DNA of 64,000 bases from Gammaproteobacteria bacterium. GTDB taxonomy: Bacteria > Pseudomonadota > Gammaproteobacteria > Pseudomonadales > Azotimanducaceae. Below are positions 1 through 64,000 of this stretch, in pieces (the stretch's first letter is position 1; each line of letters opens with the position of its first letter). A program made the translations under genes and the position numbers. The DNA lies in contig DUBB01000010.1 of the NCBI GenBank assembly GCA_012960535.1, positions 1 through 64,000 of the forward strand, read 5' to 3'. Below the pieces are notes generated by a model that saw nothing but the letters and a program-made list of their open reading frames with translations, was not told where the DNA came from and did not search any database.

Positions 1-115
1 CGGTGTAGTTGTTGACCGGATTCAACATAACATCCGACTGCAACTGAGTGGTGCCTGACTCACAAAATTCGAGAACGGTCTTGATGATATTGAGTTCTTC
101 AGTGCTGGTGTTCAT
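1..115 (-). CDS. Partial N-terminus of an unidentified protein, cut by window edge
   Basis: Reading leftward from an ATG at 115-113, an open frame starts MNTSTEELNIIKTVLEFCES and runs off the left edge without a stop after about 38 codons. An AAAAGA stretch lies just before the ATG. The acidic helical start followed by a Met-Leu-Asn-Pro-Val stretch resembles the beginnings of some ring-hydroxylating oxygenase subunits or similar catabolic enzymes, but that is only an impression. No domain can be assigned from this fragment. Confidence 0.45.
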   Translation of the reverse strand, partial: MNTSTEELNIIKTVLEFCESGTTQLQSDVMLNPVNNYT

Positions 116-208
116 TCTTTTGCGCTCTGCAGATCTTACAGAGCAATTCTAACATGTCCACGATCTGAACGTCGTCTGCCCATGCTTTGAGCATAGTTAC
201 CTTAAATC

Positions 209-226
209 GCATTTTCCCAAAAATGC
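209..226 (-). terminator. Weak hairpin downstream of the epoxide hydrolase gene
   Basis: A 7-bp stem, GCATTTT paired with AAAATGC around a 4-nt loop, lies about 70 bp past the stop codon of the hydrolase on the minus strand. The run of T after it is poor, so this is at best a weak terminator. Confidence 0.25.
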
Positions 227-297
227 AAAAGTAACCGCATGAGGTGCTTTCCGCCACGGCTCAAGACAATCTGCCCAAGCCTGCTTGTTTGGTCGGA

Positions 298-1371
298 TCA
301 GGACTGACTTCCTACTGGCCAGAACTGCCCGACTTCGGCGCTTAACCATCGAGTTAACACACTGTTCACCTCTGCTGGCTTTTCCTGTGCCATCCAGTGG
401 CCCGAATAAATCACCGCTTCGGTGAGCTTGTCGCACTCTTTGCGCATGGGTTCTGCTAGCGTCGAGTTGATGGTCTCGCAGGTGTAATCGTACTGCGCAG
501 CAATAAACAGCACTGGCATGGCCAGGCGCCCCCCATTGACAGCAGAGCCCGCATATTCAGCGTTACCAGAGTGATTCATGTAGTAAGAGTCCGGCCCAAA
601 CCAGCTGTTACGTGCCAGAGACTCTGCGTAAACGGCGATGTCTTCTTCGGTAACGACATCGGTATCCAGTGGCATTTCGGGCGCGCTTTGTGCATCACCA
701 AACCAGCCGTGATTAATGCGCGTGAAAGCGGTGGCACTTGGCAGGCCAAAGCCAGCGGGATTGCCTTTACGAAATAACAACTGCACAACGTTCTTGCTGT
801 TGGCTTCAAACTGTCTGGTGGCAATCGCAAAGTTCTCTTCGTAGAAGCGCATGTACTCCCACTGTCCTGCCGGAAATGTCTGCTGCGGGTATATTGTTCG
901 GTCAACATGGGCCAGGCAATAATCGAGCCCTCGCTCCAGACTGGCGTATGGCACGCACAGGCTTGCCACGGCAATGCAGCGGTCAGGGTGGTGGCTCGCC
1001 AGGTTCCATACGCTGGGACTGCCCCAGTCATGCCCCACCCAAACTGCGGGCCTGCCACCCAGCGCATCCTGCAGGTCGCAAAGATCGCCGACGACTTTTT
1101 CCTGAGCATAGTCGCTGTGTTTTCTGTATACGCTCGAATTGCCGTAGCCGCGCATGTCAGGCGCTACTGCCCGAAACCCAAGTGCGCCAAAGACCGGTAA
1201 CTGGTGTCTCCAGCTGCGTGAAAGCTCCGGCCAACCATGCACAAAAAATATGAGTGGCCCGGTTTCGGGACCGCATGCGAGGAAATGACATTGATGGCTA
1301 CCCAGTTGCAAGGTATGACTTTCGATGGCCGCAAAATGAGCTACAGGCTGGCTGGTTTGGTGAACTCGCAT
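298..1371 (-). CDS. Epoxide hydrolase-type alpha/beta hydrolase
   Basis: 357-aa alpha/beta-hydrolase, predicted to open epoxides by adding water through a covalent ester intermediate. It has the oxyanion motif HGWPE at residues 45-49 and the nucleophile elbow GHDWG at 113-117, with Asp115 as nucleophile instead of the Ser of esterases. His325 near the C-terminus (SGHWMAQE) completes the site. HGxP together with an Asp elbow is typical of soluble epoxide hydrolases and also occurs in some haloalkane dehalogenases; the HGWPE motif favours the former. There is no signal peptide, so it is probably cytosolic. It is transcribed away from the TonB receptor, and the 386-bp gap between them is a divergent promoter region. 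Confidence 0.85.
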   Translation of the reverse strand: MRVHQTSQPVAHFAAIESHTLQLGSHQCHFLACGPETGPLIFFVHGWPELSRSWRHQLPVFGALGFRAVAPDMRGYGNSSVYRKHSDYAQEKVVGDLCDLQDALGGRPAVWVGHDWGSPSVWNLASHHPDRCIAVASLCVPYASLERGLDYCLAHVDRTIYPQQTFPAGQWEYMRFYEENFAIATRQFEANSKNVVQLLFRKGNPAGFGLPSATAFTRINHGWFGDAQSAPEMPLDTDVVTEEDIAVYAESLARNSWFGPDSYYMNHSGNAEYAGSAVNGGRLAMPVLFIAAQYDYTCETINSTLAEPMRKECDKLTEAVIYSGHWMAQEKPAEVNSVLTRWLSAEVGQFWPVGSQS

Positions 1372-1757
1372 AGCTTTTACCTTATTTGCAGTAGCAACGC
1401 TAAAGCGTTACAGGCGGATAGAACGGACACACTCCATAGTCTATAGAACAGTGAGGTTTTGCAATTACTGATGTTCATTCAAATTGGAGGCTCTGTGAAT
1501 CGGTGTTGTTTCGGATTGACATTGACGTTCATGCAATCGATCTGCGTGATTAAAAGGAATAGAATTAGCTGAAAACGACTTGATTTAATGATAGGGTTGA
1601 TCAAACTGAAACTAATTTAGTTCTCACAATACTGCAACTAATAATAGAAGCCTGCCAGTTTAAGGCTTCTATTATTAGTTGCGGGAACGATTTTTGTTAC
1701 TGTTTATTAATAATAAAGTGTTTTTCAGCACTCTTAAATTTTTTTGGGGAGAGGCAT
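1372..1757. promoter_or_regulatory. Divergent intergenic region between epoxide hydrolase and TonB receptor
   Basis: 386 bp, A+T-rich, without a convincing gene. It must hold the promoters of both the leftward hydrolase and the rightward receptor. It contains a perfect long inverted repeat (listed separately) and a smaller palindrome, AACTAA-T-TTAGTT, around 1610-1622. The receptor has a strong ribosome binding site (GGGGAGAGG) directly before its ATG. Confidence 0.5.
1634..1682. repeat. Perfect 20-bp inverted repeat with 9-nt loop upstream of TonB receptor
   Basis: The left arm at 1634-1653 and the right arm at 1663-1682 are exact reverse complements over 20 bp, around the loop GCCAGTTTA. 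It lies 75 bp before the receptor ATG, in the likely 5' leader or operator region. It is not at the 3' end of either neighbouring gene, so an ordinary terminator role is unlikely. A leader hairpin or attenuator, or a repressor-binding palindrome, is more plausible. Confidence 0.8.
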
Positions 1758-4322
1758 ATGTTTCGCAAGACAAAACTAAATCGTGCAGTTGTATCAGTGA
1801 TCGCAGCTGGTTTCGCTGCGACAGGCGCAAATCTGGTGGCAGCTCAGGATATCGAAGAAGTCATCGTAACTGCGACAAAAACGTCAGCCAGCACACAGGA
1901 CATTCCAGTTACCGTTACTGCTTTAACGTCAGAGAAGCTTGACCAGCTCGGTATTTCGAATTTTGAAGATTACCTTATCCAACTGCCTGGTGTAACAGCT
2001 GGCGGCAGCGGCCCAGGTCAAAATACAATTTATATTCGTGGTGTAGCTTCTACCACGCCAGCTATTTCTATTGCCGGTGTTGCAGGTTTAGCGCCCAACG
2101 TTGCGTTCTATCTTGATGAGCAACCGTTGGCACAACCTGGCCGTAACCTTGACGTTTATGCAGCTGATTTAAATCGCGTTGAGGTGCTGGCTGGACCACA
2201 GGGCACGCTGTTCGGGGCTAGTTCTCAGGCAGGTACTGTTCGTTTAATTACCAACAAACCTGATCCTTCTGGCGCTTACGGAAAGTTGAAAGCTGGCTTA
2301 TCTCAAACTGATTCGAGCTCAAACAGTTTTAATTTCGAAGCCATGTACAACTTGCCAATCAGTGACAATATCACCCTGCGCGGCGTTGTTTACAGTGACG
2401 ACAAGGGCGGTTATATCGATAACGTCCATGGTACCAGGACAGTAGAAGAAAGTGCCCGTTTCCGCGTTGAAGGATTCATGCGTACCAACGGCGTCGCTGT
2501 GAGTTCTGCTCGTGCTGGCTTCCAATCTGGTGGTGCTCTAACAGACTCTGATGGTAACGGCTATGTTGAACTGCCTAATGTAAATTTCATTGCAGCCGAC
2601 AACAGTGATCTCGTAGAAGAAGATTTCAACCAGTCTAAATATACCGGTGTACGATTGAGTGCGCTGATCGGCTTAGGTGATGATTGGGATCTTTTACTCT
2701 CACATACCACCCAAAACCTTGAAGCAGACGGCGTTTTCTTTGCCGATCCCGATTTAGGCGACCTTCAGATTCAAAGCTACGTTGATGACTCGTTAGAAGA
2801 TGAGTTTGATAACACCAGCTGGACCCTGACCGGTCGTATTGCTGGCTTAGATGTGGTTTATACCGGCGCCTACACAGAGCGAACGGCTGACCAAGTTATT
2901 GGTTACTCCGATTATATGTTTGTCGGTCAGTATCTGCCTTACTACATATGTGATTACTCAGTAACTTATGGGGATCAGACAGGCACCTGTTATGAGCCTA
3001 ATATGTCTGCGCCTAGCCACACAGAAACAGAGGTATCGACGCATGAGATCCGTATCACAACGGATCAAACCAAATCGGTGCGTCTGACTGCTGGTGTATT
3101 TCTCAGTGATACTACGCTTCAGGAGCGAGTTAGCTTTACTTATCCTGGTAGCATAAAAGCTCAGGGCTGGGGTGGCGCGGGCTCGGGTCCTGGTTTCGCA
3201 GACCCTAACTATTCCTATAGCGATGGATACCTGTCAACCAATGACCCTTACGCTCCAGGTGAGATCTTCCGTAACGATATTCAGCGAACTGATGAGCAAA
3301 TGGGTGTGTTCGGCGAGTTGAGCTACGACTTTAGCGACCAACTGTCAGTAACCTTAGGGGCTCGTTACTACGATATCGAAATTGACTTTGATGGCAGTGC
3401 TGCAGGCTCGTTCTACAACTTCTGTGGTAGCGCGAACACAGGTTGCGTGGATGCACAGGTTTTTGGCACTAATATTGCGACTCTCTACGGTGGAGACAAC
3501 CCTACCTCAGGTATCGATAATGCCACAGCCGATGGAACAATCTTTAAGGTAAGCGCATCTTTTACGCCAACCGACGACCTGTTGCTCTATGCAACAATTT
3601 CTGAAGGTTTCCGAGCTGGTTTCTTAAATCGCCCCGGTGGCTACACCAGTCAAGACGGTCTTTACACGGTCCCTTATCAATTCGGCACGGACGACATGAT
3701 GAACTTTGAGTTTGGTTGGAAAGCTGACATCATGGACGGGCGCATGCGCTTCAATGGTAGTGTGTTCAGCGCTCAGATTGATGGTTTGCAAACGACTATC
3801 TTTGACCCAAGTATTGCCAACTTGTTCTTCTCTGATAACGCTGCAAACGCTGAAGTTACCGGCCTGGAAGCTAATCTGATTTGGGTACCAGAAGGCGTTG
3901 AAGGCTTAACCATCAGCGCTGGTTTGTCGATTCTGGATACCGAGATAACTGATACGCTAACAACGTCTAAAGATGTTGTGGCAGGTGACTCGTTAGCTTT
4001 CGCTCCTGAGACTCAGTTTAATATGCAAGCCCGTTACGAGTGGCAGACAGGCGGTGGTTTGACAGCCCACTTTATGCCGCATATTGCGCACTCCGCTGCT
4101 TCTTACAGTGATATCATTCGAATCAACCGTGATCGCATATCGGATTGGACCATGTTGGGTCTGACTGCGGGAGTGACCGGTGATAGCTGGGGGGTAGAGC
4201 TTTATATTGACAACCTCACAGATGAGCGAGCTGAGTTAGCACGTAACTACATCAATGATAGACAACGTGTTTCTTACGCAAGACCTCGCACGATGGGACT
4301 TCGTATGATCTACGATTTCTAA
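1758..4322 (+). CDS. TonB-dependent outer-membrane receptor
   Basis: 854-aa TonB-dependent receptor, an energised outer-membrane importer for a ligand that cannot be told from sequence. The N-terminus is a signal peptide ending near AAQDIE. It is followed by the TonB box (DIEEVIVTATK), a plug domain with the conserved GPQGTLFGASSQAG stretch from about residue 146, and a long beta-barrel ending in an aromatic Phe (MIYDF). The length is usual for the family. The start is set by GGGGAGAGG just before the ATG. A terminator separates it from the TPR-sulfotransferase downstream; receptors of this type are often next to such proteins in marine Gammaproteobacteria and sphingomonads, which hints at joint work on an unknown organic ligand. 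Confidence 0.95.
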   Translation: MFRKTKLNRAVVSVIAAGFAATGANLVAAQDIEEVIVTATKTSASTQDIPVTVTALTSEKLDQLGISNFEDYLIQLPGVTAGGSGPGQNTIYIRGVASTTPAISIAGVAGLAPNVAFYLDEQPLAQPGRNLDVYAADLNRVEVLAGPQGTLFGASSQAGTVRLITNKPDPSGAYGKLKAGLSQTDSSSNSFNFEAMYNLPISDNITLRGVVYSDDKGGYIDNVHGTRTVEESARFRVEGFMRTNGVAVSSARAGFQSGGALTDSDGNGYVELPNVNFIAADNSDLVEEDFNQSKYTGVRLSALIGLGDDWDLLLSHTTQNLEADGVFFADPDLGDLQIQSYVDDSLEDEFDNTSWTLTGRIAGLDVVYTGAYTERTADQVIGYSDYMFVGQYLPYYICDYSVTYGDQTGTCYEPNMSAPSHTETEVSTHEIRITTDQTKSVRLTAGVFLSDTTLQERVSFTYPGSIKAQGWGGAGSGPGFADPNYSYSDGYLSTNDPYAPGEIFRNDIQRTDEQMGVFGELSYDFSDQLSVTLGARYYDIEIDFDGSAAGSFYNFCGSANTGCVDAQVFGTNIATLYGGDNPTSGIDNATADGTIFKVSASFTPTDDLLLYATISEGFRAGFLNRPGGYTSQDGLYTVPYQFGTDDMMNFEFGWKADIMDGRMRFNGSVFSAQIDGLQTTIFDPSIANLFFSDNAANAEVTGLEANLIWVPEGVEGLTISAGLSILDTEITDTLTTSKDVVAGDSLAFAPETQFNMQARYEWQTGGGLTAHFMPHIAHSAASYSDIIRINRDRISDWTMLGLTAGVTGDSWGVELYIDNLTDERAELARNYINDRQRVSYARPRTMGLRMIYDF

Positions 4323-4353
4323 ACAGCCTAAAGTAGTTAAAAAACGACAATAA

Positions 4354-4382
4354 AATGCCCCTTTCGAGGGGCATTGTTTTTT
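4354..4382 (+). terminator. Rho-independent terminator after TonB receptor
   Basis: An 8-bp perfect stem (AATGCCCC / GGGGCATT) around the loop TTTCGA is followed by GTTTTTTT. It lies 32 bp after the receptor stop and only 13 bp before the next start codon, so read-through or partial termination would set the level of the sulfotransferase. Confidence 0.88.
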
Positions 4383-4395
4383 ACGGAGAAATAAT

Positions 4396-6405
4396 TTGGT
4401 CGATAAAGTACCATCAGCTGACAGGCTTAGCGAAACGTTAATAAAAGATATTAAGCTGCTGTTGCAGTCGGGCGATTTTACCAAAGCCGAATCTCAGCTA
4501 TTGGATCTAGTTGCTTCAGAGCCAGACCACGAAGAAGTACTCTATATGCTGGCTGTAAGTCAGCGCTACCTGAAAAAACACCCCCTGGCTTTGCAGACCC
4601 TTGATAAGTTAAAGAGACTCATACCCGATCATAGTCGTGCTTATCAAGAAACCGGCCATGTTTATCGAGCCATGAATAATTCCAACGCAGCGCTGAATGC
4701 CTATAGCAGGGCTGTGCAAATCAACCCGGCTCTAGAAGCCAGCTTTAAAGCTCAAATCGAGATTCTTTCAGCTACGGGCAGAGCGGCGGTTACTGGGCAG
4801 TTAAAGCAACAGTTGCAGACTCTGCAAGCACTACCAAAGCCGCTCATCGCAGTCACTGACCTCTTATCTCAGGGCAAACTGGTTAAAGCTGAACAACTGT
4901 GCAAAGCGTTCATGCAAAAAGTCCCTCGTCACATTGAAGGTATGCGCCTGTTGGCTGATATAGGGAGTCGCTTGGGTGTTTTAGAAGATGCAGAATTTTT
5001 GTTAGAAAGTGCTATCGAGTTTTCACCAGAAAATATTCAGGTGCGAATCGATTATATTCAGGTACTTAGAAAGCGGCAAAAAAATGAATCAGCCCTTGCC
5101 CAGGCAAAAATCCTGTTGGCAAAAGACCGGAACAACCCACAGTTTCAATCTGTTTTTGCGGTTGAGTCTATGCAGTCAGGTGACTATGACACAGCTTTAG
5201 AGACTTTTGATTCTATTTTAGCAACCTTACCTGAAGACCCCGTAACACTAACTTCTCGTGGCCACGCGTTAAAAACACGCGGACGAACTGACGAGGCTAT
5301 TGATTCATACCGTCGCGCGATCAAGAAATATTCTGCGCATGGTGAGGCATACTATTCGCTGGCTAATCTAAAGCTGTTTAGTTTTAGTGAAGCAGAGCTC
5401 CATGCGATGGAACTGCAGGAGAAAAACCTCGGTATATCCCACATGAGCCGCGTGTATCTGAATTTTGCCCTAGGTAAGGCTTACGAAGATAAGGGGCTTT
5501 TTGACAGATCTTTTGAGCACTATGAGCGCGGAAACGCTTTCAAAAAAGCCCAAAGTCGATACAAGTCCAGCGAACTCACTGATGAGTTTAATGCCCAGGC
5601 CGATGTTTTTGATGATGCGTTTGTAGCCGTCCATGCAGATACAGGCCACGATGCGCCAGATCCAATTTTCATAGTGGGTCTGCCAAGATCCGGGTCTACT
5701 TTGTTAGAGCAAATTCTGGCCTCACACAGCCAGGTTGATGGCACCATGGAATTACCTAACATGCTTGCTCTGGCGCAAAAATTACGCAGAGGCGAGCGGA
5801 TGAGTGCTACCAACCACTATCCAGCGGTACTGAAAACACTGGAGCCTGATAAGTTTGCTGAATTTGGCAAGACATTTATCAAAGAAACACGTATTCATCG
5901 AAGCACCGCTCCATTTTTTATTGATAAGATGCCGAATAACTTTAGGCATATTGGATTAATCAATTTGATGCTACCCAATGCCAAGATTATCGATGCTCGC
6001 AGGCATCCAATGGGCTGTTGTTTTAGTGGATTTAAGCAGCTGTTCGCTGAAGGTCAAGAGTTTACCTACGGCCTTGAAGAGGTCGGAACCTATTACAAAG
6101 ATTATGTTGAGCTGATGGATCACTGGGATAAAGTCTTGCCGGGCAAGGTATTGCGCGTTCAATATGAGGAGGTTGTTGCAGATCTCGATACCCAGGTGAG
6201 ACGCATACTTGATTACTGCGGGCTTGACTTTGAAGAGAGCTGTATTAGCTTCTATGAAAATGAGCGCTCAGTGCGAACCCCAAGTTCAGAGCAGGTTCGC
6301 CAGCCGATCTATCAAAGTGGTGTCGAACAGTGGAAGAATTTTGAGGCCAACCTAAACCCCTTAAAAAAGGCGCTTGGTCCTGTATTGGATCGTTATCCCG
6401 TTTAA
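4396..6405 (+). CDS. TPR-repeat sulfotransferase
   Basis: 669-aa protein with two parts. Residues 15 to about 390 are tetratricopeptide repeats (for example alternating pairs with xAYYSLAN and ALNAYSRAV). From about 420 there is a PAPS-dependent sulfotransferase domain with the 5'-phosphosulfate loop GLPRSGST at 428-435. It would transfer sulfate from PAPS to a hydroxyl or tyrosine acceptor; the acceptor is unknown. The start is a TTG at 4396 behind ACGGAGAA, squeezed directly after the receptor terminator. The last codons (CCC GTT TAA) are the first unit of a 13-bp tandem repeat, so the gene end has been duplicated downstream. Pairing with the upstream TonB receptor suggests a shared role. 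Confidence 0.9.
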   Translation: MVDKVPSADRLSETLIKDIKLLLQSGDFTKAESQLLDLVASEPDHEEVLYMLAVSQRYLKKHPLALQTLDKLKRLIPDHSRAYQETGHVYRAMNNSNAALNAYSRAVQINPALEASFKAQIEILSATGRAAVTGQLKQQLQTLQALPKPLIAVTDLLSQGKLVKAEQLCKAFMQKVPRHIEGMRLLADIGSRLGVLEDAEFLLESAIEFSPENIQVRIDYIQVLRKRQKNESALAQAKILLAKDRNNPQFQSVFAVESMQSGDYDTALETFDSILATLPEDPVTLTSRGHALKTRGRTDEAIDSYRRAIKKYSAHGEAYYSLANLKLFSFSEAELHAMELQEKNLGISHMSRVYLNFALGKAYEDKGLFDRSFEHYERGNAFKKAQSRYKSSELTDEFNAQADVFDDAFVAVHADTGHDAPDPIFIVGLPRSGSTLLEQILASHSQVDGTMELPNMLALAQKLRRGERMSATNHYPAVLKTLEPDKFAEFGKTFIKETRIHRSTAPFFIDKMPNNFRHIGLINLMLPNAKIIDARRHPMGCCFSGFKQLFAEGQEFTYGLEEVGTYYKDYVELMDHWDKVLPGKVLRVQYEEVVADLDTQVRRILDYCGLDFEESCISFYENERSVRTPSSEQVRQPIYQSGVEQWKNFEANLNPLKKALGPVLDRYPV

Positions 6406-6436
6406 CTAGTCCGTTTAACTAGTCCGTTTAACTAGG
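6398..6436. repeat. Tandem repeat, 3 x 13 bp, at the end of the sulfotransferase gene
   Basis: The unit CCGTTTAACTAGT occurs at 6398-6410, 6411-6423 and 6424-6436; the third copy differs only in its last base. The first unit includes the stop codon of the sulfotransferase gene, so the array looks like repeated duplication of the gene's 3' end. Confidence 0.9.
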
Positions 6437-6978
6437 GCTGTTTTCACTTTTTCACAATTAGACAGAAGCCTTTCATCCAGTAGACTTGTCAGGATCCGAC
6501 CCCAAAGATGCCCCATTCGGGTACTTCTGCAACCTTTAAAAAATGCGATTTATAGTGCCTAGCCTCTGATATTTTTCCCAGGGGTAAATTTTCCTCTATA
6601 TCCAGGCCAACAGGGTGAGGGAGTGGCAAGCGGTGGCTCGACATCGCGGATGTTTACATCTGTTGCGGAAGCACTGAGATTGTTAAATATTCATGCAGAG
6701 GTCTACAATTTGGTCGGTTTGCGGGGTCACTTAGCTTCAGCTTGAACCCACCGCTATTTTAGATTACATTTTCCCTCGCCTTGGAAAAATACAGCAATGC
6801 GGCAACATCTATTGGCTGCTGGTTATACGCTTAAATTATACGCTTAAAGAGATGACTGGTACTGGCGCTGCTGCGTTTGACATTAACTGTAAAACGCTTT
6901 ACGATCCGCGCCCTCAAGTGCCTTCATCGTATGAAATAGCGTGCTTGTTACACCCGTCTCAAGCACCCAGGATATACT
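6406..6978. other. 573-bp intergenic region with short tandem duplications
   Basis: No gene is apparent here. It begins with the 3 x 13-bp array, contains a palindromic GTCAGGATCCGACCCC stretch near 6489-6504 reminiscent of REP termini, and later a 2 x 13-bp duplication at 6823-6848. It should also hold the ybiT promoter, but no convincing -35/-10 pair stood out. Confidence 0.5.
6823..6848. repeat. Tandem duplication, 2 x 13 bp
   Basis: The unit TTATACGCTTAAA is present twice without mismatch (6823-6835 and 6836-6848), about 130 bp upstream of ybiT. Confidence 0.85.
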
Positions 6979-8583
6979 TTGATTACCACCGCAAATATCA
7001 CCATGCAATTTGGCGCTGCGCCCTTATTTGAAAATATCTCGGCCCAGTTCGGCCATGGTAACCGCTACGGGCTGATTGGCGCCAATGGCTGTGGCAAATC
7101 AACCTTTATGAAGATCCTCAGCGGTGAACTAGCCCCCAGCTCGGGCAACATTTCGATTAGCCCGGGTACCAAGGTTGGTACCTTAAGCCAGGATCAATTC
7201 GCCTTTGAGCAGTACAGTGTGGTGGATGCTGTGATAATGGGTGACGCTAACCTTTGGAACATCAAAAAGGAGCGTGAGCGAATCTACGGGCTGGCAGAAA
7301 TGAGCGAAGCCGACGGCATGAAAGTCGCAGACCTTGAGATCGAATACGCGGAACTCGACGGATACACGGCCCAAAGCAGGGCTGGTGATATTCTACTTCA
7401 GGCTGGCATAGAGGAAAGCTTACACAATGGGCCAATGAGCCAGGTCGCACCTGGCTGGAAATTGCGAGTCCTATTAGCCCAGGCATTGTTTTCCAATCCA
7501 GATATTCTACTACTCGACGAACCTACCAACAATCTGGACATCCACAGTATTAGCTGGTTGACAACGGTATTAAACCAACGTAGATGCACCATGATTGTCA
7601 TTTCTCACGATCGCCACTTTCTCAACTCTGTTTGCACTCATATGGCAGATATTGACTACGGCGAATTGCGAATTTATCCGGGCAACTATGAAAGATTTAT
7701 TGAAGCATCATCCCTGGTCCGAAAAAAACTATTAACCGAGAATTCAAAAAAGAGCGCTGAAATTGAGGAGCTGCAAGGATTCGTGAATCGTTTCTCCGCT
7801 AATGCTTCCAAAGCAAAGCAAGCGACTTCTCGTGCTAAGAAACTCGACAAAATTCAGCTCGACGAAGTCAAACCGTCAAGCCGTGTAAGCCCCTATATTA
7901 CTTTCAAGCAAGACAAGCAACTACACCGCCAAGCACTTGTATTGGAAGATTTAGCGCACGGTTTCGATGACGGCTTGTTGTTTTCCAATGGCAATATGAT
8001 TCTGGAAGCAGGCGCGAGGTTGGCAGTCATTGGCGAGAATGGGGTTGGTAAAACAACTTACCTGCGCTGCTTAATGAATGAAATCAATGCCAATGCCGGC
8101 AAAGTGAAGTGGGCAGAAAATGCGACCGTCGCCTATTGCCCCCAAGATAGCACTGAAGATTTTGATTCAGATCTTACTTTGTTTGAGTGGATGGCACAGT
8201 GGCGTAAACCTGGACAGGACGACCTGATGATCCGAGGCATGCTCGGTCGTTTGCTGTTCACTGCAGATGATGCCAACAAGAAAGCAAGGGTTTGCTCCGG
8301 TGGAGAGAAAAATCGACTGTTGTTTGGCAAACTTATGTTATCCGATGCCAATGTATTAATCCTGGACGAACCGACTAACCATATGGATATGGAAGCGATT
8401 GACGCGCTCAACCAGGCATTGATGCAATACGATGGTACCTTGATTTTTGTCAGTCATGACCGGGAGTTTGTTTCAACGCTTGCCACGCGTGTGGTGGAGA
8501 TTAAGGACCGAGAAGTCGTGGACTTTCAAGGCACCTATGACGAATACCTGGCAAAAACAGAGCCGCAAAGCAAGGCAGCTTAA
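6979..8583 (+). CDS. ybiT: ABC-F family ATPase YbiT
   Basis: 534-aa soluble ABC-F protein with two ATP-binding cassettes and no membrane segment. Members bind the ribosomal E site and modulate translation. The first cassette has Walker A GANGCGKS at about 34-41 and Walker [12 protein letters not shown]. The second has GENGVGKT, signature [10 protein letters not shown] and [11 protein letters not shown]. Overall it follows E. coli YbiT closely from end to end ([34 protein letters not shown]), and the length is nearly the same (about 530). The start is TTG, giving [12 protein letters not shown], which matches the family N-terminus; an AGGAT lies upstream. It seems monocistronic. Confidence 0.93.
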
Positions 8584-8825
8584 ACCGCCAGTGGATGGAG
8601 GTTTTGTCGACAACTTAACGACTTGATAAAAGCTTGATAGGTGAGTATTGCTGGATCAATAAATCAATGCCGTCAACAATGTGAAACTAACAAACCCGGG
8701 CAAAGATTACCGGTTACAATGCACCATCCAGAAACACCGCCTCGAGATTCACAATACTGATAGATTCAACTTCTATATGGCACAGGTTTCGCGGCAAATA
8801 ACAAACTTGGCTTGCTTACCGGGCG

Positions 8826-9020
8826 CTAACGAATCAACTGCACTTTGTTGTCCAAGCTGGCAAGCGCTTCCCCGAACGGTACCCTGGGCAATTCGGGTGC
8901 GAACCATTTTTCGCCAGAGCGATCATCAAATTCAAGCTGTAGCAGACTCATTTCAATGCCAGCGAACCCATTGGCAAAACGATAGCAAGACATCGTGGTT
9001 ACTTCACTCGGATAGGCCAC
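8826..9020 (-). pseudogene. Possible gene remnant, unidentified
   Basis: A 64-aa leftward frame with GTG start (MAYPSEVTTMSCYRF at the N-terminus; later DRSGEKWFAPELPRV). The composition is protein-like, but there is no family match, no good ribosome binding site, and a stop shortly upstream beside an A8 homopolymer. It could be the C-terminal remnant of a frameshifted gene or chance. Confidence 0.25.
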
Positions 9021-9118
9021 ATTAGCACCACGCTCACCCCGCCTTTTTTTTCAGGCTATGAACGATTAATTTCCTCCTGCCTGTCCTGTTAAACCAAGAT
9101 ATCCTTGATGTTAATACA

Positions 9119-9149
9119 TTGACAATAGTGCAAATAGGCGGGTTATACT
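9119..9149 (+). promoter_or_regulatory. Candidate sigma-70 promoter
   Basis: TTGACA at 9119-9124 and TATACT at 9144-9149 with a 19-bp spacer. The -35 box is perfect and the -10 box is 5 of 6, although the spacer is longer than ideal. It points at the small frame beginning at 9180. Confidence 0.5.
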
Positions 9150-9179
9150 TCATAGGTTCTTAATTCCACGGGCGCCAAA

Positions 9180-9320
9180 ATGTACCAATATCATCACAAC
9201 CCTGATTGCGGCCTGATTAGCGTCAGGCACTTTGATGATTTCGTGGGTGCAGAAAGCACCACGGCTCTTGTAACAATAAATAGATTTATCAGAAAACGAA
9301 AGGCTTGCTCTCAAATATAA
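9180..9320 (+). CDS. Small hypothetical frame or N-terminal gene remnant
   Basis: A 46-codon frame starting with an ATG about 30 bp past a good promoter: MYQYHHNPDCGLISVRHFDD, ending in RKRKACSQI. No Shine-Dalgarno is clear. It may be the intact beginning of a gene whose body was lost, with the frame at 9388-9660 as a possible distal piece. No family recognised. Confidence 0.25.
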   Translation: MYQYHHNPDCGLISVRHFDDFVGAESTTALVTINRFIRKRKACSQI

Positions 9321-9387
9321 AGTCATCGATTTTAGGAAGGTCTGATCAGCAACCTTATGTGATACTGATCTTGCCCTACATAGTCTC

Positions 9388-9660
9388 TTGCACGAAAAAA
9401 TATTGCCGATTCCTGCGGATTTAAAGCTATATCGACTCTACGACGAAGCAAATCCAGTGACTCCAACCCTATTGGAAAGACTCGATCGCACCCAAAACAT
9501 AACCGAACAGACAGTACACTTGAGTACCCAAAACGGGAATTTTATTAGTGAGCAAGAACTACTGAATCACCTCAACCTGCCTGAGCACATTAAGCCATTT
9601 GATGACGATCTCGATTGGCAAACGCCCAATATAGATCAAGCTCTCCCTTCTGGCGAATAA
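9388..9660 (+). CDS. Small hypothetical protein, possibly a gene remnant
   Basis: A 90-aa frame with TTG start; in-frame coding could extend upstream to about 9347. It is acidic and hydrophilic (LKLYRLYDEANPVTP, ISEQELLNHLNLPEH, FDDDLDWQTPN) with a natural-looking composition, but there is no ribosome binding site before the TTG and no recognised domain. It could be the C-terminal fragment of a broken gene or a small free-standing protein. Confidence 0.35.
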   Translation: MHEKILPIPADLKLYRLYDEANPVTPTLLERLDRTQNITEQTVHLSTQNGNFISEQELLNHLNLPEHIKPFDDDLDWQTPNIDQALPSGE

Positions 9661-9831
9661 TTGACAAAGGAAACTAGCTGGCCTTACAAAGGCTTAGCTC
9701 GATGGAAAGTAATTGGCGAGCCGGACTTGATCAGCTAGTGTGTTTTAATCGTCACTGCATTATCATGCATCCATTATTAAATCCCTGAAAATCAAGTAAA
9801 GTAACCATAAAAAGCATCTGAGAGGAGATTT

Positions 9832-10974
9832 ATGGGCCCCTTAAACGGAATTAAAGTCATAGAACTTCAAGGCATTGGACCTGGCCCCTTCTGCGGTATG
9901 ATGCTGGCAGACATGGGCGCAGAGATAATCCGGATCGATAGATCTACCGCTGCAGGAAAACCAGCCAACCCAACCGACATTCTTGCACGTGGGCGACGCA
10001 GCATTGCCATTGATTTGAAGTCAAGCACGGGTGTAGAGACGGTATTAAAGCTTGTTGAGACGGCTGACATTCTAATTGAAGGGTTTAGGCCCGGCGTCAC
10101 CGAAAGACTCGGCCTTGGCCCAGACATTTGTCATGAGCGCAACGATCAGTTGATTTATGGCCGAATGACTGGCTGGGGACAGACAGGACCCATGGCAAAA
10201 GTTGCGGGACATGACATCAACTACATTTCACTTTCTGGGGCTTTACATGCAATCGGTCGGAAGAACGACAGGCCCGTACCGCCTCTCAATCTCGTTGGCG
10301 ATTTTGGCGGTGGCGGCATGTTGCTCGCCTTTGGTATCGTTTCCGCTTTACATGAGAGGACTAAGAGCGGCAAGGGCCAAGTCATCGACGCTGCAATGAC
10401 CGAAGGTTCAGCTTTACTGATGAACGCCGTTTTCGGCCTCATGAACAATGGTAGCTGGACGCCTACTCGGGGCGAAAACTTCCTTGATGGAGGCGCACAT
10501 TTTTATAATACTTACGAAACAAGTGACGGTAAATTCGTGTCAGTGGGCTCAATAGAACCGCAATTCTATACCCTGCTACTCGAGAAATCGGGCCTGGTTA
10601 ATAGCGAAGACCTGCCGACCCAGCATTCCCGCGAAGACTGGCCGGACATGCAGGCGCGGTTACGAAAAATTTTCATGCAACGCACACGAGATGAATGGGA
10701 CGCTATCATGTTGGGCACTGATATCTGCTATGCACCCATTCTGGATTTTGAGGAAGCCCGCAACCATCCTCACAATATTGAAAGACAATCTTTTGTTTCC
10801 AGAGATGGTATTCACCAAGCTGCGCCAGCACCTAAATTCTCAAGAACACAACCGCAACTGCCCGACGCAAGTGTCGCCCCTGGCACTGATAGCCGCGACC
10901 TTCTGGTGGAAGCTGGTTTCTCAACTGATGCTATAGATCAATTAATTGAGTCTGGTGCAGTTGTACAAGTCTGA
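9832..10974 (+). CDS. Alpha-methylacyl-CoA racemase / family III CoA-transferase
   Basis: 380-aa CaiB/BaiF-fold enzyme. The sequence tracks alpha-methylacyl-CoA racemases, which epimerise 2-methyl-branched acyl-CoAs before beta-oxidation. The catalytic base pair is visible as His127 (AGHDINY) and Asp157 (VGDFGGGG), matching His126 and Asp156 of the mycobacterial racemase. The motif GGAHFYNTYETSDGKFVSVG and the length fit the same group. Start ATG behind GAGAGGAG. It stands alone, with no flanking beta-oxidation genes. A formyl- or succinyl-CoA transferase role is less likely because the usual catalytic Asp context of those enzymes is not seen. Confidence 0.9.
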   Translation: MGPLNGIKVIELQGIGPGPFCGMMLADMGAEIIRIDRSTAAGKPANPTDILARGRRSIAIDLKSSTGVETVLKLVETADILIEGFRPGVTERLGLGPDICHERNDQLIYGRMTGWGQTGPMAKVAGHDINYISLSGALHAIGRKNDRPVPPLNLVGDFGGGGMLLAFGIVSALHERTKSGKGQVIDAAMTEGSALLMNAVFGLMNNGSWTPTRGENFLDGGAHFYNTYETSDGKFVSVGSIEPQFYTLLLEKSGLVNSEDLPTQHSREDWPDMQARLRKIFMQRTRDEWDAIMLGTDICYAPILDFEEARNHPHNIERQSFVSRDGIHQAAPAPKFSRTQPQLPDASVAPGTDSRDLLVEAGFSTDAIDQLIESGAVVQV

Positions 10975-11422
10975 TAAACCATCAGACCCTGTTGCAAGCA
11001 GATGACTAACTCATTTTGGCATATAGTGCTACAGAACTGAGCCGGGACATTTGGCAACAAGACCGCCTCCGCCCGCAAGGCAGTGGAACCTGTGACAGCT
11101 CGCATGCACTCTGAAAATGCCAAGCTTAACACCATAGTATAGAATCTACTGAGCTAACCTGGTCTCAGCAGCTCAAAAGGGTCTTTATTATTGATGGGGA
11201 GCACCTTCGGATGGGCCTTTATATGAAAACCTTTACCGTCTTATGGATGACTTTATCCTTTAATGGCTGTAGTCACTAAGTGCAAACCAATAACAGCAAT
11301 TACCCTACTTGATTGTTCTTCGGACAATGTGGCTTATCTTTCTGCTGGCCCAATCAGGTTAGATCCATCTAGAATAAGGCATATTTGTTATTATCCGTGT
11401 TAGACAGACAACAGGAATTAAC
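10975..11422. other. 448-bp intergenic region with a tiny lipoprotein-like frame
   Basis: No standard gene. A mini-frame at 11223-11279 reads MKTFTVLWMTLSFNGCSH and stops. It looks like a signal peptide truncated just after a lipobox-like Cys and may be a remnant of a lipoprotein gene or chance. The arsM gene starts with GTG behind ACAGGAA at the right end. Confidence 0.35.
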
Positions 11423-12487
11423 GTGAAAGAAGTTACCCAACTAGAAACAGAAGTTCAGGAATATTACGGAGAAGAGCTACAGAGTAGCGACGATCTGAAG
11501 ACCAATGTCTGCTGCAGCGTCGGCAGTCACCCTGCTCACATCAAGGATGCCCTGATCAACATTCACGATGAAGTCATCACTCGCTACTACGGCTGCGGCT
11601 TGACTATCCCTACTCTGGTGAAGGACCTTCGAGTTCTTGACCTCGGCAGTGGAGCCGGACGCGACTGCTATCTTCTTTCCCAGCTTGTGGGTGAACAGGG
11701 TTCGGTCGTGGGCATCGATATGACTGACCAGCAACTGGCCGTAGCTAATGCTCACATCGATTGGCACCGGGAAAAATTTTCTTACACTGAACCTAATGTC
11801 CGCTTTGTTAAGGGCAATATTCAGGATCTCGCTGCCGCCGGTCTGGCAAGCGAAGATTTCGACCTTATCATTTCCAATTGCGTGGTTAATCTGGCTGCCG
11901 ACAAGAAGGCAGTTCTCAGCGAAGCACATAGGGTGCTTAGAGAAGGTGGCGAATTTTACTTCTCGGATGTTTATTGCGACCGCCGTATTCCGCAACATCT
12001 GGTTAATGATAAGGAATTGTATGGAGAGTGCCTTAGCGGCGCTCTCTATTGGAATGACTTTTCAAATCTTGCCAAGGAAGTAGGGTTCACTGATCCACGA
12101 ATCGTAGAGTCTCGTCGGCTCACAATTGAGAACACCGCTGTTCAGGAGAAAACCGAGGGCTATCGCTTCTATTCGGTGTCCTATAGATTATTCAAACTTC
12201 CGGAATTAGAGGCAGCCTGCGAGGATTATGGCCAGGCGGTTAAGTATCTTGGCGGGCTAGAAGAACAGCCTTTGCAATTCACACTCGACGATCATCATGT
12301 TTTCGAAAAGGGGAAAGTTATGCCGGTCTGCGGCAATACCTGGTTTATGTTGGCCAACACTCGCTATCGTTCCTTTTTCGAGTTCTATGGCAACTTCGAA
12401 AACCATTACGGAATTTTTGAAGGCTGTGGGACGGCAATACCCTACGATGACAATGTGGACACTGCCGACGATCAGGGCTGCTGTTAA
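11423..12487 (+). CDS. arsM: Arsenite S-adenosylmethionine methyltransferase
   Basis: 354-aa ArsM, which methylates trivalent arsenic with SAM to methyl-arsenicals. The SAM-binding motif is VLDLGSGAGRD at 71-81. The three conserved arsenic-binding cysteines are seen as Cys58 (RYYGCGL), Cys153 (SNCVVNL) and Cys203 (GECLSGAL), with the same 50-residue spacing between the last two as in characterised ArsM. Extra cysteines occur as CC at 30-31 and at the extreme C-terminus (GCC), as in other long ArsM. GTG start behind ACAGGAA. No arsR, arsB or arsC is nearby, so regulation is not evident. Confidence 0.93.
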   Translation: MKEVTQLETEVQEYYGEELQSSDDLKTNVCCSVGSHPAHIKDALINIHDEVITRYYGCGLTIPTLVKDLRVLDLGSGAGRDCYLLSQLVGEQGSVVGIDMTDQQLAVANAHIDWHREKFSYTEPNVRFVKGNIQDLAAAGLASEDFDLIISNCVVNLAADKKAVLSEAHRVLREGGEFYFSDVYCDRRIPQHLVNDKELYGECLSGALYWNDFSNLAKEVGFTDPRIVESRRLTIENTAVQEKTEGYRFYSVSYRLFKLPELEAACEDYGQAVKYLGGLEEQPLQFTLDDHHVFEKGKVMPVCGNTWFMLANTRYRSFFEFYGNFENHYGIFEGCGTAIPYDDNVDTADDQGCC

Positions 12488-12670
12488 AACCAATATCCTT
12501 ATCTTCAATGGATCAACCAGTAAGCGGTGTAACTTACACAACCTGGGACTAACTTCGATCATTAAGTGATCCCTGAGCAAAGGCATCTGCGACGAGATCC
12601 GAAACCGCAATCTCTGATTCCGGCGAATGCCATTGCGCTATCCAGATGGGTCGGGCAAACGAATCGCCCC

Positions 12671-12769
12671 AAGCCAGGTGTCGGAGAATTCAGGAGGGGG
12701 TATCTACCTTAACCTGGTAGGGGTATGAGACATCCATAAGAACAGACTGACTACTCAGTTACTCTGACA
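12671..12769. repeat. REP/MITE-like element with imperfect terminal inverted repeats
   Basis: The left end CAGGTGTCGGAGAATT and the reverse complement of the right end, CAGGTGTCAGAGTAAC, match at 13 of 16 positions. The element is about 99 bp and has a small central hairpin at 12700-12716 (CTACC / GGTAG). The right end runs into TTTTT, so it could also act as a terminator for arsM. It shares the core GTCAGAGTAA with the element at 16747-16841. Confidence 0.55.
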
Positions 12770-12877
12770 CCTGTTTTTCTGGGTTGCCATTACCAATTAT
12801 TTTAACCGGGATGGTTTAATTAGCGTTTACTACCGTGTTCAGGTTCCACGGTTTATACTTCACAGCGATTATCAATA

Positions 12878-12955
12878 CAGTCGCCCTTAACAGGCGTCCT
12901 TAACAGGCGTCCTTAACAGGCGTCCTTAACAGTCGCCCTTAACAGTCGCCCTTAA
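12878..12955. repeat. Tandem array, 6 x 13 bp, abutting the tldD ribosome binding site
   Basis: Six head-to-tail 13-mers of two variants: A = CAGTCGCCCTTAA and B = CAGGCGTCCTTAA, in the order A B B B A A. The A/B alternation implies more than one duplication event. The last unit ends directly at the AGGA of tldD. Confidence 0.95.
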
Positions 12956-12965
12956 AGGACATACC

Positions 12966-14351
12966 ATGCTTAATCCACAGTCAGCGCAATCCGTTATTGA
13001 TCACGGGATTTCATTGGGGGCCGACTTTGCAGAACTTTTTGTAGAACAAAGCCAGAGCAATATCATCAGCACCCTGAGCAATCAGGTTCAATCGGTAGAA
13101 TCTGGCATAGATTTTGGTATTGGTATCCGCCTGGTGTATGGCAGCAAAGTGCTTTACGGATATACCAACAAGCCCGAAGCAGACGAATTGAAGCGTATTA
13201 TGTCAGAGCTGGCCGCTAAGGACCTGCGAGCGCCAGGAATCTCATCAACAAGCTTTGATTACCGGCAAATCGAAGATTTGCACTCAGCGCAGCGCACCCT
13301 GTCCATAGACTCTGAAGTGGAAAGTAAGGTCGCCTTTTTAATGGCGGCAGATGCCGCGGCCCGAGCAGAAGGTAATATGATCTCTCAGACCCGGGGCACC
13401 TGTAGACAGAAACAACAGAACATCGAGTTATTCAATAGCGAGGGTCTGCATACTGCGGACACGCGTAACTATATACGAACTGGCCTAACATCGATTGCCT
13501 CGGATGGGTCCGATCAAGCAACCGGATCATGGAGTGATGGTGGTTTACTTGGCTGGGAACTGCAGGATGACATCAGCGCAGAAAAAACAGGCTCAGAAGC
13601 CTCCCGGCAGGCACTGGTTAATCTCGGTGCCAGGCCCTGCCCATCGGGTCGGATGCCAGTCATCATAGGCAACGGCTTTGGCGGGGTTATCTTCCATGAA
13701 GCCTGTGGCCATTTGCTGGAAACCACCTCGGTTGCAAAAAAAGCGTCAGTCTTTCACGACCAGATGGGACAGATGATCGCTAACCCGCGCGTTAATGCCG
13801 TTGACGACGGCCTTCTGCTGAAACAGTGGGGCTCAATCAACATCGACGATGAGGGTCTGGACACTCAACGCACCCAGTTGATTAAAGACGGCCAACTCAC
13901 CAGTTTCCTGGTCGACAGAATCGGGGCTGAGCAAACCGGGTTTTCGGCCACAGGATCTGGCCGTCGTGAATCTTACAAATTTGCGCCTGCATCAAGAATG
14001 AGAAACACCTTTATTGAACCTGGCGATGCCGAATTGGACGATATGATCGCATCCATTGATAAGGGCATTTATGCATCCCACATGGGAGGGGGCTCGGTTC
14101 AGCCCGGTACTGGCGAATTTAATTTTGCAGTCACGGAAGGCTATTATATTGAGCATGGCAAGATTAAATATCCGGTTAAAGCAGCAACATTGATCAGCAC
14201 TGGACCCGCAGTTTTAAAGGAAATCTCCATGGTGGGTAAGGACTTTTCCCTGGCCTGTGGCATGTGTGGTTCGGTCTCCGGTTCAGTTCCGACCAGCGTC
14301 GGTCAGGCTACCTTAAAAGTAGATGACATTCTGGTCGGAGGAAACGCCTGA
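12966..14351 (+). CDS. tldD: Metalloprotease TldD
   Basis: 461-aa TldD subunit of the TldD/TldE (PmbA) heterodimeric zinc protease, which digests unfolded peptides. In enterobacteria it matures microcin B17 and degrades the CcdA antitoxin. The zinc motif HEACGH (HExxxH) is at residues 244-249, and the conserved Cys-rich end GMCGSVSGSVPTSVGQ supplies a further ligand. ATG behind AGGA with a 6-nt spacer. The stop overlaps the pmbA start by one base, so the two are translationally coupled. The tandem array next to the ribosome binding site may alter expression. Confidence 0.93.
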   Translation: MLNPQSAQSVIDHGISLGADFAELFVEQSQSNIISTLSNQVQSVESGIDFGIGIRLVYGSKVLYGYTNKPEADELKRIMSELAAKDLRAPGISSTSFDYRQIEDLHSAQRTLSIDSEVESKVAFLMAADAAARAEGNMISQTRGTCRQKQQNIELFNSEGLHTADTRNYIRTGLTSIASDGSDQATGSWSDGGLLGWELQDDISAEKTGSEASRQALVNLGARPCPSGRMPVIIGNGFGGVIFHEACGHLLETTSVAKKASVFHDQMGQMIANPRVNAVDDGLLLKQWGSINIDDEGLDTQRTQLIKDGQLTSFLVDRIGAEQTGFSATGSGRRESYKFAPASRMRNTFIEPGDAELDDMIASIDKGIYASHMGGGSVQPGTGEFNFAVTEGYYIEHGKIKYPVKAATLISTGPAVLKEISMVGKDFSLACGMCGSVSGSVPTSVGQATLKVDDILVGGNA

Positions 14352-15679
14352 TGAGTATTGAAAACCAGGCTCAGCAGGTAATTGATCTCGTTAGCGCAGC
14401 CGGCGCTATGGGTGATTTGATCATTGATCAGGGCGAGTCTTTGTCGTTAAAGGCAAGCGAAGGGGAACTTGAAGAATATAAAGTTAGCTCGAGTCAGATC
14501 CTGGGTCTCAGAGTCATAAAAGACGGTAAAGTCGGAACCGCCTATAGTGAGGCAGTGGACAAAAACGCGCTGAACTCATTAGTAGACCAGGCGCTCACCA
14601 ACGCGAGTTTTACGGTCACTGAAGCACATGAAAGAATCCAACTCAATGACAACCGCTTAAAAACTGATGATGCCGTTCTCTGCCCTGCAGAGGATGTCGA
14701 AATTGAGCACAAGATTAAATTTTGTCTGGATATGGAACGTGATCTTGTTGCTAAGCCAAAGGTTAAGAATGTCCCCTATAACAGTGTGCAGGATATTACT
14801 GGCCAGCGTCATGTCTTTTCCAGTGCCGGGTTAAATGCCAGTTCTAAAAGCCGGATGTGTGTTGCTTATGCCTACGCGCTGATTGAAGATGGCGACAAAA
14901 ATGCCATGCAAGGTGCGGGGCAGGCCAGCAGGCTCTTTGCTGACCTCAATGTCAATGATCTCGTTGAAAGAGCCTATAGCAATACGATTGATATACTTGA
15001 TGGTAGTCCGGTAGCAAGTGGACATTATGATGTTATCTTCGATGAAGAAATGCAGGCATCACTATTCCAGGTGTTTTCGATGATGTTTTCCGGGAAGTCC
15101 GCCAAGGATGGCGTGAACCCCATGCGTGAAAAACTGGGTCATGCTATCGCCGATCCTCGCCTTAATATCATTGACCAGCCTTTGAACAGCCAGGGCTTTG
15201 GTTATAGCCTCTTCGATGCAGAAGGTATTGCGACTCATGCCACACCGTTAATCGTTGATGGCGTGCTAAATACGTTAATTCATAACAGCGCGACAGCTTC
15301 ATTTTTTGACGTTGTAACCACCGGACATGCATCACGCAGCCCAAAGTCAACGATGGGTGTTGGTTTGCACCAGATTGAAATCAGTGCCGGTGATGCAACA
15401 TCGGTTGATCTTCTTTGCAGCGAGTATCTGTTGCTGACCGATATGACTGGCCTGCACTCTGGTGCTAATGCCATATCGGGTGATTTCAGCTTTGGAGCAT
15501 CCGGTTATCTTTGTCAGGATGGCGAACGGGTCCGACCTGTACGGGGCATTACCGTCGCCGGCAACTTTTATGAAATGCTTAGAAAGATTGCGCTCATTGG
15601 TAAAGATCAATATTGGAACTGGGAGAAATCAGCCCTGATGCCCCAAGTCAGGTTCGCTGATATTGCTATTTCTGGCTAG
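14351..15679 (+). CDS. pmbA: Metalloprotease subunit PmbA/TldE
   Basis: 442-aa TldE/PmbA, the partner of TldD. It lacks the HExxxH motif, as expected for this subunit, and ends in the family's RFADIAISG. The glycine-rich SGDFSFGASGYLCQDGE stretch and GRGITVAGNFYEMLRKI-like region fit PmbA. Start ATG overlaps the tldD stop by one base; length is usual. No downstream gene is coupled. Confidence 0.93.
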   Translation: MSIENQAQQVIDLVSAAGAMGDLIIDQGESLSLKASEGELEEYKVSSSQILGLRVIKDGKVGTAYSEAVDKNALNSLVDQALTNASFTVTEAHERIQLNDNRLKTDDAVLCPAEDVEIEHKIKFCLDMERDLVAKPKVKNVPYNSVQDITGQRHVFSSAGLNASSKSRMCVAYAYALIEDGDKNAMQGAGQASRLFADLNVNDLVERAYSNTIDILDGSPVASGHYDVIFDEEMQASLFQVFSMMFSGKSAKDGVNPMREKLGHAIADPRLNIIDQPLNSQGFGYSLFDAEGIATHATPLIVDGVLNTLIHNSATASFFDVVTTGHASRSPKSTMGVGLHQIEISAGDATSVDLLCSEYLLLTDMTGLHSGANAISGDFSFGASGYLCQDGERVRPVRGITVAGNFYEMLRKIALIGKDQYWNWEKSALMPQVRFADIAISG

Positions 15680-16258
15680 GCTGTGGTGATAACTAAAGGC
15701 AATCCAGATACCCAGAGGTTGCCATCACAGATAACGCAAAAAGAGACCAAAGCGCCTCCGTGCCTCTGCTCATCTTTGGTAGACTTAGTCACCACCCCGT
15801 AAATGACACGCTCAACCGACTGTAGTCCGCATTCATATAAATCGGGGGAATCAACGGACTGAAATTGTTAATTGAGGGGAACCCAGGTGCGTGCAGCCGC
15901 CATCAAGCACATCAATTTAGCCGTCGCGGGAACTGGATATACTGTCTCAACTGGTTGCTCTAAGCACATTTACTGGACACAATGATCAAACTAATGCCGC
16001 CTTTCCTGACAAAGTCGACCCGAATGTATTAGCGGAATCTATTGGTAGATTCTATTGGTAGATTCTATTGGTAAATTTTATTGGTATTAGAAAAGTACTG
16101 TTGCATCGGTATAGCCACTGCCAGCATGTGGGCTGCGATACATTGAATACCCTGCATCATCTCTGTAAAAGCCAATCTGGATTGAACAGAGACGTTCTGA
16201 GACGCTCCAAGAAAGCCAGCCTATACGGTGGACAGATCTAATCTCGTGAGGACTTCAA
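15680..16258. other. 579-bp intergenic region with 4 x 13-bp array
   Basis: No gene is visible. Apart from a 13-bp tandem array at 16035-16086 nothing stands out. The promoter of the GFA-family gene must be near the right end; its ribosome binding site is GTGAGGAC. Confidence 0.5.
16035..16086. repeat. Tandem array, 4 x 13 bp
   Basis: Units at 16035, 16048, 16061 and 16074: GAATCTATTGGTA, GATTCTATTGGTA (twice) and AATTTTATTGGTA. The central two are identical and the outer ones diverged. Confidence 0.92.
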
Positions 16259-16663
16259 ATGATTACTGGCCGATGTGAATGTGGAAACGTGCAATACCAA
16301 ATCGACGGTGAAATAACGGATTACAGTCATTGCCACTGTAGCCAGTGTCGGCGAATGCATGGTGCTGCATTTGCAAGCTTCGCAGGCGTGGTTCGCAGGC
16401 AATTCAAGTATCGATCAGGTGAATCTGATCTGACTGTTTACAACTCTTCCAAGTCACATAAGCGAGTTTTCTGTCGTGTGTGTGGTTCTAACATACGGGT
16501 TGATTTGAGCGATTATCCGGATGAATTGTATATTGCAATGGGGACAATGAATGACAACCCCAAGTTACCGCCCGGATATCATATTTATGTAGGGTCAAAA
16601 GCGCCCTGGTTTGAAATCACTGATAATCTGCCTCGTTATCACGAAGAGCCACAAGATGACTGA
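16259..16663 (+). CDS. GFA/CENP-V family zinc protein
   Basis: 134-aa member of the glutathione-dependent formaldehyde-activating (GFA) fold family. Zinc-binding cysteines are seen as CECG near the start, CHCSQC at 25-30 and CRVCGS at about 92-97. Members bind zinc, and a few use glutathione adducts, but most, probably including this one, have no proven reaction. Start ATG with GAGGAC upstream. Cytosolic, no operon partner. Confidence 0.9.
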   Translation: MITGRCECGNVQYQIDGEITDYSHCHCSQCRRMHGAAFASFAGVVRRQFKYRSGESDLTVYNSSKSHKRVFCRVCGSNIRVDLSDYPDELYIAMGTMNDNPKLPPGYHIYVGSKAPWFEITDNLPRYHEEPQDD

Positions 16664-16746
16664 TGTAAACGCTATGAAGTAAGCATTTGAGAAAATGATT
16701 ACAGGAGTAGAGGCATGGAAAATACCGCATCCCACGGGAGGTGCGA

Positions 16747-16841
16747 GGGGCCAGAGTAAAGTGCCAGAATAAAACAGGTCCAACGTGCATCTCTCTTAGC
16801 TTCTTATTACAGGCTTATGGATTCCGCTTTACTCTGACCCC
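16747..16841. repeat. REP/MITE-like element with 15-bp terminal inverted repeats
   Basis: The left end GGGGCCAGAGTAAAG and the right end CTTTACTCTGACCCC are reverse complements with one mismatch, 65 bp apart. A third partial copy (TTTTACTCTCTG) follows near 16850-16861. No transposase is inside. The termini resemble those of REP-type or MITE elements and share the GTCAGAGTAA core with 12671-12769. Confidence 0.6.
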
Positions 16842-16917
16842 ATCGCTGCTTTTACTCTCTGTGATACTCATAATATTAATGAGAGCCCGGAAAGGAAATT
16901 CGAAATGACTATCGAGA

Positions 16918-17423
16918 TTGAGACTCGCGGTGAGAAGACCGAGCAGGGGTGGCGTGGGAGAGCTGCGACAGCTTGTGTGTCAGATGACAGTACCGGCGGG
17001 TAGACACCTTTACGTCGATCCCGCGCCTGAAGGTATGCTGCCGTTCACAATAACCCTTGACCCACAATCTAATTTGGTTACTCAAGGGCTCATCCAGCCG
17101 ACGAGTGAAACGCACACAGTGACAGGCACGATGAGATGATTCAGGTGCACGGTGGGCGGATTGAACTGAGATTACCAATCACTGCAAATAAACCAATTAA
17201 TCCCGAAACTGGATCAGCAACACTGGATCTGACGGGCGAGGTCCGTTGGCAGACCTGTGACGGTTTGGTCTGTGATGTTCCTCGACGTCTTCGATTTATA
17301 TTCAGTGTGCCCGTAGAAGGCCCTGTCGCGAACGGATTTATGACTAAACCTGGGAACGCCAGAATCCGAGAAATGAATGACATGAAACATTTCAGAAAAA
17401 TGTCGTCCCGGAGACAAAACTAG
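16918..17423 (+). pseudogene. Frameshifted remnant of a DsbD-N (disulfide corrector) domain protein
   Basis: Two overlapping frames give one continuous domain. The first (to 17139) has CQMTVPAGRHLYVDPAPEGM and ends THTVTGT. The second (from about 17125) continues DEMIQVHGGRIELRLPI and then LTGEVRWQTCDGLVCDVP, including the Cys-x5-Cys pair typical of the DsbD N-terminal / DsbC corrector domain. Loss of about one base near 17125 would explain the shift. Any thioredoxin-like N-terminal part expected in such proteins is absent, and the remnant lies next to a REP/MITE-like element, suggesting 5' truncation. Confidence 0.65.
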
Positions 17424-17585
17424 TTGCCCGTTAATGGCAGCAGAATCAATTGCATGGACCAGAAAGTCGACGTTCTGGCAACTGCTCATCTAATCTGCTA
17501 ACTGAACAAACCCTGCCATCCGTACGATCAGCAGCTAATAAAAATTTATCTTTCTGCCTAACAGAAATTTTCATTATCCAAGCTG

Positions 17586-18752
17586 TTAACGATCGCGATT
17601 ATAAGTCCTCACCGGCGGTAACTGCGCGCCTGACAAGTCTTCAGGGACACGCTTTTCTAACCTGACTTTGTGGGTCAGGGTACCGATTCCATCGATACTG
17701 GCGGTGATCGTCTCGCCATCAACCAGGTAACCGGAGCCTGATGCTCGCTCGACCCGCCCAGCCCCTGTTCCGCCGGATGTTCCGCTCTGTAACACATCCC
17801 CTGGGAAGACGGTTATGAGCGATGACGCGTACTCGATTAATTCGGGTATGTTATGGATCATGTCTCCAGCTCTGGCATCCTGAACGGTCACACCATCGAT
17901 GACCAGCGTCTGATGCAACCGCTTCATGGGATCGCCATAAAACTCTTTTGGAACTATCCAGGGGCCTTGCGGCGCGAAGGTGTCATGGCCTTTGCCAACA
18001 AACCAGTCTATACCGGAATCGAAACCACCTGGCGGACGCCCACCCCGGTCGGAAATATCCATAGCCACCATGTAACCGAACACGTGGTCGTAGGCACGAC
18101 TCGCGGAGATATATTTGCCTGAACGGCCGAACACGATGGCCATTTCAACTTCCCACTCAATGCGATCACGACCAAAAGGCATGATGATATCGTCCCCATC
18201 GCCAATAACCGCGCCGCGGGTTGGTTTGAGAAAAAGATAGGGGACACCCCGGTTTTCACGACGCTCTTTAGTACGTGCCGCCAACGCTTCAGCGCTGCAA
18301 CCCTCGCATGCATGCGTGTAGAAGTTAACGGCTGCGTTCATTATTTTACTCGGGTACTGAATGGGTGCCAGGATGTCTACCGAAGCCAAGGGATGCACAA
18401 AGCTCGGCCGATTATCGCGATTCAGTAAATTCTCGTGCATAAGCCAGTTTACGATTTCATAGGCCCTGAACTTCAAACCGTATTCATACTGAGCTATAAA
18501 GCCAAGCATATCCCCAGGCATACTGATACGACTGTAGTGCGGCATCAATTCAATGGCTTGGTTTGCAGCTGCTAAATCAACAATCAGTTGATCGTTACGC
18601 ATAACCAGGCCCACCCTTGGCGCATGATTGATCGAAAAGGTGCCAACCTTAAATGGCTCAACTGACACCAGGTCTCCGGCTAACAGAACTGGGCACACCG
18701 GAAACACCAACACCGCGATCAGCGCCAAAGCGAACAGGTTTTTAGTGATCAT
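17586..18752 (-). CDS. Exported fumarylacetoacetate-hydrolase-fold protein
   Basis: 388-aa member of the FAH superfamily, which cleaves C-C bonds or decarboxylates 2-oxo acids using Mg2+. The core is complete: metal ligands in EWEVEMAIVFG and VAMDISDRGG, then the GDVLQSGTSGGTGAGR loop, where most relatives read GTP in the GT(P/S) position. It is unusual in starting with a clear signal peptide (MITKNLFALALIAVLVFPVC...LLAGD), whereas FAH enzymes are normally cytosolic. Start ATG behind GGAGGGAGAA, a strong site. It is single, convergent with the upstream remnant. The substrate is unknown. Confidence 0.85.
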   Translation of the reverse strand: MITKNLFALALIAVLVFPVCPVLLAGDLVSVEPFKVGTFSINHAPRVGLVMRNDQLIVDLAAANQAIELMPHYSRISMPGDMLGFIAQYEYGLKFRAYEIVNWLMHENLLNRDNRPSFVHPLASVDILAPIQYPSKIMNAAVNFYTHACEGCSAEALAARTKERRENRGVPYLFLKPTRGAVIGDGDDIIMPFGRDRIEWEVEMAIVFGRSGKYISASRAYDHVFGYMVAMDISDRGGRPPGGFDSGIDWFVGKGHDTFAPQGPWIVPKEFYGDPMKRLHQTLVIDGVTVQDARAGDMIHNIPELIEYASSLITVFPGDVLQSGTSGGTGAGRVERASGSGYLVDGETITASIDGIGTLTHKVRLEKRVPEDLSGAQLPPVRTYNRDR

Positions 18753-19032
18753 TTCTCCCTCCTATGCAGTTCTGAATTGTTGGAAAAGGCTGACTAGCAA
18801 TACTAAGCCAATCCCATAAGCTTGCAACAAAATTAGACTGGCTCTTTAGGGGAGCGAGTCGCCTGGGCCGCGATGATGGCGTCGAGTCAGTCATTCGTTT
18901 CATCACCCAGAGTTTTCTGTCGCCGAAAGCAGGGGTATTCCAGAGTCAGCAGACGTAATCCGATTGCAGTACATTATAACTCGACTATAATTACCCCTCC
19001 TATAGCATCCAGCCTTCGTTAAGGGCACGACA

Positions 19033-20106
19033 TTGACCATACGTTACGGCATTATTGGCACAGGCATGATGGGCTGCGAGCACATCCGCAACCTCGTCGC
19101 CATGGACGACGTGGATATCACCGCAGTGGCAGATCCCAATGAGAAGCCTCGAAGATGGGCGTCGAAAGTCTGTGGTGATCGTTTCTCTCCGCGTATTCAT
19201 AAGAATTACCAGGATATCCTGGATGCAGATGACGTTGATGCCATTGTCATTGCTTCACCCAACTTTACCCATATAGACGTCATGCGGGATGTCTTCAAGA
19301 CCGACAAGCATGTCATGCTGGAAAAACCCATGTGCACGACACTAGCTGATGCCCACGAAGTTAATGCGTCAGCAAAGACGCATAAGGGGATCGTCTGGCT
19401 TGGCCTCGAATATCGCTATATGGCACCGATTAGTGCCTTACTTGAACACCTGCCAGCCGTTGGCGAAATCAAGATGTGCGCCATACGCGAGCATCGATTT
19501 CCCTTCCTCAAGAAAGTCGAAAACTGGAACCGTTTCAATCGAAATACGGGCGGTACACTGGTCGAGAAGTGTTGCCACTTCTTTGACCTGATGAACCAGG
19601 TAGTACCCGGTGAGCCGATCCGTGTGCTGGCATCTGGTGGGCAGTCCGTGAACCACCTGGATGAAGCCTACGACGGTGAAGTCCCGGATATCCTCGACAA
19701 TGCCTATGTCATCATTGAGTACGACAGTGGCGCTAGAGCCATGCTGGATCTGTGCATGTTTGCGGAGGGCTCACGTCACGAACAGCAGCTCACGATCACC
19801 GGTGACATTGGCAAGCTGGAAACAACCGTACCGGGTAATGATCTCTATATCAGCAAGCGGGACGGTAGGACCTGTGAAACAGTGCCTATAACGCTGGACC
19901 CCAAAGTCAAGGAGGTCGGCTTGCACCATGGTGCGAGTTTCCTCGAACACCTTGGCTTCACCGAGGCCATTCGCACAGGAAAACCCCCGGCGGTGACCAC
20001 AGAAGACGGTCTCCTGTCCGTTGTTATTGGACTTGCCGGGCAAAAGTCCATAGCCACTGGCCTGCCAGTCGATATCAGAACATTCGCTCAAGCATACGAC
20101 CAATAG
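19033..20106 (+). CDS. Gfo/Idh/MocA family NAD(P)-dependent oxidoreductase
   Basis: 357-aa dehydrogenase of the Gfo/Idh/MocA family, acting on sugars, inositols or their acids. The Rossmann motif is GIIGTGMMG at residues 6-14, the conserved EKP is in MLEKPMCTT, and the catalytic region RNTGGTLVEKCCHFFDL fits the family. TTG start (MTIRYGIIGTG); the upstream AAGGG is weak. First gene of an operon with the aldo-keto reductase (8-nt gap) and TauD-type dioxygenase, so it probably serves one pathway with them, possibly oxidation of a polyol or sugar. Confidence 0.9.
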   Translation: MTIRYGIIGTGMMGCEHIRNLVAMDDVDITAVADPNEKPRRWASKVCGDRFSPRIHKNYQDILDADDVDAIVIASPNFTHIDVMRDVFKTDKHVMLEKPMCTTLADAHEVNASAKTHKGIVWLGLEYRYMAPISALLEHLPAVGEIKMCAIREHRFPFLKKVENWNRFNRNTGGTLVEKCCHFFDLMNQVVPGEPIRVLASGGQSVNHLDEAYDGEVPDILDNAYVIIEYDSGARAMLDLCMFAEGSRHEQQLTITGDIGKLETTVPGNDLYISKRDGRTCETVPITLDPKVKEVGLHHGASFLEHLGFTEAIRTGKPPAVTTEDGLLSVVIGLAGQKSIATGLPVDIRTFAQAYDQ

Positions 20107-20114
20107 GAAAACGC

Positions 20115-21083
20115 ATGTCATTCGAATCAATCAAGACTATCCCTCGCATCGGCTTCGGGCTATGGAAAATCAATGGCGAAATCTGCGAAGCCAGCGTCTT
20201 TGAGGCACTAAGGGCTGGCTACCGACATCTTGATTCTGCGTGTGACTATGGCAATGAAGTCGCGGTCGGTAACGGCATCCAGCGGGCTATCGCAGAGGGC
20301 ATTTGCACGCGGGACGAACTCTGGATCACCTCCAAGCTGTGGAATACCTATCACCAGGAGGAGCATGTCCCGCTCGCACTCGATCGTACGCTTAACGATC
20401 TGCAACTGGATTATCTTGATCTCTACCTTGTTCACTTTCCCATTGCCCTTGAGTTTGTGCCATTCGAGAAACGTTACCCGCCGGAGTGGATCCACGATCC
20501 TGACAATGCGGCAGCGAGCATGAAACCAGCCAGAGTACCGCTCGGCGAAACCTGGCGTGCTATGGAAGCGCTGAAGACTAGCGGCAAGGCAACACACATT
20601 GGCGTATGCAATTACTCATCAGCTCTAATGCACGATTTAATGAATTCCTGCACAATGCCGCCTGAACTGCTGCAGATCGAATCGCACCCTTATCTCACCC
20701 AAGAGCGACTGATCCGCCTAGCAAAACAGTACGGGCTGGAGGTGACAGCGTTCTCGCCATTAGGATCACTTTCCTACGTCGAGCTGGATATGGCGACCCA
20801 GAACGATTCCCTCCTCGACCTGCCTCTGCTGCAGGACATTGCAGTTCGGCTTGGCTGTACGCCTGCTCAGGTTGTGTTGTGCTGGGGCATTCAGCGCGGG
20901 ACTTGCGTGGTCACTAAGAGTATCAATCCAGCCCGCATGGCAGAAAATCTCGCGGCAGCTGAACTTAAGCTCTCGCAGGACGACATGACAGCCATCTCTG
21001 CCTTGAACCGAAATCGACGCTTCAATGATCCTGGCGACTTCTGCGAAGACGCGTTCAATACTTTCCATCCGATCTATGACTGA
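20115..21083 (+). CDS. Aldo/keto reductase
   Basis: 322-aa AKR, an NAD(P)H-dependent carbonyl reductase with a TIM barrel. The catalytic tetrad is visible as Asp40, Tyr45 (LDSACDYGNE), Lys74 (TSKLWN) and His107 (YLVHFP). The coenzyme-binding end VVTKSINPARMAENL is also present. The pattern with HFPIALEFVP is close to xylose/aldose reductase-type AKRs. It follows the Gfo/Idh gene by 8 bp, and its stop overlaps the start of the dioxygenase, so the three are co-translated. Confidence 0.92.
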   Translation: MSFESIKTIPRIGFGLWKINGEICEASVFEALRAGYRHLDSACDYGNEVAVGNGIQRAIAEGICTRDELWITSKLWNTYHQEEHVPLALDRTLNDLQLDYLDLYLVHFPIALEFVPFEKRYPPEWIHDPDNAAASMKPARVPLGETWRAMEALKTSGKATHIGVCNYSSALMHDLMNSCTMPPELLQIESHPYLTQERLIRLAKQYGLEVTAFSPLGSLSYVELDMATQNDSLLDLPLLQDIAVRLGCTPAQVVLCWGIQRGTCVVTKSINPARMAENLAAAELKLSQDDMTAISALNRNRRFNDPGDFCEDAFNTFHPIYD

Positions 21084-22020
21084 CTGGCATTTCCCTATTG
21101 TGGTAGAAAACCACACCGGCCTTAAAGATATGGCTGGCGTGCTGACCTGGCTATCCACCGAGTCCAATGGGTTCAAAAACCAACTGGCAACAAGCGGCGC
21201 AGTATTGTTTCGAGGATTTCCCGTGAAAACAGCTGAAGACTTCGATGCCTTCGCTTCGGCGTTCGGCTATGGCGATTTCTCTTACCAGGAGTCTCTGTCA
21301 AATGCGGTTCGCATTAATCATACGGCCAGGGTATTTAGCGCCAATGAAGCGCCCCCAGACATCGAAATTTTCCTACATCATGAGATGGCACAAACCCCCA
21401 TCTCTCCAGAGAAAATATTCTTTTGTTGCCTCAGCGCCGCAGAAAAAGGGGGTGCGACACCGGTCTGCCGATCCGATCTTTTATATGCCACATTCAAGGA
21501 GAGATACCCTGACTGGGCAAGGCTGTTCGCCTCACTCGGACTGAAATACATGATGCAAATGCCAGCAGGGGCCGACCTGACATCCGGACAAGGGCGCAGC
21601 TGGCGTAGCACGCTCAGTGTTGAAACCGTGTCCGAAGCAGAGCAAAGGCTGGCAACACTCGGCTACACCTGGCAATGGCAGGAAGATGAGTCACTGGTGA
21701 CCAGAACCCCAGTACTGCAGGCTGTTAAAGCTCTCCCAGATGGCAGCGAATCTTTTTACAACCAGCTTATCGCGGCACACCTGGGCTGGAAGTCTACCGG
21801 CAGCGGGAAGTCAGATATGCTCACCTTTGGTAATGGTGATGCGATCCCAGAAGCGTCACTGACAGCACTGGCTAGCATCGCCGCTGAGTTTACGGTCCCT
21901 GTTATGTGGCAGAACAGCGACGTTGCCCTGGTCGATAACCATCGTGTCATGCATGGCCGATATCCCTACAGCGGCTCGCGCAAACGAGCAGTTATAGTCT
22001 GTCTCGCGCGCGAGCAATGA
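21076..22020 (+). CDS. TauD/TfdA-family Fe(II)/2-oxoglutarate dioxygenase
   Basis: 314 aa from the ATG at 21076, which overlaps the aldo-keto reductase stop by 8 bases; a start at 21025 is possible but would overlap deeply. Metal ligands are His101-x-Glu103 (LHHEMAQ, with Glu in place of the common Asp) and His293 (DNHRVMHGR), with Arg in GSRKRAV to hold 2-oxoglutarate. The HxE variant with the DNHRVMHGR end occurs in TauD-like and clavaminate-synthase-like hydroxylases. No signal peptide. It would hydroxylate or cleave a small substrate produced or used by the two preceding oxidoreductases. Confidence 0.9.
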   Translation: MTDWHFPIVVENHTGLKDMAGVLTWLSTESNGFKNQLATSGAVLFRGFPVKTAEDFDAFASAFGYGDFSYQESLSNAVRINHTARVFSANEAPPDIEIFLHHEMAQTPISPEKIFFCCLSAAEKGGATPVCRSDLLYATFKERYPDWARLFASLGLKYMMQMPAGADLTSGQGRSWRSTLSVETVSEAEQRLATLGYTWQWQEDESLVTRTPVLQAVKALPDGSESFYNQLIAAHLGWKSTGSGKSDMLTFGNGDAIPEASLTALASIAAEFTVPVMWQNSDVALVDNHRVMHGRYPYSGSRKRAVIVCLAREQ

Positions 22021-22256
22021 ACCACTGCAGACATGAACCCTCCTATCGAACAAGCTGCTCCAGAGCCGCATTTATGCCAATCCCGCCAGCCCGGTTGCTA
22101 ACTTACCTTGCAACCCAGTCGGCAGGTGATACCAGCATTAAGCAGGTCCCGGTCTAGCCAGGCAGGAAACAAAGATTGGCCAATTGAAATCAGCCCGGAT
22201 TGCCTCTATCGTAACTGTTCTAAGTTTGAGTTCGGCTCTGAAAAGGTAACCACAAT

Positions 22257-23564
22257 ATGTTTAAAAAATGGCAATCAATCACCCTTTGGAAACGAGTCCT
22301 GATTGGTCTTTTCGCGGGACTCGCGATCGGCTTGGCCATGCGCTATGGCCTGGGAGTTGAACGGGCCACACACATAGCAGATGTCGGCTTTAAACCATTT
22401 GGTGATGCCTTTGTCCGATTGATCAAGATGCTGATCATCCCACTGATTTCGACCACATTAGTGGTGGGGGTCACTGCCATGGGGGACCCAAAAAAACTGG
22501 GAACCCTCGGCACAAGAACGATTGCAATGTATCTCGCCACAACCTTTTTTGCGGTCAGCCTGGGTTTAACCATGGGTTCGATCATCAGGCCAGGTGATGG
22601 CATCAATTATGAGTCGGCTGCTGCCTCAGCGGTGGATAGCGTCAAAGGGAAAATTGAAACGGCTGATGCGGCCGGTGGCATTGTCGATCGCCTATTGGAA
22701 ATCATTCCTACCAATCCGGTAGAAGCCTGGGCAAATGGTGCGGTTCTACCAACAATCTTTTTCGCCATCCTGATCGGCATCGGGATTCTTGTGACGGGCC
22801 GCCCTGCGGATCCTATCAAGAATTTTTTCGAAGCCGCGGCCCAGGTTATCATGCGGGTCACAATATTGGTCATGGAACTGGCCCCATACGGCGTTCTCGC
22901 ATTGATGACTTGGGTCATGGCGACGCAAGGCCTTGAAGTCGTCCTCAACATGGGCAAACTGGCGATTGCGCTGTATCTGTCCTGTGGCATTCAGATTGGC
23001 TTCGTGTACGGTTTCTTGATCATCGTATGCCTGCTGAAATTACCCCTCAAGCAATACCTCCGAGGCATTGCCGATGCTCAGGGTATCGCCTTCTCCACCG
23101 CCTCCTCCAATGCCACCTTACCGGTAACGATCTCCTGCGCTGAAAACAATCTAGGCGTGGACAAATCTGTAGCTGGATCCGTTTTACCGCTGGGTGCCAC
23201 CATCAATATGGACGGAACGGCAATTTATCTGGGATTGGTTGCGCTATTTGCAGCTCAAGCAGGTGGCATTGAACTGACTGCCATGCATTATGTGATGGTT
23301 GCGATAACCGCGACACTGGTTTCGATCGGAGCAGCCGGAATCCCCTCTGCGGGTCTATTACTGGCCGCAACGGTTCTCGAAGTGATTGGCGTAACTGCGG
23401 AACAATCTCTGTTGGTTATTGCCTTCATCTTTCCGTTTGACCGATTGCTCGACATGATGCGAACCTTAACCAATATTTCTGGCGATGTAGCCGTTGCCTG
23501 TGCAGTAGCCAAGTGGGATGACAATCTGGATGAGGATGTGTTTCGACGGGAAGCACAAGTTTAA
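22257..23564 (+). CDS. Dicarboxylate/amino acid:cation symporter (DAACS family)
   Basis: 435-aa inner-membrane transporter of the GltP/DctA family, taking up C4-dicarboxylates or acidic amino acids with Na+ or H+. The two conserved re-entrant features are present: SSNATLP, a serine-rich hairpin like SSSxTLP, and the TM7 motif NMDGTAIYLG. The end GDVAVACAVAKWD fits the DAACS TM8. RBS AAAAGG before ATG. It lies 236 bp after the TauD-type gene and may import its substrate, though a separate promoter is likely. Confidence 0.9.
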   Translation: MFKKWQSITLWKRVLIGLFAGLAIGLAMRYGLGVERATHIADVGFKPFGDAFVRLIKMLIIPLISTTLVVGVTAMGDPKKLGTLGTRTIAMYLATTFFAVSLGLTMGSIIRPGDGINYESAAASAVDSVKGKIETADAAGGIVDRLLEIIPTNPVEAWANGAVLPTIFFAILIGIGILVTGRPADPIKNFFEAAAQVIMRVTILVMELAPYGVLALMTWVMATQGLEVVLNMGKLAIALYLSCGIQIGFVYGFLIIVCLLKLPLKQYLRGIADAQGIAFSTASSNATLPVTISCAENNLGVDKSVAGSVLPLGATINMDGTAIYLGLVALFAAQAGGIELTAMHYVMVAITATLVSIGAAGIPSAGLLLAATVLEVIGVTAEQSLLVIAFIFPFDRLLDMMRTLTNISGDVAVACAVAKWDDNLDEDVFRREAQV

Positions 23565-23855
23565 CACGGGGCGCTAGTCCAGTAATCGAAGAACTAGTGA
23601 TTCAGGTCAGTGCCACTATGCTCTCCAGACATCTCCTCTGTGTACAGATACCGCCATGCTGCATCGACATGAAAAGGCAGTACGTCAAATTTCTGTTACC
23701 CAATGATTCTATGCTCTGCTGGCACACTGTCCGGCAACACCAAAAACTGTAAAACCATACCTCGATACGGCCTGCCTCACCTCTAAAATGGGGATAAATC
23801 AGCGCAGGCTTCGCAACGGTGAATCCAGCGACTTTTCTGTGACAGCTTGGTATTG

Positions 23856-25106
23856 TTAAGTCAGGTACGTCATGAAGACAAATATCACTGCCACACCTGT
23901 CAGGATAGAAACCGTGCCAATACTCCACCAGCGCAACCATTGGGCAGGACGGTCTGCCTCGGGGACCTGTGATGAAAACATAGCCTTGTGATTAAGGAAA
24001 GAAAATACCGGAGCCGCAACAAAACCCATGGAGGTTACCCACGCGATGAAAGTGCCAAAATCATCGAGGAGCATAAACAGGACCATCAGCACTAGCAGTA
24101 ATTCCACACCAATAAAGACCAGGTAGAGATTGCTGGAAGTTCTAATACGTGTTTCCTCGGGTTTGGGAAATATCTCCATCAGTGCTGCGGCAGATGACCT
24201 GGGCAACAAATCCACAAGTGTCAGCAGTGTAGAAAACATGACCGTGATGGCTGCCAGGGCAATTAACGGATAAATCCAACTGCCGATGGTGGAAGTAAAA
24301 AGATTAATCAATTGGTCTGCAAATGCAGCGCCGCGACTTTCCACTGCAACATCATTGATATACATGACCAGCGTGCCCAGTACAACAAAGCAGACTGCAG
24401 TAAAGATTGCGGTCGCGTAGCCCACGTGAAAATCGAAGGTCGCTTCCTGGGTGGTGACGGGTCGCTGTAAACGAATGGCCTTGGCCTTGACCCATAACGA
24501 CAGGCCAACTGACCCCGCCGTACCGGTTGGCATCCAGCCAGCAACAGCAATCAGGAATAGGATGGTCGGGGTATCAAACGTCAGGTTTGCCGAGAGACTG
24601 GCACCGCCTGTATCAATACTGCCGATAGCAATCACCGCGGCCACGACCGTGCCAGCGGTAAAAAGAATAACCAGTATGCGGGTAATATCTTCCAATACGG
24701 AATATCGCCCCAGCGCCAGAATGATCATACATATCATCACCAGACCCAGTTCCAGGCCAATGCCCATTTCAATGCCAAAGACGCTGCGGATGATTGCTGC
24801 CGTGGTCACCGAGACGCCAGAAATGGCAAAGGTATATTCAAACAACTGCATGAAAAAAAGCAGTACCACAACCCATTTCCCCATGCGGCTGTAACCTTCC
24901 ACCAGGGTTTCTCCGGTTGCGGCAGCGTAGTTAGCACCAAACAAAAAGGTAGGGTATTTAATCAGGCAGACCACGACGACATAGGCTGCCATAGCAAGGC
25001 CATATGTCGCCCCGGCCGTTGTTGATGACACCAGGTGCGATACGCCGACTGCCGCAGCAGCATAGAGCAGACCTGGGCCCAGTTTTTCCTGAACAGCTTT
25101 AAACAT
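23856..25106 (-). CDS. NRAMP-like transporter lacking the canonical metal motif
   Basis: 416-aa membrane protein with about 11 hydrophobic segments of the NRAMP (SLC11) fold. Canonical Mn2+/Fe2+ transporters have DPGN in TM1 and MPH in TM6. Here TM1 reads AVGVSHLVSSTTAGA and TM6 reads GWMPTGTAGSVGLSLW, so the Asp, Asn and Met/His metal ligands are missing. It therefore belongs to the divergent NRAMP-related group whose substrate is not established. Convergent with the DAACS symporter; single gene. Confidence 0.8.
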   Translation of the reverse strand: MFKAVQEKLGPGLLYAAAAVGVSHLVSSTTAGATYGLAMAAYVVVVCLIKYPTFLFGANYAAATGETLVEGYSRMGKWVVVLLFFMQLFEYTFAISGVSVTTAAIIRSVFGIEMGIGLELGLVMICMIILALGRYSVLEDITRILVILFTAGTVVAAVIAIGSIDTGGASLSANLTFDTPTILFLIAVAGWMPTGTAGSVGLSLWVKAKAIRLQRPVTTQEATFDFHVGYATAIFTAVCFVVLGTLVMYINDVAVESRGAAFADQLINLFTSTIGSWIYPLIALAAITVMFSTLLTLVDLLPRSSAAALMEIFPKPEETRIRTSSNLYLVFIGVELLLVLMVLFMLLDDFGTFIAWVTSMGFVAAPVFSFLNHKAMFSSQVPEADRPAQWLRWWSIGTVSILTGVAVIFVFMTYLT

Positions 25107-26008
25107 ATCGTCCCCTCCTGGCTATGCTGTTGCTTTCAATTTATCTGTCTTGATCAATCGTACGCCATAATCAGCCGGTCCGCTTGTTTACTATCAGTAC
25201 GCTGATATCTTGACCGCCGGCACAAGCCGCACTGTGTAAAAGCCGCCGGCAACCTGTTCACCCGCCTTCTGAGTAACCAGCCTGAGACAGACGCTTACGC
25301 AATTACAGGCAGTATAATGTGAGACGGGTGTTTTCGGCTATGGTGAATGGTTTGCAGCGCTTCAAGGGGTGTTGACCTGTTTGCCAATGGTAACCCGGTG
25401 TGGGCATGGCCATCATAATGAGTGAAATCGCTACTGGAAATCTCAAGATGCCATCGATGACTTTTCGTTAAAGCATAGCTTGTTGCCAAGGCTCGTTGTC
25501 AAGGCTTGTTACCAAGGCTTGTTGCCAAGAACAAAATAGTGCCCCGGTCCAGATTCAGAAAATCCAGTATCGTTTCCATCAGGTAATGATCAAAGAAAAC
25601 GACAAACTGACCCCAGCCATGAGCAAAAACCTCTGTTTTGGAGCCGAAATCAGCATAGCATCACAGTGCAGGTCGATGCCGAACTCATAACCTCAGAGCG
25701 CCAGCATAAAATGGTTATGACGCTTCGAAGGAAGACTATCAGACAACCAGGCAAGTCGGCCGACTCTCTTCCTAAAACGACAGGCCAACTGCGAGTCTTA
25801 CTGCAGCATGCAATGGTTCCAGGGAATCCCCTGATTAACGAGCTGAGATCTGCCAGATCCCTTGGCAAAACGCCATTGCTTACCAATACAACGCCTATGG
25901 ATTTTCGGGGCTTTTTCAAGTTCAATATGGAAGATGCAGTTCATGGCAAAGAAGAAAGTAAAACATGCTACACAAGTCTATCTGCAACTAAAATAAAGAG
26001 TAATTGAA
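25107..26008. other. 0.9-kb intergenic region with 4 x 13-bp array
   Basis: No gene could be supported. Several open frames (for example 25666-26007 rightward and 25295-25489 leftward) have no ribosome binding site or family features. A 13-bp tandem array lies at 25478-25529, and a spaced CCGCCGGCA repeat lies near 25215-25252. Confidence 0.45.
25478..25529. repeat. Tandem array, 4 x 13 bp
   Basis: Units GCTTGTTGCCAAG, GCTCGTTGTCAAG, GCTTGTTACCAAG and GCTTGTTGCCAAG at 25478, 25491, 25504 and 25517. The first and last are identical; the middle ones carry one or two substitutions. Confidence 0.93.
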
Positions 26009-27439
26009 ATGATCTCTACCACTACTGACGGCGTTAAGCTGAGTCACCATGCCCTACGCTCTGGCATATTAGCGCTACTACTATTCCTCAGTTACTCGAG
26101 CGTTTTCACTGTCGATAACGCCAAAGCCAGCTCGTCCGAGGCCGCAGCCGCGCTTTTTCAGGACAAGTGGTGGCGTTCAATCCGAAAAGACATGTGGCAA
26201 TGGGAAGGTGCTGACTGGGCCGTGATCAGCACAGCCCTTGAGCGTATTGAGAATGCCAGCGGTGTTAGACGATACGGCGACAAGGTCGATACCATTGTAA
26301 AATATGGTCCCGGAAACTGGATTTACGAGTGGAACCAAATTGCTGAAACTGCATACAAGCAGGGCCTGGAATTCGAGCAGGAAGGTGACCAGGCTGCTGC
26401 TCGAAAATATTTCTTAGAAGCTGCCATTTATTATACCCAGGCCAGCTACCCTCACTTTAGAGATTCGCATTCCAAGGCCGCACTCTCACGGGCCTTCGAA
26501 ATGTATAGACGAGCGGGTCGTTATTTCGAGATGCCCCTAGAAGAATGGAAACTGGAAGTAGACGGCGTTGGATTCAGCGCGTTTATACACCTCCCACAGG
26601 TTTCCTCATCTGATTCCCTTGCAGTCATCATGAAAACTGGGGGCATGGATGTCCTGAGCACAGAATATTACCCGCTCTCAGAAACAATCAACCACGCCGG
26701 CGCTGTGATGATTGCCTATGACTCTCCAGGCACTGGCAATGACGGCATTGTTGATAGGGAATACGATAAACATCACGTGGCTGTGCTAAAACGGATTTTG
26801 AAAGACCCTCGTTTTGATTCAGACCGAATCGGTGTCTGGTCAGAAAGCCTTGCCGGCCTTACAGCGGTGAAACTAGCCATTGGTGACTACAGAGAATCAG
26901 TAGCAGCGGCGGTCAATAGCTGCGGTCCCATGCATGCACTTTATGCAATGGAAATAACCGGTGGAGTGCCAGAAGGATATGACGTACATAAGCTGGTTGA
27001 CTCCTATCGGAGCGGAGATCTCTCGCCCGATCAAATTTCAAAATTTAACCAGGCCATGCTGAACCCAGCACTAAAGGCAATGCTAATAGACTTTCAGGGT
27101 GAAACATTTACCGATAGGGTTCGTTCTAACCCAGAAAATGTCCTGGATTTGCTATCCAAGAGCTTACCTATTTCACTGGTTGAACAGGGTCGTCTGAGTA
27201 AAAAGAATATTACCAACACACCAATCCTGACGATCAATACACATTCAGACCCACTGGTACCTCAGGTAGAAAGCCAGATGGCGACAGATGTATCTGTCCA
27301 GGGTCGATTAATGATTTATAGTGACTATGGTGGCCACTGCGTTTCCAGATCTGAAATCCCAGTGATCATGGAGTGGTTAGCCTATCATCTGAAACTGGAT
27401 TCGCTGGGAAATCTGGTGGAATCTAATCGAGAGGAATAA
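26009..27439 (+). CDS. FrsA-like alpha/beta hydrolase with N-terminal membrane or signal segment
   Basis: 476-aa esterase-type alpha/beta hydrolase. After a hydrophobic segment at about 15-40 (ILALLLFLSYSSVFTVDNAKA, a likely signal peptide) comes a helical region with repeated AAxxYYxxA pairs, then the hydrolase core. The nucleophile Ser280 sits in WSESLAG; likely acid Asp in THSDPLVP and His in YGGHCVS complete the triad. The arrangement matches FrsA and 2,6-dihydroxypseudooxynicotine hydrolase-like proteins, but FrsA itself is cytosolic, so an exported role is implied. Substrate unknown. Confidence 0.82.
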   Translation: MISTTTDGVKLSHHALRSGILALLLFLSYSSVFTVDNAKASSSEAAAALFQDKWWRSIRKDMWQWEGADWAVISTALERIENASGVRRYGDKVDTIVKYGPGNWIYEWNQIAETAYKQGLEFEQEGDQAAARKYFLEAAIYYTQASYPHFRDSHSKAALSRAFEMYRRAGRYFEMPLEEWKLEVDGVGFSAFIHLPQVSSSDSLAVIMKTGGMDVLSTEYYPLSETINHAGAVMIAYDSPGTGNDGIVDREYDKHHVAVLKRILKDPRFDSDRIGVWSESLAGLTAVKLAIGDYRESVAAAVNSCGPMHALYAMEITGGVPEGYDVHKLVDSYRSGDLSPDQISKFNQAMLNPALKAMLIDFQGETFTDRVRSNPENVLDLLSKSLPISLVEQGRLSKKNITNTPILTINTHSDPLVPQVESQMATDVSVQGRLMIYSDYGGHCVSRSEIPVIMEWLAYHLKLDSLGNLVESNREE

Positions 27440-27693
27440 AACACCTTCCAGATTCATAACATCATGGCGGCCTGACAGTAACAATTAAACCGATGTGGGC
27501 GCAGGAAACAAACGTCTTACTTCATCCAGGTCAGAGTATCATCAGCCAACCAGAGCTGTTGCTATCTGAAAGAATGGCCGAGTGGCCCTTAAAAGGTTAG
27601 ATAACCATAATTTACTCAATCGATATTGTATCCTTCTTATACTTCCCTATAGTCAATAGTAACGACTAGAGCAAAAACTTTTGAGGAACTGAA
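27440..27693. other. Intergenic region with a solo GGTCAGAGTA core
   Basis: 254 bp without a gene. AGGTCAGAGTATC at about 27528-27540 matches the core of the two REP/MITE-like elements but has no inverted partner nearby. The operon beginning with the MBL hydrolase probably starts its promoter here. Confidence 0.35.
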
Positions 27694-28476
27694 GTGGATT
27701 TACCTGTTACAGATCAATGGTTCATCCGAGAACGTATCGACAGCCGTATTACCCTGCTTACTGAGCCCCACGTGCACCCCTTTCTACGCTGTAATATCTG
27801 GCATGTTCGGGGACGCGACCGAGATCTACTGATTGACACAGGCATGGGCATTAGCAGCCTGAGCCGCGCCGCCAGAGATTTATTTGGCAATCAGCTGACG
27901 GTCGTTATCACCCACACCCACATAGATCATTCTGGTGGTGCTTATGAGTTTGATGGTTGCCTGGTACATAAACTCGAAGAAGAGAGCCTTCGTCTCGCCA
28001 GGGATTACATCCCACTACAGACAGAATCCTGGCCCCAAGACGTCAGAGCCATGATGGAGGAGGATGGACCCGCTGGAGAATGGGTCATCACCGCGCGTCC
28101 AGCACTAGATTTCCTGCCTGAAAAGTTTGAACTGAGAAAAGCCTCTCCAGCCCCGGCTATTGAAGAAGGGCACATTATTGATTTAGGTGATCGAGTATTT
28201 GAGGTTCTTCACCTACCTGGGCACTCACCTGGCAGCATTGGATTATGGGAATCAGACACTGGTACTTTCTTCTCTGGAGATGCAGTCTACGATTCACAAT
28301 TACTAGATGAACTGCCAGGTAGTGACAAAGCTATCTACCGGAAAACCATGGAGCGTTTTCTCGACCTACCGGTATCGGTTGTTCATGGTGGGCATGTCGG
28401 TAGTTTTGGCCGAGCCCGCCTGAGAGAGATTGCGCGCGCCTATCTCGATGGACGCAAACTGAACCAGAACACATGA
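27694..28476 (+). CDS. Metallo-beta-lactamase-fold hydrolase
   Basis: 260-aa MBL-fold protein. The zinc motif HTHIDH at residues 74-79 (H74, H76, D78, H79) and the later LPGHSPGS and FSGDAVYD supply the rest of a dinuclear site. It resembles small cytosolic hydrolases such as glyoxalase-II or lactonase-like proteins; the substrate is not assignable. GTG start behind GAGGAACT. It overlaps the amine oxidase by 4 bp (ATGA), so the two are co-translated, followed by an MFS transporter. Confidence 0.88.
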   Translation: MDLPVTDQWFIRERIDSRITLLTEPHVHPFLRCNIWHVRGRDRDLLIDTGMGISSLSRAARDLFGNQLTVVITHTHIDHSGGAYEFDGCLVHKLEEESLRLARDYIPLQTESWPQDVRAMMEEDGPAGEWVITARPALDFLPEKFELRKASPAPAIEEGHIIDLGDRVFEVLHLPGHSPGSIGLWESDTGTFFSGDAVYDSQLLDELPGSDKAIYRKTMERFLDLPVSVVHGGHVGSFGRARLREIARAYLDGRKLNQNT

Positions 28477-29843
28477 CAGAACCTGCTAAGGATATAGAGA
28501 AGGTTGACGTAGTCATCGTAGGTGCTGGGTTTTCCGGCCTCGCCGCTGCCAGAAAATTACACAAAGCTGGGAAGGCCGTAATCGTCCTGGAGGCGCGAGA
28601 CCGGGTTGGTGGACGAATCTGGGATCCGCAACTCCCTGATGGCCGAACCGTCCTGCTTGGCGGTCAATGGATAGCCGAAGAGCAAACACGCATGTGGTCT
28701 CTGGGTGATGAATTTGGATTAACTCGCTTTACCACAGTGCGAGAGGGGAACCTGCTGTTTTATAACGGCGAGACTTATCTAGAGAGCCCGCCCCTGTCGG
28801 GTGACAATGAAAAATCAAAACTCGACGAGGTCATTGAAGAATTTGAAAACATGGCGAAAACGGTACCTCTGGAAGCACCCTGGCTGACCCCAAACGCCAA
28901 CGAATGGGATTCTCTAACGCTATATAGCTGGCTTGCCCAACGGGTCGATAATGCGCTATTAGAGCAAATGACCATTACCATAATGGGTTACATGTCAATG
29001 CCCGCGGATTTATCGCTACTGCACGCACTCTTTTACACGCGCGCTAATGGTGGTTTCGCAAGCCTCTTCGCGATGGGCAACGAAAATGCACATGACACTC
29101 ACGTCTTTGAAGAAGGTGCACAACGCATCACCGAAGGAATTGCTAAGGAATTAGGTGATCGCTTACGACTTGATAGCCCGGTATTCACAATCAGCCAGCG
29201 GCAAGCCGGTGTTACCGTCAGTGGTTCAAATTTTACTGTTCAGGCTGACCAGGTCATCGTTGCCATGCCACCAACATTAAGTGGCTGTATTCACTACGAC
29301 CCTGCCATGCCTTCAACAAGAAATATGCTCACCCAACGGACCCACATGGCCGGCAGAGACCTGAAATTTATCCTGATGTATGAGAAACCTTTCTGGCGGG
29401 AACAGGGTCTTTCAGGAACCCTAAGCAATGACCAGGGCCCCGTCAACATTGCCCTTGATTCCACGCCTGACCACGAACGATGGGCGGTTCTTGCTGGTTT
29501 TGTTAATGATCGAGCAAAGGGTCGAGATCTGATAGACCTACCCGATGCTGGACGCGAACAAGGTATCGTCAACGCTCTGACTGAGGCCTTTGGTGAGCAG
29601 ATTCGAACCTATGTAAGTTATCACGAACACGACTGGGCGGCCGATGACTGGAGCCGTGGTTGTGTTACCGTATTTGCACCTGCCGCATGGACTTCGTACG
29701 GCCAGGCCCTGCGTGAACCGGTGGGCAATATACACTGGGCGGGTACAGAGACGTCAATTGAATACCCAGGCCAGATGGAAGGTGCAGTTCGCGCCGGTGA
29801 AAGAGCCGCTGAAGAAATACTCTCGATCACCAAGAAGCCCTGA
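28473..29843 (+). CDS. Flavin monoamine oxidase family protein
   Basis: 456-aa FAD-dependent amine oxidase, oxidising an amine to imine/aldehyde with H2O2 release. The dinucleotide motif GAGFSGLAAARKL and the following LEARDRVGGR are clear at the N-terminus. The C-terminal FAD motif is IHWAGTETSIEYPGQMEGAV. The covalent-FAD Cys of eukaryotic MAO is not seen at the usual site (AWTSYGQ). Middle gene of MBL hydrolase, amine oxidase and MFS, with 4-bp overlap upstream and 2 bp downstream. Confidence 0.9.
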   Translation: MTEPAKDIEKVDVVIVGAGFSGLAAARKLHKAGKAVIVLEARDRVGGRIWDPQLPDGRTVLLGGQWIAEEQTRMWSLGDEFGLTRFTTVREGNLLFYNGETYLESPPLSGDNEKSKLDEVIEEFENMAKTVPLEAPWLTPNANEWDSLTLYSWLAQRVDNALLEQMTITIMGYMSMPADLSLLHALFYTRANGGFASLFAMGNENAHDTHVFEEGAQRITEGIAKELGDRLRLDSPVFTISQRQAGVTVSGSNFTVQADQVIVAMPPTLSGCIHYDPAMPSTRNMLTQRTHMAGRDLKFILMYEKPFWREQGLSGTLSNDQGPVNIALDSTPDHERWAVLAGFVNDRAKGRDLIDLPDAGREQGIVNALTEAFGEQIRTYVSYHEHDWAADDWSRGCVTVFAPAAWTSYGQALREPVGNIHWAGTETSIEYPGQMEGAVRAGERAAEEILSITKKP

Positions 29844-29845
29844 CT

Positions 29846-31054
29846 ATGCCCAACAAACAAGAAATACGCTGGATGATTGGCGCTCTGGCCGGCATCAACC
29901 TTGGCAATATAGCCATCTTCACCGCGCCTATTTACATCGGCAGTTTGATGGATAGCTTCGGCTTTACCGAAAATCAGACGGGCCTCATCAGCACACTGGA
30001 AATAGGTGCCGTTGCAGTCACCTGTTTACTGCTCTCACGTTGGCTCGGAAGCTTTTCTCTTCAAAAGTTAGCCATGACCGGAGCCATAGCAACCTTAATC
30101 ATCAATGTAATTACGATTTCACTGAATGATTATGTCTCAATCCTGCTCAGCCGTACGCTCGCCGGTGTGGGTGCCGGATTGTGCCTGGCAGCAACCAGCG
30201 CGTTGTTAAGCCGAATGAAAGACCCCGATCAAATCGTTGGCATTATGCTCGCTGTCAACACCGTGATAATGGTCATTGTCATCGGCGTGCTCGGTTATGT
30301 AAAAGCAGCATGGCAATTTCCCGGCATAATGGCGGTATTCGCAATCAATGTGATCGTGTTCCTTCCCCTGCTGCTGCTTCTACCTTCTCAACCATTGAAG
30401 CACAGCCGGGCCAATAGACGTGAACCATCAGCGCCGGACCATCGCCTCGGGCTTGGTATTCTGGGGGTCAGTTTATTATTCCTTTTCTGTACTGTTGAAG
30501 GTGGTGTCTGGGCTTTCGCTGAACGAAGTGGCAGCAATCTTGGTATAGCAGATGGTGACATTGGCCTGCTTCTGGCAACTGCCCAGGTAGCAGGTCTGGC
30601 TGGCGCCATCATTGCTGCGGTATGGGGTTCAAAAATACCGCGGTTATACCCGATAGTGATTGGCTCTGGCTTAATGGGGCTTGCCGGTTTATTTATTTAC
30701 CAGACTGATTCACAACTCGTTTATGGCCTATTCTTGGGCGCCTTCAGCTTCGGCTTTTTTATAGCCTTCCCTTATATGATTGGTGCTTGCGCCCGCCTGG
30801 ATGCCGATGGCCGCTGGGCAGCCAGGGCTAACGGTATTAACCTGTTAGGAGGCGCCATAGCGCCTATCATTGCTGCCCTCATTATCACCTCATCTGACTA
30901 CCAGGCACTGGGAACCTTCTGTTTTTGTCTTGCCGGATTCTGCATGGTGTTAGCTGTCATATTTAATCGAGAATTAAACAAGGCCAACATCAATGATGAA
31001 TTGGGCCCTCCGGGGAAGCCGATCTCAATTCCACAGTCTAAATTCGGAACCTAG
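29846..31054 (+). CDS. Major facilitator superfamily transporter
   Basis: 402-aa MFS protein with about 12 hydrophobic segments in two halves and a loop (KHSRANRREPSAPDHR) between the sixth and seventh. TM1 contains GALAGINLGNIAIFTAPI and the first-half loop RTLAGVGAGLCLA. It starts 2 bp after the amine oxidase, so it is likely the uptake or efflux partner of the same pathway. Substrate unknown. Confidence 0.85.
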   Translation: MPNKQEIRWMIGALAGINLGNIAIFTAPIYIGSLMDSFGFTENQTGLISTLEIGAVAVTCLLLSRWLGSFSLQKLAMTGAIATLIINVITISLNDYVSILLSRTLAGVGAGLCLAATSALLSRMKDPDQIVGIMLAVNTVIMVIVIGVLGYVKAAWQFPGIMAVFAINVIVFLPLLLLLPSQPLKHSRANRREPSAPDHRLGLGILGVSLLFLFCTVEGGVWAFAERSGSNLGIADGDIGLLLATAQVAGLAGAIIAAVWGSKIPRLYPIVIGSGLMGLAGLFIYQTDSQLVYGLFLGAFSFGFFIAFPYMIGACARLDADGRWAARANGINLLGGAIAPIIAALIITSSDYQALGTFCFCLAGFCMVLAVIFNRELNKANINDELGPPGKPISIPQSKFGT

Positions 31055-31149
31055 CATCGAAGACTTACCATTTTATAAAACCGCACATAACCGATTACTC
31101 TGCCAGGTGATTAATCAGCCAAATTCTTCCTTCATAAAAGGATTCGATA

Positions 31150-32355
31150 ATGCAACACACGCTAAGCGACCATCTCTCCAGCGAGGAGCTCAAAAATATT
31201 CGTAATCCCATCGAAAGCGCGCTGACCCTACCTGCAAGCGCTTTTTTAGACGATGCATTCTATAAGCTTGAGGTCGAGCAAATTTACAAGAAAAACTGGA
31301 TAGCAGCACTTTTTGATTTTGACGTCATCAACCCAGGCGATCTCCTTCCCTTTACCGTATGCGAGATTCCTCTACTGGCGGTCAGAAGTAACGATGATGA
31401 ACTGCGAATATTTCACAACATCTGCCCCTACGATGGTTGCCTGGCTGTCATTGACCCCATCAGCGGGAGTTCAGAGATTGTCACACCCTATCATGGCTGG
31501 ACATATGATCTTGAAGGCAAACTGAGTAAGACGCCCTATTGGGATGGTAGCCGAGAAGGTAACCTTGACGCGTTGGCGGGAAAGGAAGTTGACCTTATCC
31601 CCGTGGTGACTGCGACATTTATGAACACGGTTTTTATCCACTTATCTGACCCCCAGATACCCTTTGAAGACTATATTGCGCCCATTCGCCGAGAGATGAG
31701 CGAGTATGACCTTAAAAGCAGCCAAGCAGGATCGGATGAACATGGTAATCCCTACGTGAAAGCAGCACCCATCCATGCAAACTGGAAAACAGTTTTCGAA
31801 AATGCCTGCATCAACGTACTACACGAGAGTTTTGTGCATACACTTTATGATGCCTCCCCCGAAGTGCCTCGAATAAAGGAAGATGGCGTCCCCAGCTTTA
31901 GAAATATAACCGACCAGAAATTCATGGCACTCAGTTATGATCGACTCGACTTTCAGGAAACCTACCCTCCCCTGGATGTGCCACATCTGGGAAAAGACCC
32001 GAACCACGAGCCAGACAAAGAAACCTTTGGTACGCTCTACCCTAACTTCTACCTATCAGCATCATCACAATTTATTGAGGTGGGGTATGTCTTACCGAAC
32101 GGCCCAGGTGAGTCTTTACAACGGGTTATTTACCATTACCAAAAAGACGTTGCTGTTTCCGAAGAAGCGAAAACTGACCGACAAGCGGTTGCTGACGGAT
32201 TTTATGGTGCATTTCTGGAAGATGGTCGCATCTGTGAAGCAATTCAAAAGGCCAGGCACTCACCTGTTTACCGGCAGAAATTTTACGCCCCCTTCTGGGA
32301 CAAGATGCATCACTATTTTACTAATCTGATTGTGGATGACCTGACCGCAGATTAG
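31150..32355 (+). CDS. Rieske-type ring-hydroxylating oxygenase with degenerate Rieske site
   Basis: 401-aa alpha-subunit-like protein. The expected Rieske ligands CxH...CxxH appear as CPY (92-94) and TPYH (112-115), spaced by the normal 17 residues. Cys92 and His115 are kept, but the first His is Tyr94 and the second Cys is Thr112, so a 2Fe-2S cluster cannot be bound in the usual way. Cys97 nearby is an extra candidate. The C-terminal catalytic domain keeps the mononuclear iron site: NWKTVFENAC followed by His225-x4-His230, and an Asp near the end (Asp384, FWDKMHH). RBS AAAGGA before ATG. It is 95 bp after the MFS gene and may belong to that cluster. Confidence 0.8.
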   Translation: MQHTLSDHLSSEELKNIRNPIESALTLPASAFLDDAFYKLEVEQIYKKNWIAALFDFDVINPGDLLPFTVCEIPLLAVRSNDDELRIFHNICPYDGCLAVIDPISGSSEIVTPYHGWTYDLEGKLSKTPYWDGSREGNLDALAGKEVDLIPVVTATFMNTVFIHLSDPQIPFEDYIAPIRREMSEYDLKSSQAGSDEHGNPYVKAAPIHANWKTVFENACINVLHESFVHTLYDASPEVPRIKEDGVPSFRNITDQKFMALSYDRLDFQETYPPLDVPHLGKDPNHEPDKETFGTLYPNFYLSASSQFIEVGYVLPNGPGESLQRVIYHYQKDVAVSEEAKTDRQAVADGFYGAFLEDGRICEAIQKARHSPVYRQKFYAPFWDKMHHYFTNLIVDDLTAD

Positions 32356-32721
32356 TCCCGCGCAATTTTCAAGGTGGGGATGGTACCCGACTGTTGGAAT
32401 AAGTGGATTGTCTTGACTTGGATGGATCAGTTAAATCCGCTTATAACCTGATCAGATAGCTAAATGGCATAGACCCGTCTATGCACAAGCGATTAATGAT
32501 AATAACGGTGGTCATTACATTGTCAGAACCAGAACGGTACAAGAAAAACAGAAAGTAATCCTGAAGAAGACACTCGACTTTCCGGGTTTGGCACTGTTGA
32601 ATAGCTTTACAGCGATTTTCACAGGCGTTAATCAAATCGGAATAGGCCAAAACAATAGCTATCTGCCACCCTGGCCAGCGTCGACTATTAACCTTCAACA
32701 ACTGGATAAATCCACCTAACC
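32356..32721. other. 366-bp intergenic region
   Basis: No gene was accepted. A leftward open frame (32441-32731) has no ribosome binding site and no recognisable domain. No repeat or terminator is visible. Confidence 0.35.
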
Positions 32722-33228
32722 ATGCCAACACTTCCTACCAACATCGTTCTAATCGGCATGCCCGGTGCTGGCAAAAGTACACTGGGCGTTATTCTGGCAA
32801 AGCGGACTTCGCGGGCCTTTGTAGATACTGACCTGTTAATACAAAATACACAGAACAAAACCCTGCAAAATATTATTAACAATAAAGGCTACATCGCCCT
32901 GCGAAAAATCGAAGAAGATGTCCTTCTGAATCTTGATACCCAAAACACCGTCATTGCCACCGGTGGCAGCGCGGTGTACAGCACCAGTGCAATGGAGCAC
33001 TTGAAAAAGAACGGCAAACTTATTTTTCTGGATGTGAGTTTACCTGTACTGCGAAGGCGAATCGGCGATTTCAGTGAACGTGGTATCGCCATGGACACGC
33101 ACCAGAGTTTCTCCGATCTTTTTGAAGAGCGCTCTGCTCTTTACCACCAGTTTGCCGATGTAAGAATTGACTGTGCGGAATACTCACAGGAAGAAATCTG
33201 TGTGGAAATCATCAGCCGAATCTCTTAA
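32722..33228 (+). CDS. Shikimate kinase-like protein
   Basis: 168-aa P-loop kinase of the AroK/AroL group, phosphorylating shikimate at O3 in chorismate synthesis. Walker A GMPGAGKST is at 12-20. Shikimate-binding acidic pair DTD at 35-37, Arg61 in ALRKIEE and the GG in IATGGSAV at 81-82 are present, as is the lid Arg in DFSERG. It has no aroB partner beside it, which is unusual for aroK in Gammaproteobacteria. It may be a second copy or act on another small substrate. Confidence 0.82.
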   Translation: MPTLPTNIVLIGMPGAGKSTLGVILAKRTSRAFVDTDLLIQNTQNKTLQNIINNKGYIALRKIEEDVLLNLDTQNTVIATGGSAVYSTSAMEHLKKNGKLIFLDVSLPVLRRRIGDFSERGIAMDTHQSFSDLFEERSALYHQFADVRIDCAEYSQEEICVEIISRIS

Positions 33229-33451
33229 TGCCAAGGCGTTTCACCTACCCGCTGGTAAAACAGCGATTACTGGGCATCCAGAACTATAGTCAAGGCTTGA
33301 CTTCTATTCCGGGTTCGCGCTGACAGACAAGCCCAGGGCCATCGATGACTGACGATCTCATATCGTTATCACGCTTCATTGCTCCGTATAATAAAGGTGT
33401 GACATCATGCTGATAGAATACTGAAACCTAATACCTGGGAATTAACACAAG

Positions 33452-35098
33452 ATGACTGAAATTGGCATTTCAAAAAGCGGCGATAATCGCAATGCTGGCG
33501 TAAAAAGAACCAGTGAATTCAATAGCTATGGTCGCTGGTTTCAGCTATTGCAGATATTCTCGTGCAGCCTCCTGATGACTTCCTCAGTTTATGCTGAAGA
33601 CGTTATCAGTAGCTGTTCAGGCGCTGAAACAGACGTTAGCCGGCTCTTTCTGCAACAAGTATCGGCGCATAGTGCGATGATCAAATGGCGAGGTGATACA
33701 CCCGTTGTCTGTTTTGGAACCCAGCCAGGAAAACTCGACAGATCGGCGAGAAGCGAGTTTATTGATGGCCACCACCAAGTCACTCTTGCCGGCCTGGAGG
33801 CAGACACACATTATTATTACTCTATCGGCGGGGCTACCAGCAGCGGCCCAGGACGGCATTTTCGCACGGCCCCTGAATCAGGGCAGTTGCCGGCCGATGG
33901 CAATATCCACATCTGGTTACTGGGCGATTCCGGAACGGCGACAGAAGCCCAGGGCGGGCACAAGACTCATGCTGGAGAAGCGGTTGATGTCATGAATGGT
34001 TATCTAAAATATAACGATCAACAAGCTGCCGGTGAACCGTTGGACCTCATCCTTCTGCTAGGCGATAACGCCTATTTAGAGGGTACCGATGAGCAATGGC
34101 AGGGAGCCTATTTTGATATTTATGCCGACCTCATAAAAACAACAGCGACCTGGCCAACGATTGGTAATCATGAAATGGGTGGTGGGCCCCTCGATATCTG
34201 TATATTCAGAAGACTGCCGCAATGCGAGAAGGGTCCGCTGATCAGCCATTTTGGCGGAATCAGTCGATCTGCCAACCCAGACAGCTACGACAGCGACGGT
34301 GATGGTCCTGATCCGGGCGGTCTGCCGTACCTGAAAATCTTTTCCCTACCCAGCAAAGCAGAGCAAGGCGGAGTAGCCAGTGGTACAGAACAGTATTATT
34401 CATTTGACTATGGCAACGTTCACACGGTCAGCCTGGATTCTCAGCTTTCCAATCGTGATCCGGTGCAGCGGTCGGCAATGCGGGACTGGTTAATTGACGA
34501 TTTAAGCAGCAATACGCTGGATTGGACTTTGGTCATTTTTCATCACCCACCGTATTCTAAGGGCCAGAACCATGATTCTGATATCGAGCAGAATGAAATT
34601 GACATGCGGGAAACATTTGCACCCGTTTTTGAAGATCATGGAGTCGATGTGGTTTACAGTGGCCATGCCCATTCCTATGAACGGTCGTGGTACCTGAACG
34701 GGCATTACGGCTCTTCTGAAACCTTCATGGCAAAGGCACATGCTGAGCTAGATGGCCAGGGGAACCCCTCCATGGGCCAGGGCACTGATGTTTATCAGCA
34801 GATCAGTTCCGCCACTGCAGCCGATGACAAAGCCGTCTATACAGTGGCTGGCAGCGCTGGAAAAGCGGACCAAGAAAACCCCTGTTCACCTGGTAGATCG
34901 ATGGGCTGCAGCCTGCCTAACTGGCTCAGTCACCCGGCCCATAGATCATTTCCGACGGGCCAAACTGGCTATCACTCCCATGGCCTTTCGCTCAAGGGAT
35001 CGGTAGTAATCGATGCCAGCAGAACATCACTGACATCACGGTTTATAAGTGAAAATGGCCAGGTTCTGGATCATTTCATCATTACCCGAGAACTCTGA
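33452..35098 (+). CDS. Purple acid phosphatase-type metallophosphoesterase
   Basis: 548-aa secreted phosphoesterase. Around residues 30-50 a hydrophobic segment (LLQIFSCSLLMTSSVYAED) forms a late signal peptide or anchor; the 30 residues before it may be an overlong start. An N-terminal beta-sandwich follows. The dinuclear-metal motifs are LLGDSGT, LLGDNAY, IGNHEM, FHHPPYS and YSGHAHSYERS, in order, as in purple acid phosphatases. It would release phosphate from organic esters outside the cell. A TPR protein follows after 8 bp, likely an operon. Confidence 0.88.
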   Translation: MTEIGISKSGDNRNAGVKRTSEFNSYGRWFQLLQIFSCSLLMTSSVYAEDVISSCSGAETDVSRLFLQQVSAHSAMIKWRGDTPVVCFGTQPGKLDRSARSEFIDGHHQVTLAGLEADTHYYYSIGGATSSGPGRHFRTAPESGQLPADGNIHIWLLGDSGTATEAQGGHKTHAGEAVDVMNGYLKYNDQQAAGEPLDLILLLGDNAYLEGTDEQWQGAYFDIYADLIKTTATWPTIGNHEMGGGPLDICIFRRLPQCEKGPLISHFGGISRSANPDSYDSDGDGPDPGGLPYLKIFSLPSKAEQGGVASGTEQYYSFDYGNVHTVSLDSQLSNRDPVQRSAMRDWLIDDLSSNTLDWTLVIFHHPPYSKGQNHDSDIEQNEIDMRETFAPVFEDHGVDVVYSGHAHSYERSWYLNGHYGSSETFMAKAHAELDGQGNPSMGQGTDVYQQISSATAADDKAVYTVAGSAGKADQENPCSPGRSMGCSLPNWLSHPAHRSFPTGQTGYHSHGLSLKGSVVIDASRTSLTSRFISENGQVLDHFIITREL

Positions 35099-35106
35099 GC
35101 CCAACC

Positions 35107-35925
35107 ATGCTGTTTTTTCATAAACTGGCCGTTTTCACTATCAGCTTGCTGACCTCGGTGAGTTCAGCTCACCCTGGCAGCGCCAGCCAGTTTGAGCGCA
35201 TCAATCACTTGATTGAGCAAAACCCACAATCCCAGCCGCTCATGATTAAGAGAGCATCGCTCTATATTCAGAAAGGAGATACAAAAAAAGCACGGCAGGA
35301 TCTGGGCCATGCAGCGTCCCTTGGAGATCCGGTCGAGACTGCTTTTGAGATGGGCAAGCTTCAATCCAGGAATGATGAATTTAAGCAGGCAATCGCGTCT
35401 TTCGAACGTTACCTCAAACGATACCCTGGTCACGCCTTAGCCTTTCTGTATAGCGCAAAAGCAGCATGGGCTATTGGCGAATTAGATCTGGCAATGGATA
35501 ACTTCAACGCTTATTTCAGGCATGCTAGCAATCCCCATCCTGGTGAATACCTTGCCGCGGCAGGAGTATTACTTGAAAAATGGCCTCAGGATTTCGCCCC
35601 AGCCCTGCAGTTATTGGATGGGGCCATGCAAAGACTGGGTTCTGTTCCGCAATTGCAGCGCTATGCTACCGAACTTGAACTCAAAAGACGTAATTATTCG
35701 GGTGCGATTGAGCGTTGGCGCTCAGTTGAAACAGCCCTCAGTAGCAGCCCGCAATGGAAGCTTGACGCTGCTCGGATTTATATTATGGCAGGAGAACCGA
35801 CACAGGCGCTGGAATTATTGAATCAAGTGAAGGTTCAACTCCAGGGATTAAAGCCGACGCCTGCGCGAATAGAAAATGCCTTGAAACTCAGGGAACTAGA
35901 ATTGGTTATCAACCCTACCCTGTAA
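35107..35925 (+). CDS. Secreted TPR-repeat protein
   Basis: 272-aa protein with a signal peptide (MLFFHKLAVFTISLLTSVSSA) and tetratricopeptide repeats through the body (GDTKKARQDLGHAASL, AIASFERYLKRYPGHA, LDLAMDNFNAYFRHA). TPR proteins are binding scaffolds; its partner may be the phosphatase directly upstream, 8 bp away. No catalytic motif is present. Confidence 0.85.
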   Translation: MLFFHKLAVFTISLLTSVSSAHPGSASQFERINHLIEQNPQSQPLMIKRASLYIQKGDTKKARQDLGHAASLGDPVETAFEMGKLQSRNDEFKQAIASFERYLKRYPGHALAFLYSAKAAWAIGELDLAMDNFNAYFRHASNPHPGEYLAAAGVLLEKWPQDFAPALQLLDGAMQRLGSVPQLQRYATELELKRRNYSGAIERWRSVETALSSSPQWKLDAARIYIMAGEPTQALELLNQVKVQLQGLKPTPARIENALKLRELELVINPTL

Positions 35926-36317
35926 AAAAGCGGGTAAGCCATTATAGCGATTATTCTGATGCTGCCCTGCGCCGGCCCCAAGTTGCCTGGCTTACTACAA
36001 TAAATCCATCACGGTATCTGCCAGAGCAAGTCACCAGATTGTTGTAGCTTCCCGGAATAAACAAGGCTTGGCTCCCCGCGTTTGTTCAAAAAGCTGCCTT
36101 TTCAGTTCACGCAACGAGCGGATTCCACCTCTATGAGGCGATTCTAGATCCTGGTCAATTCGCAAAATTCCAACGAATATCATTGTGCCTTGGGAACTAT
36201 TGCATAAAGAAGGTGGTCTTGTGTGTAATGGCTTTCAAACCTCGCCCCCTCACCCGACAGTATCTGCTCCCTTAGGGTAGTCAGTCCGTTGAATCAGGCA
36301 CATCACAAGGCTCGCCC
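35926..36317. other. 392-bp intergenic region
   Basis: I see no gene, repeat or clear terminator. The downstream lipoprotein gene has an AAGG near its ATG. Confidence 0.4.
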
Positions 36318-36797
36318 ATGCGGTATACATTTAATCGGATAATCGCTCTCAGCTGCTTCATCGCGCTGGCACCGGGTTGTGTTATTAGCAATAACTCAAG
36401 CGTATCAATCGACGACTATACTCACGTAGAAGGCACACCCATCTATATCCTTAGTAATCCCCCACTCGACTCTCAGGCTCTCAAAAAAGACATTCTCAGC
36501 TGCATTGATAAAACCGATACAAAAGTAAAGATTACTAACAGGATCTTAAAAACAACGGGTGGTCTGACCGCCGCAACGGGTATCGCTGCGCTTGTATCAA
36601 TCACAGCGACCGGCGGCTTTCTGGCACCATTATTCATTCCAGCCTATGCAACACTAGCAGCCGTTGGCGGAGGGCTTTATCTTTCTGCCAGCGCCACAGA
36701 ACAATTCAGAGAATATACCGGTCTGGAGAAGTGTCTTGAAAAACAAGGCTATGAGGTCGTTTTCATTACCACGGCAATAAAACCACAGCAAAAATAG
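36318..36797 (+). CDS. Lipoprotein of unknown function
   Basis: 159-aa protein with a lipoprotein signal peptide ending in the lipobox ALAPGC (Cys21). The mature part has a short hydrophilic region, then two hydrophobic glycine/alanine-rich segments at about 85-125 (GGLTAATGIAALVSI and AYATLAAVGGGLYL), which could be membrane hairpins. It is not a recognised family. It stands alone between the TPR gene and the GH3 gene. Confidence 0.7.
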   Translation: MRYTFNRIIALSCFIALAPGCVISNNSSVSIDDYTHVEGTPIYILSNPPLDSQALKKDILSCIDKTDTKVKITNRILKTTGGLTAATGIAALVSITATGGFLAPLFIPAYATLAAVGGGLYLSASATEQFREYTGLEKCLEKQGYEVVFITTAIKPQQK

Positions 36798-37001
36798 ATT
36801 AATAAGTCTCGGTTTCTGCCGGCGCCAAAGGCACTTAACATGCACATGGCACTTCGTCAGCGGAAACCTTGGCAACCGCCTTGTGAGAGATCAGGCTCAC
36901 CCCAGTGCTGATAAATACGTCCAGCTACCAAACTTCAGTTGCCAACTGGTACCATCTGAACTGCAAACTAGGCGTAAACAACAGGCAATAAAGAAGCCCT
37001 T

Positions 37002-38798
37002 ATGACTGACAAAACCTTTGAAAAAGACGGCTTAACCTTCCGCGACCTCGATCATGACGGTGTACTTGCACCTTTTGAAGACCACCGCAACAGCATTGCC
37101 GAGCGTGTCAGTGACCTGAAACAGCGAATGACCCTGGCCGAAAAAATTGGCCTCATGATGCATGGAACAGCGCGGTCTCAAGGACCGCTCGGCTCACTGG
37201 GTATAGGTGACAGCTACGATGAAGAACCGATTAGAGATCAGTTACTGGCTAAATCAATCAACCATTTAATCACCCGGTTAAATGTGGCGCCCGGTGACTT
37301 TGCGATACAGAACAACCGCATTCAGGCAATTGCTGCCCAGGCACGACTAGGCATTCCAGTGACCATCAGTACCGACCCAAGACATCACTTCCAACACGTC
37401 ACTGGCGCAAGCAGTCGGGCGCTGGGATTTTCTCAATGGCCGGAAACGACTGGATTGGCTGCCACAAGGGACGCTTCTATAACTCGTGAATTTGCTGGAA
37501 TTGCAAGAACAGAATACCGCGCGGTGGGAATCCATATGGCCTTGTCACCCCAGGCCGATATTGCAACTGAACCGCGATGGTCACGGATCTCAGGCACATT
37601 TGGCGAATATCCTCAGCTAGCACGAACGATGACTGAAGCCTATGTCGAGGGTATGCAGAACAGCACCACAGGGCTCAATAGTGAAAGTGTTGCCGCCGTT
37701 GTTAAACACTGGGTGGGCTATGGTGCGGCGCCAGACGGGTTCGATGGTCACAATGACTACGGCCAATTTTCAGCCGTAACAGATGAGAGTCTGGATTATC
37801 ATATCGAACCCTTTGTGGGTGCCTTCGGGGCACATGTGGCCGGTGTCATGCCAAGTTATACAATTACGCATCGCCTCACCTCTAATGGAACGCCCATTGA
37901 AGCTGTCGCCGCTGGCTTCAGCCATTACCTGCTCGAAACCCTGCTACGAGATCAAATGGGTTTCAACGGATTTATTCTTTCCGACTGGGCCATCTATCGT
38001 GATGCAACACCCGCAACCAGAAATCCAAAGAAGATGCAAACACCCGATGACATCGCCATGCCCTGGGGAGTGACGGCTTTAACTCGAATCGAGCGCATAG
38101 CCAAAAGTATCAATGCGGGGGTGGATCAACTGGGAGGCGAAGAAGACGTCGATGCACTGGCCAGCGCGGTCGCATCCGGCCTTGTACCCGTTGAGCGCAT
38201 TGACCAAGCAGTGGCAAGATTACTCAGAATCAAATTTGAACTGGGCCTGTTCGATGCGCCTTTTGTCGATGCAGCACGAGCAACTGCCATTGTTAATTGT
38301 TCCAAACATCAGCGACTGGCGCTCAATGCCCAACGTACAGCCCTGGTTTGCCTGAAAAAACACGCGGCCGTTGACCCCTTGGCACTGGCATTCTGCAACC
38401 TGGATTCTTCTGAAGGCTTCTCTGAGGAAACCACTCTGGTTATCAGAATTACATCACCCCATGAATTACTTCATCCCAATCACTTCTTCGGCTCGATGCA
38501 ACACGAGGGTTCACTAGAGTATAACAACCAGAGCACCGAGCTTGAAAAAATCCGCTATTTAGCTAGATCCAACCCGGTCATTCTTGTCATCCAGATGGTG
38601 AGGCCTTGCGTTATCAATAACCTGTTACCGCTGGCAGCAGGCATTTATGTGGATCTCGGCATTTCTGATGAAGTCATTCTGGAGGCCATCACTGGGCAAT
38701 TCCAAGCCCAGGGGGAATTGCCTTTTCAACTGCCGGATTCAATGCAATCCGTGGTTGCAGCGCGCTCTGATATTCCCGGGCCATCTCTGCCGGAATAA
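37002..38798 (+). CDS. Glycoside hydrolase family 3 enzyme
   Basis: 598-aa GH3 protein, a retaining beta-glycosidase. The TIM-barrel part carries substrate-binding VVKHWVGYGAAPDGFDG and the nucleophile Asp328 in FILSDWAIYRD. A C-terminal alpha/beta sandwich follows (about 420-598). There is no signal peptide (MTDKTFEKDGL...), so it would act in the cytoplasm on an imported glycoside. No transporter or PUL-type partner is adjacent. Confidence 0.88.
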   Translation: MTDKTFEKDGLTFRDLDHDGVLAPFEDHRNSIAERVSDLKQRMTLAEKIGLMMHGTARSQGPLGSLGIGDSYDEEPIRDQLLAKSINHLITRLNVAPGDFAIQNNRIQAIAAQARLGIPVTISTDPRHHFQHVTGASSRALGFSQWPETTGLAATRDASITREFAGIARTEYRAVGIHMALSPQADIATEPRWSRISGTFGEYPQLARTMTEAYVEGMQNSTTGLNSESVAAVVKHWVGYGAAPDGFDGHNDYGQFSAVTDESLDYHIEPFVGAFGAHVAGVMPSYTITHRLTSNGTPIEAVAAGFSHYLLETLLRDQMGFNGFILSDWAIYRDATPATRNPKKMQTPDDIAMPWGVTALTRIERIAKSINAGVDQLGGEEDVDALASAVASGLVPVERIDQAVARLLRIKFELGLFDAPFVDAARATAIVNCSKHQRLALNAQRTALVCLKKHAAVDPLALAFCNLDSSEGFSEETTLVIRITSPHELLHPNHFFGSMQHEGSLEYNNQSTELEKIRYLARSNPVILVIQMVRPCVINNLLPLAAGIYVDLGISDEVILEAITGQFQAQGELPFQLPDSMQSVVAARSDIPGPSLPE

Positions 38799-39014
38799 AA
38801 ATTCCAAAGCAGCCAAAAGGCCAAAAAGCCGGCTTTGCCAGGCATTGCTAACCAGCTTATGCTGCCACTTAACCCTGACACGATTCTTGAATTTGCTGCC
38901 GGGTTAAAAATACCCGATTCTCGAATTCCACCTGTAAACAGCTCTCTAACTGACAAATTTCCGCCGCATTCACCTTCCTGGTCTGCCTTCCCTGGCACTC
39001 TGGCTTCGTGCAAC

Positions 39015-40646
39015 CTATTCGAGCTGGAAGCCCCGGTAATTGTCTGCTGCAACTTCGTTACATCTTTCTCGATACGCGGGAGAACCACCGGCATAAAGCA
39101 GGAATCTGCGCTTGCGTTTATGGGCCAGATTCTTGTTTATACCCATAAACCAGGAGTCCACCTTGGCAAACAGCATTTTTTCTGCTGTTTCCAGGACGTG
39201 CTCGGTCCATTCTTCTTCTGCTGCTTCGCTGGCAACAACCTTGACCAGGTTTTGATCACGCATAAACAAAATCAGATCAGTGACCCAGTCTACATTCTGT
39301 TCTATACAACGCGGAATATTACAAAATGTTGCAGCATTATGGGGCCCGACCAGCGTTAACATATTAGGAAAGCCCGCACTCTGCAGTCCTAAGTAAGTTT
39401 TCGGCCCATCGGACCACTTATCTTTGAGTCGTCGGCCGCCTTCGCCCCGAATATCGATCTTATCGAATGACCCGGTAACAGCATCAAAACCCGTGGCATA
39501 GATTATAATATCGAACTCGTATTCGCCTGACTCGGTTAAAATACCGAGTGGCGTAATAGACCTGATAGGCTCTTCGTTGAGGTCAACCAGTTTCACGTTA
39601 TCCTGGTTATAGACTTCGTAATAATTCGTCTCCATGGGTATGCGCCGGGTACCAAATCCATGATTAATTGGGATAAGCTGCTCTGCAATCTCGGGGTCAG
39701 TGACTCGTTCTCGGATTTTCCGCGCCATAAATTCATTCATGGTGTCATTGGCTCGCTTATCCACTAGAACGTCTCGAAAGTTACCCATCCATATACCAAA
39801 CCCCGGTTCCGCGTATAGCTTTTCGTAGAATGCTTGCCGCTCTTCCGAGGTCACGTCAAATGCAGACCTGGGATCAGCCTTGTGTAGAAAGGCGCCATGG
39901 GTTTCGGAACATCTCTTAAAAATTTCTGGATAGCTTGCTTTAATTTTCTTCTGGGTTGGTTCGTCAATCGCTGAATTACCCAGTGGCGCACAATAGTTAG
40001 GCGAACGCTGGAACACAGTCAAATGACCCACCGTTTTGGCGACTTCCTGTATAACCTGCACTCCTGTGGCACCCGTGCCGATGATCCCAACTCGCTTATG
40101 GCGGAAATCTACTGGCTCATGTGGCCAGTTACCCGTGTGGTAAGCTTCACCCTTGTAGCTGTCAAGTCCTTCAATATTCGGCAGAGTGGGCGCCGATATG
40201 GGCCCTATTGCGGTTATCAGAAACCGCGCGCTGCTGGTATGACCTTTGTCCGAAGTAACCAACCAGAGATTCTCAGCTTTTTCATAGCTTGCAGATTTGA
40301 TTGGTGATTCAAAAACGATGTCTTTTCTTAAATCAAACTTATCGGCAACGTAATTTAAGTAGCGCAGGGTCTCAGGCTGGGCTGAAAAATGCTCCTGCCA
40401 TTCCCACTCCTGCAGTAATTCCTCGGAGAACGAATAGCCATAGCTGTAACTTTCAGAATCGAATCGTGCTCCAGGATAGCGATTCCAATACCAGGTACCG
40501 CCAACGTCTTTGCCAGTTTCAAAGACCCGAACAGTCAGCCCCAGTTTCCGCAATCGATAAAGCTGGTACATGCCAGAGATACCGGCTCCGATAATAATAA
40601 CGTCAAATTGTGATCCAATTTCCTGGTCTGAGGTTCTATCCTGCAT
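39015..40646 (-). CDS. FAD-dependent Baeyer-Villiger-type monooxygenase
   Basis: Flavin monooxygenase of the cyclohexanone-monooxygenase type, inserting oxygen next to a carbonyl with NADPH and O2. Counting from the upstream GTG at 40664 it has 549 aa; the ATG at 40646 is preferred here because the AGAGGG ribosome site overlaps the GTG. FAD motif GAGISG, NADP motif GTGATG, and the fingerprint YKGEAYHTGNWP (canonical FxGxxxHxxxWP with Tyr for Phe) are all present. It is convergent with the GH3 gene. The substrate is unknown: a cyclic or linear ketone. Confidence 0.88.
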   Translation of the reverse strand: MQDRTSDQEIGSQFDVIIIGAGISGMYQLYRLRKLGLTVRVFETGKDVGGTWYWNRYPGARFDSESYSYGYSFSEELLQEWEWQEHFSAQPETLRYLNYVADKFDLRKDIVFESPIKSASYEKAENLWLVTSDKGHTSSARFLITAIGPISAPTLPNIEGLDSYKGEAYHTGNWPHEPVDFRHKRVGIIGTGATGVQVIQEVAKTVGHLTVFQRSPNYCAPLGNSAIDEPTQKKIKASYPEIFKRCSETHGAFLHKADPRSAFDVTSEERQAFYEKLYAEPGFGIWMGNFRDVLVDKRANDTMNEFMARKIRERVTDPEIAEQLIPINHGFGTRRIPMETNYYEVYNQDNVKLVDLNEEPIRSITPLGILTESGEYEFDIIIYATGFDAVTGSFDKIDIRGEGGRRLKDKWSDGPKTYLGLQSAGFPNMLTLVGPHNAATFCNIPRCIEQNVDWVTDLILFMRDQNLVKVVASEAAEEEWTEHVLETAEKMLFAKVDSWFMGINKNLAHKRKRRFLLYAGGSPAYRERCNEVAADNYRGFQLE

Positions 40647-40786
40647 AGCTAATGTGCCAATCACCCTCTGTTAAGTTAAAGAAAAGCAAAAGCCATGGGA
40701 CCATTTAACCAGTTGTTGGTTATTAACAGGTCTCCTATAGCGGATCCTTGCTGATACCTGAACTGTTCACGCCTTAGGTATCAATT

Positions 40787-40814
40787 AAAACCCTGTTAGT
40801 AAAACCCTGTTAAG
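40787..40814. repeat. Tandem duplication, 2 x 14 bp
   Basis: The unit AAAACCCTGTTAGT is followed by AAAACCCTGTTAAG (12 of 14 identical) in the intergenic region between the monooxygenase and ridA. Confidence 0.75.
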
Positions 40815-40926
40815 AAAGGCAGTGGATAACCGCAATCAGCGCCTATTACCATTTCACGATAGGCATGGGTAGCACAAACCACCTTCCTCCAAGCGTGCCA
40901 TTGTATTGTCTAGCGCGCCTGCTTGT

Positions 40927-41301
40927 TCATCTGGGCCTGCGCGCGGTCACTTTGATCTCTGCACGGGTACCCGGTATAACGAGCTCTGTAATTCCAATCC
41001 AGGTGGATGCTGGGTAGGGCTCTTTGATGAATTCATCCTTGACCCTGGCCATCGTTGCCGCATTCTTCTGCAGATCGACCACATAGAGCGTGCTGTCAAT
41101 GATGTCCTCATAGCCTACACCCGCCGCCAGCAGGGTCTCACCCAACGACTGCCAGGCATCTCGAAATTCATCTTCCAGCGACTCGCCTCTGCCTACAACT
41201 CCGGAAAAGAAAATAAGATCACCATGACTTACCGCAGGAGCGAAATGCCAGCTCTCGTAGGTCTTGCGGGCAGATTCGGGAACGATAACTTCTATTGGCA
41301 T
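40927..41301 (-). CDS. RidA family protein
   Basis: 124-aa Rid-fold protein. RidA hydrolyses reactive enamine/imine intermediates, and the relatives outside the RidA core group have varied roles. Conserved features seen are HFAPAVSHGDLIFFSGVVGRG at the start and the C-terminal AEIKVTARRPR, with the usual catalytic Arg105 position not confirmed. Start ATG behind a strong AAAGGAGG. It is downstream of the YtcJ-type amidohydrolase on the same strand, 52 bp away, with a 13-bp tandem array between. Confidence 0.85.
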   Translation of the reverse strand: MPIEVIVPESARKTYESWHFAPAVSHGDLIFFSGVVGRGESLEDEFRDAWQSLGETLLAAGVGYEDIIDSTLYVVDLQKNAATMARVKDEFIKEPYPASTWIGITELVIPGTRAEIKVTARRPR

Positions 41302-41314
41302 AATGATGCCTCCT

Positions 41315-41366
41315 TTACTTGCTCTGATTACTTGCTCTGATTACTTGCTCTGATTACTTGCTCTGA
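41315..41366. repeat. Tandem array, 4 x 13 bp, across the amidohydrolase stop codon
   Basis: Four identical copies of TTACTTGCTCTGA (reverse strand TCAGAGCAAGTAA) at 41315, 41328, 41341 and 41354. The last contains the stop codon of the amidohydrolase (TAA at 41356-41354). As at the sulfotransferase gene, the duplicated unit is the gene's own 3' end. Confidence 0.96.
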
Positions 41367-43051
41367 TAAATTTCCTGGCCCGCTAAATAGGTAGCGGTAA
41401 CCGTTCGATCCGCAATCGATCGACCAACAGGATCAGTTATTCGCTGATCGAGAATGACAAAATCTGCCCACTTGCCTACTGAGATACTGCCTATTTCATC
41501 AGCCCATGATGTCATATCTGCCGCGGCCTGGGTATAGCCGTAGAGCGCTTCATCAAAGGTCAAGGTGTTGTCCTGGTCCCAGGGGCGGACAACACCATTC
41601 ATGCGGGTTTGACGATGCAGGGTGTCACCCATCTGAATGAGGGGATTAAATGGCGAAGTCGACCAGTCAGAACCTAGTACCAGGTGATTACCATTATCAA
41701 GCATCTGCCGCCACGCATAGGCATATTGCAGGCGTTCAGGGCCGATACGGTCGATAACGTAGTCACCCACACAACAGGTTGCGTGGTGGGGTTGCATGGA
41801 TGCTGCTATACCCAGTTGGCCAAACCGCTTTATGTCCGCGTCAGTTACCAGCTCTACGTGCTCGATCCGGTCCATAAGCGCATCTGCAGCACGTGGCGAT
41901 GCTGCAAAGGCGTCCAATACCCATGAAACTCCTCGATCACCAATGGCATGTACGGCGACGGGCCAGCCGGCATCATGTGCGGTGGCGACCATATGGTCGA
42001 GGTGATCCTTGCTGATAAACGGTGCTGGTGACGCCGTTGGCCGGTCAGCATAAGGCGCATGCATTAATGCCGTATGGGTTGATAACACGCCGTCAATCAT
42101 CATCTTTACGTAACCAACTTCCAGCAAAGGGCCCATGTCAGCAACTTGCTCGTCGTGTGCAACGATATTACGCACTCGCTCTCTTTCAGCTGCCATGGAA
42201 TCTAGCTGGCCTGCCAGGTCATCAGTCGGCGTCACGAAAGTGCCTGCCCAAATCCGCAGGGTAAGATTTCCTTCGCTGAGCACCGTCAGGAACGCATCCA
42301 TATTGCCACTCATATCATGCGCCCCGGTGAGTCCAAACCGGTTGCCCATTCGAACTGCGGCCCTAGCGCCAGTGACCGCATCACGGGCAGCGGCGAGACC
42401 AGGGGCATCGTCAAACAATCTTGCCGCACCCTCCAAGAAGATCCCTGTCTGTTCGCCGCTGACCTTATTAACCAGAATTTCACCACCCGCTGGCACACGA
42501 CTGCCTGGCGTGATGCCAGCAAGCCTAATAGCCAGACTACTAGCCCACTGGGTGTGGCCATCGATGTCGGTCAGCAGTGTTGGATTTTCCGGCGCCACCG
42601 CATCAAGCATCTCCTTTGACGGCAGCACACCATCACCCAGCATGTGATTCCAACGGCCGCCTAGAATCCAAGCGCCACGAGGCAGAGCCTCTGCCCTGGC
42701 ACCAATAATGCTAAGCCATTCCTGTTTGTCTGCGATGTCGGTCAGGTCCACACCGGTAGCAAGGCTGGCTCCGCTAATCATATGGCTATGCCCATCTATC
42801 AAGCCCGGAATAATGGTAACGCCCGCGGCATCAATGATCTGTGTTGTTTCTGATGCCAGCGCACTAATTTCTGCGGACGACCCGATCGCTGTGAACTTCC
42901 CGGCACTAACGGCAAATGCTTCTGCCCTGGGCAGGGTTGAATCAACCGTACGAACGTCCGCATTAACCACGATCAGGCCAGGTGCCTGGTCACGTTCGCT
43001 AGCACAACCGCTTAAAAGCAAAACCAGCCATGCAGCAGAAAAAATTTTCAA
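41354..43051 (-). CDS. YtcJ-type amidohydrolase, predicted lipoprotein
   Basis: 565 aa from a TTG at 43051 that gives a textbook lipoprotein leader, MKIFSAAWLVLLLSGCASE (lipobox LSGC); a longer 595-aa frame from TTG at 43141 is possible but would put 30 residues before the signal. It has the metal-dependent TIM-barrel features of the YtcJ/amidohydrolase family 3: PGLIDGHSHMI near the N-terminus, HAIGDRG in the body and a C-terminal YLAGQEIYQSK. It would hydrolyse an amide or cyclic amide outside the cytoplasm. It is followed by ridA and preceded by the PhyH gene on the same strand, probably an operon. Confidence 0.88.
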   Translation of the reverse strand: MKIFSAAWLVLLLSGCASERDQAPGLIVVNADVRTVDSTLPRAEAFAVSAGKFTAIGSSAEISALASETTQIIDAAGVTIIPGLIDGHSHMISGASLATGVDLTDIADKQEWLSIIGARAEALPRGAWILGGRWNHMLGDGVLPSKEMLDAVAPENPTLLTDIDGHTQWASSLAIRLAGITPGSRVPAGGEILVNKVSGEQTGIFLEGAARLFDDAPGLAAARDAVTGARAAVRMGNRFGLTGAHDMSGNMDAFLTVLSEGNLTLRIWAGTFVTPTDDLAGQLDSMAAERERVRNIVAHDEQVADMGPLLEVGYVKMMIDGVLSTHTALMHAPYADRPTASPAPFISKDHLDHMVATAHDAGWPVAVHAIGDRGVSWVLDAFAASPRAADALMDRIEHVELVTDADIKRFGQLGIAASMQPHHATCCVGDYVIDRIGPERLQYAYAWRQMLDNGNHLVLGSDWSTSPFNPLIQMGDTLHRQTRMNGVVRPWDQDNTLTFDEALYGYTQAAADMTSWADEIGSISVGKWADFVILDQRITDPVGRSIADRTVTATYLAGQEIYQSK

Positions 43052-43134
43052 GTAAAGCACATAGCAGGTTGAATTCCCTCGACCGAATTTAAGTTGCCTA
43101 TTAAGCGCCGGCAGTCTAATGGTGATGGCTTGCC

Positions 43135-43953
43135 TTACCAATCTACTATTCCGACCAATTTCTCACCCAGGCGCGTTAATTCGGCCCGACCGCCCGGTTC
43201 CGGAATATCCTGACCAGGAACCTTTTGGTTGATGGCCCACGCCGGCGGCATATTGTTCTGCCATTCGTAAATGCGCTGCTGCCTTTCTTTTTCCAGTGAA
43301 ACAGCCGGTTGCATGGTCACATATTGCACAAAGCGATGGAGCGATGAAGCATTCTGCAAGCTGGTATGCGGCATCAGTCGATTAAAGACCACCAGGCTAC
43401 CTGCCTTTCCGGCAAAGACCTCCAGATCACTCTGGTCTACTTTTGGAAACCTTCGGTCAGCACTATCAGCGTGTACTTTAAGATAATCAGGCAGGTTCTG
43501 AAAAATAGAAGGTACACAACAAAATGCACCCTGATTGACATCTGTATCCGTTAAATACACCAGGCCCTGAAAGCTCGCACCTGTAAACTGCCACGGATCA
43601 CAGTCCCAGTGCAGCGGTTCTCTTCGCCATGCCCGAGTGACGGGTGAAACCGGTGGTTTGTATGAAACACGATCCATGCTCACCCAGAGCGCATGCTGTT
43701 GATACAGGTTGGCGAATACCTGGTAAACCGCCGGATGCTGGCGAACATCCCACAGTGCCTGGGCATGATGCAATGGCACTATGCCATGACCTGCAAACCT
43801 GGACTGGTACCAGGTGTTTGGATCATTCAATTCAACACCTGTATAAGAAAGTATAGCCTCAGTCACTTTACTGGTAAGCGACTCAGGAACTATATCGGGC
43901 ACGACCAGAACACCCGTGGTTTTGAATTGCTGTATCTGCGTTTCTGATAGCAT
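43135..43953 (-). CDS. PhyH-family Fe(II)/2-oxoglutarate dioxygenase
   Basis: 272-aa phytanoyl-CoA dioxygenase-like protein. The metal triad is visible: His115-x-Asp117 (LHWDCD) and distal His196 (NRLMPHTS), with Arg207 to bind 2-oxoglutarate. It would hydroxylate a small molecule. First gene of the minus-strand run with the amidohydrolase and ridA; the 83-bp gap to the preferred amidohydrolase start argues for a loose operon. Substrate unknown. Confidence 0.88.
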   Translation of the reverse strand: MLSETQIQQFKTTGVLVVPDIVPESLTSKVTEAILSYTGVELNDPNTWYQSRFAGHGIVPLHHAQALWDVRQHPAVYQVFANLYQQHALWVSMDRVSYKPPVSPVTRAWRREPLHWDCDPWQFTGASFQGLVYLTDTDVNQGAFCCVPSIFQNLPDYLKVHADSADRRFPKVDQSDLEVFAGKAGSLVVFNRLMPHTSLQNASSLHRFVQYVTMQPAVSLEKERQQRIYEWQNNMPPAWAINQKVPGQDIPEPGGRAELTRLGEKLVGIVDW

Positions 43954-44014
43954 AAAATAAGCTGCTCATTACCCTGAAAAGAACCATTGAATACTGGCAC
44001 AATTGCCGGATAGC

Positions 44015-44260
44015 ATGGAATTGAAAAAAACCGTTGCCGTGGAGATAGATTTGACCATCGATCAATTACGGAGTCAAAACCCATCTGTGCCTGAGCTTAA
44101 GGCGACTTTTGAACGCCTACCCACACGCGCCGCCGCCTCTGGGAAAGCGAAGACAGCTATTATCAAGGCCGTCATGCGGATACAGATCGCGCTCAAAACG
44201 GCAAAAGCGCTGATCGACTATAGCAATGTGGCTATCGAAATGTGGCTATCGAAATGCTAA
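44015..44260 (+). CDS. Small hypothetical protein, frameshifted at its end by a 14-bp duplication
   Basis: 82 aa from the ATG at 44015 (a TTG at 44003 gives 4 extra residues). The protein is helical (MELKKTVAVEIDLTIDQLRS, later IDYSNVAIEM) with no known family. Near the 3' end a 14-bp unit is duplicated (44225-44252) and shifts the frame to WLSKC-stop. If one copy is removed, the frame runs on to a stop at 44308-44310 with a natural-looking end (LRRSEQLLAAKTMAMKN). The gene looks recently broken or altered. It lies between the divergent PhyH and the FGGY kinase genes. Confidence 0.5.
   Translation: MELKKTVAVEIDLTIDQLRSQNPSVPELKATFERLPTRAAASGKAKTAIIKAVMRIQIALKTAKALIDYSNVAIEMWLSKC
44225..44252. 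repeat. Tandem duplication, 2 x 14 bp, in a coding sequence
   Basis: AATGTGGCTATCGA occurs twice without mismatch (44225-44238 and 44239-44252), followed by a further AATG. Because 14 is not a multiple of 3, it shifts the reading frame of the small gene. Confidence 0.95.
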
Positions 44261-44379
44261 GGCGATCTGAACAATTGCTCGCAGCTAAAACAATGGCAAT
44301 GAAAAATTGATGCTCTGCTCGGTCACATCGAGACCAGCACACTCGCCTCATACCATGCCGCGTATCGAGCCCTGAACCT

Positions 44380-45810
44380 ATGCCAATTGAGACTATTCTT
44401 GTATTCGATCAAGGTACAACTCGTTGCAAAATCTGTTTGCTGAATCTTCGCGGTGAATGTATTGGCCTGGAAACTATCAGAAATAGCGAATACAGGCGTA
44501 ACTCAGTTAGCTGGCAGTCTGCACAGGAATGGTGGCACGGTGCGACTGGTGCCACAAAAAAACTGCTATCCAGACTAGATATGACAAGCCAACGGGTGGT
44601 TGCCCTATCTGTTTCCGGGCGAGCGGGTGCAGGTGTTTTCCTGGACAACGTCGGTGAAGTTATTGTTGACCCTTGGCTGGATCAAAGGCACCACCCAGAA
44701 CTTATGGAAATTAAAGATCAGTTCCCTGATCTTGCCCTGTATGCCGCAACCCTACTCTCCAAGCTGTTGTGGTTGCGTCGGAACGATGCGCATTTATTTC
44801 AACGAATAGCGCATGCAATGTACGCGAAAGACTTCCTGGCCTTTCGGTTAACAGGAAATGCAGTCACCGATCCAAGCTCCGGCCCAGATGGATTAGCCTG
44901 GCCGGCACAGACATTGAGAAACCTGGATATTGCACCTGATCTACTACCAAGACCTGAGCTTCCCTGGGGATTAGCCGGTTACTTAACCGAACACGCTGCC
45001 TCGGAACTGGGTTTGTCCCCTGGCTTACCCGTTGCCGTAGGTGCTCACGATGGCGTCTGTGCAAATGTCGGCGCCGGCGTGATTGCAAAAGGTGAGATCG
45101 CGCTGACTCTGGGTACCCACGGTGTGAGCCGCACTATCATCGAAGCGCAACCCGCAGAGGGGGTAACACGTTTTTATTGTTATCCAACCGGAAGGCATGT
45201 CATTGGTGCCAACGCATTGATGGCAGGAAGAAGTTTAGAGTGGTTTCTTGATCAGTCGCCGGATGCCGGGCGCGACCGAAACAAACTGTTCCACGAATAT
45301 GACGATTTTGTATTAAAGGCTGAACCCGGTGCAGGCGGAGCGAGTTTCTATCCCTATCTGGATGGCCAGATATCCCCCACATTAGACCGAAAGGCTCGCG
45401 CAAGCTTTCATGGCCTAACCACCCAAACAACCCAGAAACAGATGTATCAGGCGGTGCTTGAAGGCGCCAGCTTCGCCATCGCTGAATCATTCTTACAATT
45501 ATCTGGCTGGATACCCCAGGTATCACGCGTATCTGTGACCGGCAGTGGTGCGAAGAGTAAGCCCTGGGTGCAATTGCTGGCAAATCTGATCAACCAGCCT
45601 CTGGAAACAACTGATGGTGTTTCGGAAAGTCGTGGCGCGGCGATTTTCGCGGCAGTTTTAATCGGTAAATATCCAACTATAGAAAAAGCGATAGTTCATA
45701 TGGTGCGAACGAAACAGACTTTCAATCCTGATAATGAGCTGTCCGGAATTTATCAACAACTGTTTAAACAATGGCGTGTCCATCGTGAAAGGCTTCGCGC
45801 CGGGCGCTAG
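44380..45810 (+). CDS. FGGY-family carbohydrate kinase
   Basis: 476-aa kinase of the xylulokinase/glycerol kinase fold. The N-terminal phosphate loop is VFDQGTTRCK, and the catalytic Asp lies in VGAHDGVCANVGAG; the C-terminal half has SVTGSGAKSKPWVQLLAN as in FGGY adenosine-binding domains. It would phosphorylate a sugar or sugar acid with ATP. It is 138 bp upstream of the deacetylase and SelA-like genes, and probably starts an amino-sugar-acid pathway. Confidence 0.88.
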   Translation: MPIETILVFDQGTTRCKICLLNLRGECIGLETIRNSEYRRNSVSWQSAQEWWHGATGATKKLLSRLDMTSQRVVALSVSGRAGAGVFLDNVGEVIVDPWLDQRHHPELMEIKDQFPDLALYAATLLSKLLWLRRNDAHLFQRIAHAMYAKDFLAFRLTGNAVTDPSSGPDGLAWPAQTLRNLDIAPDLLPRPELPWGLAGYLTEHAASELGLSPGLPVAVGAHDGVCANVGAGVIAKGEIALTLGTHGVSRTIIEAQPAEGVTRFYCYPTGRHVIGANALMAGRSLEWFLDQSPDAGRDRNKLFHEYDDFVLKAEPGAGGASFYPYLDGQISPTLDRKARASFHGLTTQTTQKQMYQAVLEGASFAIAESFLQLSGWIPQVSRVSVTGSGAKSKPWVQLLANLINQPLETTDGVSESRGAAIFAAVLIGKYPTIEKAIVHMVRTKQTFNPDNELSGIYQQLFKQWRVHRERLRAGR

Positions 45811-45948
45811 GCATACTGCTACAAAAAGCCACGGTCTGTTTTCAGGGCCCCATTTCCAAAATCATAGCCTCAGCGAGAGTAGCCCGGCTTTTCTCTTTGC
45901 TGCGGGTAGTGCTTTAATAGCAATAACATCGGTAATGGAACCAGACCT

Positions 45949-47091
45949 GTGAAAAGCACCTTAATCAAACACGGTCTCGTTTATGCAGTTGAAGCACATC
46001 AGTTTCAGCCCATGGACGTACTGATCGAAGATAAGCAAATAGTCGCGATCGAGCGTCACATCAAAGCTGAAACTGACAGCACCATCGATGCCAGCTCTTT
46101 GCATATCGCGCCAGGGTTTATCGATCTTCATTGTCATATTTTTAATCATCCACTTTTCAAGAACGGGCGCCTGCCCGCAGATAGAATCGGCGTCAATCAA
46201 GGCGTCGCCTGCCTGTTAGACACAGGCAGCGCTGGCCCGACAACGATCGATGCGTTCAAGGAATTTGTAATTGACACACAGTCCACAGCAACTTATGCGT
46301 TATGTAATATCGGTTCGCCTGGCCAGCCGGGAATTACAGGTGGTCACGCGGCAACGCCAGAACTTATTTCCCTGAGTGGAACAGTAGACGCAATTGAGAG
46401 AAATCCTGACTGGATTTTAGGTGTAAAGGTTTTAGCCTCCTCAACCCATACCGGTCTAATGGGGCTTGAAGCGGTGAAGATCGGCAGGAAAGCTGCCGAG
46501 ATTGCCGGGACTCCACTGATGGTGCACATTGGCAACGCGCCACCGCTGGTGGATGATGTTTTAGATTTGCTGCGCCCGGGCGACATTGTCACGCACGCCT
46601 ACCATGGTAAAACGGGGGGTGTACTGGGATATAACGATCTGGTTATCCCACAATTCCGGGCTGCAGTAGAACGTGGTGTGATTGTCGACATCGCTCATGG
46701 CCGCTCGTCATTTTCATACCAAACCTGCGCCAAGGCATTGGATCAAGGTATGCCGGTTCACACCATCAGTAGTGATTTACACGGTGGTAACATCAACCGC
46801 TACGTTGTCTCACTGGCCCGGACAATGAGCAAATTCCGCACGCTTGGATTAAGCCTTGAAGACGTTATTCAGGCGGTAACGGTTAACCCTGCAAAAGCGG
46901 TTGGCCTGGACAAAAAAGGCTTTGGCCAACTCAATGTTGGTGGGCCTGCTAACCTGACGTTGTTTGCCGAAACTGACAGGGCAGTTGAAATGGAGGATGC
47001 TGAAGGGGAAATCCGTATTTCGCAGAACTGGATTGAACCCAAAATGGTTTTTATCGATGGCGTCTGTTTTGAGACCACAGAGGTGCTGTAA
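45949..47091 (+). CDS. Deacetylase/amidohydrolase of the EF_0837-like group
   Basis: 380-aa metal-dependent hydrolase with the dihydroorotase fold. The metal-binding His61-x-His63 (IDLHCHIF) and the carbamylated Lys160 (GVKVLAS) are clear, with later His in VTHAYHG and Asp in SSDLHGG. This set matches the family of putative amidohydrolases next to SelA-like PLP enzymes (TIGR03583 pairing with TIGR01437). GTG start. It ends directly at the start of the PLP gene (stop 47091, ATG 47092), so the two are co-translated. Confidence 0.85.
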   Translation: MKSTLIKHGLVYAVEAHQFQPMDVLIEDKQIVAIERHIKAETDSTIDASSLHIAPGFIDLHCHIFNHPLFKNGRLPADRIGVNQGVACLLDTGSAGPTTIDAFKEFVIDTQSTATYALCNIGSPGQPGITGGHAATPELISLSGTVDAIERNPDWILGVKVLASSTHTGLMGLEAVKIGRKAAEIAGTPLMVHIGNAPPLVDDVLDLLRPGDIVTHAYHGKTGGVLGYNDLVIPQFRAAVERGVIVDIAHGRSSFSYQTCAKALDQGMPVHTISSDLHGGNINRYVVSLARTMSKFRTLGLSLEDVIQAVTVNPAKAVGLDKKGFGQLNVGGPANLTLFAETDRAVEMEDAEGEIRISQNWIEPKMVFIDGVCFETTEVL

Positions 47092-48222
47092 ATGCGTGTT
47101 TCCCCGTTCGTAATTAATGCTGCTGGCAAGTTAACTGCCCTGGGTGGTTCTGCCCAATCAGAACAGGTAGCTCAGGTACAGTTTGAAGCAGCAAGCCAAC
47201 ACGTTGATTTAGCCTTACTACGTAGTCAGGTTTCAGAGCAGATTGCCGGTATAACAGGTGCGCAAGCCGCCTGCATCACGTCGGGGGCCGCAGCCGGAAT
47301 CGCAATATCCGTTGCCGCGTTAATTACCGGTGATCACTTGCATCGTATCCAGCAACTTCCCCAGACCGATGAAACCCATCAGGTGATTCTGCAAGCCGGC
47401 CACGCCATTAATTTTGGAGCCCCAGTGGAACAGATGATTCGCCTGGGCGGTGGTAAACCTCGGATATTAGGCAGCGCCAGTCAGGTCCACGAGCAACTGC
47501 TGCTGGACTGCCTTGCTAACGAGCAGTTCACCGCGCTTTTATATGTGAAGTCTCATCACTGTGTGCAAACCAACCAGATCAGCCTTGAACGCTGCGTTGA
47601 GATCTGCCATCGCCATGAGGTTCCGGTTATTGTTGACGCTGCAGCAGAAGAAGACCTGAGCTCTTTCCTGAATGCAGGTGCTGACCTGGTAATCTACTCG
47701 GGTGGAAAGGCCTTTTGCGGTCCCACCAGTGGTTTCATTGTTGGCAACACAGATTTAATCTCATTCTGTGAGCTTCAGTCGCAAGGTATTTCCCGCACCA
47801 TGAAGGTCGGCAAGGATACTATCTCTGGATTAGGCGCGGCTCTTAACGAATATGTCGCCGCTGACAATGATGCCAGGCTAGGTTCCTTCCAGGCCAGAAA
47901 TACCCTTCTGATGGCCGCCCTCTCCAATACATCGATGCTTCACGCAAGGCTTCAGGCAGATGAAGCCGGCCGGCCCTTCAGCCGGGTTGCTGTTTCACTA
48001 AAGCAGGGTGACAGAAAGCTCGGTGATAAACAGCTCGGTGATAAACAGCACGGTGATATCACGGCTCTGGTGCATTTTCTAAAATCTGGTTCACCCAGCA
48101 TTCGCACTCGAAATCATCACTTGAACGAAGGTTACCTGCTAATTGACCCTCGAGAGCTTAGCGAATCACAAGTTGCCCTGATTGCCAAACGTCTGCTCCA
48201 GTTCGATCAGCAACTGACCTAA
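47092..48222 (+). CDS. SelA-like / DgaE-like PLP enzyme
   Basis: 376-aa pyridoxal-phosphate enzyme of the selenocysteine-synthase-like group, which includes D-glucosaminate-6-phosphate ammonia-lyase DgaE. The PLP lysine is Lys206 in YSGGKAFCGPTSG, with Asp in VDAAAEEDL near. Next to an amidohydrolase and FGGY kinase, an elimination of ammonia from a phosphorylated amino sugar acid is the best guess. Residues 305-320 carry an in-frame 15-bp tandem repeat (LGDKQ LGDKQ HGD), probably a surface loop expansion. A KDPG aldolase or PTS gene is not seen nearby. Confidence 0.82.
   Translation: MRVSPFVINAAGKLTALGGSAQSEQVAQVQFEAASQHVDLALLRSQVSEQIAGITGAQAACITSGAAAGIAISVAALITGDHLHRIQQLPQTDETHQVILQAGHAINFGAPVEQMIRLGGGKPRILGSASQVHEQLLLDCLANEQFTALLYVKSHHCVQTNQISLERCVEICHRHEVPVIVDAAAEEDLSSFLNAGADLVIYSGGKAFCGPTSGFIVGNTDLISFCELQSQGISRTMKVGKDTISGLGAALNEYVAADNDARLGSFQARNTLLMAALSNTSMLHARLQADEAGRPFSRVAVSLKQGDRKLGDKQLGDKQHGDITALVHFLKSGSPSIRTRNHHLNEGYLLIDPRELSESQVALIAKRLLQFDQQLT
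48019..48058. repeat. In-frame tandem repeat, 15-bp unit
   Basis: CTCGGTGATAAACAG at 48019-48033 and 48034-48048, then a partial third copy CACGGTGATA. A diverged fourth copy precedes at 48004-48018. It encodes LGDKQ repeats in the PLP enzyme without breaking the frame. Confidence 0.9.
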
Positions 48223-48414
48223 TTGCAGACCTAGCAGACAGACTGGTTCATCCCGTTTTGCTGGTCAATGGTTACCATGGTAAGCCAACAGCGCCATTCA
48301 AACTGCTGGTTGAGAGCAGTTCCGCCAAGGCCGTCTTAGGCCCCACACGGGCAAAAGGCGCTAAGCACCGTCTACCTCAAGATTATCGTGGGTAATCCTG
48401 GGCACCGTCTTTGA

Positions 48415-49284
48415 TTATAAGTGCATCTGCTGCAGGGTTGATGTTGCCAGCCAGCTCGACTGATCAGCAAGATCCATTACTACATCAAAATGATTTCGAT
48501 TGTTTATCTCCCGGAATTCAACCGGTACGCCGATGCCTTCGAGTTTTTCCCTGTACTCATTGGACTGGCGCTTAAATTCACTGGTTTCGTTACTGCCATA
48601 GGCCATAATCACCGGCGATAGGGCACTTGGCTCAAGGTGCATGGGACTATTTGCGTGAGCCTCTTGCTGGTCCATATGAAGTTCACTATTAACGTAACTC
48701 AAGCGCACGGGTTCTAGATCAAAAATACCGCTAACCGCACAGACACCTTTAATAATATCGTGTGGTAGCGCCCGTTTATGCCAGTTGGTTGTATAAAGCA
48801 TCATTGCCAGGTGCGCCCCAGCTGAGCTGCCAGAAATATGTATCCTGTCCCTGTCGATGCCAAGATCATCGGCATTCAAATACAGCCATTCAACCGCGCA
48901 GCGGCACTCTTCGACAATATCCGTCAGCCGCCGTTGCGGCGCAAGCGAGTAACCCAGTACTGCAAGGGCGCATTCCCTTCGCTGAAAGGTGGGAGCCGAG
49001 AAACAAGCATAGTCTTTACTGAGTTCCTGCCAATAGCCGCCGTGAATATAGAGGTTGACGGCGGCAGAGGTCGTTTCCGGAAGAAACACGTCCATTCGCT
49101 GGGATGCAAGCGGGCCATACGCCAACTCCAGGGCCGCAGAACCGTTCAACACAGCAGCTTGCTTTGCGGCCTGACTCAGCTGCAGGTAATCATCAATGTA
49201 CACCATGAGATCATCGACACAGCTACTTGGGCTGTATTCACGATCCAGTGCTTCCTGGTTGAATGATCTGTAGACACGCGCCAC
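48415..49284 (-). CDS. Alpha/beta hydrolase, probable arylformamidase (kynurenine formamidase type)
   Basis: 289 aa from GTG at 49284; this start has a good GGGAG 7 nt upstream, while the ATG at 49308 has its site too close. The oxyanion motif HGGYWQ and nucleophile GSSAGAH place it in the arylformamidase/carboxylesterase group. The Asp/His of the triad are likely in MAYGSNET and NRNHFDVV. With kynA and kynU close by it is a good candidate for N-formylkynurenine hydrolysis, although it is on the opposite strand and separated by an arylsulfatase gene. Confidence 0.85.
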   Translation of the reverse strand: MARVYRSFNQEALDREYSPSSCVDDLMVYIDDYLQLSQAAKQAAVLNGSAALELAYGPLASQRMDVFLPETTSAAVNLYIHGGYWQELSKDYACFSAPTFQRRECALAVLGYSLAPQRRLTDIVEECRCAVEWLYLNADDLGIDRDRIHISGSSAGAHLAMMLYTTNWHKRALPHDIIKGVCAVSGIFDLEPVRLSYVNSELHMDQQEAHANSPMHLEPSALSPVIMAYGSNETSEFKRQSNEYREKLEGIGVPVEFREINNRNHFDVVMDLADQSSWLATSTLQQMHL

Positions 49285-49445
49285 TCGAATACTCCCGTCA
49301 ATCGGCATCTCCAGCAGGAATCAACCCAGATACCGGTAGATACCGCTTCCCTGCAGGCCAATCTACTACGGCTCAAGCCTGGTGATGATACAGCCACTGG
49401 CATCAGCCATCACTGCCGGTCATGTCCTGGTTAAAACCCACGCAG

Positions 49446-51179
49446 CTAGTGATCGAAGTGTCGATTCGTCGAACTGTATTTCAAATCAAGTTGGGGGTCA
49501 ATGATGACATTATTTTCGCGTTCATATTGCTGCCAAAGTGCTTCCAGCTCACGCTGCTTGGCATTATGCGCTTGACTAACATCGTTTTGCTCCGCTCGAT
49601 CAGATCCGAGATTATACAATTGCCAATCGCCGATCCCGTAGGGTGGCTCCTGCCAGATCAGCTTCCAATCTCCTTTTCGCACAGACCGTCGATTGAATAA
49701 CTCAACTGCAGAAACATGATCCTTGGGATGCACGGCTTGTTCAACGCCGGTGAGTAGTGGTACCAGCGACTGACCCTGTGGTGCAAACTTACCCGCAAGC
49801 GCTACTGTCTCCACCTCTGCCAGTTCCAGCAGCGTTGGCACAATATCGAGCACCGAAACATACCCCCGATAAATCCCCTCCTGCTGTGCAAACCTGGGAT
49901 GGCTAACAAAAGCTGGTGAAAGCACGCCGCCCTGGTTGACATTTCCCTTGAAACCAAGGAAAGGAGTCATGCTGACCTGGGCCCAACGCGGACCATATCC
50001 AATGTGGGAACTTGCCTGGCCCATATTTTCGACACTATTGTCAAAATTCGCATCAATCCATTGATCGTTGCCGGGAACGATATGGTAGACGTCGTTTCCT
50101 TCTGCGCCGTTATCTGACATGAATATGACCACGGTGTTCGACAGCGCATCAACGCCTGCTAAATAGTCAATGAGTCTACCAATATGGAAGTCCAGCGCCT
50201 CAACCATGCCCGCATAGACCTGCATTCGACGACTTTCCTTTACCTGGGTAGGCTGGCCCAACTCGCTCCACGCCGGCCACAATGTCGAATCAGCCAGTTC
50301 CACTTCCGCCTCGATAAGGCCAAGCTCCTTGATACGAGAGAATCTTTGTTTACGGATTGAATCGTAGCCGCCGTCATAGACGCCCTTATATCGCTCGATA
50401 AACTTTTCTGGTGCCTGCAATGGCCAATGCGGCGCATGATAGGACGCAAACGCAAAGAACGGCTGATTCGGTGCCCGCTGGTGATGGCCAGAAAGAAACT
50501 CAATCAACTTGTCAGTGAAATAAGCGCTAGAATAGTAGTTGTCGGGCAAGGTTACCAATTCACCATTCTGACGATAGCCAACCTTCGAGACCACATTGGT
50601 ATCTCCACCAATATAGATAGCACGATTATCATTAAAGTGATTACCACCGCCCGGCAACACAAAGGTGTCCTTGAAGCCTCTCGACTCCGGGCCAGTTTCA
50701 ACGGAATGACCCAGATGCCACTTGCCTGCCATCATCGTCCTGTAGCCAGCGTCGCTGAGCAATCGGGCAACTGACACGACCCGATCGTTGAGAAAACCTT
50801 CATATCCTGGCTTGCCTTTTTGATTTGGGCCAAGCTCTTCCGCCATATTACCCAGACCTGACAGATGATTGTCCACACCCGACAGCAGCATAGCGCGAGT
50901 CGGTGAGCAAGTCGGTGCTGTATTGAAATCGGTTAGCCGCAAACCGGCAAAAGCGAGTTCATCAAGATTGGGAGTCGATATCTCTCCACCGAAGGCACCC
51001 AGATCCGACCAGCCCAAGTCATCCACCAGAATAAGCAGGACGTTAGGACGCTCGTTCGCCGGTGGCGCAAGGCGTGCGCTTGGGTCGGCAGAAGGGCCGC
51101 ATGCACTGACTGTTATCAGAACCCAGACTGAGATGAACAATAACCTGAGTCGGTGGCCACGGGGCAGGGGCTGCTTCAT
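49446..51179 (-). CDS. Arylsulfatase, predicted lipoprotein
   Basis: 577 aa from ATG 51179 (an upstream ATG at 51239 adds 20 unlikely residues). It has a lipoprotein leader ending in VSAC (Cys27), then the sulfatase fold. The formylglycine site is CSPTR at 91-95, and metal ligands appear in LVDDLGWSD and FMSDNGAEG. It should cleave sulfate esters at the cell surface or periplasm. An anaerobic or FGE-type maturation gene is not in the window. It lies divergent to the kynA operon. Confidence 0.9.
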   Translation of the reverse strand: MKQPLPRGHRLRLLFISVWVLITVSACGPSADPSARLAPPANERPNVLLILVDDLGWSDLGAFGGEISTPNLDELAFAGLRLTDFNTAPTCSPTRAMLLSGVDNHLSGLGNMAEELGPNQKGKPGYEGFLNDRVVSVARLLSDAGYRTMMAGKWHLGHSVETGPESRGFKDTFVLPGGGNHFNDNRAIYIGGDTNVVSKVGYRQNGELVTLPDNYYSSAYFTDKLIEFLSGHHQRAPNQPFFAFASYHAPHWPLQAPEKFIERYKGVYDGGYDSIRKQRFSRIKELGLIEAEVELADSTLWPAWSELGQPTQVKESRRMQVYAGMVEALDFHIGRLIDYLAGVDALSNTVVIFMSDNGAEGNDVYHIVPGNDQWIDANFDNSVENMGQASSHIGYGPRWAQVSMTPFLGFKGNVNQGGVLSPAFVSHPRFAQQEGIYRGYVSVLDIVPTLLELAEVETVALAGKFAPQGQSLVPLLTGVEQAVHPKDHVSAVELFNRRSVRKGDWKLIWQEPPYGIGDWQLYNLGSDRAEQNDVSQAHNAKQRELEALWQQYERENNVIIDPQLDLKYSSTNRHFDH

Positions 51180-51530
51180 GGGATAATAACCCGTTGGATG
51201 ATGAGACGAGGCCCGGCTACAGCCTGGATATGTTGTCATACAACCCGTCCCCCATAAGCTCTAGTATATTTATTACTTTCACCATTAATGAATAATAGTC
51301 CAAAACATACTCTAATATCGTATAAAACAAGTTGATACACCATTATTAATTCAATAATATTGAATTTATTCTGTAAATAAGAAATTCTGGCTCACCTAAC
51401 CGGTGAACAGGCTAGATTTCTAAACAGTCTCGGAGGTCCCGAATTAGGCAGGCGAGCCGAAGTTCCTGCCGGCGCTGGTCGAGCATTGCAGACAGACCCA
51501 GGGACAGTGACGAATCAAGGGATGAATTAG
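51180..51530. promoter_or_regulatory. Divergent, A+T-rich regulatory region between arylsulfatase and kynA
   Basis: About 350 bp. A 19-bp palindrome AATTCAAT-AAT-ATTGAATT lies at 51348-51366, and a smaller TCACC-taacc-GGTGA at 51391-51405. It is a good place for a regulator such as the IclR protein encoded downstream, but no direct evidence links them. The kynA ribosome site is GGATGA. Confidence 0.55.
51348..51366. promoter_or_regulatory. Candidate operator palindrome upstream of kynA
   Basis: Two perfect 8-bp half-sites AATTCAAT / ATTGAATT separated by AAT. It lies about 165 bp before the kynA ATG in a low-GC patch that contrasts with the surrounding DNA. Confidence 0.45.
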
Positions 51531-52460
51531 ATGGACGTAAAGAACTATATCAGTGATGGTGTTGAAACGTTCGAGGCTGTAATCAACGGTGAGCGTATTC
51601 AGTGGGACAGCGGCCTGACTTATGCCAAACATATTCAAACCAAAGAACTGCTCAGCACACAGATACCTGTTTCCGATAAACCAGATGAACTGCTGTTCAT
51701 CATCATGCACCAGACCATGGAGTTGTGGATAAAACTCTGCCTGCACGAGGCCAAAATTGCGCTAAAGGCGATTCAAGACGACCGGTTGCCAAACGCCTTC
51801 AAAACATTTGACCGGATAGCCGCGATCCAGCGTCACATGATTCACTCTTGGGAAGTTCTGGCCACGCTCACGCCCCATGATTTCCTGACGTTTCGAGGGT
51901 ATCTGCGCAAGGCATCCGGTTTCCAATCCTATCAGTATCGCGAACTAGAGTTCGTGCTCGGCAACAGAGATGCGGACCTGATCGTTGTCCACAAGGACGA
52001 TGAGGTGGTTTTTAACCAGCTCAACCTAGCACTTGAAACGCCGTCTCTTTATGACGAAGTTCTCCGATTGTTGCATCGCCGCGGCTTCAAAGTGCCCGAG
52101 GATTTACTGGAACGCGATTGGCGGCAAAAGTATGAGCCTAATGATCAAGTCGAGGACCAGTGGAAAGTAATTTACGAGAATGTGGATAAAAACTGGGAAC
52201 TCTACACGCTTGCAGAAAAACTCACGGCGCTGGAATACTACTTCCACGAGTGGCGCTTTAAGCACATGAAAACCGTGTCCCGGGTGATCGGTTACAAGAA
52301 AGGTACCGGTGGCTCATCAGGCGTGTCCTATCTTTCTAAGGCACTGGAACTTAGCTTCTTTCCGGAATTGTGGTCCATGAGAACACGACTGGATGAGCCC
52401 TATACCGCCGATGATGCAGGCAATCCTGGTCTCGACAGCCGTTACCCAACGGATGAGTAA
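51531..52460 (+). CDS. kynA: Tryptophan 2,3-dioxygenase
   Basis: 309-aa heme enzyme that opens the indole ring of L-tryptophan to N-formylkynurenine. The family motifs MHQTMELWIKLCLHE, FLTFRGYLRKASGFQS, EWRFKHMKTVSRVIG (heme-ligand His) and GTGGSSGVSYL are all present. The length is usual for bacterial TDO. First gene of the operon; its stop overlaps the kynU start by 8 bases. Confidence 0.96.
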   Translation: MDVKNYISDGVETFEAVINGERIQWDSGLTYAKHIQTKELLSTQIPVSDKPDELLFIIMHQTMELWIKLCLHEAKIALKAIQDDRLPNAFKTFDRIAAIQRHMIHSWEVLATLTPHDFLTFRGYLRKASGFQSYQYRELEFVLGNRDADLIVVHKDDEVVFNQLNLALETPSLYDEVLRLLHRRGFKVPEDLLERDWRQKYEPNDQVEDQWKVIYENVDKNWELYTLAEKLTALEYYFHEWRFKHMKTVSRVIGYKKGTGGSSGVSYLSKALELSFFPELWSMRTRLDEPYTADDAGNPGLDSRYPTDE

Positions 52461-53709
52461 TGACGCCATGACAGCTTTTTCAAGAAACGACCTTGAGCAG
52501 CGTGATCAAAACGATCCACTAGCGGACCTGCGTGAAGAATTCTACCTGCCGCCAGACTTGCTTTATCTGGACGGTAATTCACTCGGTGTAATGCCACACC
52601 GTACCAGGCAACGGGCAATGGACGTAATAACTCAAGAGTGGGGAACCAAACTCATCCATTCCTGGGTCGACCATGATTGGCTGCAAGCTCCAGTCCGGGT
52701 TGGGGATAAAATCGCCGCGTTGATCGGGGTGAAACCAGGCGAGGTCATTGTTGCGGATTCGACATCAATCAACCTTTTCAAAGTGCTGGTCGCAGCGCTG
52801 CAGGCCAACGTTGGTCGACAGGTGATTCTGTCCGAGGCGGGCAACTTTCCAACGGACCTCTATATCATGCAGGGATTGAGTGCTTTCGCTGCTGAAAAGG
52901 TCTCACTGAAAACGGTCGAACCAGACCAAATCACTGATCATTTATCCAATGACATCGCTGTGCTTTTACTCACCCAGGCGCACTATAAAACAGGGCAGAT
53001 CCAGGACATGAAAAAGATCACTCGACAGGCCCATGAAGCAGGCGTTCTGGTAGTCTGGGACTTGAGCCACAGCACAGGGTCTATTCCAGTCGATGTCAAT
53101 AAATGCGACGTCGATTTTGCCGTTGGCTGTGGCTACAAATTCCTTAACGGTGGTCCAGGAGCGCCGGCTTACCTGTTCGTCGCGGCCCGGCATCAGACTA
53201 CTGGCTTGCCAATCCTATCAGGCTGGATCGGACATAAAGATCCGTTCGGATTCTCAGACAAATATGTCCCGGCGGCCAACATCAATCGTTTCCAGTGTGG
53301 CACACCATCGGTTCTTGCCATTTCAATCCTAGAATGTGGGGTTGACTTATTTGGGCGTACAGAGATAACCAAGCTTCGTGATAAATCTATTGCGCTTAGC
53401 TCACTCTTCATAGATCTGATGGACCAGCACTGTAATCATTTGGGTTTCGAACTGGTCAGCCCGCGCAAGTCAGCAGATCGTGGTGGCCACGTATCATATG
53501 CTCACAAACACGGCTACGGCATCATGCAGGCCCTTAAGCAACGAGGTGTTATTGGCGACTTCAGGACGCCGGACATCATGCGCTTCGGAATCACGCCAAT
53601 GTATCTGCGCTACCAGGACATCTTCGACGTTGTTGACATCATTGGTGATGTGATGGCCGGCAACGAGTGGAACAAAGCCGAATACAAGGTGCAGCCGTCT
53701 TGGTCATAA
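52453..53709 (+). CDS. kynU: Kynureninase
   Basis: 418 aa from ATG 52453 (overlapping kynA); upstream frames to 52393 run inside kynA and are less likely. PLP enzyme cleaving kynurenine to anthranilate and alanine. The PLP lysine is Lys229 in GCGYKFLNGGPG, with the family's YLDGNSLG and TPSVLAISI. With TDO and arylformamidase it completes tryptophan conversion to anthranilate. Confidence 0.95.
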   Translation: MSNDAMTAFSRNDLEQRDQNDPLADLREEFYLPPDLLYLDGNSLGVMPHRTRQRAMDVITQEWGTKLIHSWVDHDWLQAPVRVGDKIAALIGVKPGEVIVADSTSINLFKVLVAALQANVGRQVILSEAGNFPTDLYIMQGLSAFAAEKVSLKTVEPDQITDHLSNDIAVLLLTQAHYKTGQIQDMKKITRQAHEAGVLVVWDLSHSTGSIPVDVNKCDVDFAVGCGYKFLNGGPGAPAYLFVAARHQTTGLPILSGWIGHKDPFGFSDKYVPAANINRFQCGTPSVLAISILECGVDLFGRTEITKLRDKSIALSSLFIDLMDQHCNHLGFELVSPRKSADRGGHVSYAHKHGYGIMQALKQRGVIGDFRTPDIMRFGITPMYLRYQDIFDVVDIIGDVMAGNEWNKAEYKVQPSWS

Positions 53710-53751
53710 CTAAAAACAACAATAATACAGACCGGAGCAGCAGGTGATCCG

Positions 53752-54798
53752 ATGAACAAACTTCCATCATTTCGAGCAGCCGCAGTACAGACCGCACCCG
53801 TGTTCCTGAATGTGAACGCTACCGTTAACAAGGCCTGTAGCCTTATCCAGGAGGCCAGCGCCAACGGCGCGGAACTGGTCGCCTTCCCCGAGGTTTTTGT
53901 TTGCGCTTATCCGTATTGGAGTTGGATTATCAGCCCGATCGAAGGCAGTGAGTGGTTTCAGCGCCTGTACGAAAACAGTATTGAGATAATGGGCCCGGAA
54001 GTCCAGAGACTGTTAGATGCAGCGAAGAAACATTCGATAAACGTTGTAATTGGTATTAATGAACGTGATCCCATCCGGACCGGAACCCTGTTTAACACCA
54101 ACCTTATTATTTCGTCGGAAGGTGCATTACTCGGATGCCACCGAAAGCTCGTGCCCACCTGGGCTGAGAAACTGGTGTGGAGTGGTGGCGATGGATCATC
54201 GCTTAACGTCTACGATACCAGTGTAGGACCGCTGGGTACCCTCGCATGCGGTGAGAACACGAACCCACTGGCACGATTCGCCTTGTTATCACAAGGCGAA
54301 TTGATACACGTCGCAAATTACATTTCACTGCCCGTCGCGCCAAAAGACTACAACATGGCCGAGGCAATAAAATTACGTGGTTCTGCACATTCTTTTGAAG
54401 GCAAGGTGTTTACTCTCATATCCTGTTCCACGATATCAGAGGAGATCATTAACACGATGGAGCGTGCCACCCCGAACGCACGCGAACTGCTGTCACGAGG
54501 AAACAGCGCCTTCAGCGGCATTATGGGACCCGACGGAAACACGGTAGGCGATGGGCTTATCGACGATGAAGGCATCGTCTACGCCGACATAGACCTTAAC
54601 CTCTGTATCCAGCCAAAACAAATGCATGACATCCTGGGGCACTACAATCGTTTCGATGTCTTTGATCTGAGAGTGAACAGGACTGCCCTACAACCCGTGA
54701 GCTTCGTGTCTCACCAAGGCAGTAACGATGATAACGACTCAACAGACCAATCCTCGTCTGACAGCAGCCGAAAACAGCCTATGAGGTTTAAACCATGA
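53752..54798 (+). CDS. Nitrilase family protein
   Basis: 348-aa C-N hydrolase. The catalytic triad is Glu47 (FPEVFVCAYPYW), Lys132 (CHRKLVPTWAEK) and Cys166 (TLACGENTNP), close to true nitrilases that turn organic nitriles into acids and ammonia. RBS AGGTGATCC before ATG. It overlaps the next gene by 4 bp (ATGA). Its position between kynU and a ring-cleavage dioxygenase is unusual: the nitrile or amide substrate may come from tryptophan (for example indole-acetonitrile) or from a ring-cleavage product. Confidence 0.9.
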   Translation: MNKLPSFRAAAVQTAPVFLNVNATVNKACSLIQEASANGAELVAFPEVFVCAYPYWSWIISPIEGSEWFQRLYENSIEIMGPEVQRLLDAAKKHSINVVIGINERDPIRTGTLFNTNLIISSEGALLGCHRKLVPTWAEKLVWSGGDGSSLNVYDTSVGPLGTLACGENTNPLARFALLSQGELIHVANYISLPVAPKDYNMAEAIKLRGSAHSFEGKVFTLISCSTISEEIINTMERATPNARELLSRGNSAFSGIMGPDGNTVGDGLIDDEGIVYADIDLNLCIQPKQMHDILGHYNRFDVFDLRVNRTALQPVSFVSHQGSNDDNDSTDQSSSDSSRKQPMRFKP

Positions 54799-55946
54799 GT
54801 AACGATACCAAACCATCAACCTATGCTGTCGATGCACGGGACGACGTGCTTGGCCGTGCCAGAGTCATCGATAATGATGAACTACTGTCATTCTACAAGG
54901 AACTGGAAGCCCACTCTGCCAATGCCTTCTGGAGACGGGCTAATGAGATCGAGCCCTGGGAGCCTGAGACCCGGTATTCACCTACTATCTGGCGTTATAA
55001 GGAAATGCGACCACTGGTGGTCAAGTCTTCAGAACTGGTTAAGCCCGAAGAAGCAGGCAGGCGAGTGATAGTATTGGTCAATGACTCTGACCCGGGCAGA
55101 CAGAACTCTGCCGCCGTAGGCTGGTTGTTCAGTGGCCTGCAAATCATGCTTCCAGGGGAGATCACGCCCGCGCATCGGCATACCGCTTCTGCACAACGAT
55201 TCATCATGGAAGGCGGAGGCGCCTATACCGTCGTCGACGGCCACCAGATCGAATTAGGCCAGTATGACTACGTCCTGACACCGGGCAAATGCTGGCATGA
55301 TCACGGCGTGTTTGACCACGGCCAGGTCTCAATATGGCAGGATGGACTGGATATCCCGCTGATGAACTCGCTGGAAACGAATTTCTACGAAGTTTATCCC
55401 GAGAATATCCAGAAACCTGCGTTCACGACCAATGATCTGCCCTTGGTCTATGGCAATGCCGGCTTGCTACCCAACACCGGACAAACGTGGGATAAACCCT
55501 ATTCACCCATGATGATCTATCGTTGGAAAGAGACCCAGGATGCATTGTTTAACCTGGCAAAATGCGAACCAGGTTCGCCCTACGACGGTCAGATCGTCAA
55601 ATTCTCAAATCCTCTAACCGGTGGATGGGCAATGCAGACCATGGGTGCGCAGATGCAGATGCTAGCACCCGGACAGCATTGCAAAGCACACCGGCACACT
55701 GGCAACGTCATGTATAACTGTGCCGGCGGCGAGGGTTATTCTGTCATCGGCGGCAAACGTTTCGACTGGCAGGAGCACGATATTTTTTGCGTCCCCTCCT
55801 GGGTATGGCACGAACACGTCAATCTCTCGAGCAGTGAACAAGCGTTTCTGTTCACATTCAATGATTTCCCGGTCATGCAAGCATTGGGTGTATTCATCGA
55901 AGAGGCGCTGCAAACTAACAACGGTCACCAGGCGCTCAAGCCGTGA
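54795..55946 (+). CDS. Gentisate 1,2-dioxygenase-like bicupin
   Basis: 383-aa two-cupin protein. The first cupin has PAHRHTASAQRFIMEGGGAYTVVDG and the second HCKAHRHTGNVMYNCAGGEGYSV with WVWHEH. HxH motifs match the gentisate/salicylate dioxygenase group that cleaves hydroxy-benzoates beside the carboxylate. In this operon the likely substrate is a hydroxyanthranilate or gentisate derived from anthranilate. The hydrolase following it is of the type that cleaves the resulting pyruvyl product. Confidence 0.87.
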   Translation: MSNDTKPSTYAVDARDDVLGRARVIDNDELLSFYKELEAHSANAFWRRANEIEPWEPETRYSPTIWRYKEMRPLVVKSSELVKPEEAGRRVIVLVNDSDPGRQNSAAVGWLFSGLQIMLPGEITPAHRHTASAQRFIMEGGGAYTVVDGHQIELGQYDYVLTPGKCWHDHGVFDHGQVSIWQDGLDIPLMNSLETNFYEVYPENIQKPAFTTNDLPLVYGNAGLLPNTGQTWDKPYSPMMIYRWKETQDALFNLAKCEPGSPYDGQIVKFSNPLTGGWAMQTMGAQMQMLAPGQHCKAHRHTGNVMYNCAGGEGYSVIGGKRFDWQEHDIFCVPSWVWHEHVNLSSSEQAFLFTFNDFPVMQALGVFIEEALQTNNGHQALKP

Positions 55947-55981
55947 CCGAATCACTCCTATAACCAACGCGGATACCAAAT

Positions 55982-56890
55982 ATGAAACTCGTTACCTATC
56001 GATTAAATGAAGATGCCGCCCGGCTAGGTGTGATCACCGATCAACTCATTATTGATATAGAAAAACTCGGTGAGCGCACCCAGGTTCCTTTCCCCAACAC
56101 AATGCTTGAGTTCATTGACCAGGGGCCCGTGGCGGTCGAGGTGTTGACCGATCTGCTCGGCGATGTTGATCGTCGCCACCTGGTAGGCACATCCGTACCG
56201 CTTGCCAATGCCCGACTACTCGCGCCGATCCCAAGGCCGAGAAAGAACATCTTCGGTATCGGACTCAATTACACTGAGCATGTAGCGGAGTCCGCTCGAG
56301 CCCTGGATACGTCAGAAGAGCTGCCTACCCAACCCGTGATATTCACCAAACCACCCACTGCTGTTATCGCCAACGGCGATCCAATCCTGCATAACAAGGA
56401 CATTACCCAGCAGTTGGACTGGGAAGCGGAATTAGCTGTGGTTATCGGCACCAGGGCCTATCGAGTCTCCAAACAAGATGCACCATCGCACGTGTTTGGC
56501 TACACGGTGATCAATGACATCAGCGCGCGCGATTGCAGACGCAGCGGTCAATGGGTGGTCTCCAAGGGGCAGTACACTTTTGCACCGATGGGGCCCTGTA
56601 TCGTGACAACAGCCGAAATCCCAAATCCTCAGAATCTTCGTATCACGTGTTCCGTGAATGGGGTTGAGAAGCAAAATTCGACCACTGAATTCATGTTATT
56701 CAATATCAACGAGCTGATCGAGGATATCAGTCAGGGGATGATCCTGGAGCCTGGAGACATCATTGCCACCGGTACGCCCGCCGGCGTCGGCGCTGGCCGC
56801 GACCCCCAGGAATTCATGTGGCCGGGGGATGTCGTTGAAACCACCGTGGAAGGCATTGGCACGTTACGAAACCCCATCGTCGCAGCCTGA
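55982..56890 (+). CDS. FAH-family hydrolase (fumarylpyruvate hydrolase-like)
   Basis: 302-aa FAH-superfamily enzyme. Metal ligands are in DWEAELAVVIG, with the NDISARD motif and GDIIATGTPAGVGAG. In gentisate pathways the homologue cuts fumarylpyruvate to fumarate and pyruvate. Next to the bicupin dioxygenase this is the most likely type of reaction. A maleylpyruvate isomerase is not seen. Unlike the secreted FAH protein at 17.6 kb it has no signal peptide. Confidence 0.9.
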   Translation: MKLVTYRLNEDAARLGVITDQLIIDIEKLGERTQVPFPNTMLEFIDQGPVAVEVLTDLLGDVDRRHLVGTSVPLANARLLAPIPRPRKNIFGIGLNYTEHVAESARALDTSEELPTQPVIFTKPPTAVIANGDPILHNKDITQQLDWEAELAVVIGTRAYRVSKQDAPSHVFGYTVINDISARDCRRSGQWVVSKGQYTFAPMGPCIVTTAEIPNPQNLRITCSVNGVEKQNSTTEFMLFNINELIEDISQGMILEPGDIIATGTPAGVGAGRDPQEFMWPGDVVETTVEGIGTLRNPIVAA

Positions 56891-57267
56891 AAATGAAAAC
56901 AGCCACGATTATTTATTCATCTGTTAACAGAACTGGTCCGTTCCTACCTTGTTTCGGTAACGCAATGGAAACGCAGACCCCGATCTCGACGCGGCCACGG
57001 GCAATGAATTTACCTAGAGGTTTTTGCTTTTCGTTGCAGCGATATGCAGATGGGGTCGTCTGCGCTCCCAGAAGACCGGGCTGGCAAGCATCGCGAAAGC
57101 GACAACACGATGGAAGCCCTTATAGCAGCGCCTACCGCCTGTCAGGACAGAAAAAGGTCGCTCTGGACGGGATAACCCGGTGAACAGCACTTTGGCCGAC
57201 AGTGAGCACTCGCTAAGCACTAAGAAAGCATTAAGTAATAACAAGGTCGACGGGAAACGACGAGCCT
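56891..57267. other. 377-bp intergenic region upstream of the IclR gene
   Basis: No gene supported; a small open frame (56893-57183) has no family features. An AAGCACTAAGA / AAGCATTAAGT near-repeat with period 11 lies close to the IclR start at about 57218-57240, possibly an autoregulatory site. Confidence 0.4.
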
Positions 57268-58113
57268 ATGAAATTTGACAACAAGCCAACAAAGGCAGTA
57301 CCCCTTAAAAATGGTGTGCAATCCATACTGGTGGGCTACTCGATTCTTGACGTGATGGCAGCCTCGAACAGAGAGCTGATGTTAAAGGAAATCTCTGAAG
57401 TAACTGGCTTGTCACCGAGCAAAGTTCATTCGTACCTGGTGAGCTTCTGCTCGATCGGGATGACAGCGCAAAATGCAATTACCGGCGGCTACCAGCTCGG
57501 CTCGCTAACACTCAAACTCGGCCTGAGTTATTTAGAAGCCCATGATGTCTTTTCTTTTGCAAAACCGATTATGGTGGAGCTCGCTGACCAAATAGGACAG
57601 ACCGCGTTTCTCGGTGTCTGGGGCAATCGAGGCCCAACCATTTTAAATCGTGTCGATGGTGCCAATAGTCAGGCAATTTTTGACCTGCGAATAGGCAGTG
57701 TCCTGCCGGTAATAAATTCCGCCCTGGGCCGAAACTTTGCAGCACATCTCCCGTTCAGTATCGTCGAGCCTTATCTCATCAGGGAACTTGAACACAGCAG
57801 CCCAACCAGCTTACCCCGTGATTTCCAAGGACAGGCGACCATGGCCAATGTGAAAGCCCTGCTCAGAGACGTTGTCGATAGCGGTATCAGTCGATGCCGA
57901 GGCGGTCTTCTTTCTGACTTTACTGCCATATCGGCGCCCGTATTCGATCACTCCCGGAGCATTATCTGCGCGATCACAGTCATGGGACCCATCGAACGCC
58001 TGGACGATGACCTCGCCGGCCAACCCGTTAAACGACTCAAAGCGGCTTGCCGCAGGATCTCAGAGAGTTGCGGATACGGTCCGTCTAACGAGCGTATCGA
58101 GGCAGGCTCGTGA
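57268..58113 (+). CDS. IclR family transcriptional regulator
   Basis: 281-aa regulator with an N-terminal winged helix (LKEISEVTGLSPSKVHSYLVSF) and a C-terminal effector-binding domain (NRVDGANSQAIFDLRIGSVLPV). IclR proteins commonly control aromatic catabolism. It overlaps the NSS symporter by 4 bp and lies directly after the kynurenine-gentisate operon, so it probably senses a pathway intermediate. Confidence 0.9.
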   Translation: MKFDNKPTKAVPLKNGVQSILVGYSILDVMAASNRELMLKEISEVTGLSPSKVHSYLVSFCSIGMTAQNAITGGYQLGSLTLKLGLSYLEAHDVFSFAKPIMVELADQIGQTAFLGVWGNRGPTILNRVDGANSQAIFDLRIGSVLPVINSALGRNFAAHLPFSIVEPYLIRELEHSSPTSLPRDFQGQATMANVKALLRDVVDSGISRCRGGLLSDFTAISAPVFDHSRSIICAITVMGPIERLDDDLAGQPVKRLKAACRRISESCGYGPSNERIEAGS

Positions 58114-59456
58114 GCACAGCACGAGGGCAGTTTTCATCACGAACCGGATTTGTACTCGCCGCGGCGGGTTCAGCGGTGGGTTTAGGTAATGTCTGGGGCT
58201 TTCCAACCCAGGTGGTCAGTAACGGTGGCGGCGCTTTTGTTATTGTTTACGTCGTGCTTGCCTTCGGACTTGCATATCCTGCGCTGATGGCTGAGCTGAT
58301 CATTGGCCGGTTTGCCGGCGCCAATGTGGTTACCGCCCTGCACAAGTTACAAGCCGATGGTGCAGGCAGAAAGTTTGCTTATGTTATCGGTATTGCCTCG
58401 ATCATTGTTGCAAGCCTGATTCTGAGCTTCTATGCCATCGTTGCCGGCTGGTTACTGGCTTTCCTCGCCGCCGCAGTCCTCGACCTGTTTGCGGCATCGG
58501 CACCCTGGCTGGTCGATGACAGTATCTTGAGGAACCTGATATTCACAGGACTGTTTTATTTCCTCACGGTTGTCATCGTCGCCTTTGGTGTCGAAGCAGG
58601 CATCGAGCGATCATCTAAGATTCTGATGCCACTGTTTCTCGTATTGCTGATTGCCATGACCGCTCATGTCCTGACACTACCGGGTGCCAGCGATGGTCTT
58701 GCAATCTACCTGGTACCCGATTTTTCGCGCCTGACCGACCCTGGCCTGATTATTTCAGCGCTGGGTCAAGCGTTCTTTTCTCTTTCCCTTGGCGTGGGTG
58801 CAATGTTGATCTATGGCTCGTATCTAAGCCGTGATGAAAATTTACCCAGCGTTGGCGCGCTGGTCACTTTGTTCGATAGTAGTATTGCTATCCTCGCGGG
58901 ATTACTGATCGTACCCGCAATTGCAGTAGCCCAACACAAAGGCCTGAGCGTATTCGCCGCAGACGGCAGCATGATTGCCGGCCCGGATATCGCATTTGTC
59001 GTTTTCCCGCCACTGTTTGAATCGATGGGCGCAGTTGGCTTACTGGTAGGACTCGCATTCTTTGCCCTCATGTCCATTACTGCGCTGACTTCATCGATAT
59101 CAATGCTGGAAGTGCCGGTATCGCTGCTTATCGAGAAAACGTCGGTTTCCAGGCCAGCGGCAGCGATATTCGCAGGATTTATGGTGTTCCTCGTTTCGGC
59201 AGCAATCATTGGTCAGTTTGACCCGCTATTTGACTTTGTTATCACATTGACGACCCAATACAGTGTGCCCTTGATCAGCCTGTTTTTCTGTATTTTCGTC
59301 ACCTGGCTGTGGAGCCGAAATTCCGCTCTACAAGAAATCCAGCAAGGTTTCCCCGATGCTGAGTCGTCCTTGTTCTGGAAAATCTGGCCATGGTATGCGA
59401 AATTCCTGTGTCCCTTGTTGATTGTCGCTGTATTCATTCAATCCGTTTTCCACTAA
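58110..59456 (+). CDS. Sodium:neurotransmitter symporter family transporter (probable tryptophan uptake)
   Basis: 448-aa NSS/LeuT-fold transporter with about 12 membrane segments. TM1 reads GSAVGLGNVWGFPTQ, where the family usually has an Arg after Trp (WRFP); that Arg forms the outer gate with an Asp in TM10 in LeuT. GTG start overlaps the IclR gene. Bacterial NSS members move amino acids with Na+; the context suggests tryptophan or an indole derivative. Confidence 0.87.
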   Translation: MSTARGQFSSRTGFVLAAAGSAVGLGNVWGFPTQVVSNGGGAFVIVYVVLAFGLAYPALMAELIIGRFAGANVVTALHKLQADGAGRKFAYVIGIASIIVASLILSFYAIVAGWLLAFLAAAVLDLFAASAPWLVDDSILRNLIFTGLFYFLTVVIVAFGVEAGIERSSKILMPLFLVLLIAMTAHVLTLPGASDGLAIYLVPDFSRLTDPGLIISALGQAFFSLSLGVGAMLIYGSYLSRDENLPSVGALVTLFDSSIAILAGLLIVPAIAVAQHKGLSVFAADGSMIAGPDIAFVVFPPLFESMGAVGLLVGLAFFALMSITALTSSISMLEVPVSLLIEKTSVSRPAAAIFAGFMVFLVSAAIIGQFDPLFDFVITLTTQYSVPLISLFFCIFVTWLWSRNSALQEIQQGFPDAESSLFWKIWPWYAKFLCPLLIVAVFIQSVFH

Positions 59457-59907
59457 ATCACCCTGTCGTAGGTGCCGATTAACGGCAAACAAGCGTTAAG
59501 TGCCAACCTGACCCTGGCTTCATCGTCTACTTATCGATATTGGCCTATCCTCATGGCTACAGATTTTTCTGGTCACGAACATTTTCACAATGGCTACGCG
59601 CAGCCGGCGATCCCACTGCTCAAACCCCTCAGGCGCTTGCTCCGTTGCAACTATACAACCCGCCCGGAATAAGGCTTCGGTCAACAATGGCGCCGCGCCG
59701 CATTTGTTCGATTCGCTCCGGTACAATTCAATACAAGCTGAAGTCAGCGTCTAACCCACCAAGCTAACGCTCAGCGACAATCAGCCCTGTTTTCAGCGTT
59801 TATCTAGCACTCTTGTACTGAAAAGAAACGGCAAAATGGCGATACCAACAGCAGCTAATGTGTTTCAATGAGCTCTATATACAACCCAAAACAACAGGGA
59901 ATGCGTT
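59457..59907. other. 451-bp intergenic region
   Basis: Nothing recognised; short open frames on both strands look like chance. Confidence 0.4.
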
Positions 59908-61803
59908 ATGGCATCCAATTACAATAGTGCTACCGAACATACCAGACTTAAAAATTCTCAAGCTTCGGTGCCCCAGGACGCTGGCGACTTTGAAAGGGCT
60001 TCGAGAGGATTTATTGCCCATCACCCAACGGGAATAATCAAGGATCGCAATGGCAGAGCGATCATTAATGTGAACGACTATGAATTCCTCGACCCTAGCA
60101 ACAAAGCACCGGATACGGTACATCCGAGCCTGTGGCGACACGCTCAACTGAACCATCATCACGGCTTGTTTCAGGTAATGGAAGGTGTCTGGCAAGTGCG
60201 TGGGTACGATATTTCAAATATCACATTCATCCGCGGTGACCAGGGCTGGTTAGTAATCGATCCACTGACAACAGAAGCAACAGCACGTGCCAGCTATGAA
60301 CTTATTACAGACCAGCTGGGCCATCGACCCATAAAAGCAGTCATCTACACCCACTCTCATGCCGATCACTTTGGCGGTGTCTGGGGAGTGACCTCCCAGG
60401 ACGAAGTTGACCAAGGTAAATGCGTGATAGTCGCACCAGAGCACTTCCTCAGGGAGGTTGTGAGTGAAAACGTCATCGCCGGGCCCGCCATGGGTCGCAG
60501 AGCACTCTTTCAATTCGGTCAATTGCTGCCTGCGCATCCCTGCGCTCACGTCGACTGTGGCCTGGGAACAAGCGTTCCCTATTCGCCACCGGGACTAATA
60601 GCCCCCACCCATGACATCACCACAACAGGCGAAGAAATGATTCTTGACGGTATCAGGATCATCTTTCAACTCACACCGGAAACCGAAGCGCCGGCCGAGA
60701 TGAATTTCTTTTTTCCTGACTTAAAGGCGTTATGCATGGCTGAAAACTGCAATCACACCATGCACAATTTGATACCCATTCGAGGCGCGCTGGTTCGCAA
60801 TGCGCTGAACTGGTCGAAATATATCAACGAAGCTATTGACTTATTCGGTTCTGAAACAGAATTAATGTTTACCTCACATCACTGGCCTCGCTGGGGAAAC
60901 GAAGATGTCAGGGGTTTTCTCTCCAACCAGCGAGATCTTTACAAGTGGATGCATGACCAATCAATGCGATATGCCAATCACGGCTATGTCCCAACTGAAA
61001 TTGCGGAGACTCTGCAACTACCAGAAGAGTTCCTGGCCAATGATCACACTCGTGGATACTACGGAGACCTGGTTCACAATGCCAAGGCGGTATACCAACG
61101 TTACCTCAGTTGGTATGACGGGAACCCGTCTAATCTGCACAGGCATCCTCCCGTAGAAGCCGGCAAACGATACGTTGATCTCGCTGGGGGAGCAGAAGCG
61201 CTCCTGGCCAATGCCCGCCAGGCTTATGAAAAGGGCGATTATCGCTGGGTCACAGAAGTGGTTAATCACCTTGTATTTGCTGACCCCGATAATCAGACAG
61301 CCCGGGACCTACAAGCTGATGCCCTGGAGCAACTGGGATATCAAGCCGAGTCATCCACCTTTCGAAATGCCTATTTAAATGGCGCCCAGGAGCTGCGCCA
61401 GGGCCCGCCAGCGCTTGGTGGAGGACCTATCAGAGCTAAAGGCCTACTCAATGCGATGACCGTTGAACAGGTCTTTGACACTATTTCCATTCGATTAAAG
61501 TCCGAAACGGTCGCTGGATTGACGATTGCCATCAACTGGACATTTACAGACATCGATGAAACCTGGCGAATGTGTCTATCTAACCGAACACTTTCATATA
61601 TCAAAGGATCAGCGGATCCCCAGGCAGCGGTATCCCTGTCATTAACCCGAACGGGACTTATCGACATCGTTACCCAGTCGACAACCCTTCCGGACGAACT
61701 GCAAAACGGAAACCTGAAAATATCTGGAGATATCGAATCACTCGCCAGCATATTCGGCAATCTGGATACTTTTACCGTAGGCTTCAATGTTGTAGAACCC
61801 TGA
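59908..61803 (+). CDS. MBL-fold alkyl sulfatase
   Basis: 631-aa type III alkylsulfatase like SdsA1, hydrolysing alkyl sulfate surfactants to alcohol and sulfate. The zinc motif THSHADHFGG is at 148-157 (H149, H151, D153, H154), followed by ENCNHTMHNL and TSHHWPRWG. A helical dimerisation part and a C-terminal SCP2-like domain (VEQVFDTISIRLKSETVAG...) complete the family architecture. No signal peptide is evident, while SdsA1 is secreted. Single gene. Confidence 0.92.
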   Translation: MASNYNSATEHTRLKNSQASVPQDAGDFERASRGFIAHHPTGIIKDRNGRAIINVNDYEFLDPSNKAPDTVHPSLWRHAQLNHHHGLFQVMEGVWQVRGYDISNITFIRGDQGWLVIDPLTTEATARASYELITDQLGHRPIKAVIYTHSHADHFGGVWGVTSQDEVDQGKCVIVAPEHFLREVVSENVIAGPAMGRRALFQFGQLLPAHPCAHVDCGLGTSVPYSPPGLIAPTHDITTTGEEMILDGIRIIFQLTPETEAPAEMNFFFPDLKALCMAENCNHTMHNLIPIRGALVRNALNWSKYINEAIDLFGSETELMFTSHHWPRWGNEDVRGFLSNQRDLYKWMHDQSMRYANHGYVPTEIAETLQLPEEFLANDHTRGYYGDLVHNAKAVYQRYLSWYDGNPSNLHRHPPVEAGKRYVDLAGGAEALLANARQAYEKGDYRWVTEVVNHLVFADPDNQTARDLQADALEQLGYQAESSTFRNAYLNGAQELRQGPPALGGGPIRAKGLLNAMTVEQVFDTISIRLKSETVAGLTIAINWTFTDIDETWRMCLSNRTLSYIKGSADPQAAVSLSLTRTGLIDIVTQSTTLPDELQNGNLKISGDIESLASIFGNLDTFTVGFNVVEP

Positions 61804-61856
61804 CCTTGATGCTCTGTGCAGGGAAAAGTGATGCCCGGAGGTGAAAGCCGAGAAGC

Positions 61857-61899
61857 GCCAGTGGCTTACCCACTGGCCTGCAACGATGTCTTGACATCG
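61857..61899. repeat. Two successive hairpins after the alkylsulfatase gene
   Basis: GCCAGTGG-cttac-CCACTGGC at 61857-61877 and CGATGTC-TT-GACATCG at 61884-61899. Neither is followed by a T-run, so they are not a classic terminator; they may protect the mRNA 3' end or be a small palindromic element. Confidence 0.5.
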
Positions 61900-61953
61900 A
61901 GTAATCAAACCTGCGAGCCTTGAGTACTTAGCCAATGTTCCGTTTGACCTCTG

Positions 61954-62766
61954 ATGCAGTCTTCTCACAAAGCCTCCAAACGTTCTTTCATCAAGATGCA
62001 GGGATTGCAGAATCACTTCGTGATTGTCGATGCTCGTGAGAAACCTTATCATCCTGCGAAGAACGACGTAATCCGAATCTGCGATGGCTACATCGGAATC
62101 GGTGCGGATCAACTGGTAGTCATAGAACCATCCGAGTTTGCTGATGCATTTATGCGTCTCTATAACGTCGATGGACAGGAAGCCCAGGCCTGCGGTAACG
62201 CCACCCGCTGCGTTGCCGGTCTGCTAATGGAAACCACCGGGAAATCATCCATAACACTTGAAACCGTGGCCGGTCTGCTACACTGTGAGCGCACTGGGTC
62301 CATGCACATCCGATGCGACCTAGGCCAGATCCAACGGCATCGCGATGCCGATCTGCTGGCCTCAATCTCTGAAGGCCCACTCAACAATGGCTTTGCAGTC
62401 GATCTCGGTAATCCACATATTGTATTTTTTGTTGCAGACCCACAGACAATCCAATTAAAGCGTCTGGCTCCGAAGATCCAACAGAATCGCTACTTTCCAG
62501 AAAGCGTCAATGTGGGTGTGGCCAGCATTACTTCCCGCACCGGACTCACCTTGAAGGTCTATGAACGGGGCGCTGGACTCACCATGGCCTGCGGCAGCGG
62601 CGCCAGTGCCGCGGTCTTCGCTGCGCAGACTCAGTTGCTGCTCCAGCGCAAGGCGCCCTGCACCGTAAAAATGCCCGGTGGATCGGTCGAAATTGAAATC
62701 AGCGAAGATCAAAGAGCCATTATGACGGGACCCTTCGCTTACTGCTTCGAAGGAACACTGCCGTGA
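61954..62766 (+). CDS. dapF: Diaminopimelate epimerase family protein
   Basis: 270-aa DapF-type epimerase, converting LL- to meso-diaminopimelate. The two catalytic cysteines are Cys80 (ACGNATRC) and Cys213 (ACGSGASA), with GIGADQL and the N-terminal FIKMQGLQNHFVIVD. The N-terminal signature differs slightly from canonical MHGLGNDF. It overlaps the serine hydrolase by 4 bp and is not with lysA or xerC, so it may be a paralogue acting on another amino acid. Confidence 0.87.
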   Translation: MQSSHKASKRSFIKMQGLQNHFVIVDAREKPYHPAKNDVIRICDGYIGIGADQLVVIEPSEFADAFMRLYNVDGQEAQACGNATRCVAGLLMETTGKSSITLETVAGLLHCERTGSMHIRCDLGQIQRHRDADLLASISEGPLNNGFAVDLGNPHIVFFVADPQTIQLKRLAPKIQQNRYFPESVNVGVASITSRTGLTLKVYERGAGLTMACGSGASAAVFAAQTQLLLQRKAPCTVKMPGGSVEIEISEDQRAIMTGPFAYCFEGTLP

Positions 62767-63809
62767 AAAACCAGATAAAGCTGTTAGCCCTGGGCTTCTG
62801 CTTTTGCCTGCCAGGGTGTAATTCAACGCCCACATCAGAAATAGATGCGATCTTTGCGGACTACAGCGGTAACAGGCCTGGTGCAGCAGTACTTGTTATA
62901 AAAGGGTCAAAGCCAATCCTGAAGCGAACTTACGGACAGGCAAATATTGAATCAAAGACTGCAATTAACGATCAGACTAATTTCCGCCTGGCCTCTATCA
63001 GCAAACATTTCACTGCACTGGCAATCCTGATGCTGGTAGATGAAGGCAAGATTCATCTCAATTCAACACTCTCCGAGATCTTCATGGATTTCCCAGCCTA
63101 TGGCGAGCACATTAGAATCGTACACTTGCTGCAGCATCGCTCTGGGTTACTTGACTACGAAGGCCTTGTAGCCACGGACGCTAAACATCAGGTGCATGAT
63201 AAAGACGTCTTGCAGTTGATGCGGCAACAGACCGGAACTTACTTCCCGCCGGGGACCGCTTATCGATATAGTAATTCTGCTTATGCAGTCCTGGCAATGA
63301 TCGTGGAACAGGTCTCCGGCAATCCCTTCCATGAGTTTCTCAAGCTACGAATCTTTCAAGTCAGCGGACTGGACCGAACGCTTGCCTACATCGATGGAGT
63401 AAACACCGTCGCTGAGCGTGCCTTCGGCTATACCGTTGCCAACGGTGAAGTAAGATCCAGCGATCAATCCCTTTACAGCGCGGTACTCGGTGATGGCGGT
63501 GTGTATTCCTCCCTTGCAGATCTCAGCCATTGGCACAACGTCAATTATGGTGCCGATCTGATCTCTGCGAACCTCATGCGCAGGGCGCTGACCCCCCAGT
63601 TAGAAAACTATGGCTTTGGATGGCGGATCGATACCTACCAGGGACATCGAAGGTATCATCACAGCGGCAGTACCAGCGGCTTTCGCAACTATATTGCCCG
63701 TTTCCCCGATGAGCAGCTGACCATCATAGTGCTGACCAACCGGGCCGAACCCGACGTGCAACCGCTGGCACAGGCTGTTTTGGATCTTTATCTTAAATCC
63801 AGAGACTAA
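62763..63809 (+). CDS. Beta-lactamase-family serine hydrolase, lipoprotein
   Basis: 348-aa protein with lipobox LPGC (Cys19). Class C beta-lactamase/esterase motifs are SISK (Ser78, Lys81), YSN in YRYSNSAY, and HHSGSTSGF for the third motif. It could be a peptidase, esterase or D-aminopeptidase; antibiotic resistance is not implied. GTG start overlaps dapF, so the pair is co-expressed and may handle D-/meso-amino-acid peptides. Its end overlaps the convergent antiporter gene by 17 bp. Confidence 0.88.
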   Translation: MKNQIKLLALGFCFCLPGCNSTPTSEIDAIFADYSGNRPGAAVLVIKGSKPILKRTYGQANIESKTAINDQTNFRLASISKHFTALAILMLVDEGKIHLNSTLSEIFMDFPAYGEHIRIVHLLQHRSGLLDYEGLVATDAKHQVHDKDVLQLMRQQTGTYFPPGTAYRYSNSAYAVLAMIVEQVSGNPFHEFLKLRIFQVSGLDRTLAYIDGVNTVAERAFGYTVANGEVRSSDQSLYSAVLGDGGVYSSLADLSHWHNVNYGADLISANLMRRALTPQLENYGFGWRIDTYQGHRRYHHSGSTSGFRNYIARFPDEQLTIIVLTNRAEPDVQPLAQAVLDLYLKSRD

Positions 63810-64000
63810 GCAGTATAAACCCGACAGCTGCTAAACCACCGGCCGTGAGCGCATACGGCAATTGCGTTCTTACATGATCAATGTGGTCCGTTGCTGAGGC
63901 CATCGAGGCCACCACTGTGGTGTCGCTAATCGGCGAAGCATGATCACCAAAGATGCCCCCCGAAATAGCAGCTGCGAGCAGCAAAGGTACCGACAGATCG
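63793..64000 (-). CDS. C-terminal part of an NhaC-type Na+/H+ antiporter, cut by window edge
   Basis: The frame enters from the right edge and ends at the TAA at 63795-63793. It reads AAAISGGIFGDHASPISDTT and DHIDHVRTQLPYAL, hallmark stretches of NhaC-family antiporters, then a last membrane helix (GGLAAVGFILLSLWI). The beginning lies beyond position 64000. The 3' ends of this gene and the serine hydrolase overlap. Confidence 0.88.
   Translation of the reverse strand, partial: DLSVPLLLAAAISGGIFGDHASPISDTTVVASMASATDHIDHVRTQLPYALTAGGLAAVGFILLSLWI

Follow-up and report, generated by a model that had tools for sequence, protein, structure and literature searches.

Short tandem arrays with unrelated units and a preferred period of 12-15 bp in the intergenic DNA of a gammaproteobacterial lineage

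Tandem arrays in the window

The stretch analysed here, referred to as the window, comprises 64,000 nucleotides (positions 1-64000) of contig DUBB01000010.1, one of the 53 contigs in the 4.24 Mb draft genome of a marine Gammaproteobacteria bacterium of the family Azotimanducaceae (GCA_012960535.1), hereafter the focal genome. A first-pass annotation had claimed nine head-to-tail duplications in this stretch, and Tandem Repeats Finder (TRF), which was used to call the window arrays, recovered all nine with starts no more than 3 bp from the annotated positions. At a TRF score of at least 50 one array was called beyond the nine, at 38446-38478. The arrays, the genes around them and their state in the sister species (genome G011) are as follows.

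6398-6435, no strand assigned: 13 bp, 2.9 copies; overlaps the stop codon (6403-6405) that ends the TPR-protein ORF 4396-6405; roughly one copy in the sister G011
6823-6848, no strand assigned: 13 bp, 2.0 copies; upstream of the ABC-F gene 6979-8583; sister sample lacks an orthologous site
12877-12955, no strand assigned: 13 bp, 6.1 copies, unit variants in the order A B B B A A; located in the TldD leader (gene 12966-14351); three units in the sister, array absent in five relatives (87-88% protein identity)
16038-16086, no strand assigned: 13 bp, 3.8 copies; flanked by the PmbA-like gene 14351-15679 and the GFA gene 16259-16663; sister array longer by about one unit, with 12- and 13-bp units mixed
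25478-25529, no strand assigned: 13 bp, 4.0 copies, 84% matches; no orthologous site within the sister sample
38446-38478, no strand assigned: 17 bp, 1.9 copies, 87% matches; within ORF 37002-38798; missing from the first-pass list; equal length in the sister
40786-40812, no strand assigned: 14 bp, 1.9 copies; equal length in the sister
41315-41367, no strand assigned: 13 bp, 4.1 copies; junction of the amidohydrolase gene 41354-43141 (minus) and the RidA-like gene 40927-41301 (minus); about one copy in the sister
44225-44256, no strand assigned: 14 bp, 2.3 copies; sister site located, unreadable
48017-48058, plus strand: 15 bp, 2.8 copies; inside ORF 47092-48222 (SelA-like PLP enzyme), a frame-keeping period; equal length in the sister

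Minisatellites are defined by head-to-tail units of more than ten bases (PMC3899988). The nine arrays, with head-to-tail units of 13, 14 or 15 bp, are minisatellites by this definition. Their placement at stop codons or ribosome binding sites, as described in the first-pass annotation, holds for some arrays (6398-6435, 41315-41367 and 12877-12955) and not for all. The array at 41315-41367 overlaps the last 14 bp of the minus-strand ORF that ends there and adjoins AGGAGG (minus strand), which precedes the RidA-like gene, and that at 12877-12955 abuts AAGGA ahead of the TldD ATG at 12966. Array density in the window was not unusual, with seven loci labelled intergenic against 4.1 expected (P 0.12).

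Samples and detection of arrays

The focal-genome sample covered 1.16 Mb, window included. Same-genus samples came from the sister G011 (287 kb), G013 (78 kb) and G002 (200 kb); G015 (293 kb) represents another genus of the same family, and G018, G020 and G021 (361 kb together) represent other families within the order. A distant sample held 100 kb from five genomes, of which two belong to the class and three to the phylum, and 300 kb were taken from E. coli K-12, whose rRNA genes were counted as intergenic. Genes were called by a purpose-made hexamer model, and the coding and intergenic labels are approximate.

Because 26 exact bases score 52 in TRF, two exact copies reach a score of 50 only from period 13 upwards, and we therefore used a lag-match detector instead. 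This detector sees two exact copies from period 11 up and favours longer periods above that. Arrays of an 18-bp family and arrays with units of no more than 5 bases were excluded from locus counts. Pooled period counts combine the focal sample with three relatives, excluding the window and also G011, which largely repeats the focal loci. Null sequences came from order-3 Markov models, with one replicate per sample for array counts and ten replicates in an early exact-copy count.

Abundance of arrays across genomes

With the lag-match detector, the 1.16 Mb focal sample yielded 78 intergenic loci, or 503 per intergenic Mb. Values within the genus were similar in order, with 18 loci in G011 (482 per intergenic Mb), 7 in G013 (555) and 13 in the 200 kb of G002 (399), and the array-richest genome was G015, with 57 loci (1,188 per intergenic Mb). 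Seven relatives compared at the TldD locus (L065-L071) carried 2 loci in 8.9 kb (225 per Mb). In the other families, G021 had 11 loci (880 per intergenic Mb), G018 had 3 (227) and G020 had 1 (58); with G021 rich and G020 poor, the trait is neither confined to the family nor found throughout the order. No locus was detected in 51.6 kb of intergenic DNA from E. coli K-12 or in 17.1 kb from the five distant genomes. The lineage is thus enriched in arrays relative to E. coli.

The genomes of the family are drafts, and part of the excess of 13-bp periods in the window is due to chance, which raises the question of whether the arrays could be chance or assembly artefacts. Order-3 Markov sequence, one per sample, gave zero arrays at the detector threshold, indicating that the arrays are not chance. 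Separate assemblies show arrays at equal places with differing copy numbers and with substitutions between copies, and the G002 loci come from an assembly in 8 contigs. Chance or artefact is thus exceedingly improbable as an account of the arrays.

Distribution of periods

The first-pass annotation proposed a constant period of about 13 bp, which was not borne out. At a TRF score of at least 70, the focal sample held 57 arrays with leading periods of 13 (14 arrays), 15 (10), 14 (4) and 17 (4). Among the 148 pooled intergenic loci found by lag matches, 26 had periods of 8-11 bp, 90 of 12-15, 17 of 16-19, 8 of 20-23, 6 of 24-27 and one of 30. The counts at periods 12, 13, 14 and 15 were 20, 26, 24 and 25, and those at 16 to 24 were 7, 4, 0, 6, 3, 3, 0, 3 and 4. 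This hump was much alike in two-copy and multi-copy loci. Outside the window it lay at 12-15 bp by lag matches and at 10-13 bp by exact copies, the exact duplications numbering 7, 3, 7, 9, 3 and 3 at 10 to 15 bp when counted once per locus (n=40). A sharp spike at exactly 13 disappeared when each array was counted once, whatever the number of runs within it.

We considered whether one process of fixed length 13 makes the duplications, such as a UvrABC patch or a nuclease cutting at a fixed offset; UvrABC excises a patch of 12-13 nt. Period 13 accounts for six of the seven intergenic loci in the window and for 11 of 71 elsewhere in the focal sample (Fisher p 0.0003), although this is a post-hoc and not a fair test, the window having been chosen for that pattern. 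Including the window, no other period is as common in the focal sample as 13 (17 of 78). Without the window, one count places 11 loci at period 13 and 13 at period 14, a second count with boundaries of its own places 14 and 13 there, and neither the pooled counts at 12-15 bp nor the exact duplications single out 13. A fixed 13-bp process is accordingly quite unlikely. The first-pass annotation had stated that an equal frequency of other periods would mark the window as a chance cluster, and we found that periods of 12, 14 and 15 occur about as often as 13, yet 16 to 24 are much rarer. The 13-mers of the window are a local cluster upon a broader real hump, and their concentration there is partly chance.

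A comparison of coding with intergenic arrays, proposed in the first-pass annotation, showed that periods divisible by three make up 41 of 49 coding loci and 57 of 148 intergenic loci (p 2.5e-8; pooled, window excluded). Genes seem to be subject to the same process, selection preserving the reading frame; repeats with a role in protein function would look no different. The earlier view that the pattern reflects a mechanism rather than selection therefore stands in part: the data point to a mutational process that has a length scale (periods of 12-15 bp in 90 of the 148 intergenic loci, of 16-19 bp in 17), with coding arrays filtered to multiples of three, and not to a mechanism fixed at 13 bp.

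Unit sequences

The first-pass annotation had correctly described the units as completely different in sequence and not copies of one mobile repeat, since the similarity among period-13 units is about that of shuffled units. Only 2 of 276 pairs of period-13 units were at least 80% identical, and both represent one locus taken from the two sister genomes. For periods 11-17 and 19, pairwise matches were close to those of shuffled units, the exceptions being two loci fetched from both sisters and one pair of 16-mers. A separate 18-bp family has related sequence at many loci.

The units are A+T-richer than intergenic DNA. After 10 arrays of the 18-bp family were dropped, no 5-, 6- or 7-mer in the remaining 91 units passed the null as a shared seed motif, and the top 4-mer, TTAA (z 4.0), was barely above the 95% null of 3.8. 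Slippage driven by hairpins was rejected, with stems of at least 4 in 33 of 89 units; shuffled units gave 30.5 (sd 4.0) and random stretches of intergenic DNA 30.3 (sd 4.5). Among 53 arrays between same-direction genes there was no G/C strand bias (C>G in 21, G>C in 21), and the sense strand was tilted towards A (A>T in 31, T>A in 18).

Transposon target-site scars, left by insertion and excision, are another conceivable origin of the duplications, and the lengths are of the order that fits some insertion sequences. A scar, however, consists of two copies of one fixed length, whereas the arrays reach up to 16 units and span periods of 9 to 19. We regard this origin as highly improbable.

Turnover between sister genomes

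The sister species is 94% identical in sequence to the focal genome, and the detailed comparison of turnover rests on these two genomes, one per species. Both flanks of 15 of the 90 focal arrays were present in the sister sample, and 14 sites remained after the unreadable 44225 was set aside. The first-pass annotation had suggested comparing copy numbers between strains; between the sister species, 10 of these 14 arrays differ in length, a comparison biased toward shorter arrays in the sister because the arrays were chosen in the focal genome. In eight the difference is a whole number of units (-2, -3, -2, -1, -2, -2, -3 and -3), in one it is 2.08 units and in one 0.85 units (16038). No change was seen in four arrays: two have 1.9 copies, one has 3.3 and the fourth is the in-frame array at 48017. 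In the reverse direction, the flanks on both sides could be located in the focal genome for 8 of the 15 sister arrays, and two of these were unreliable; the focal array was equal in 2, shorter in 3 and longer in 1, and five of these six usable loci had already been counted in the forward direction.

Near-single-copy states were observed directly in the sister, which has about one copy at 6398 and at 41315. At L031:4277 the sister has one good copy with an imperfect second adjoining, as read by eye. In 16.5 kb of aligned intergenic DNA the sisters are separated by 18 gaps of at least 9 bp, and by eye 12 of the 18 lie at arrays, two arrays being counted twice where the gap is split. The copy number of these arrays thus differs between related genomes as in variable number tandem repeats (VNTRs), and the behaviour of the arrays between sister species is VNTR-like.

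The TldD leader provides a further example. The focal TldD protein is 99% identical to that of MAG NAT84 (NZUN01000083.1) and 87-88% identical to those of five further MAGs, of which one is labelled Halioglobus sp. and one uncultured Pseudomonadales. The leader holds six units in the focal genome, three in NAT84 and no array in L065-L071. Units end in CTTA in all six focal copies and in CCTA in all three NAT84 copies. This split holds for both unit variants, a pattern suggestive of homogenisation within the array.

Variable copy number between sisters, together with the position of several arrays in leaders or gene junctions adjoining a ribosome binding site, is what would be expected if the arrays were functional, with copy number tuning promoters, leaders or gene spacing in a manner like phase variation. 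The units are unrelated, however, and placement among gene pairs is about what intergenic length predicts. Focal arrays in tandem, convergent and divergent pairs numbered 25, 7 and 19 against 26.0, 8.4 and 16.6 expected, and those of five genomes numbered 74, 12 and 30 against 63.3, 17.7 and 35.0 (p 0.11). A functional role for the arrays is therefore unlikely.

Junctions and repair genes

At the junctions of 25 focal two-copy loci, microhomology was absent in 8 and at least 4 bases long in 10, a count inflated by two-copy loci that are pieces of larger decayed arrays. In G015 it was absent in 5 of 23 two-copy junctions and at least 4 bases long in 11 of 23. The calculated expectation with no role for homology is about 56% with none and 2% with at least 4 bases, indicating that homology helps and is not required. 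The 8 of 25 junctions that lack microhomology are not predicted by plain slippage.

We also asked whether the loss of a repair gene could be the cause, and the content of Ku, MutS, Pol I 5'-nuclease, ExoI and SbcC gave no lead. Ku was unmatched in the focal genome and in 34 of the 37 genomes sampled from the order, and MutS was matched in 40 of 40 genomes. The Pol I 5'-nuclease domain, its presence read from sequence, and the ExoI C-terminal domain were each found in 14 of 14 genomes searched. A full-length SbcC match was found only in G015, the array-richest genome, and in G022, and not in G000, G002, G006, G010, G011 or G013 or in the array-poor G020. A model of birth times amplification, in which longer units amplify better, predicts a larger multi-copy share at 13-18 bp than at 10-12 bp and was not supported, the share of loci with at least 2.9 copies being 14 of 37 at 10-12 bp, 31 of 86 at 13-18 bp and 0 of 19 at 19-24 bp.

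Discussion

We conclude that the arrays are probably intergenic minisatellites born in place by tandem duplication of the slippage type, at a preferred size of 12-15 nt, and that they are mostly neutral. A short local stretch of any sequence, usually 12-15 bp, would be duplicated head to tail in place, most likely through slipped-strand mispairing or because a flap left in place during replication or repair is ligated, and a few bases of microhomology may assist often, though not always. The arrays would then gain and lose units, consistent with the changes of copy number observed at orthologous sites. Selection would act mainly as a filter, such that any length may persist between genes and mostly multiples of three within them. 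We infer both the slippage or flap step and the neutrality of the arrays; the preference for 12-15 bp, the filter on coding periods and the enrichment over E. coli are direct observations.

The size limit has several candidate sources, including a primer-length flap, a 12-13-nt excision patch and the loop size tolerated at the fork. One version, which we consider a tentative possibility, is a size-gated duplication in which a replication or repair step hands over 12-15 nt of local sequence for recopying and rarely more than 15. Flap-endonuclease mutants, namely yeast rad27 and E. coli Pol I 5'-nuclease mutants, accumulate short tandem duplications, often at short direct repeats. The arrays described here resemble these in being short tandem duplications and differ in that the Pol I 5'-nuclease domain is present in every genome searched.

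Several known repeat systems share features with these arrays. They are like bacterial minisatellites and VNTRs in having head-to-tail units of more than ten bases and copy numbers that differ between related genomes, and unlike them in the very many loci with unrelated units within one lineage, mostly intergenic and within a 12-15 bp window, with few longer. The short tandemly repeated repetitive (STRR) sequences of cyanobacteria likewise form many short intergenic arrays in one lineage, but these share a 7-bp unit, whereas the units here are unrelated, measure 12-15 bp and have no heptamer in common. Small dispersed repeats are also short, tandem and variable in copy number, yet belong to one sequence family, which the 13-bp arrays do not; related sequence at many loci was absent for periods 11-17 and present only in the 18-bp family, which is nearer to small dispersed repeats than the 13-bp arrays are. 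Searches of an open literature collection turned up no description of a 12-15 bp hump in this group, which does not prove that none exists.

If the size window proves general to slippage in repeat-rich bacteria, the finding is an ordinary one; its interest lies in the size limit and in the abundance of arrays in this lineage. Tandem duplications are the raw material of VNTRs, and many young, unrelated arrays with a clear size window allow the length scale of duplication to be measured without confounding by sequence. In marine gammaproteobacteria such loci could serve as strain markers, and they are also a source of minor variation in gene leaders. If the size-gated process is true, the geometry of one enzyme complex would be recorded across the genomes of the family.

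A dispersed 18-bp tandem family

Separate from the short arrays of unrelated units is a dispersed tandem family whose units are related, with the consensus SAGCCYTSAGCGnATAAA. The spacing is 18 bp as a rule and 17 to 25 bp elsewhere, and in most cases the core reads GAGnnYTC or CAGnnYTG, with mixed forms in G002, a relative from the same genus. A pattern search for the dimer was positive in 13 of 29 genomes, with 80 matches in G015 (same family, other genus), and the reversed control of this pattern gave 0 matches. Arrays were located in the following sampled stretches, and several arrays of the family lie at contig starts.

Arrays of the 18-bp family
L027:6703-6885, own genome, C7
L018:9324-9377, own genome, C15
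L148:5101-5298, G002
L160:8470-8616, G015
L162:11-243, G015
L166:1-115, G015
L201:4905-4996, G015

For most arrays of the family no open frame runs on past the array, but one distant match (L223) is inside a long, lysine-rich open frame.

MutS matches

Two MutS matches above the cut-off were observed in the own genome (G000:C50:134791-135660 and G000:C12:107984-108853), each in an open frame of >860 aa, while 0 of the 39 other genomes searched had a second such match. The additional own-genome match may be a paralog or may stem from contamination, which is estimated at 3.7% for this draft.

Array density and differences from the sister genome

The G015 sample (L157-L166 and L201-L206) carries 57 intergenic loci in 48.0 kb, an array density about twice that of the own genus, and 21 of its 22 coding loci have a period divisible by three. 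Compared with the sister genome, a 30-bp stretch near position 38914 of the window is missing in the sister and is not a tandem copy of neighbouring sequence. Near 18723 of L028, a stretch of the own genome, we observed a clean 11-bp tandem duplication without microhomology that is single-copy in the sister; this duplication is a candidate recent birth.
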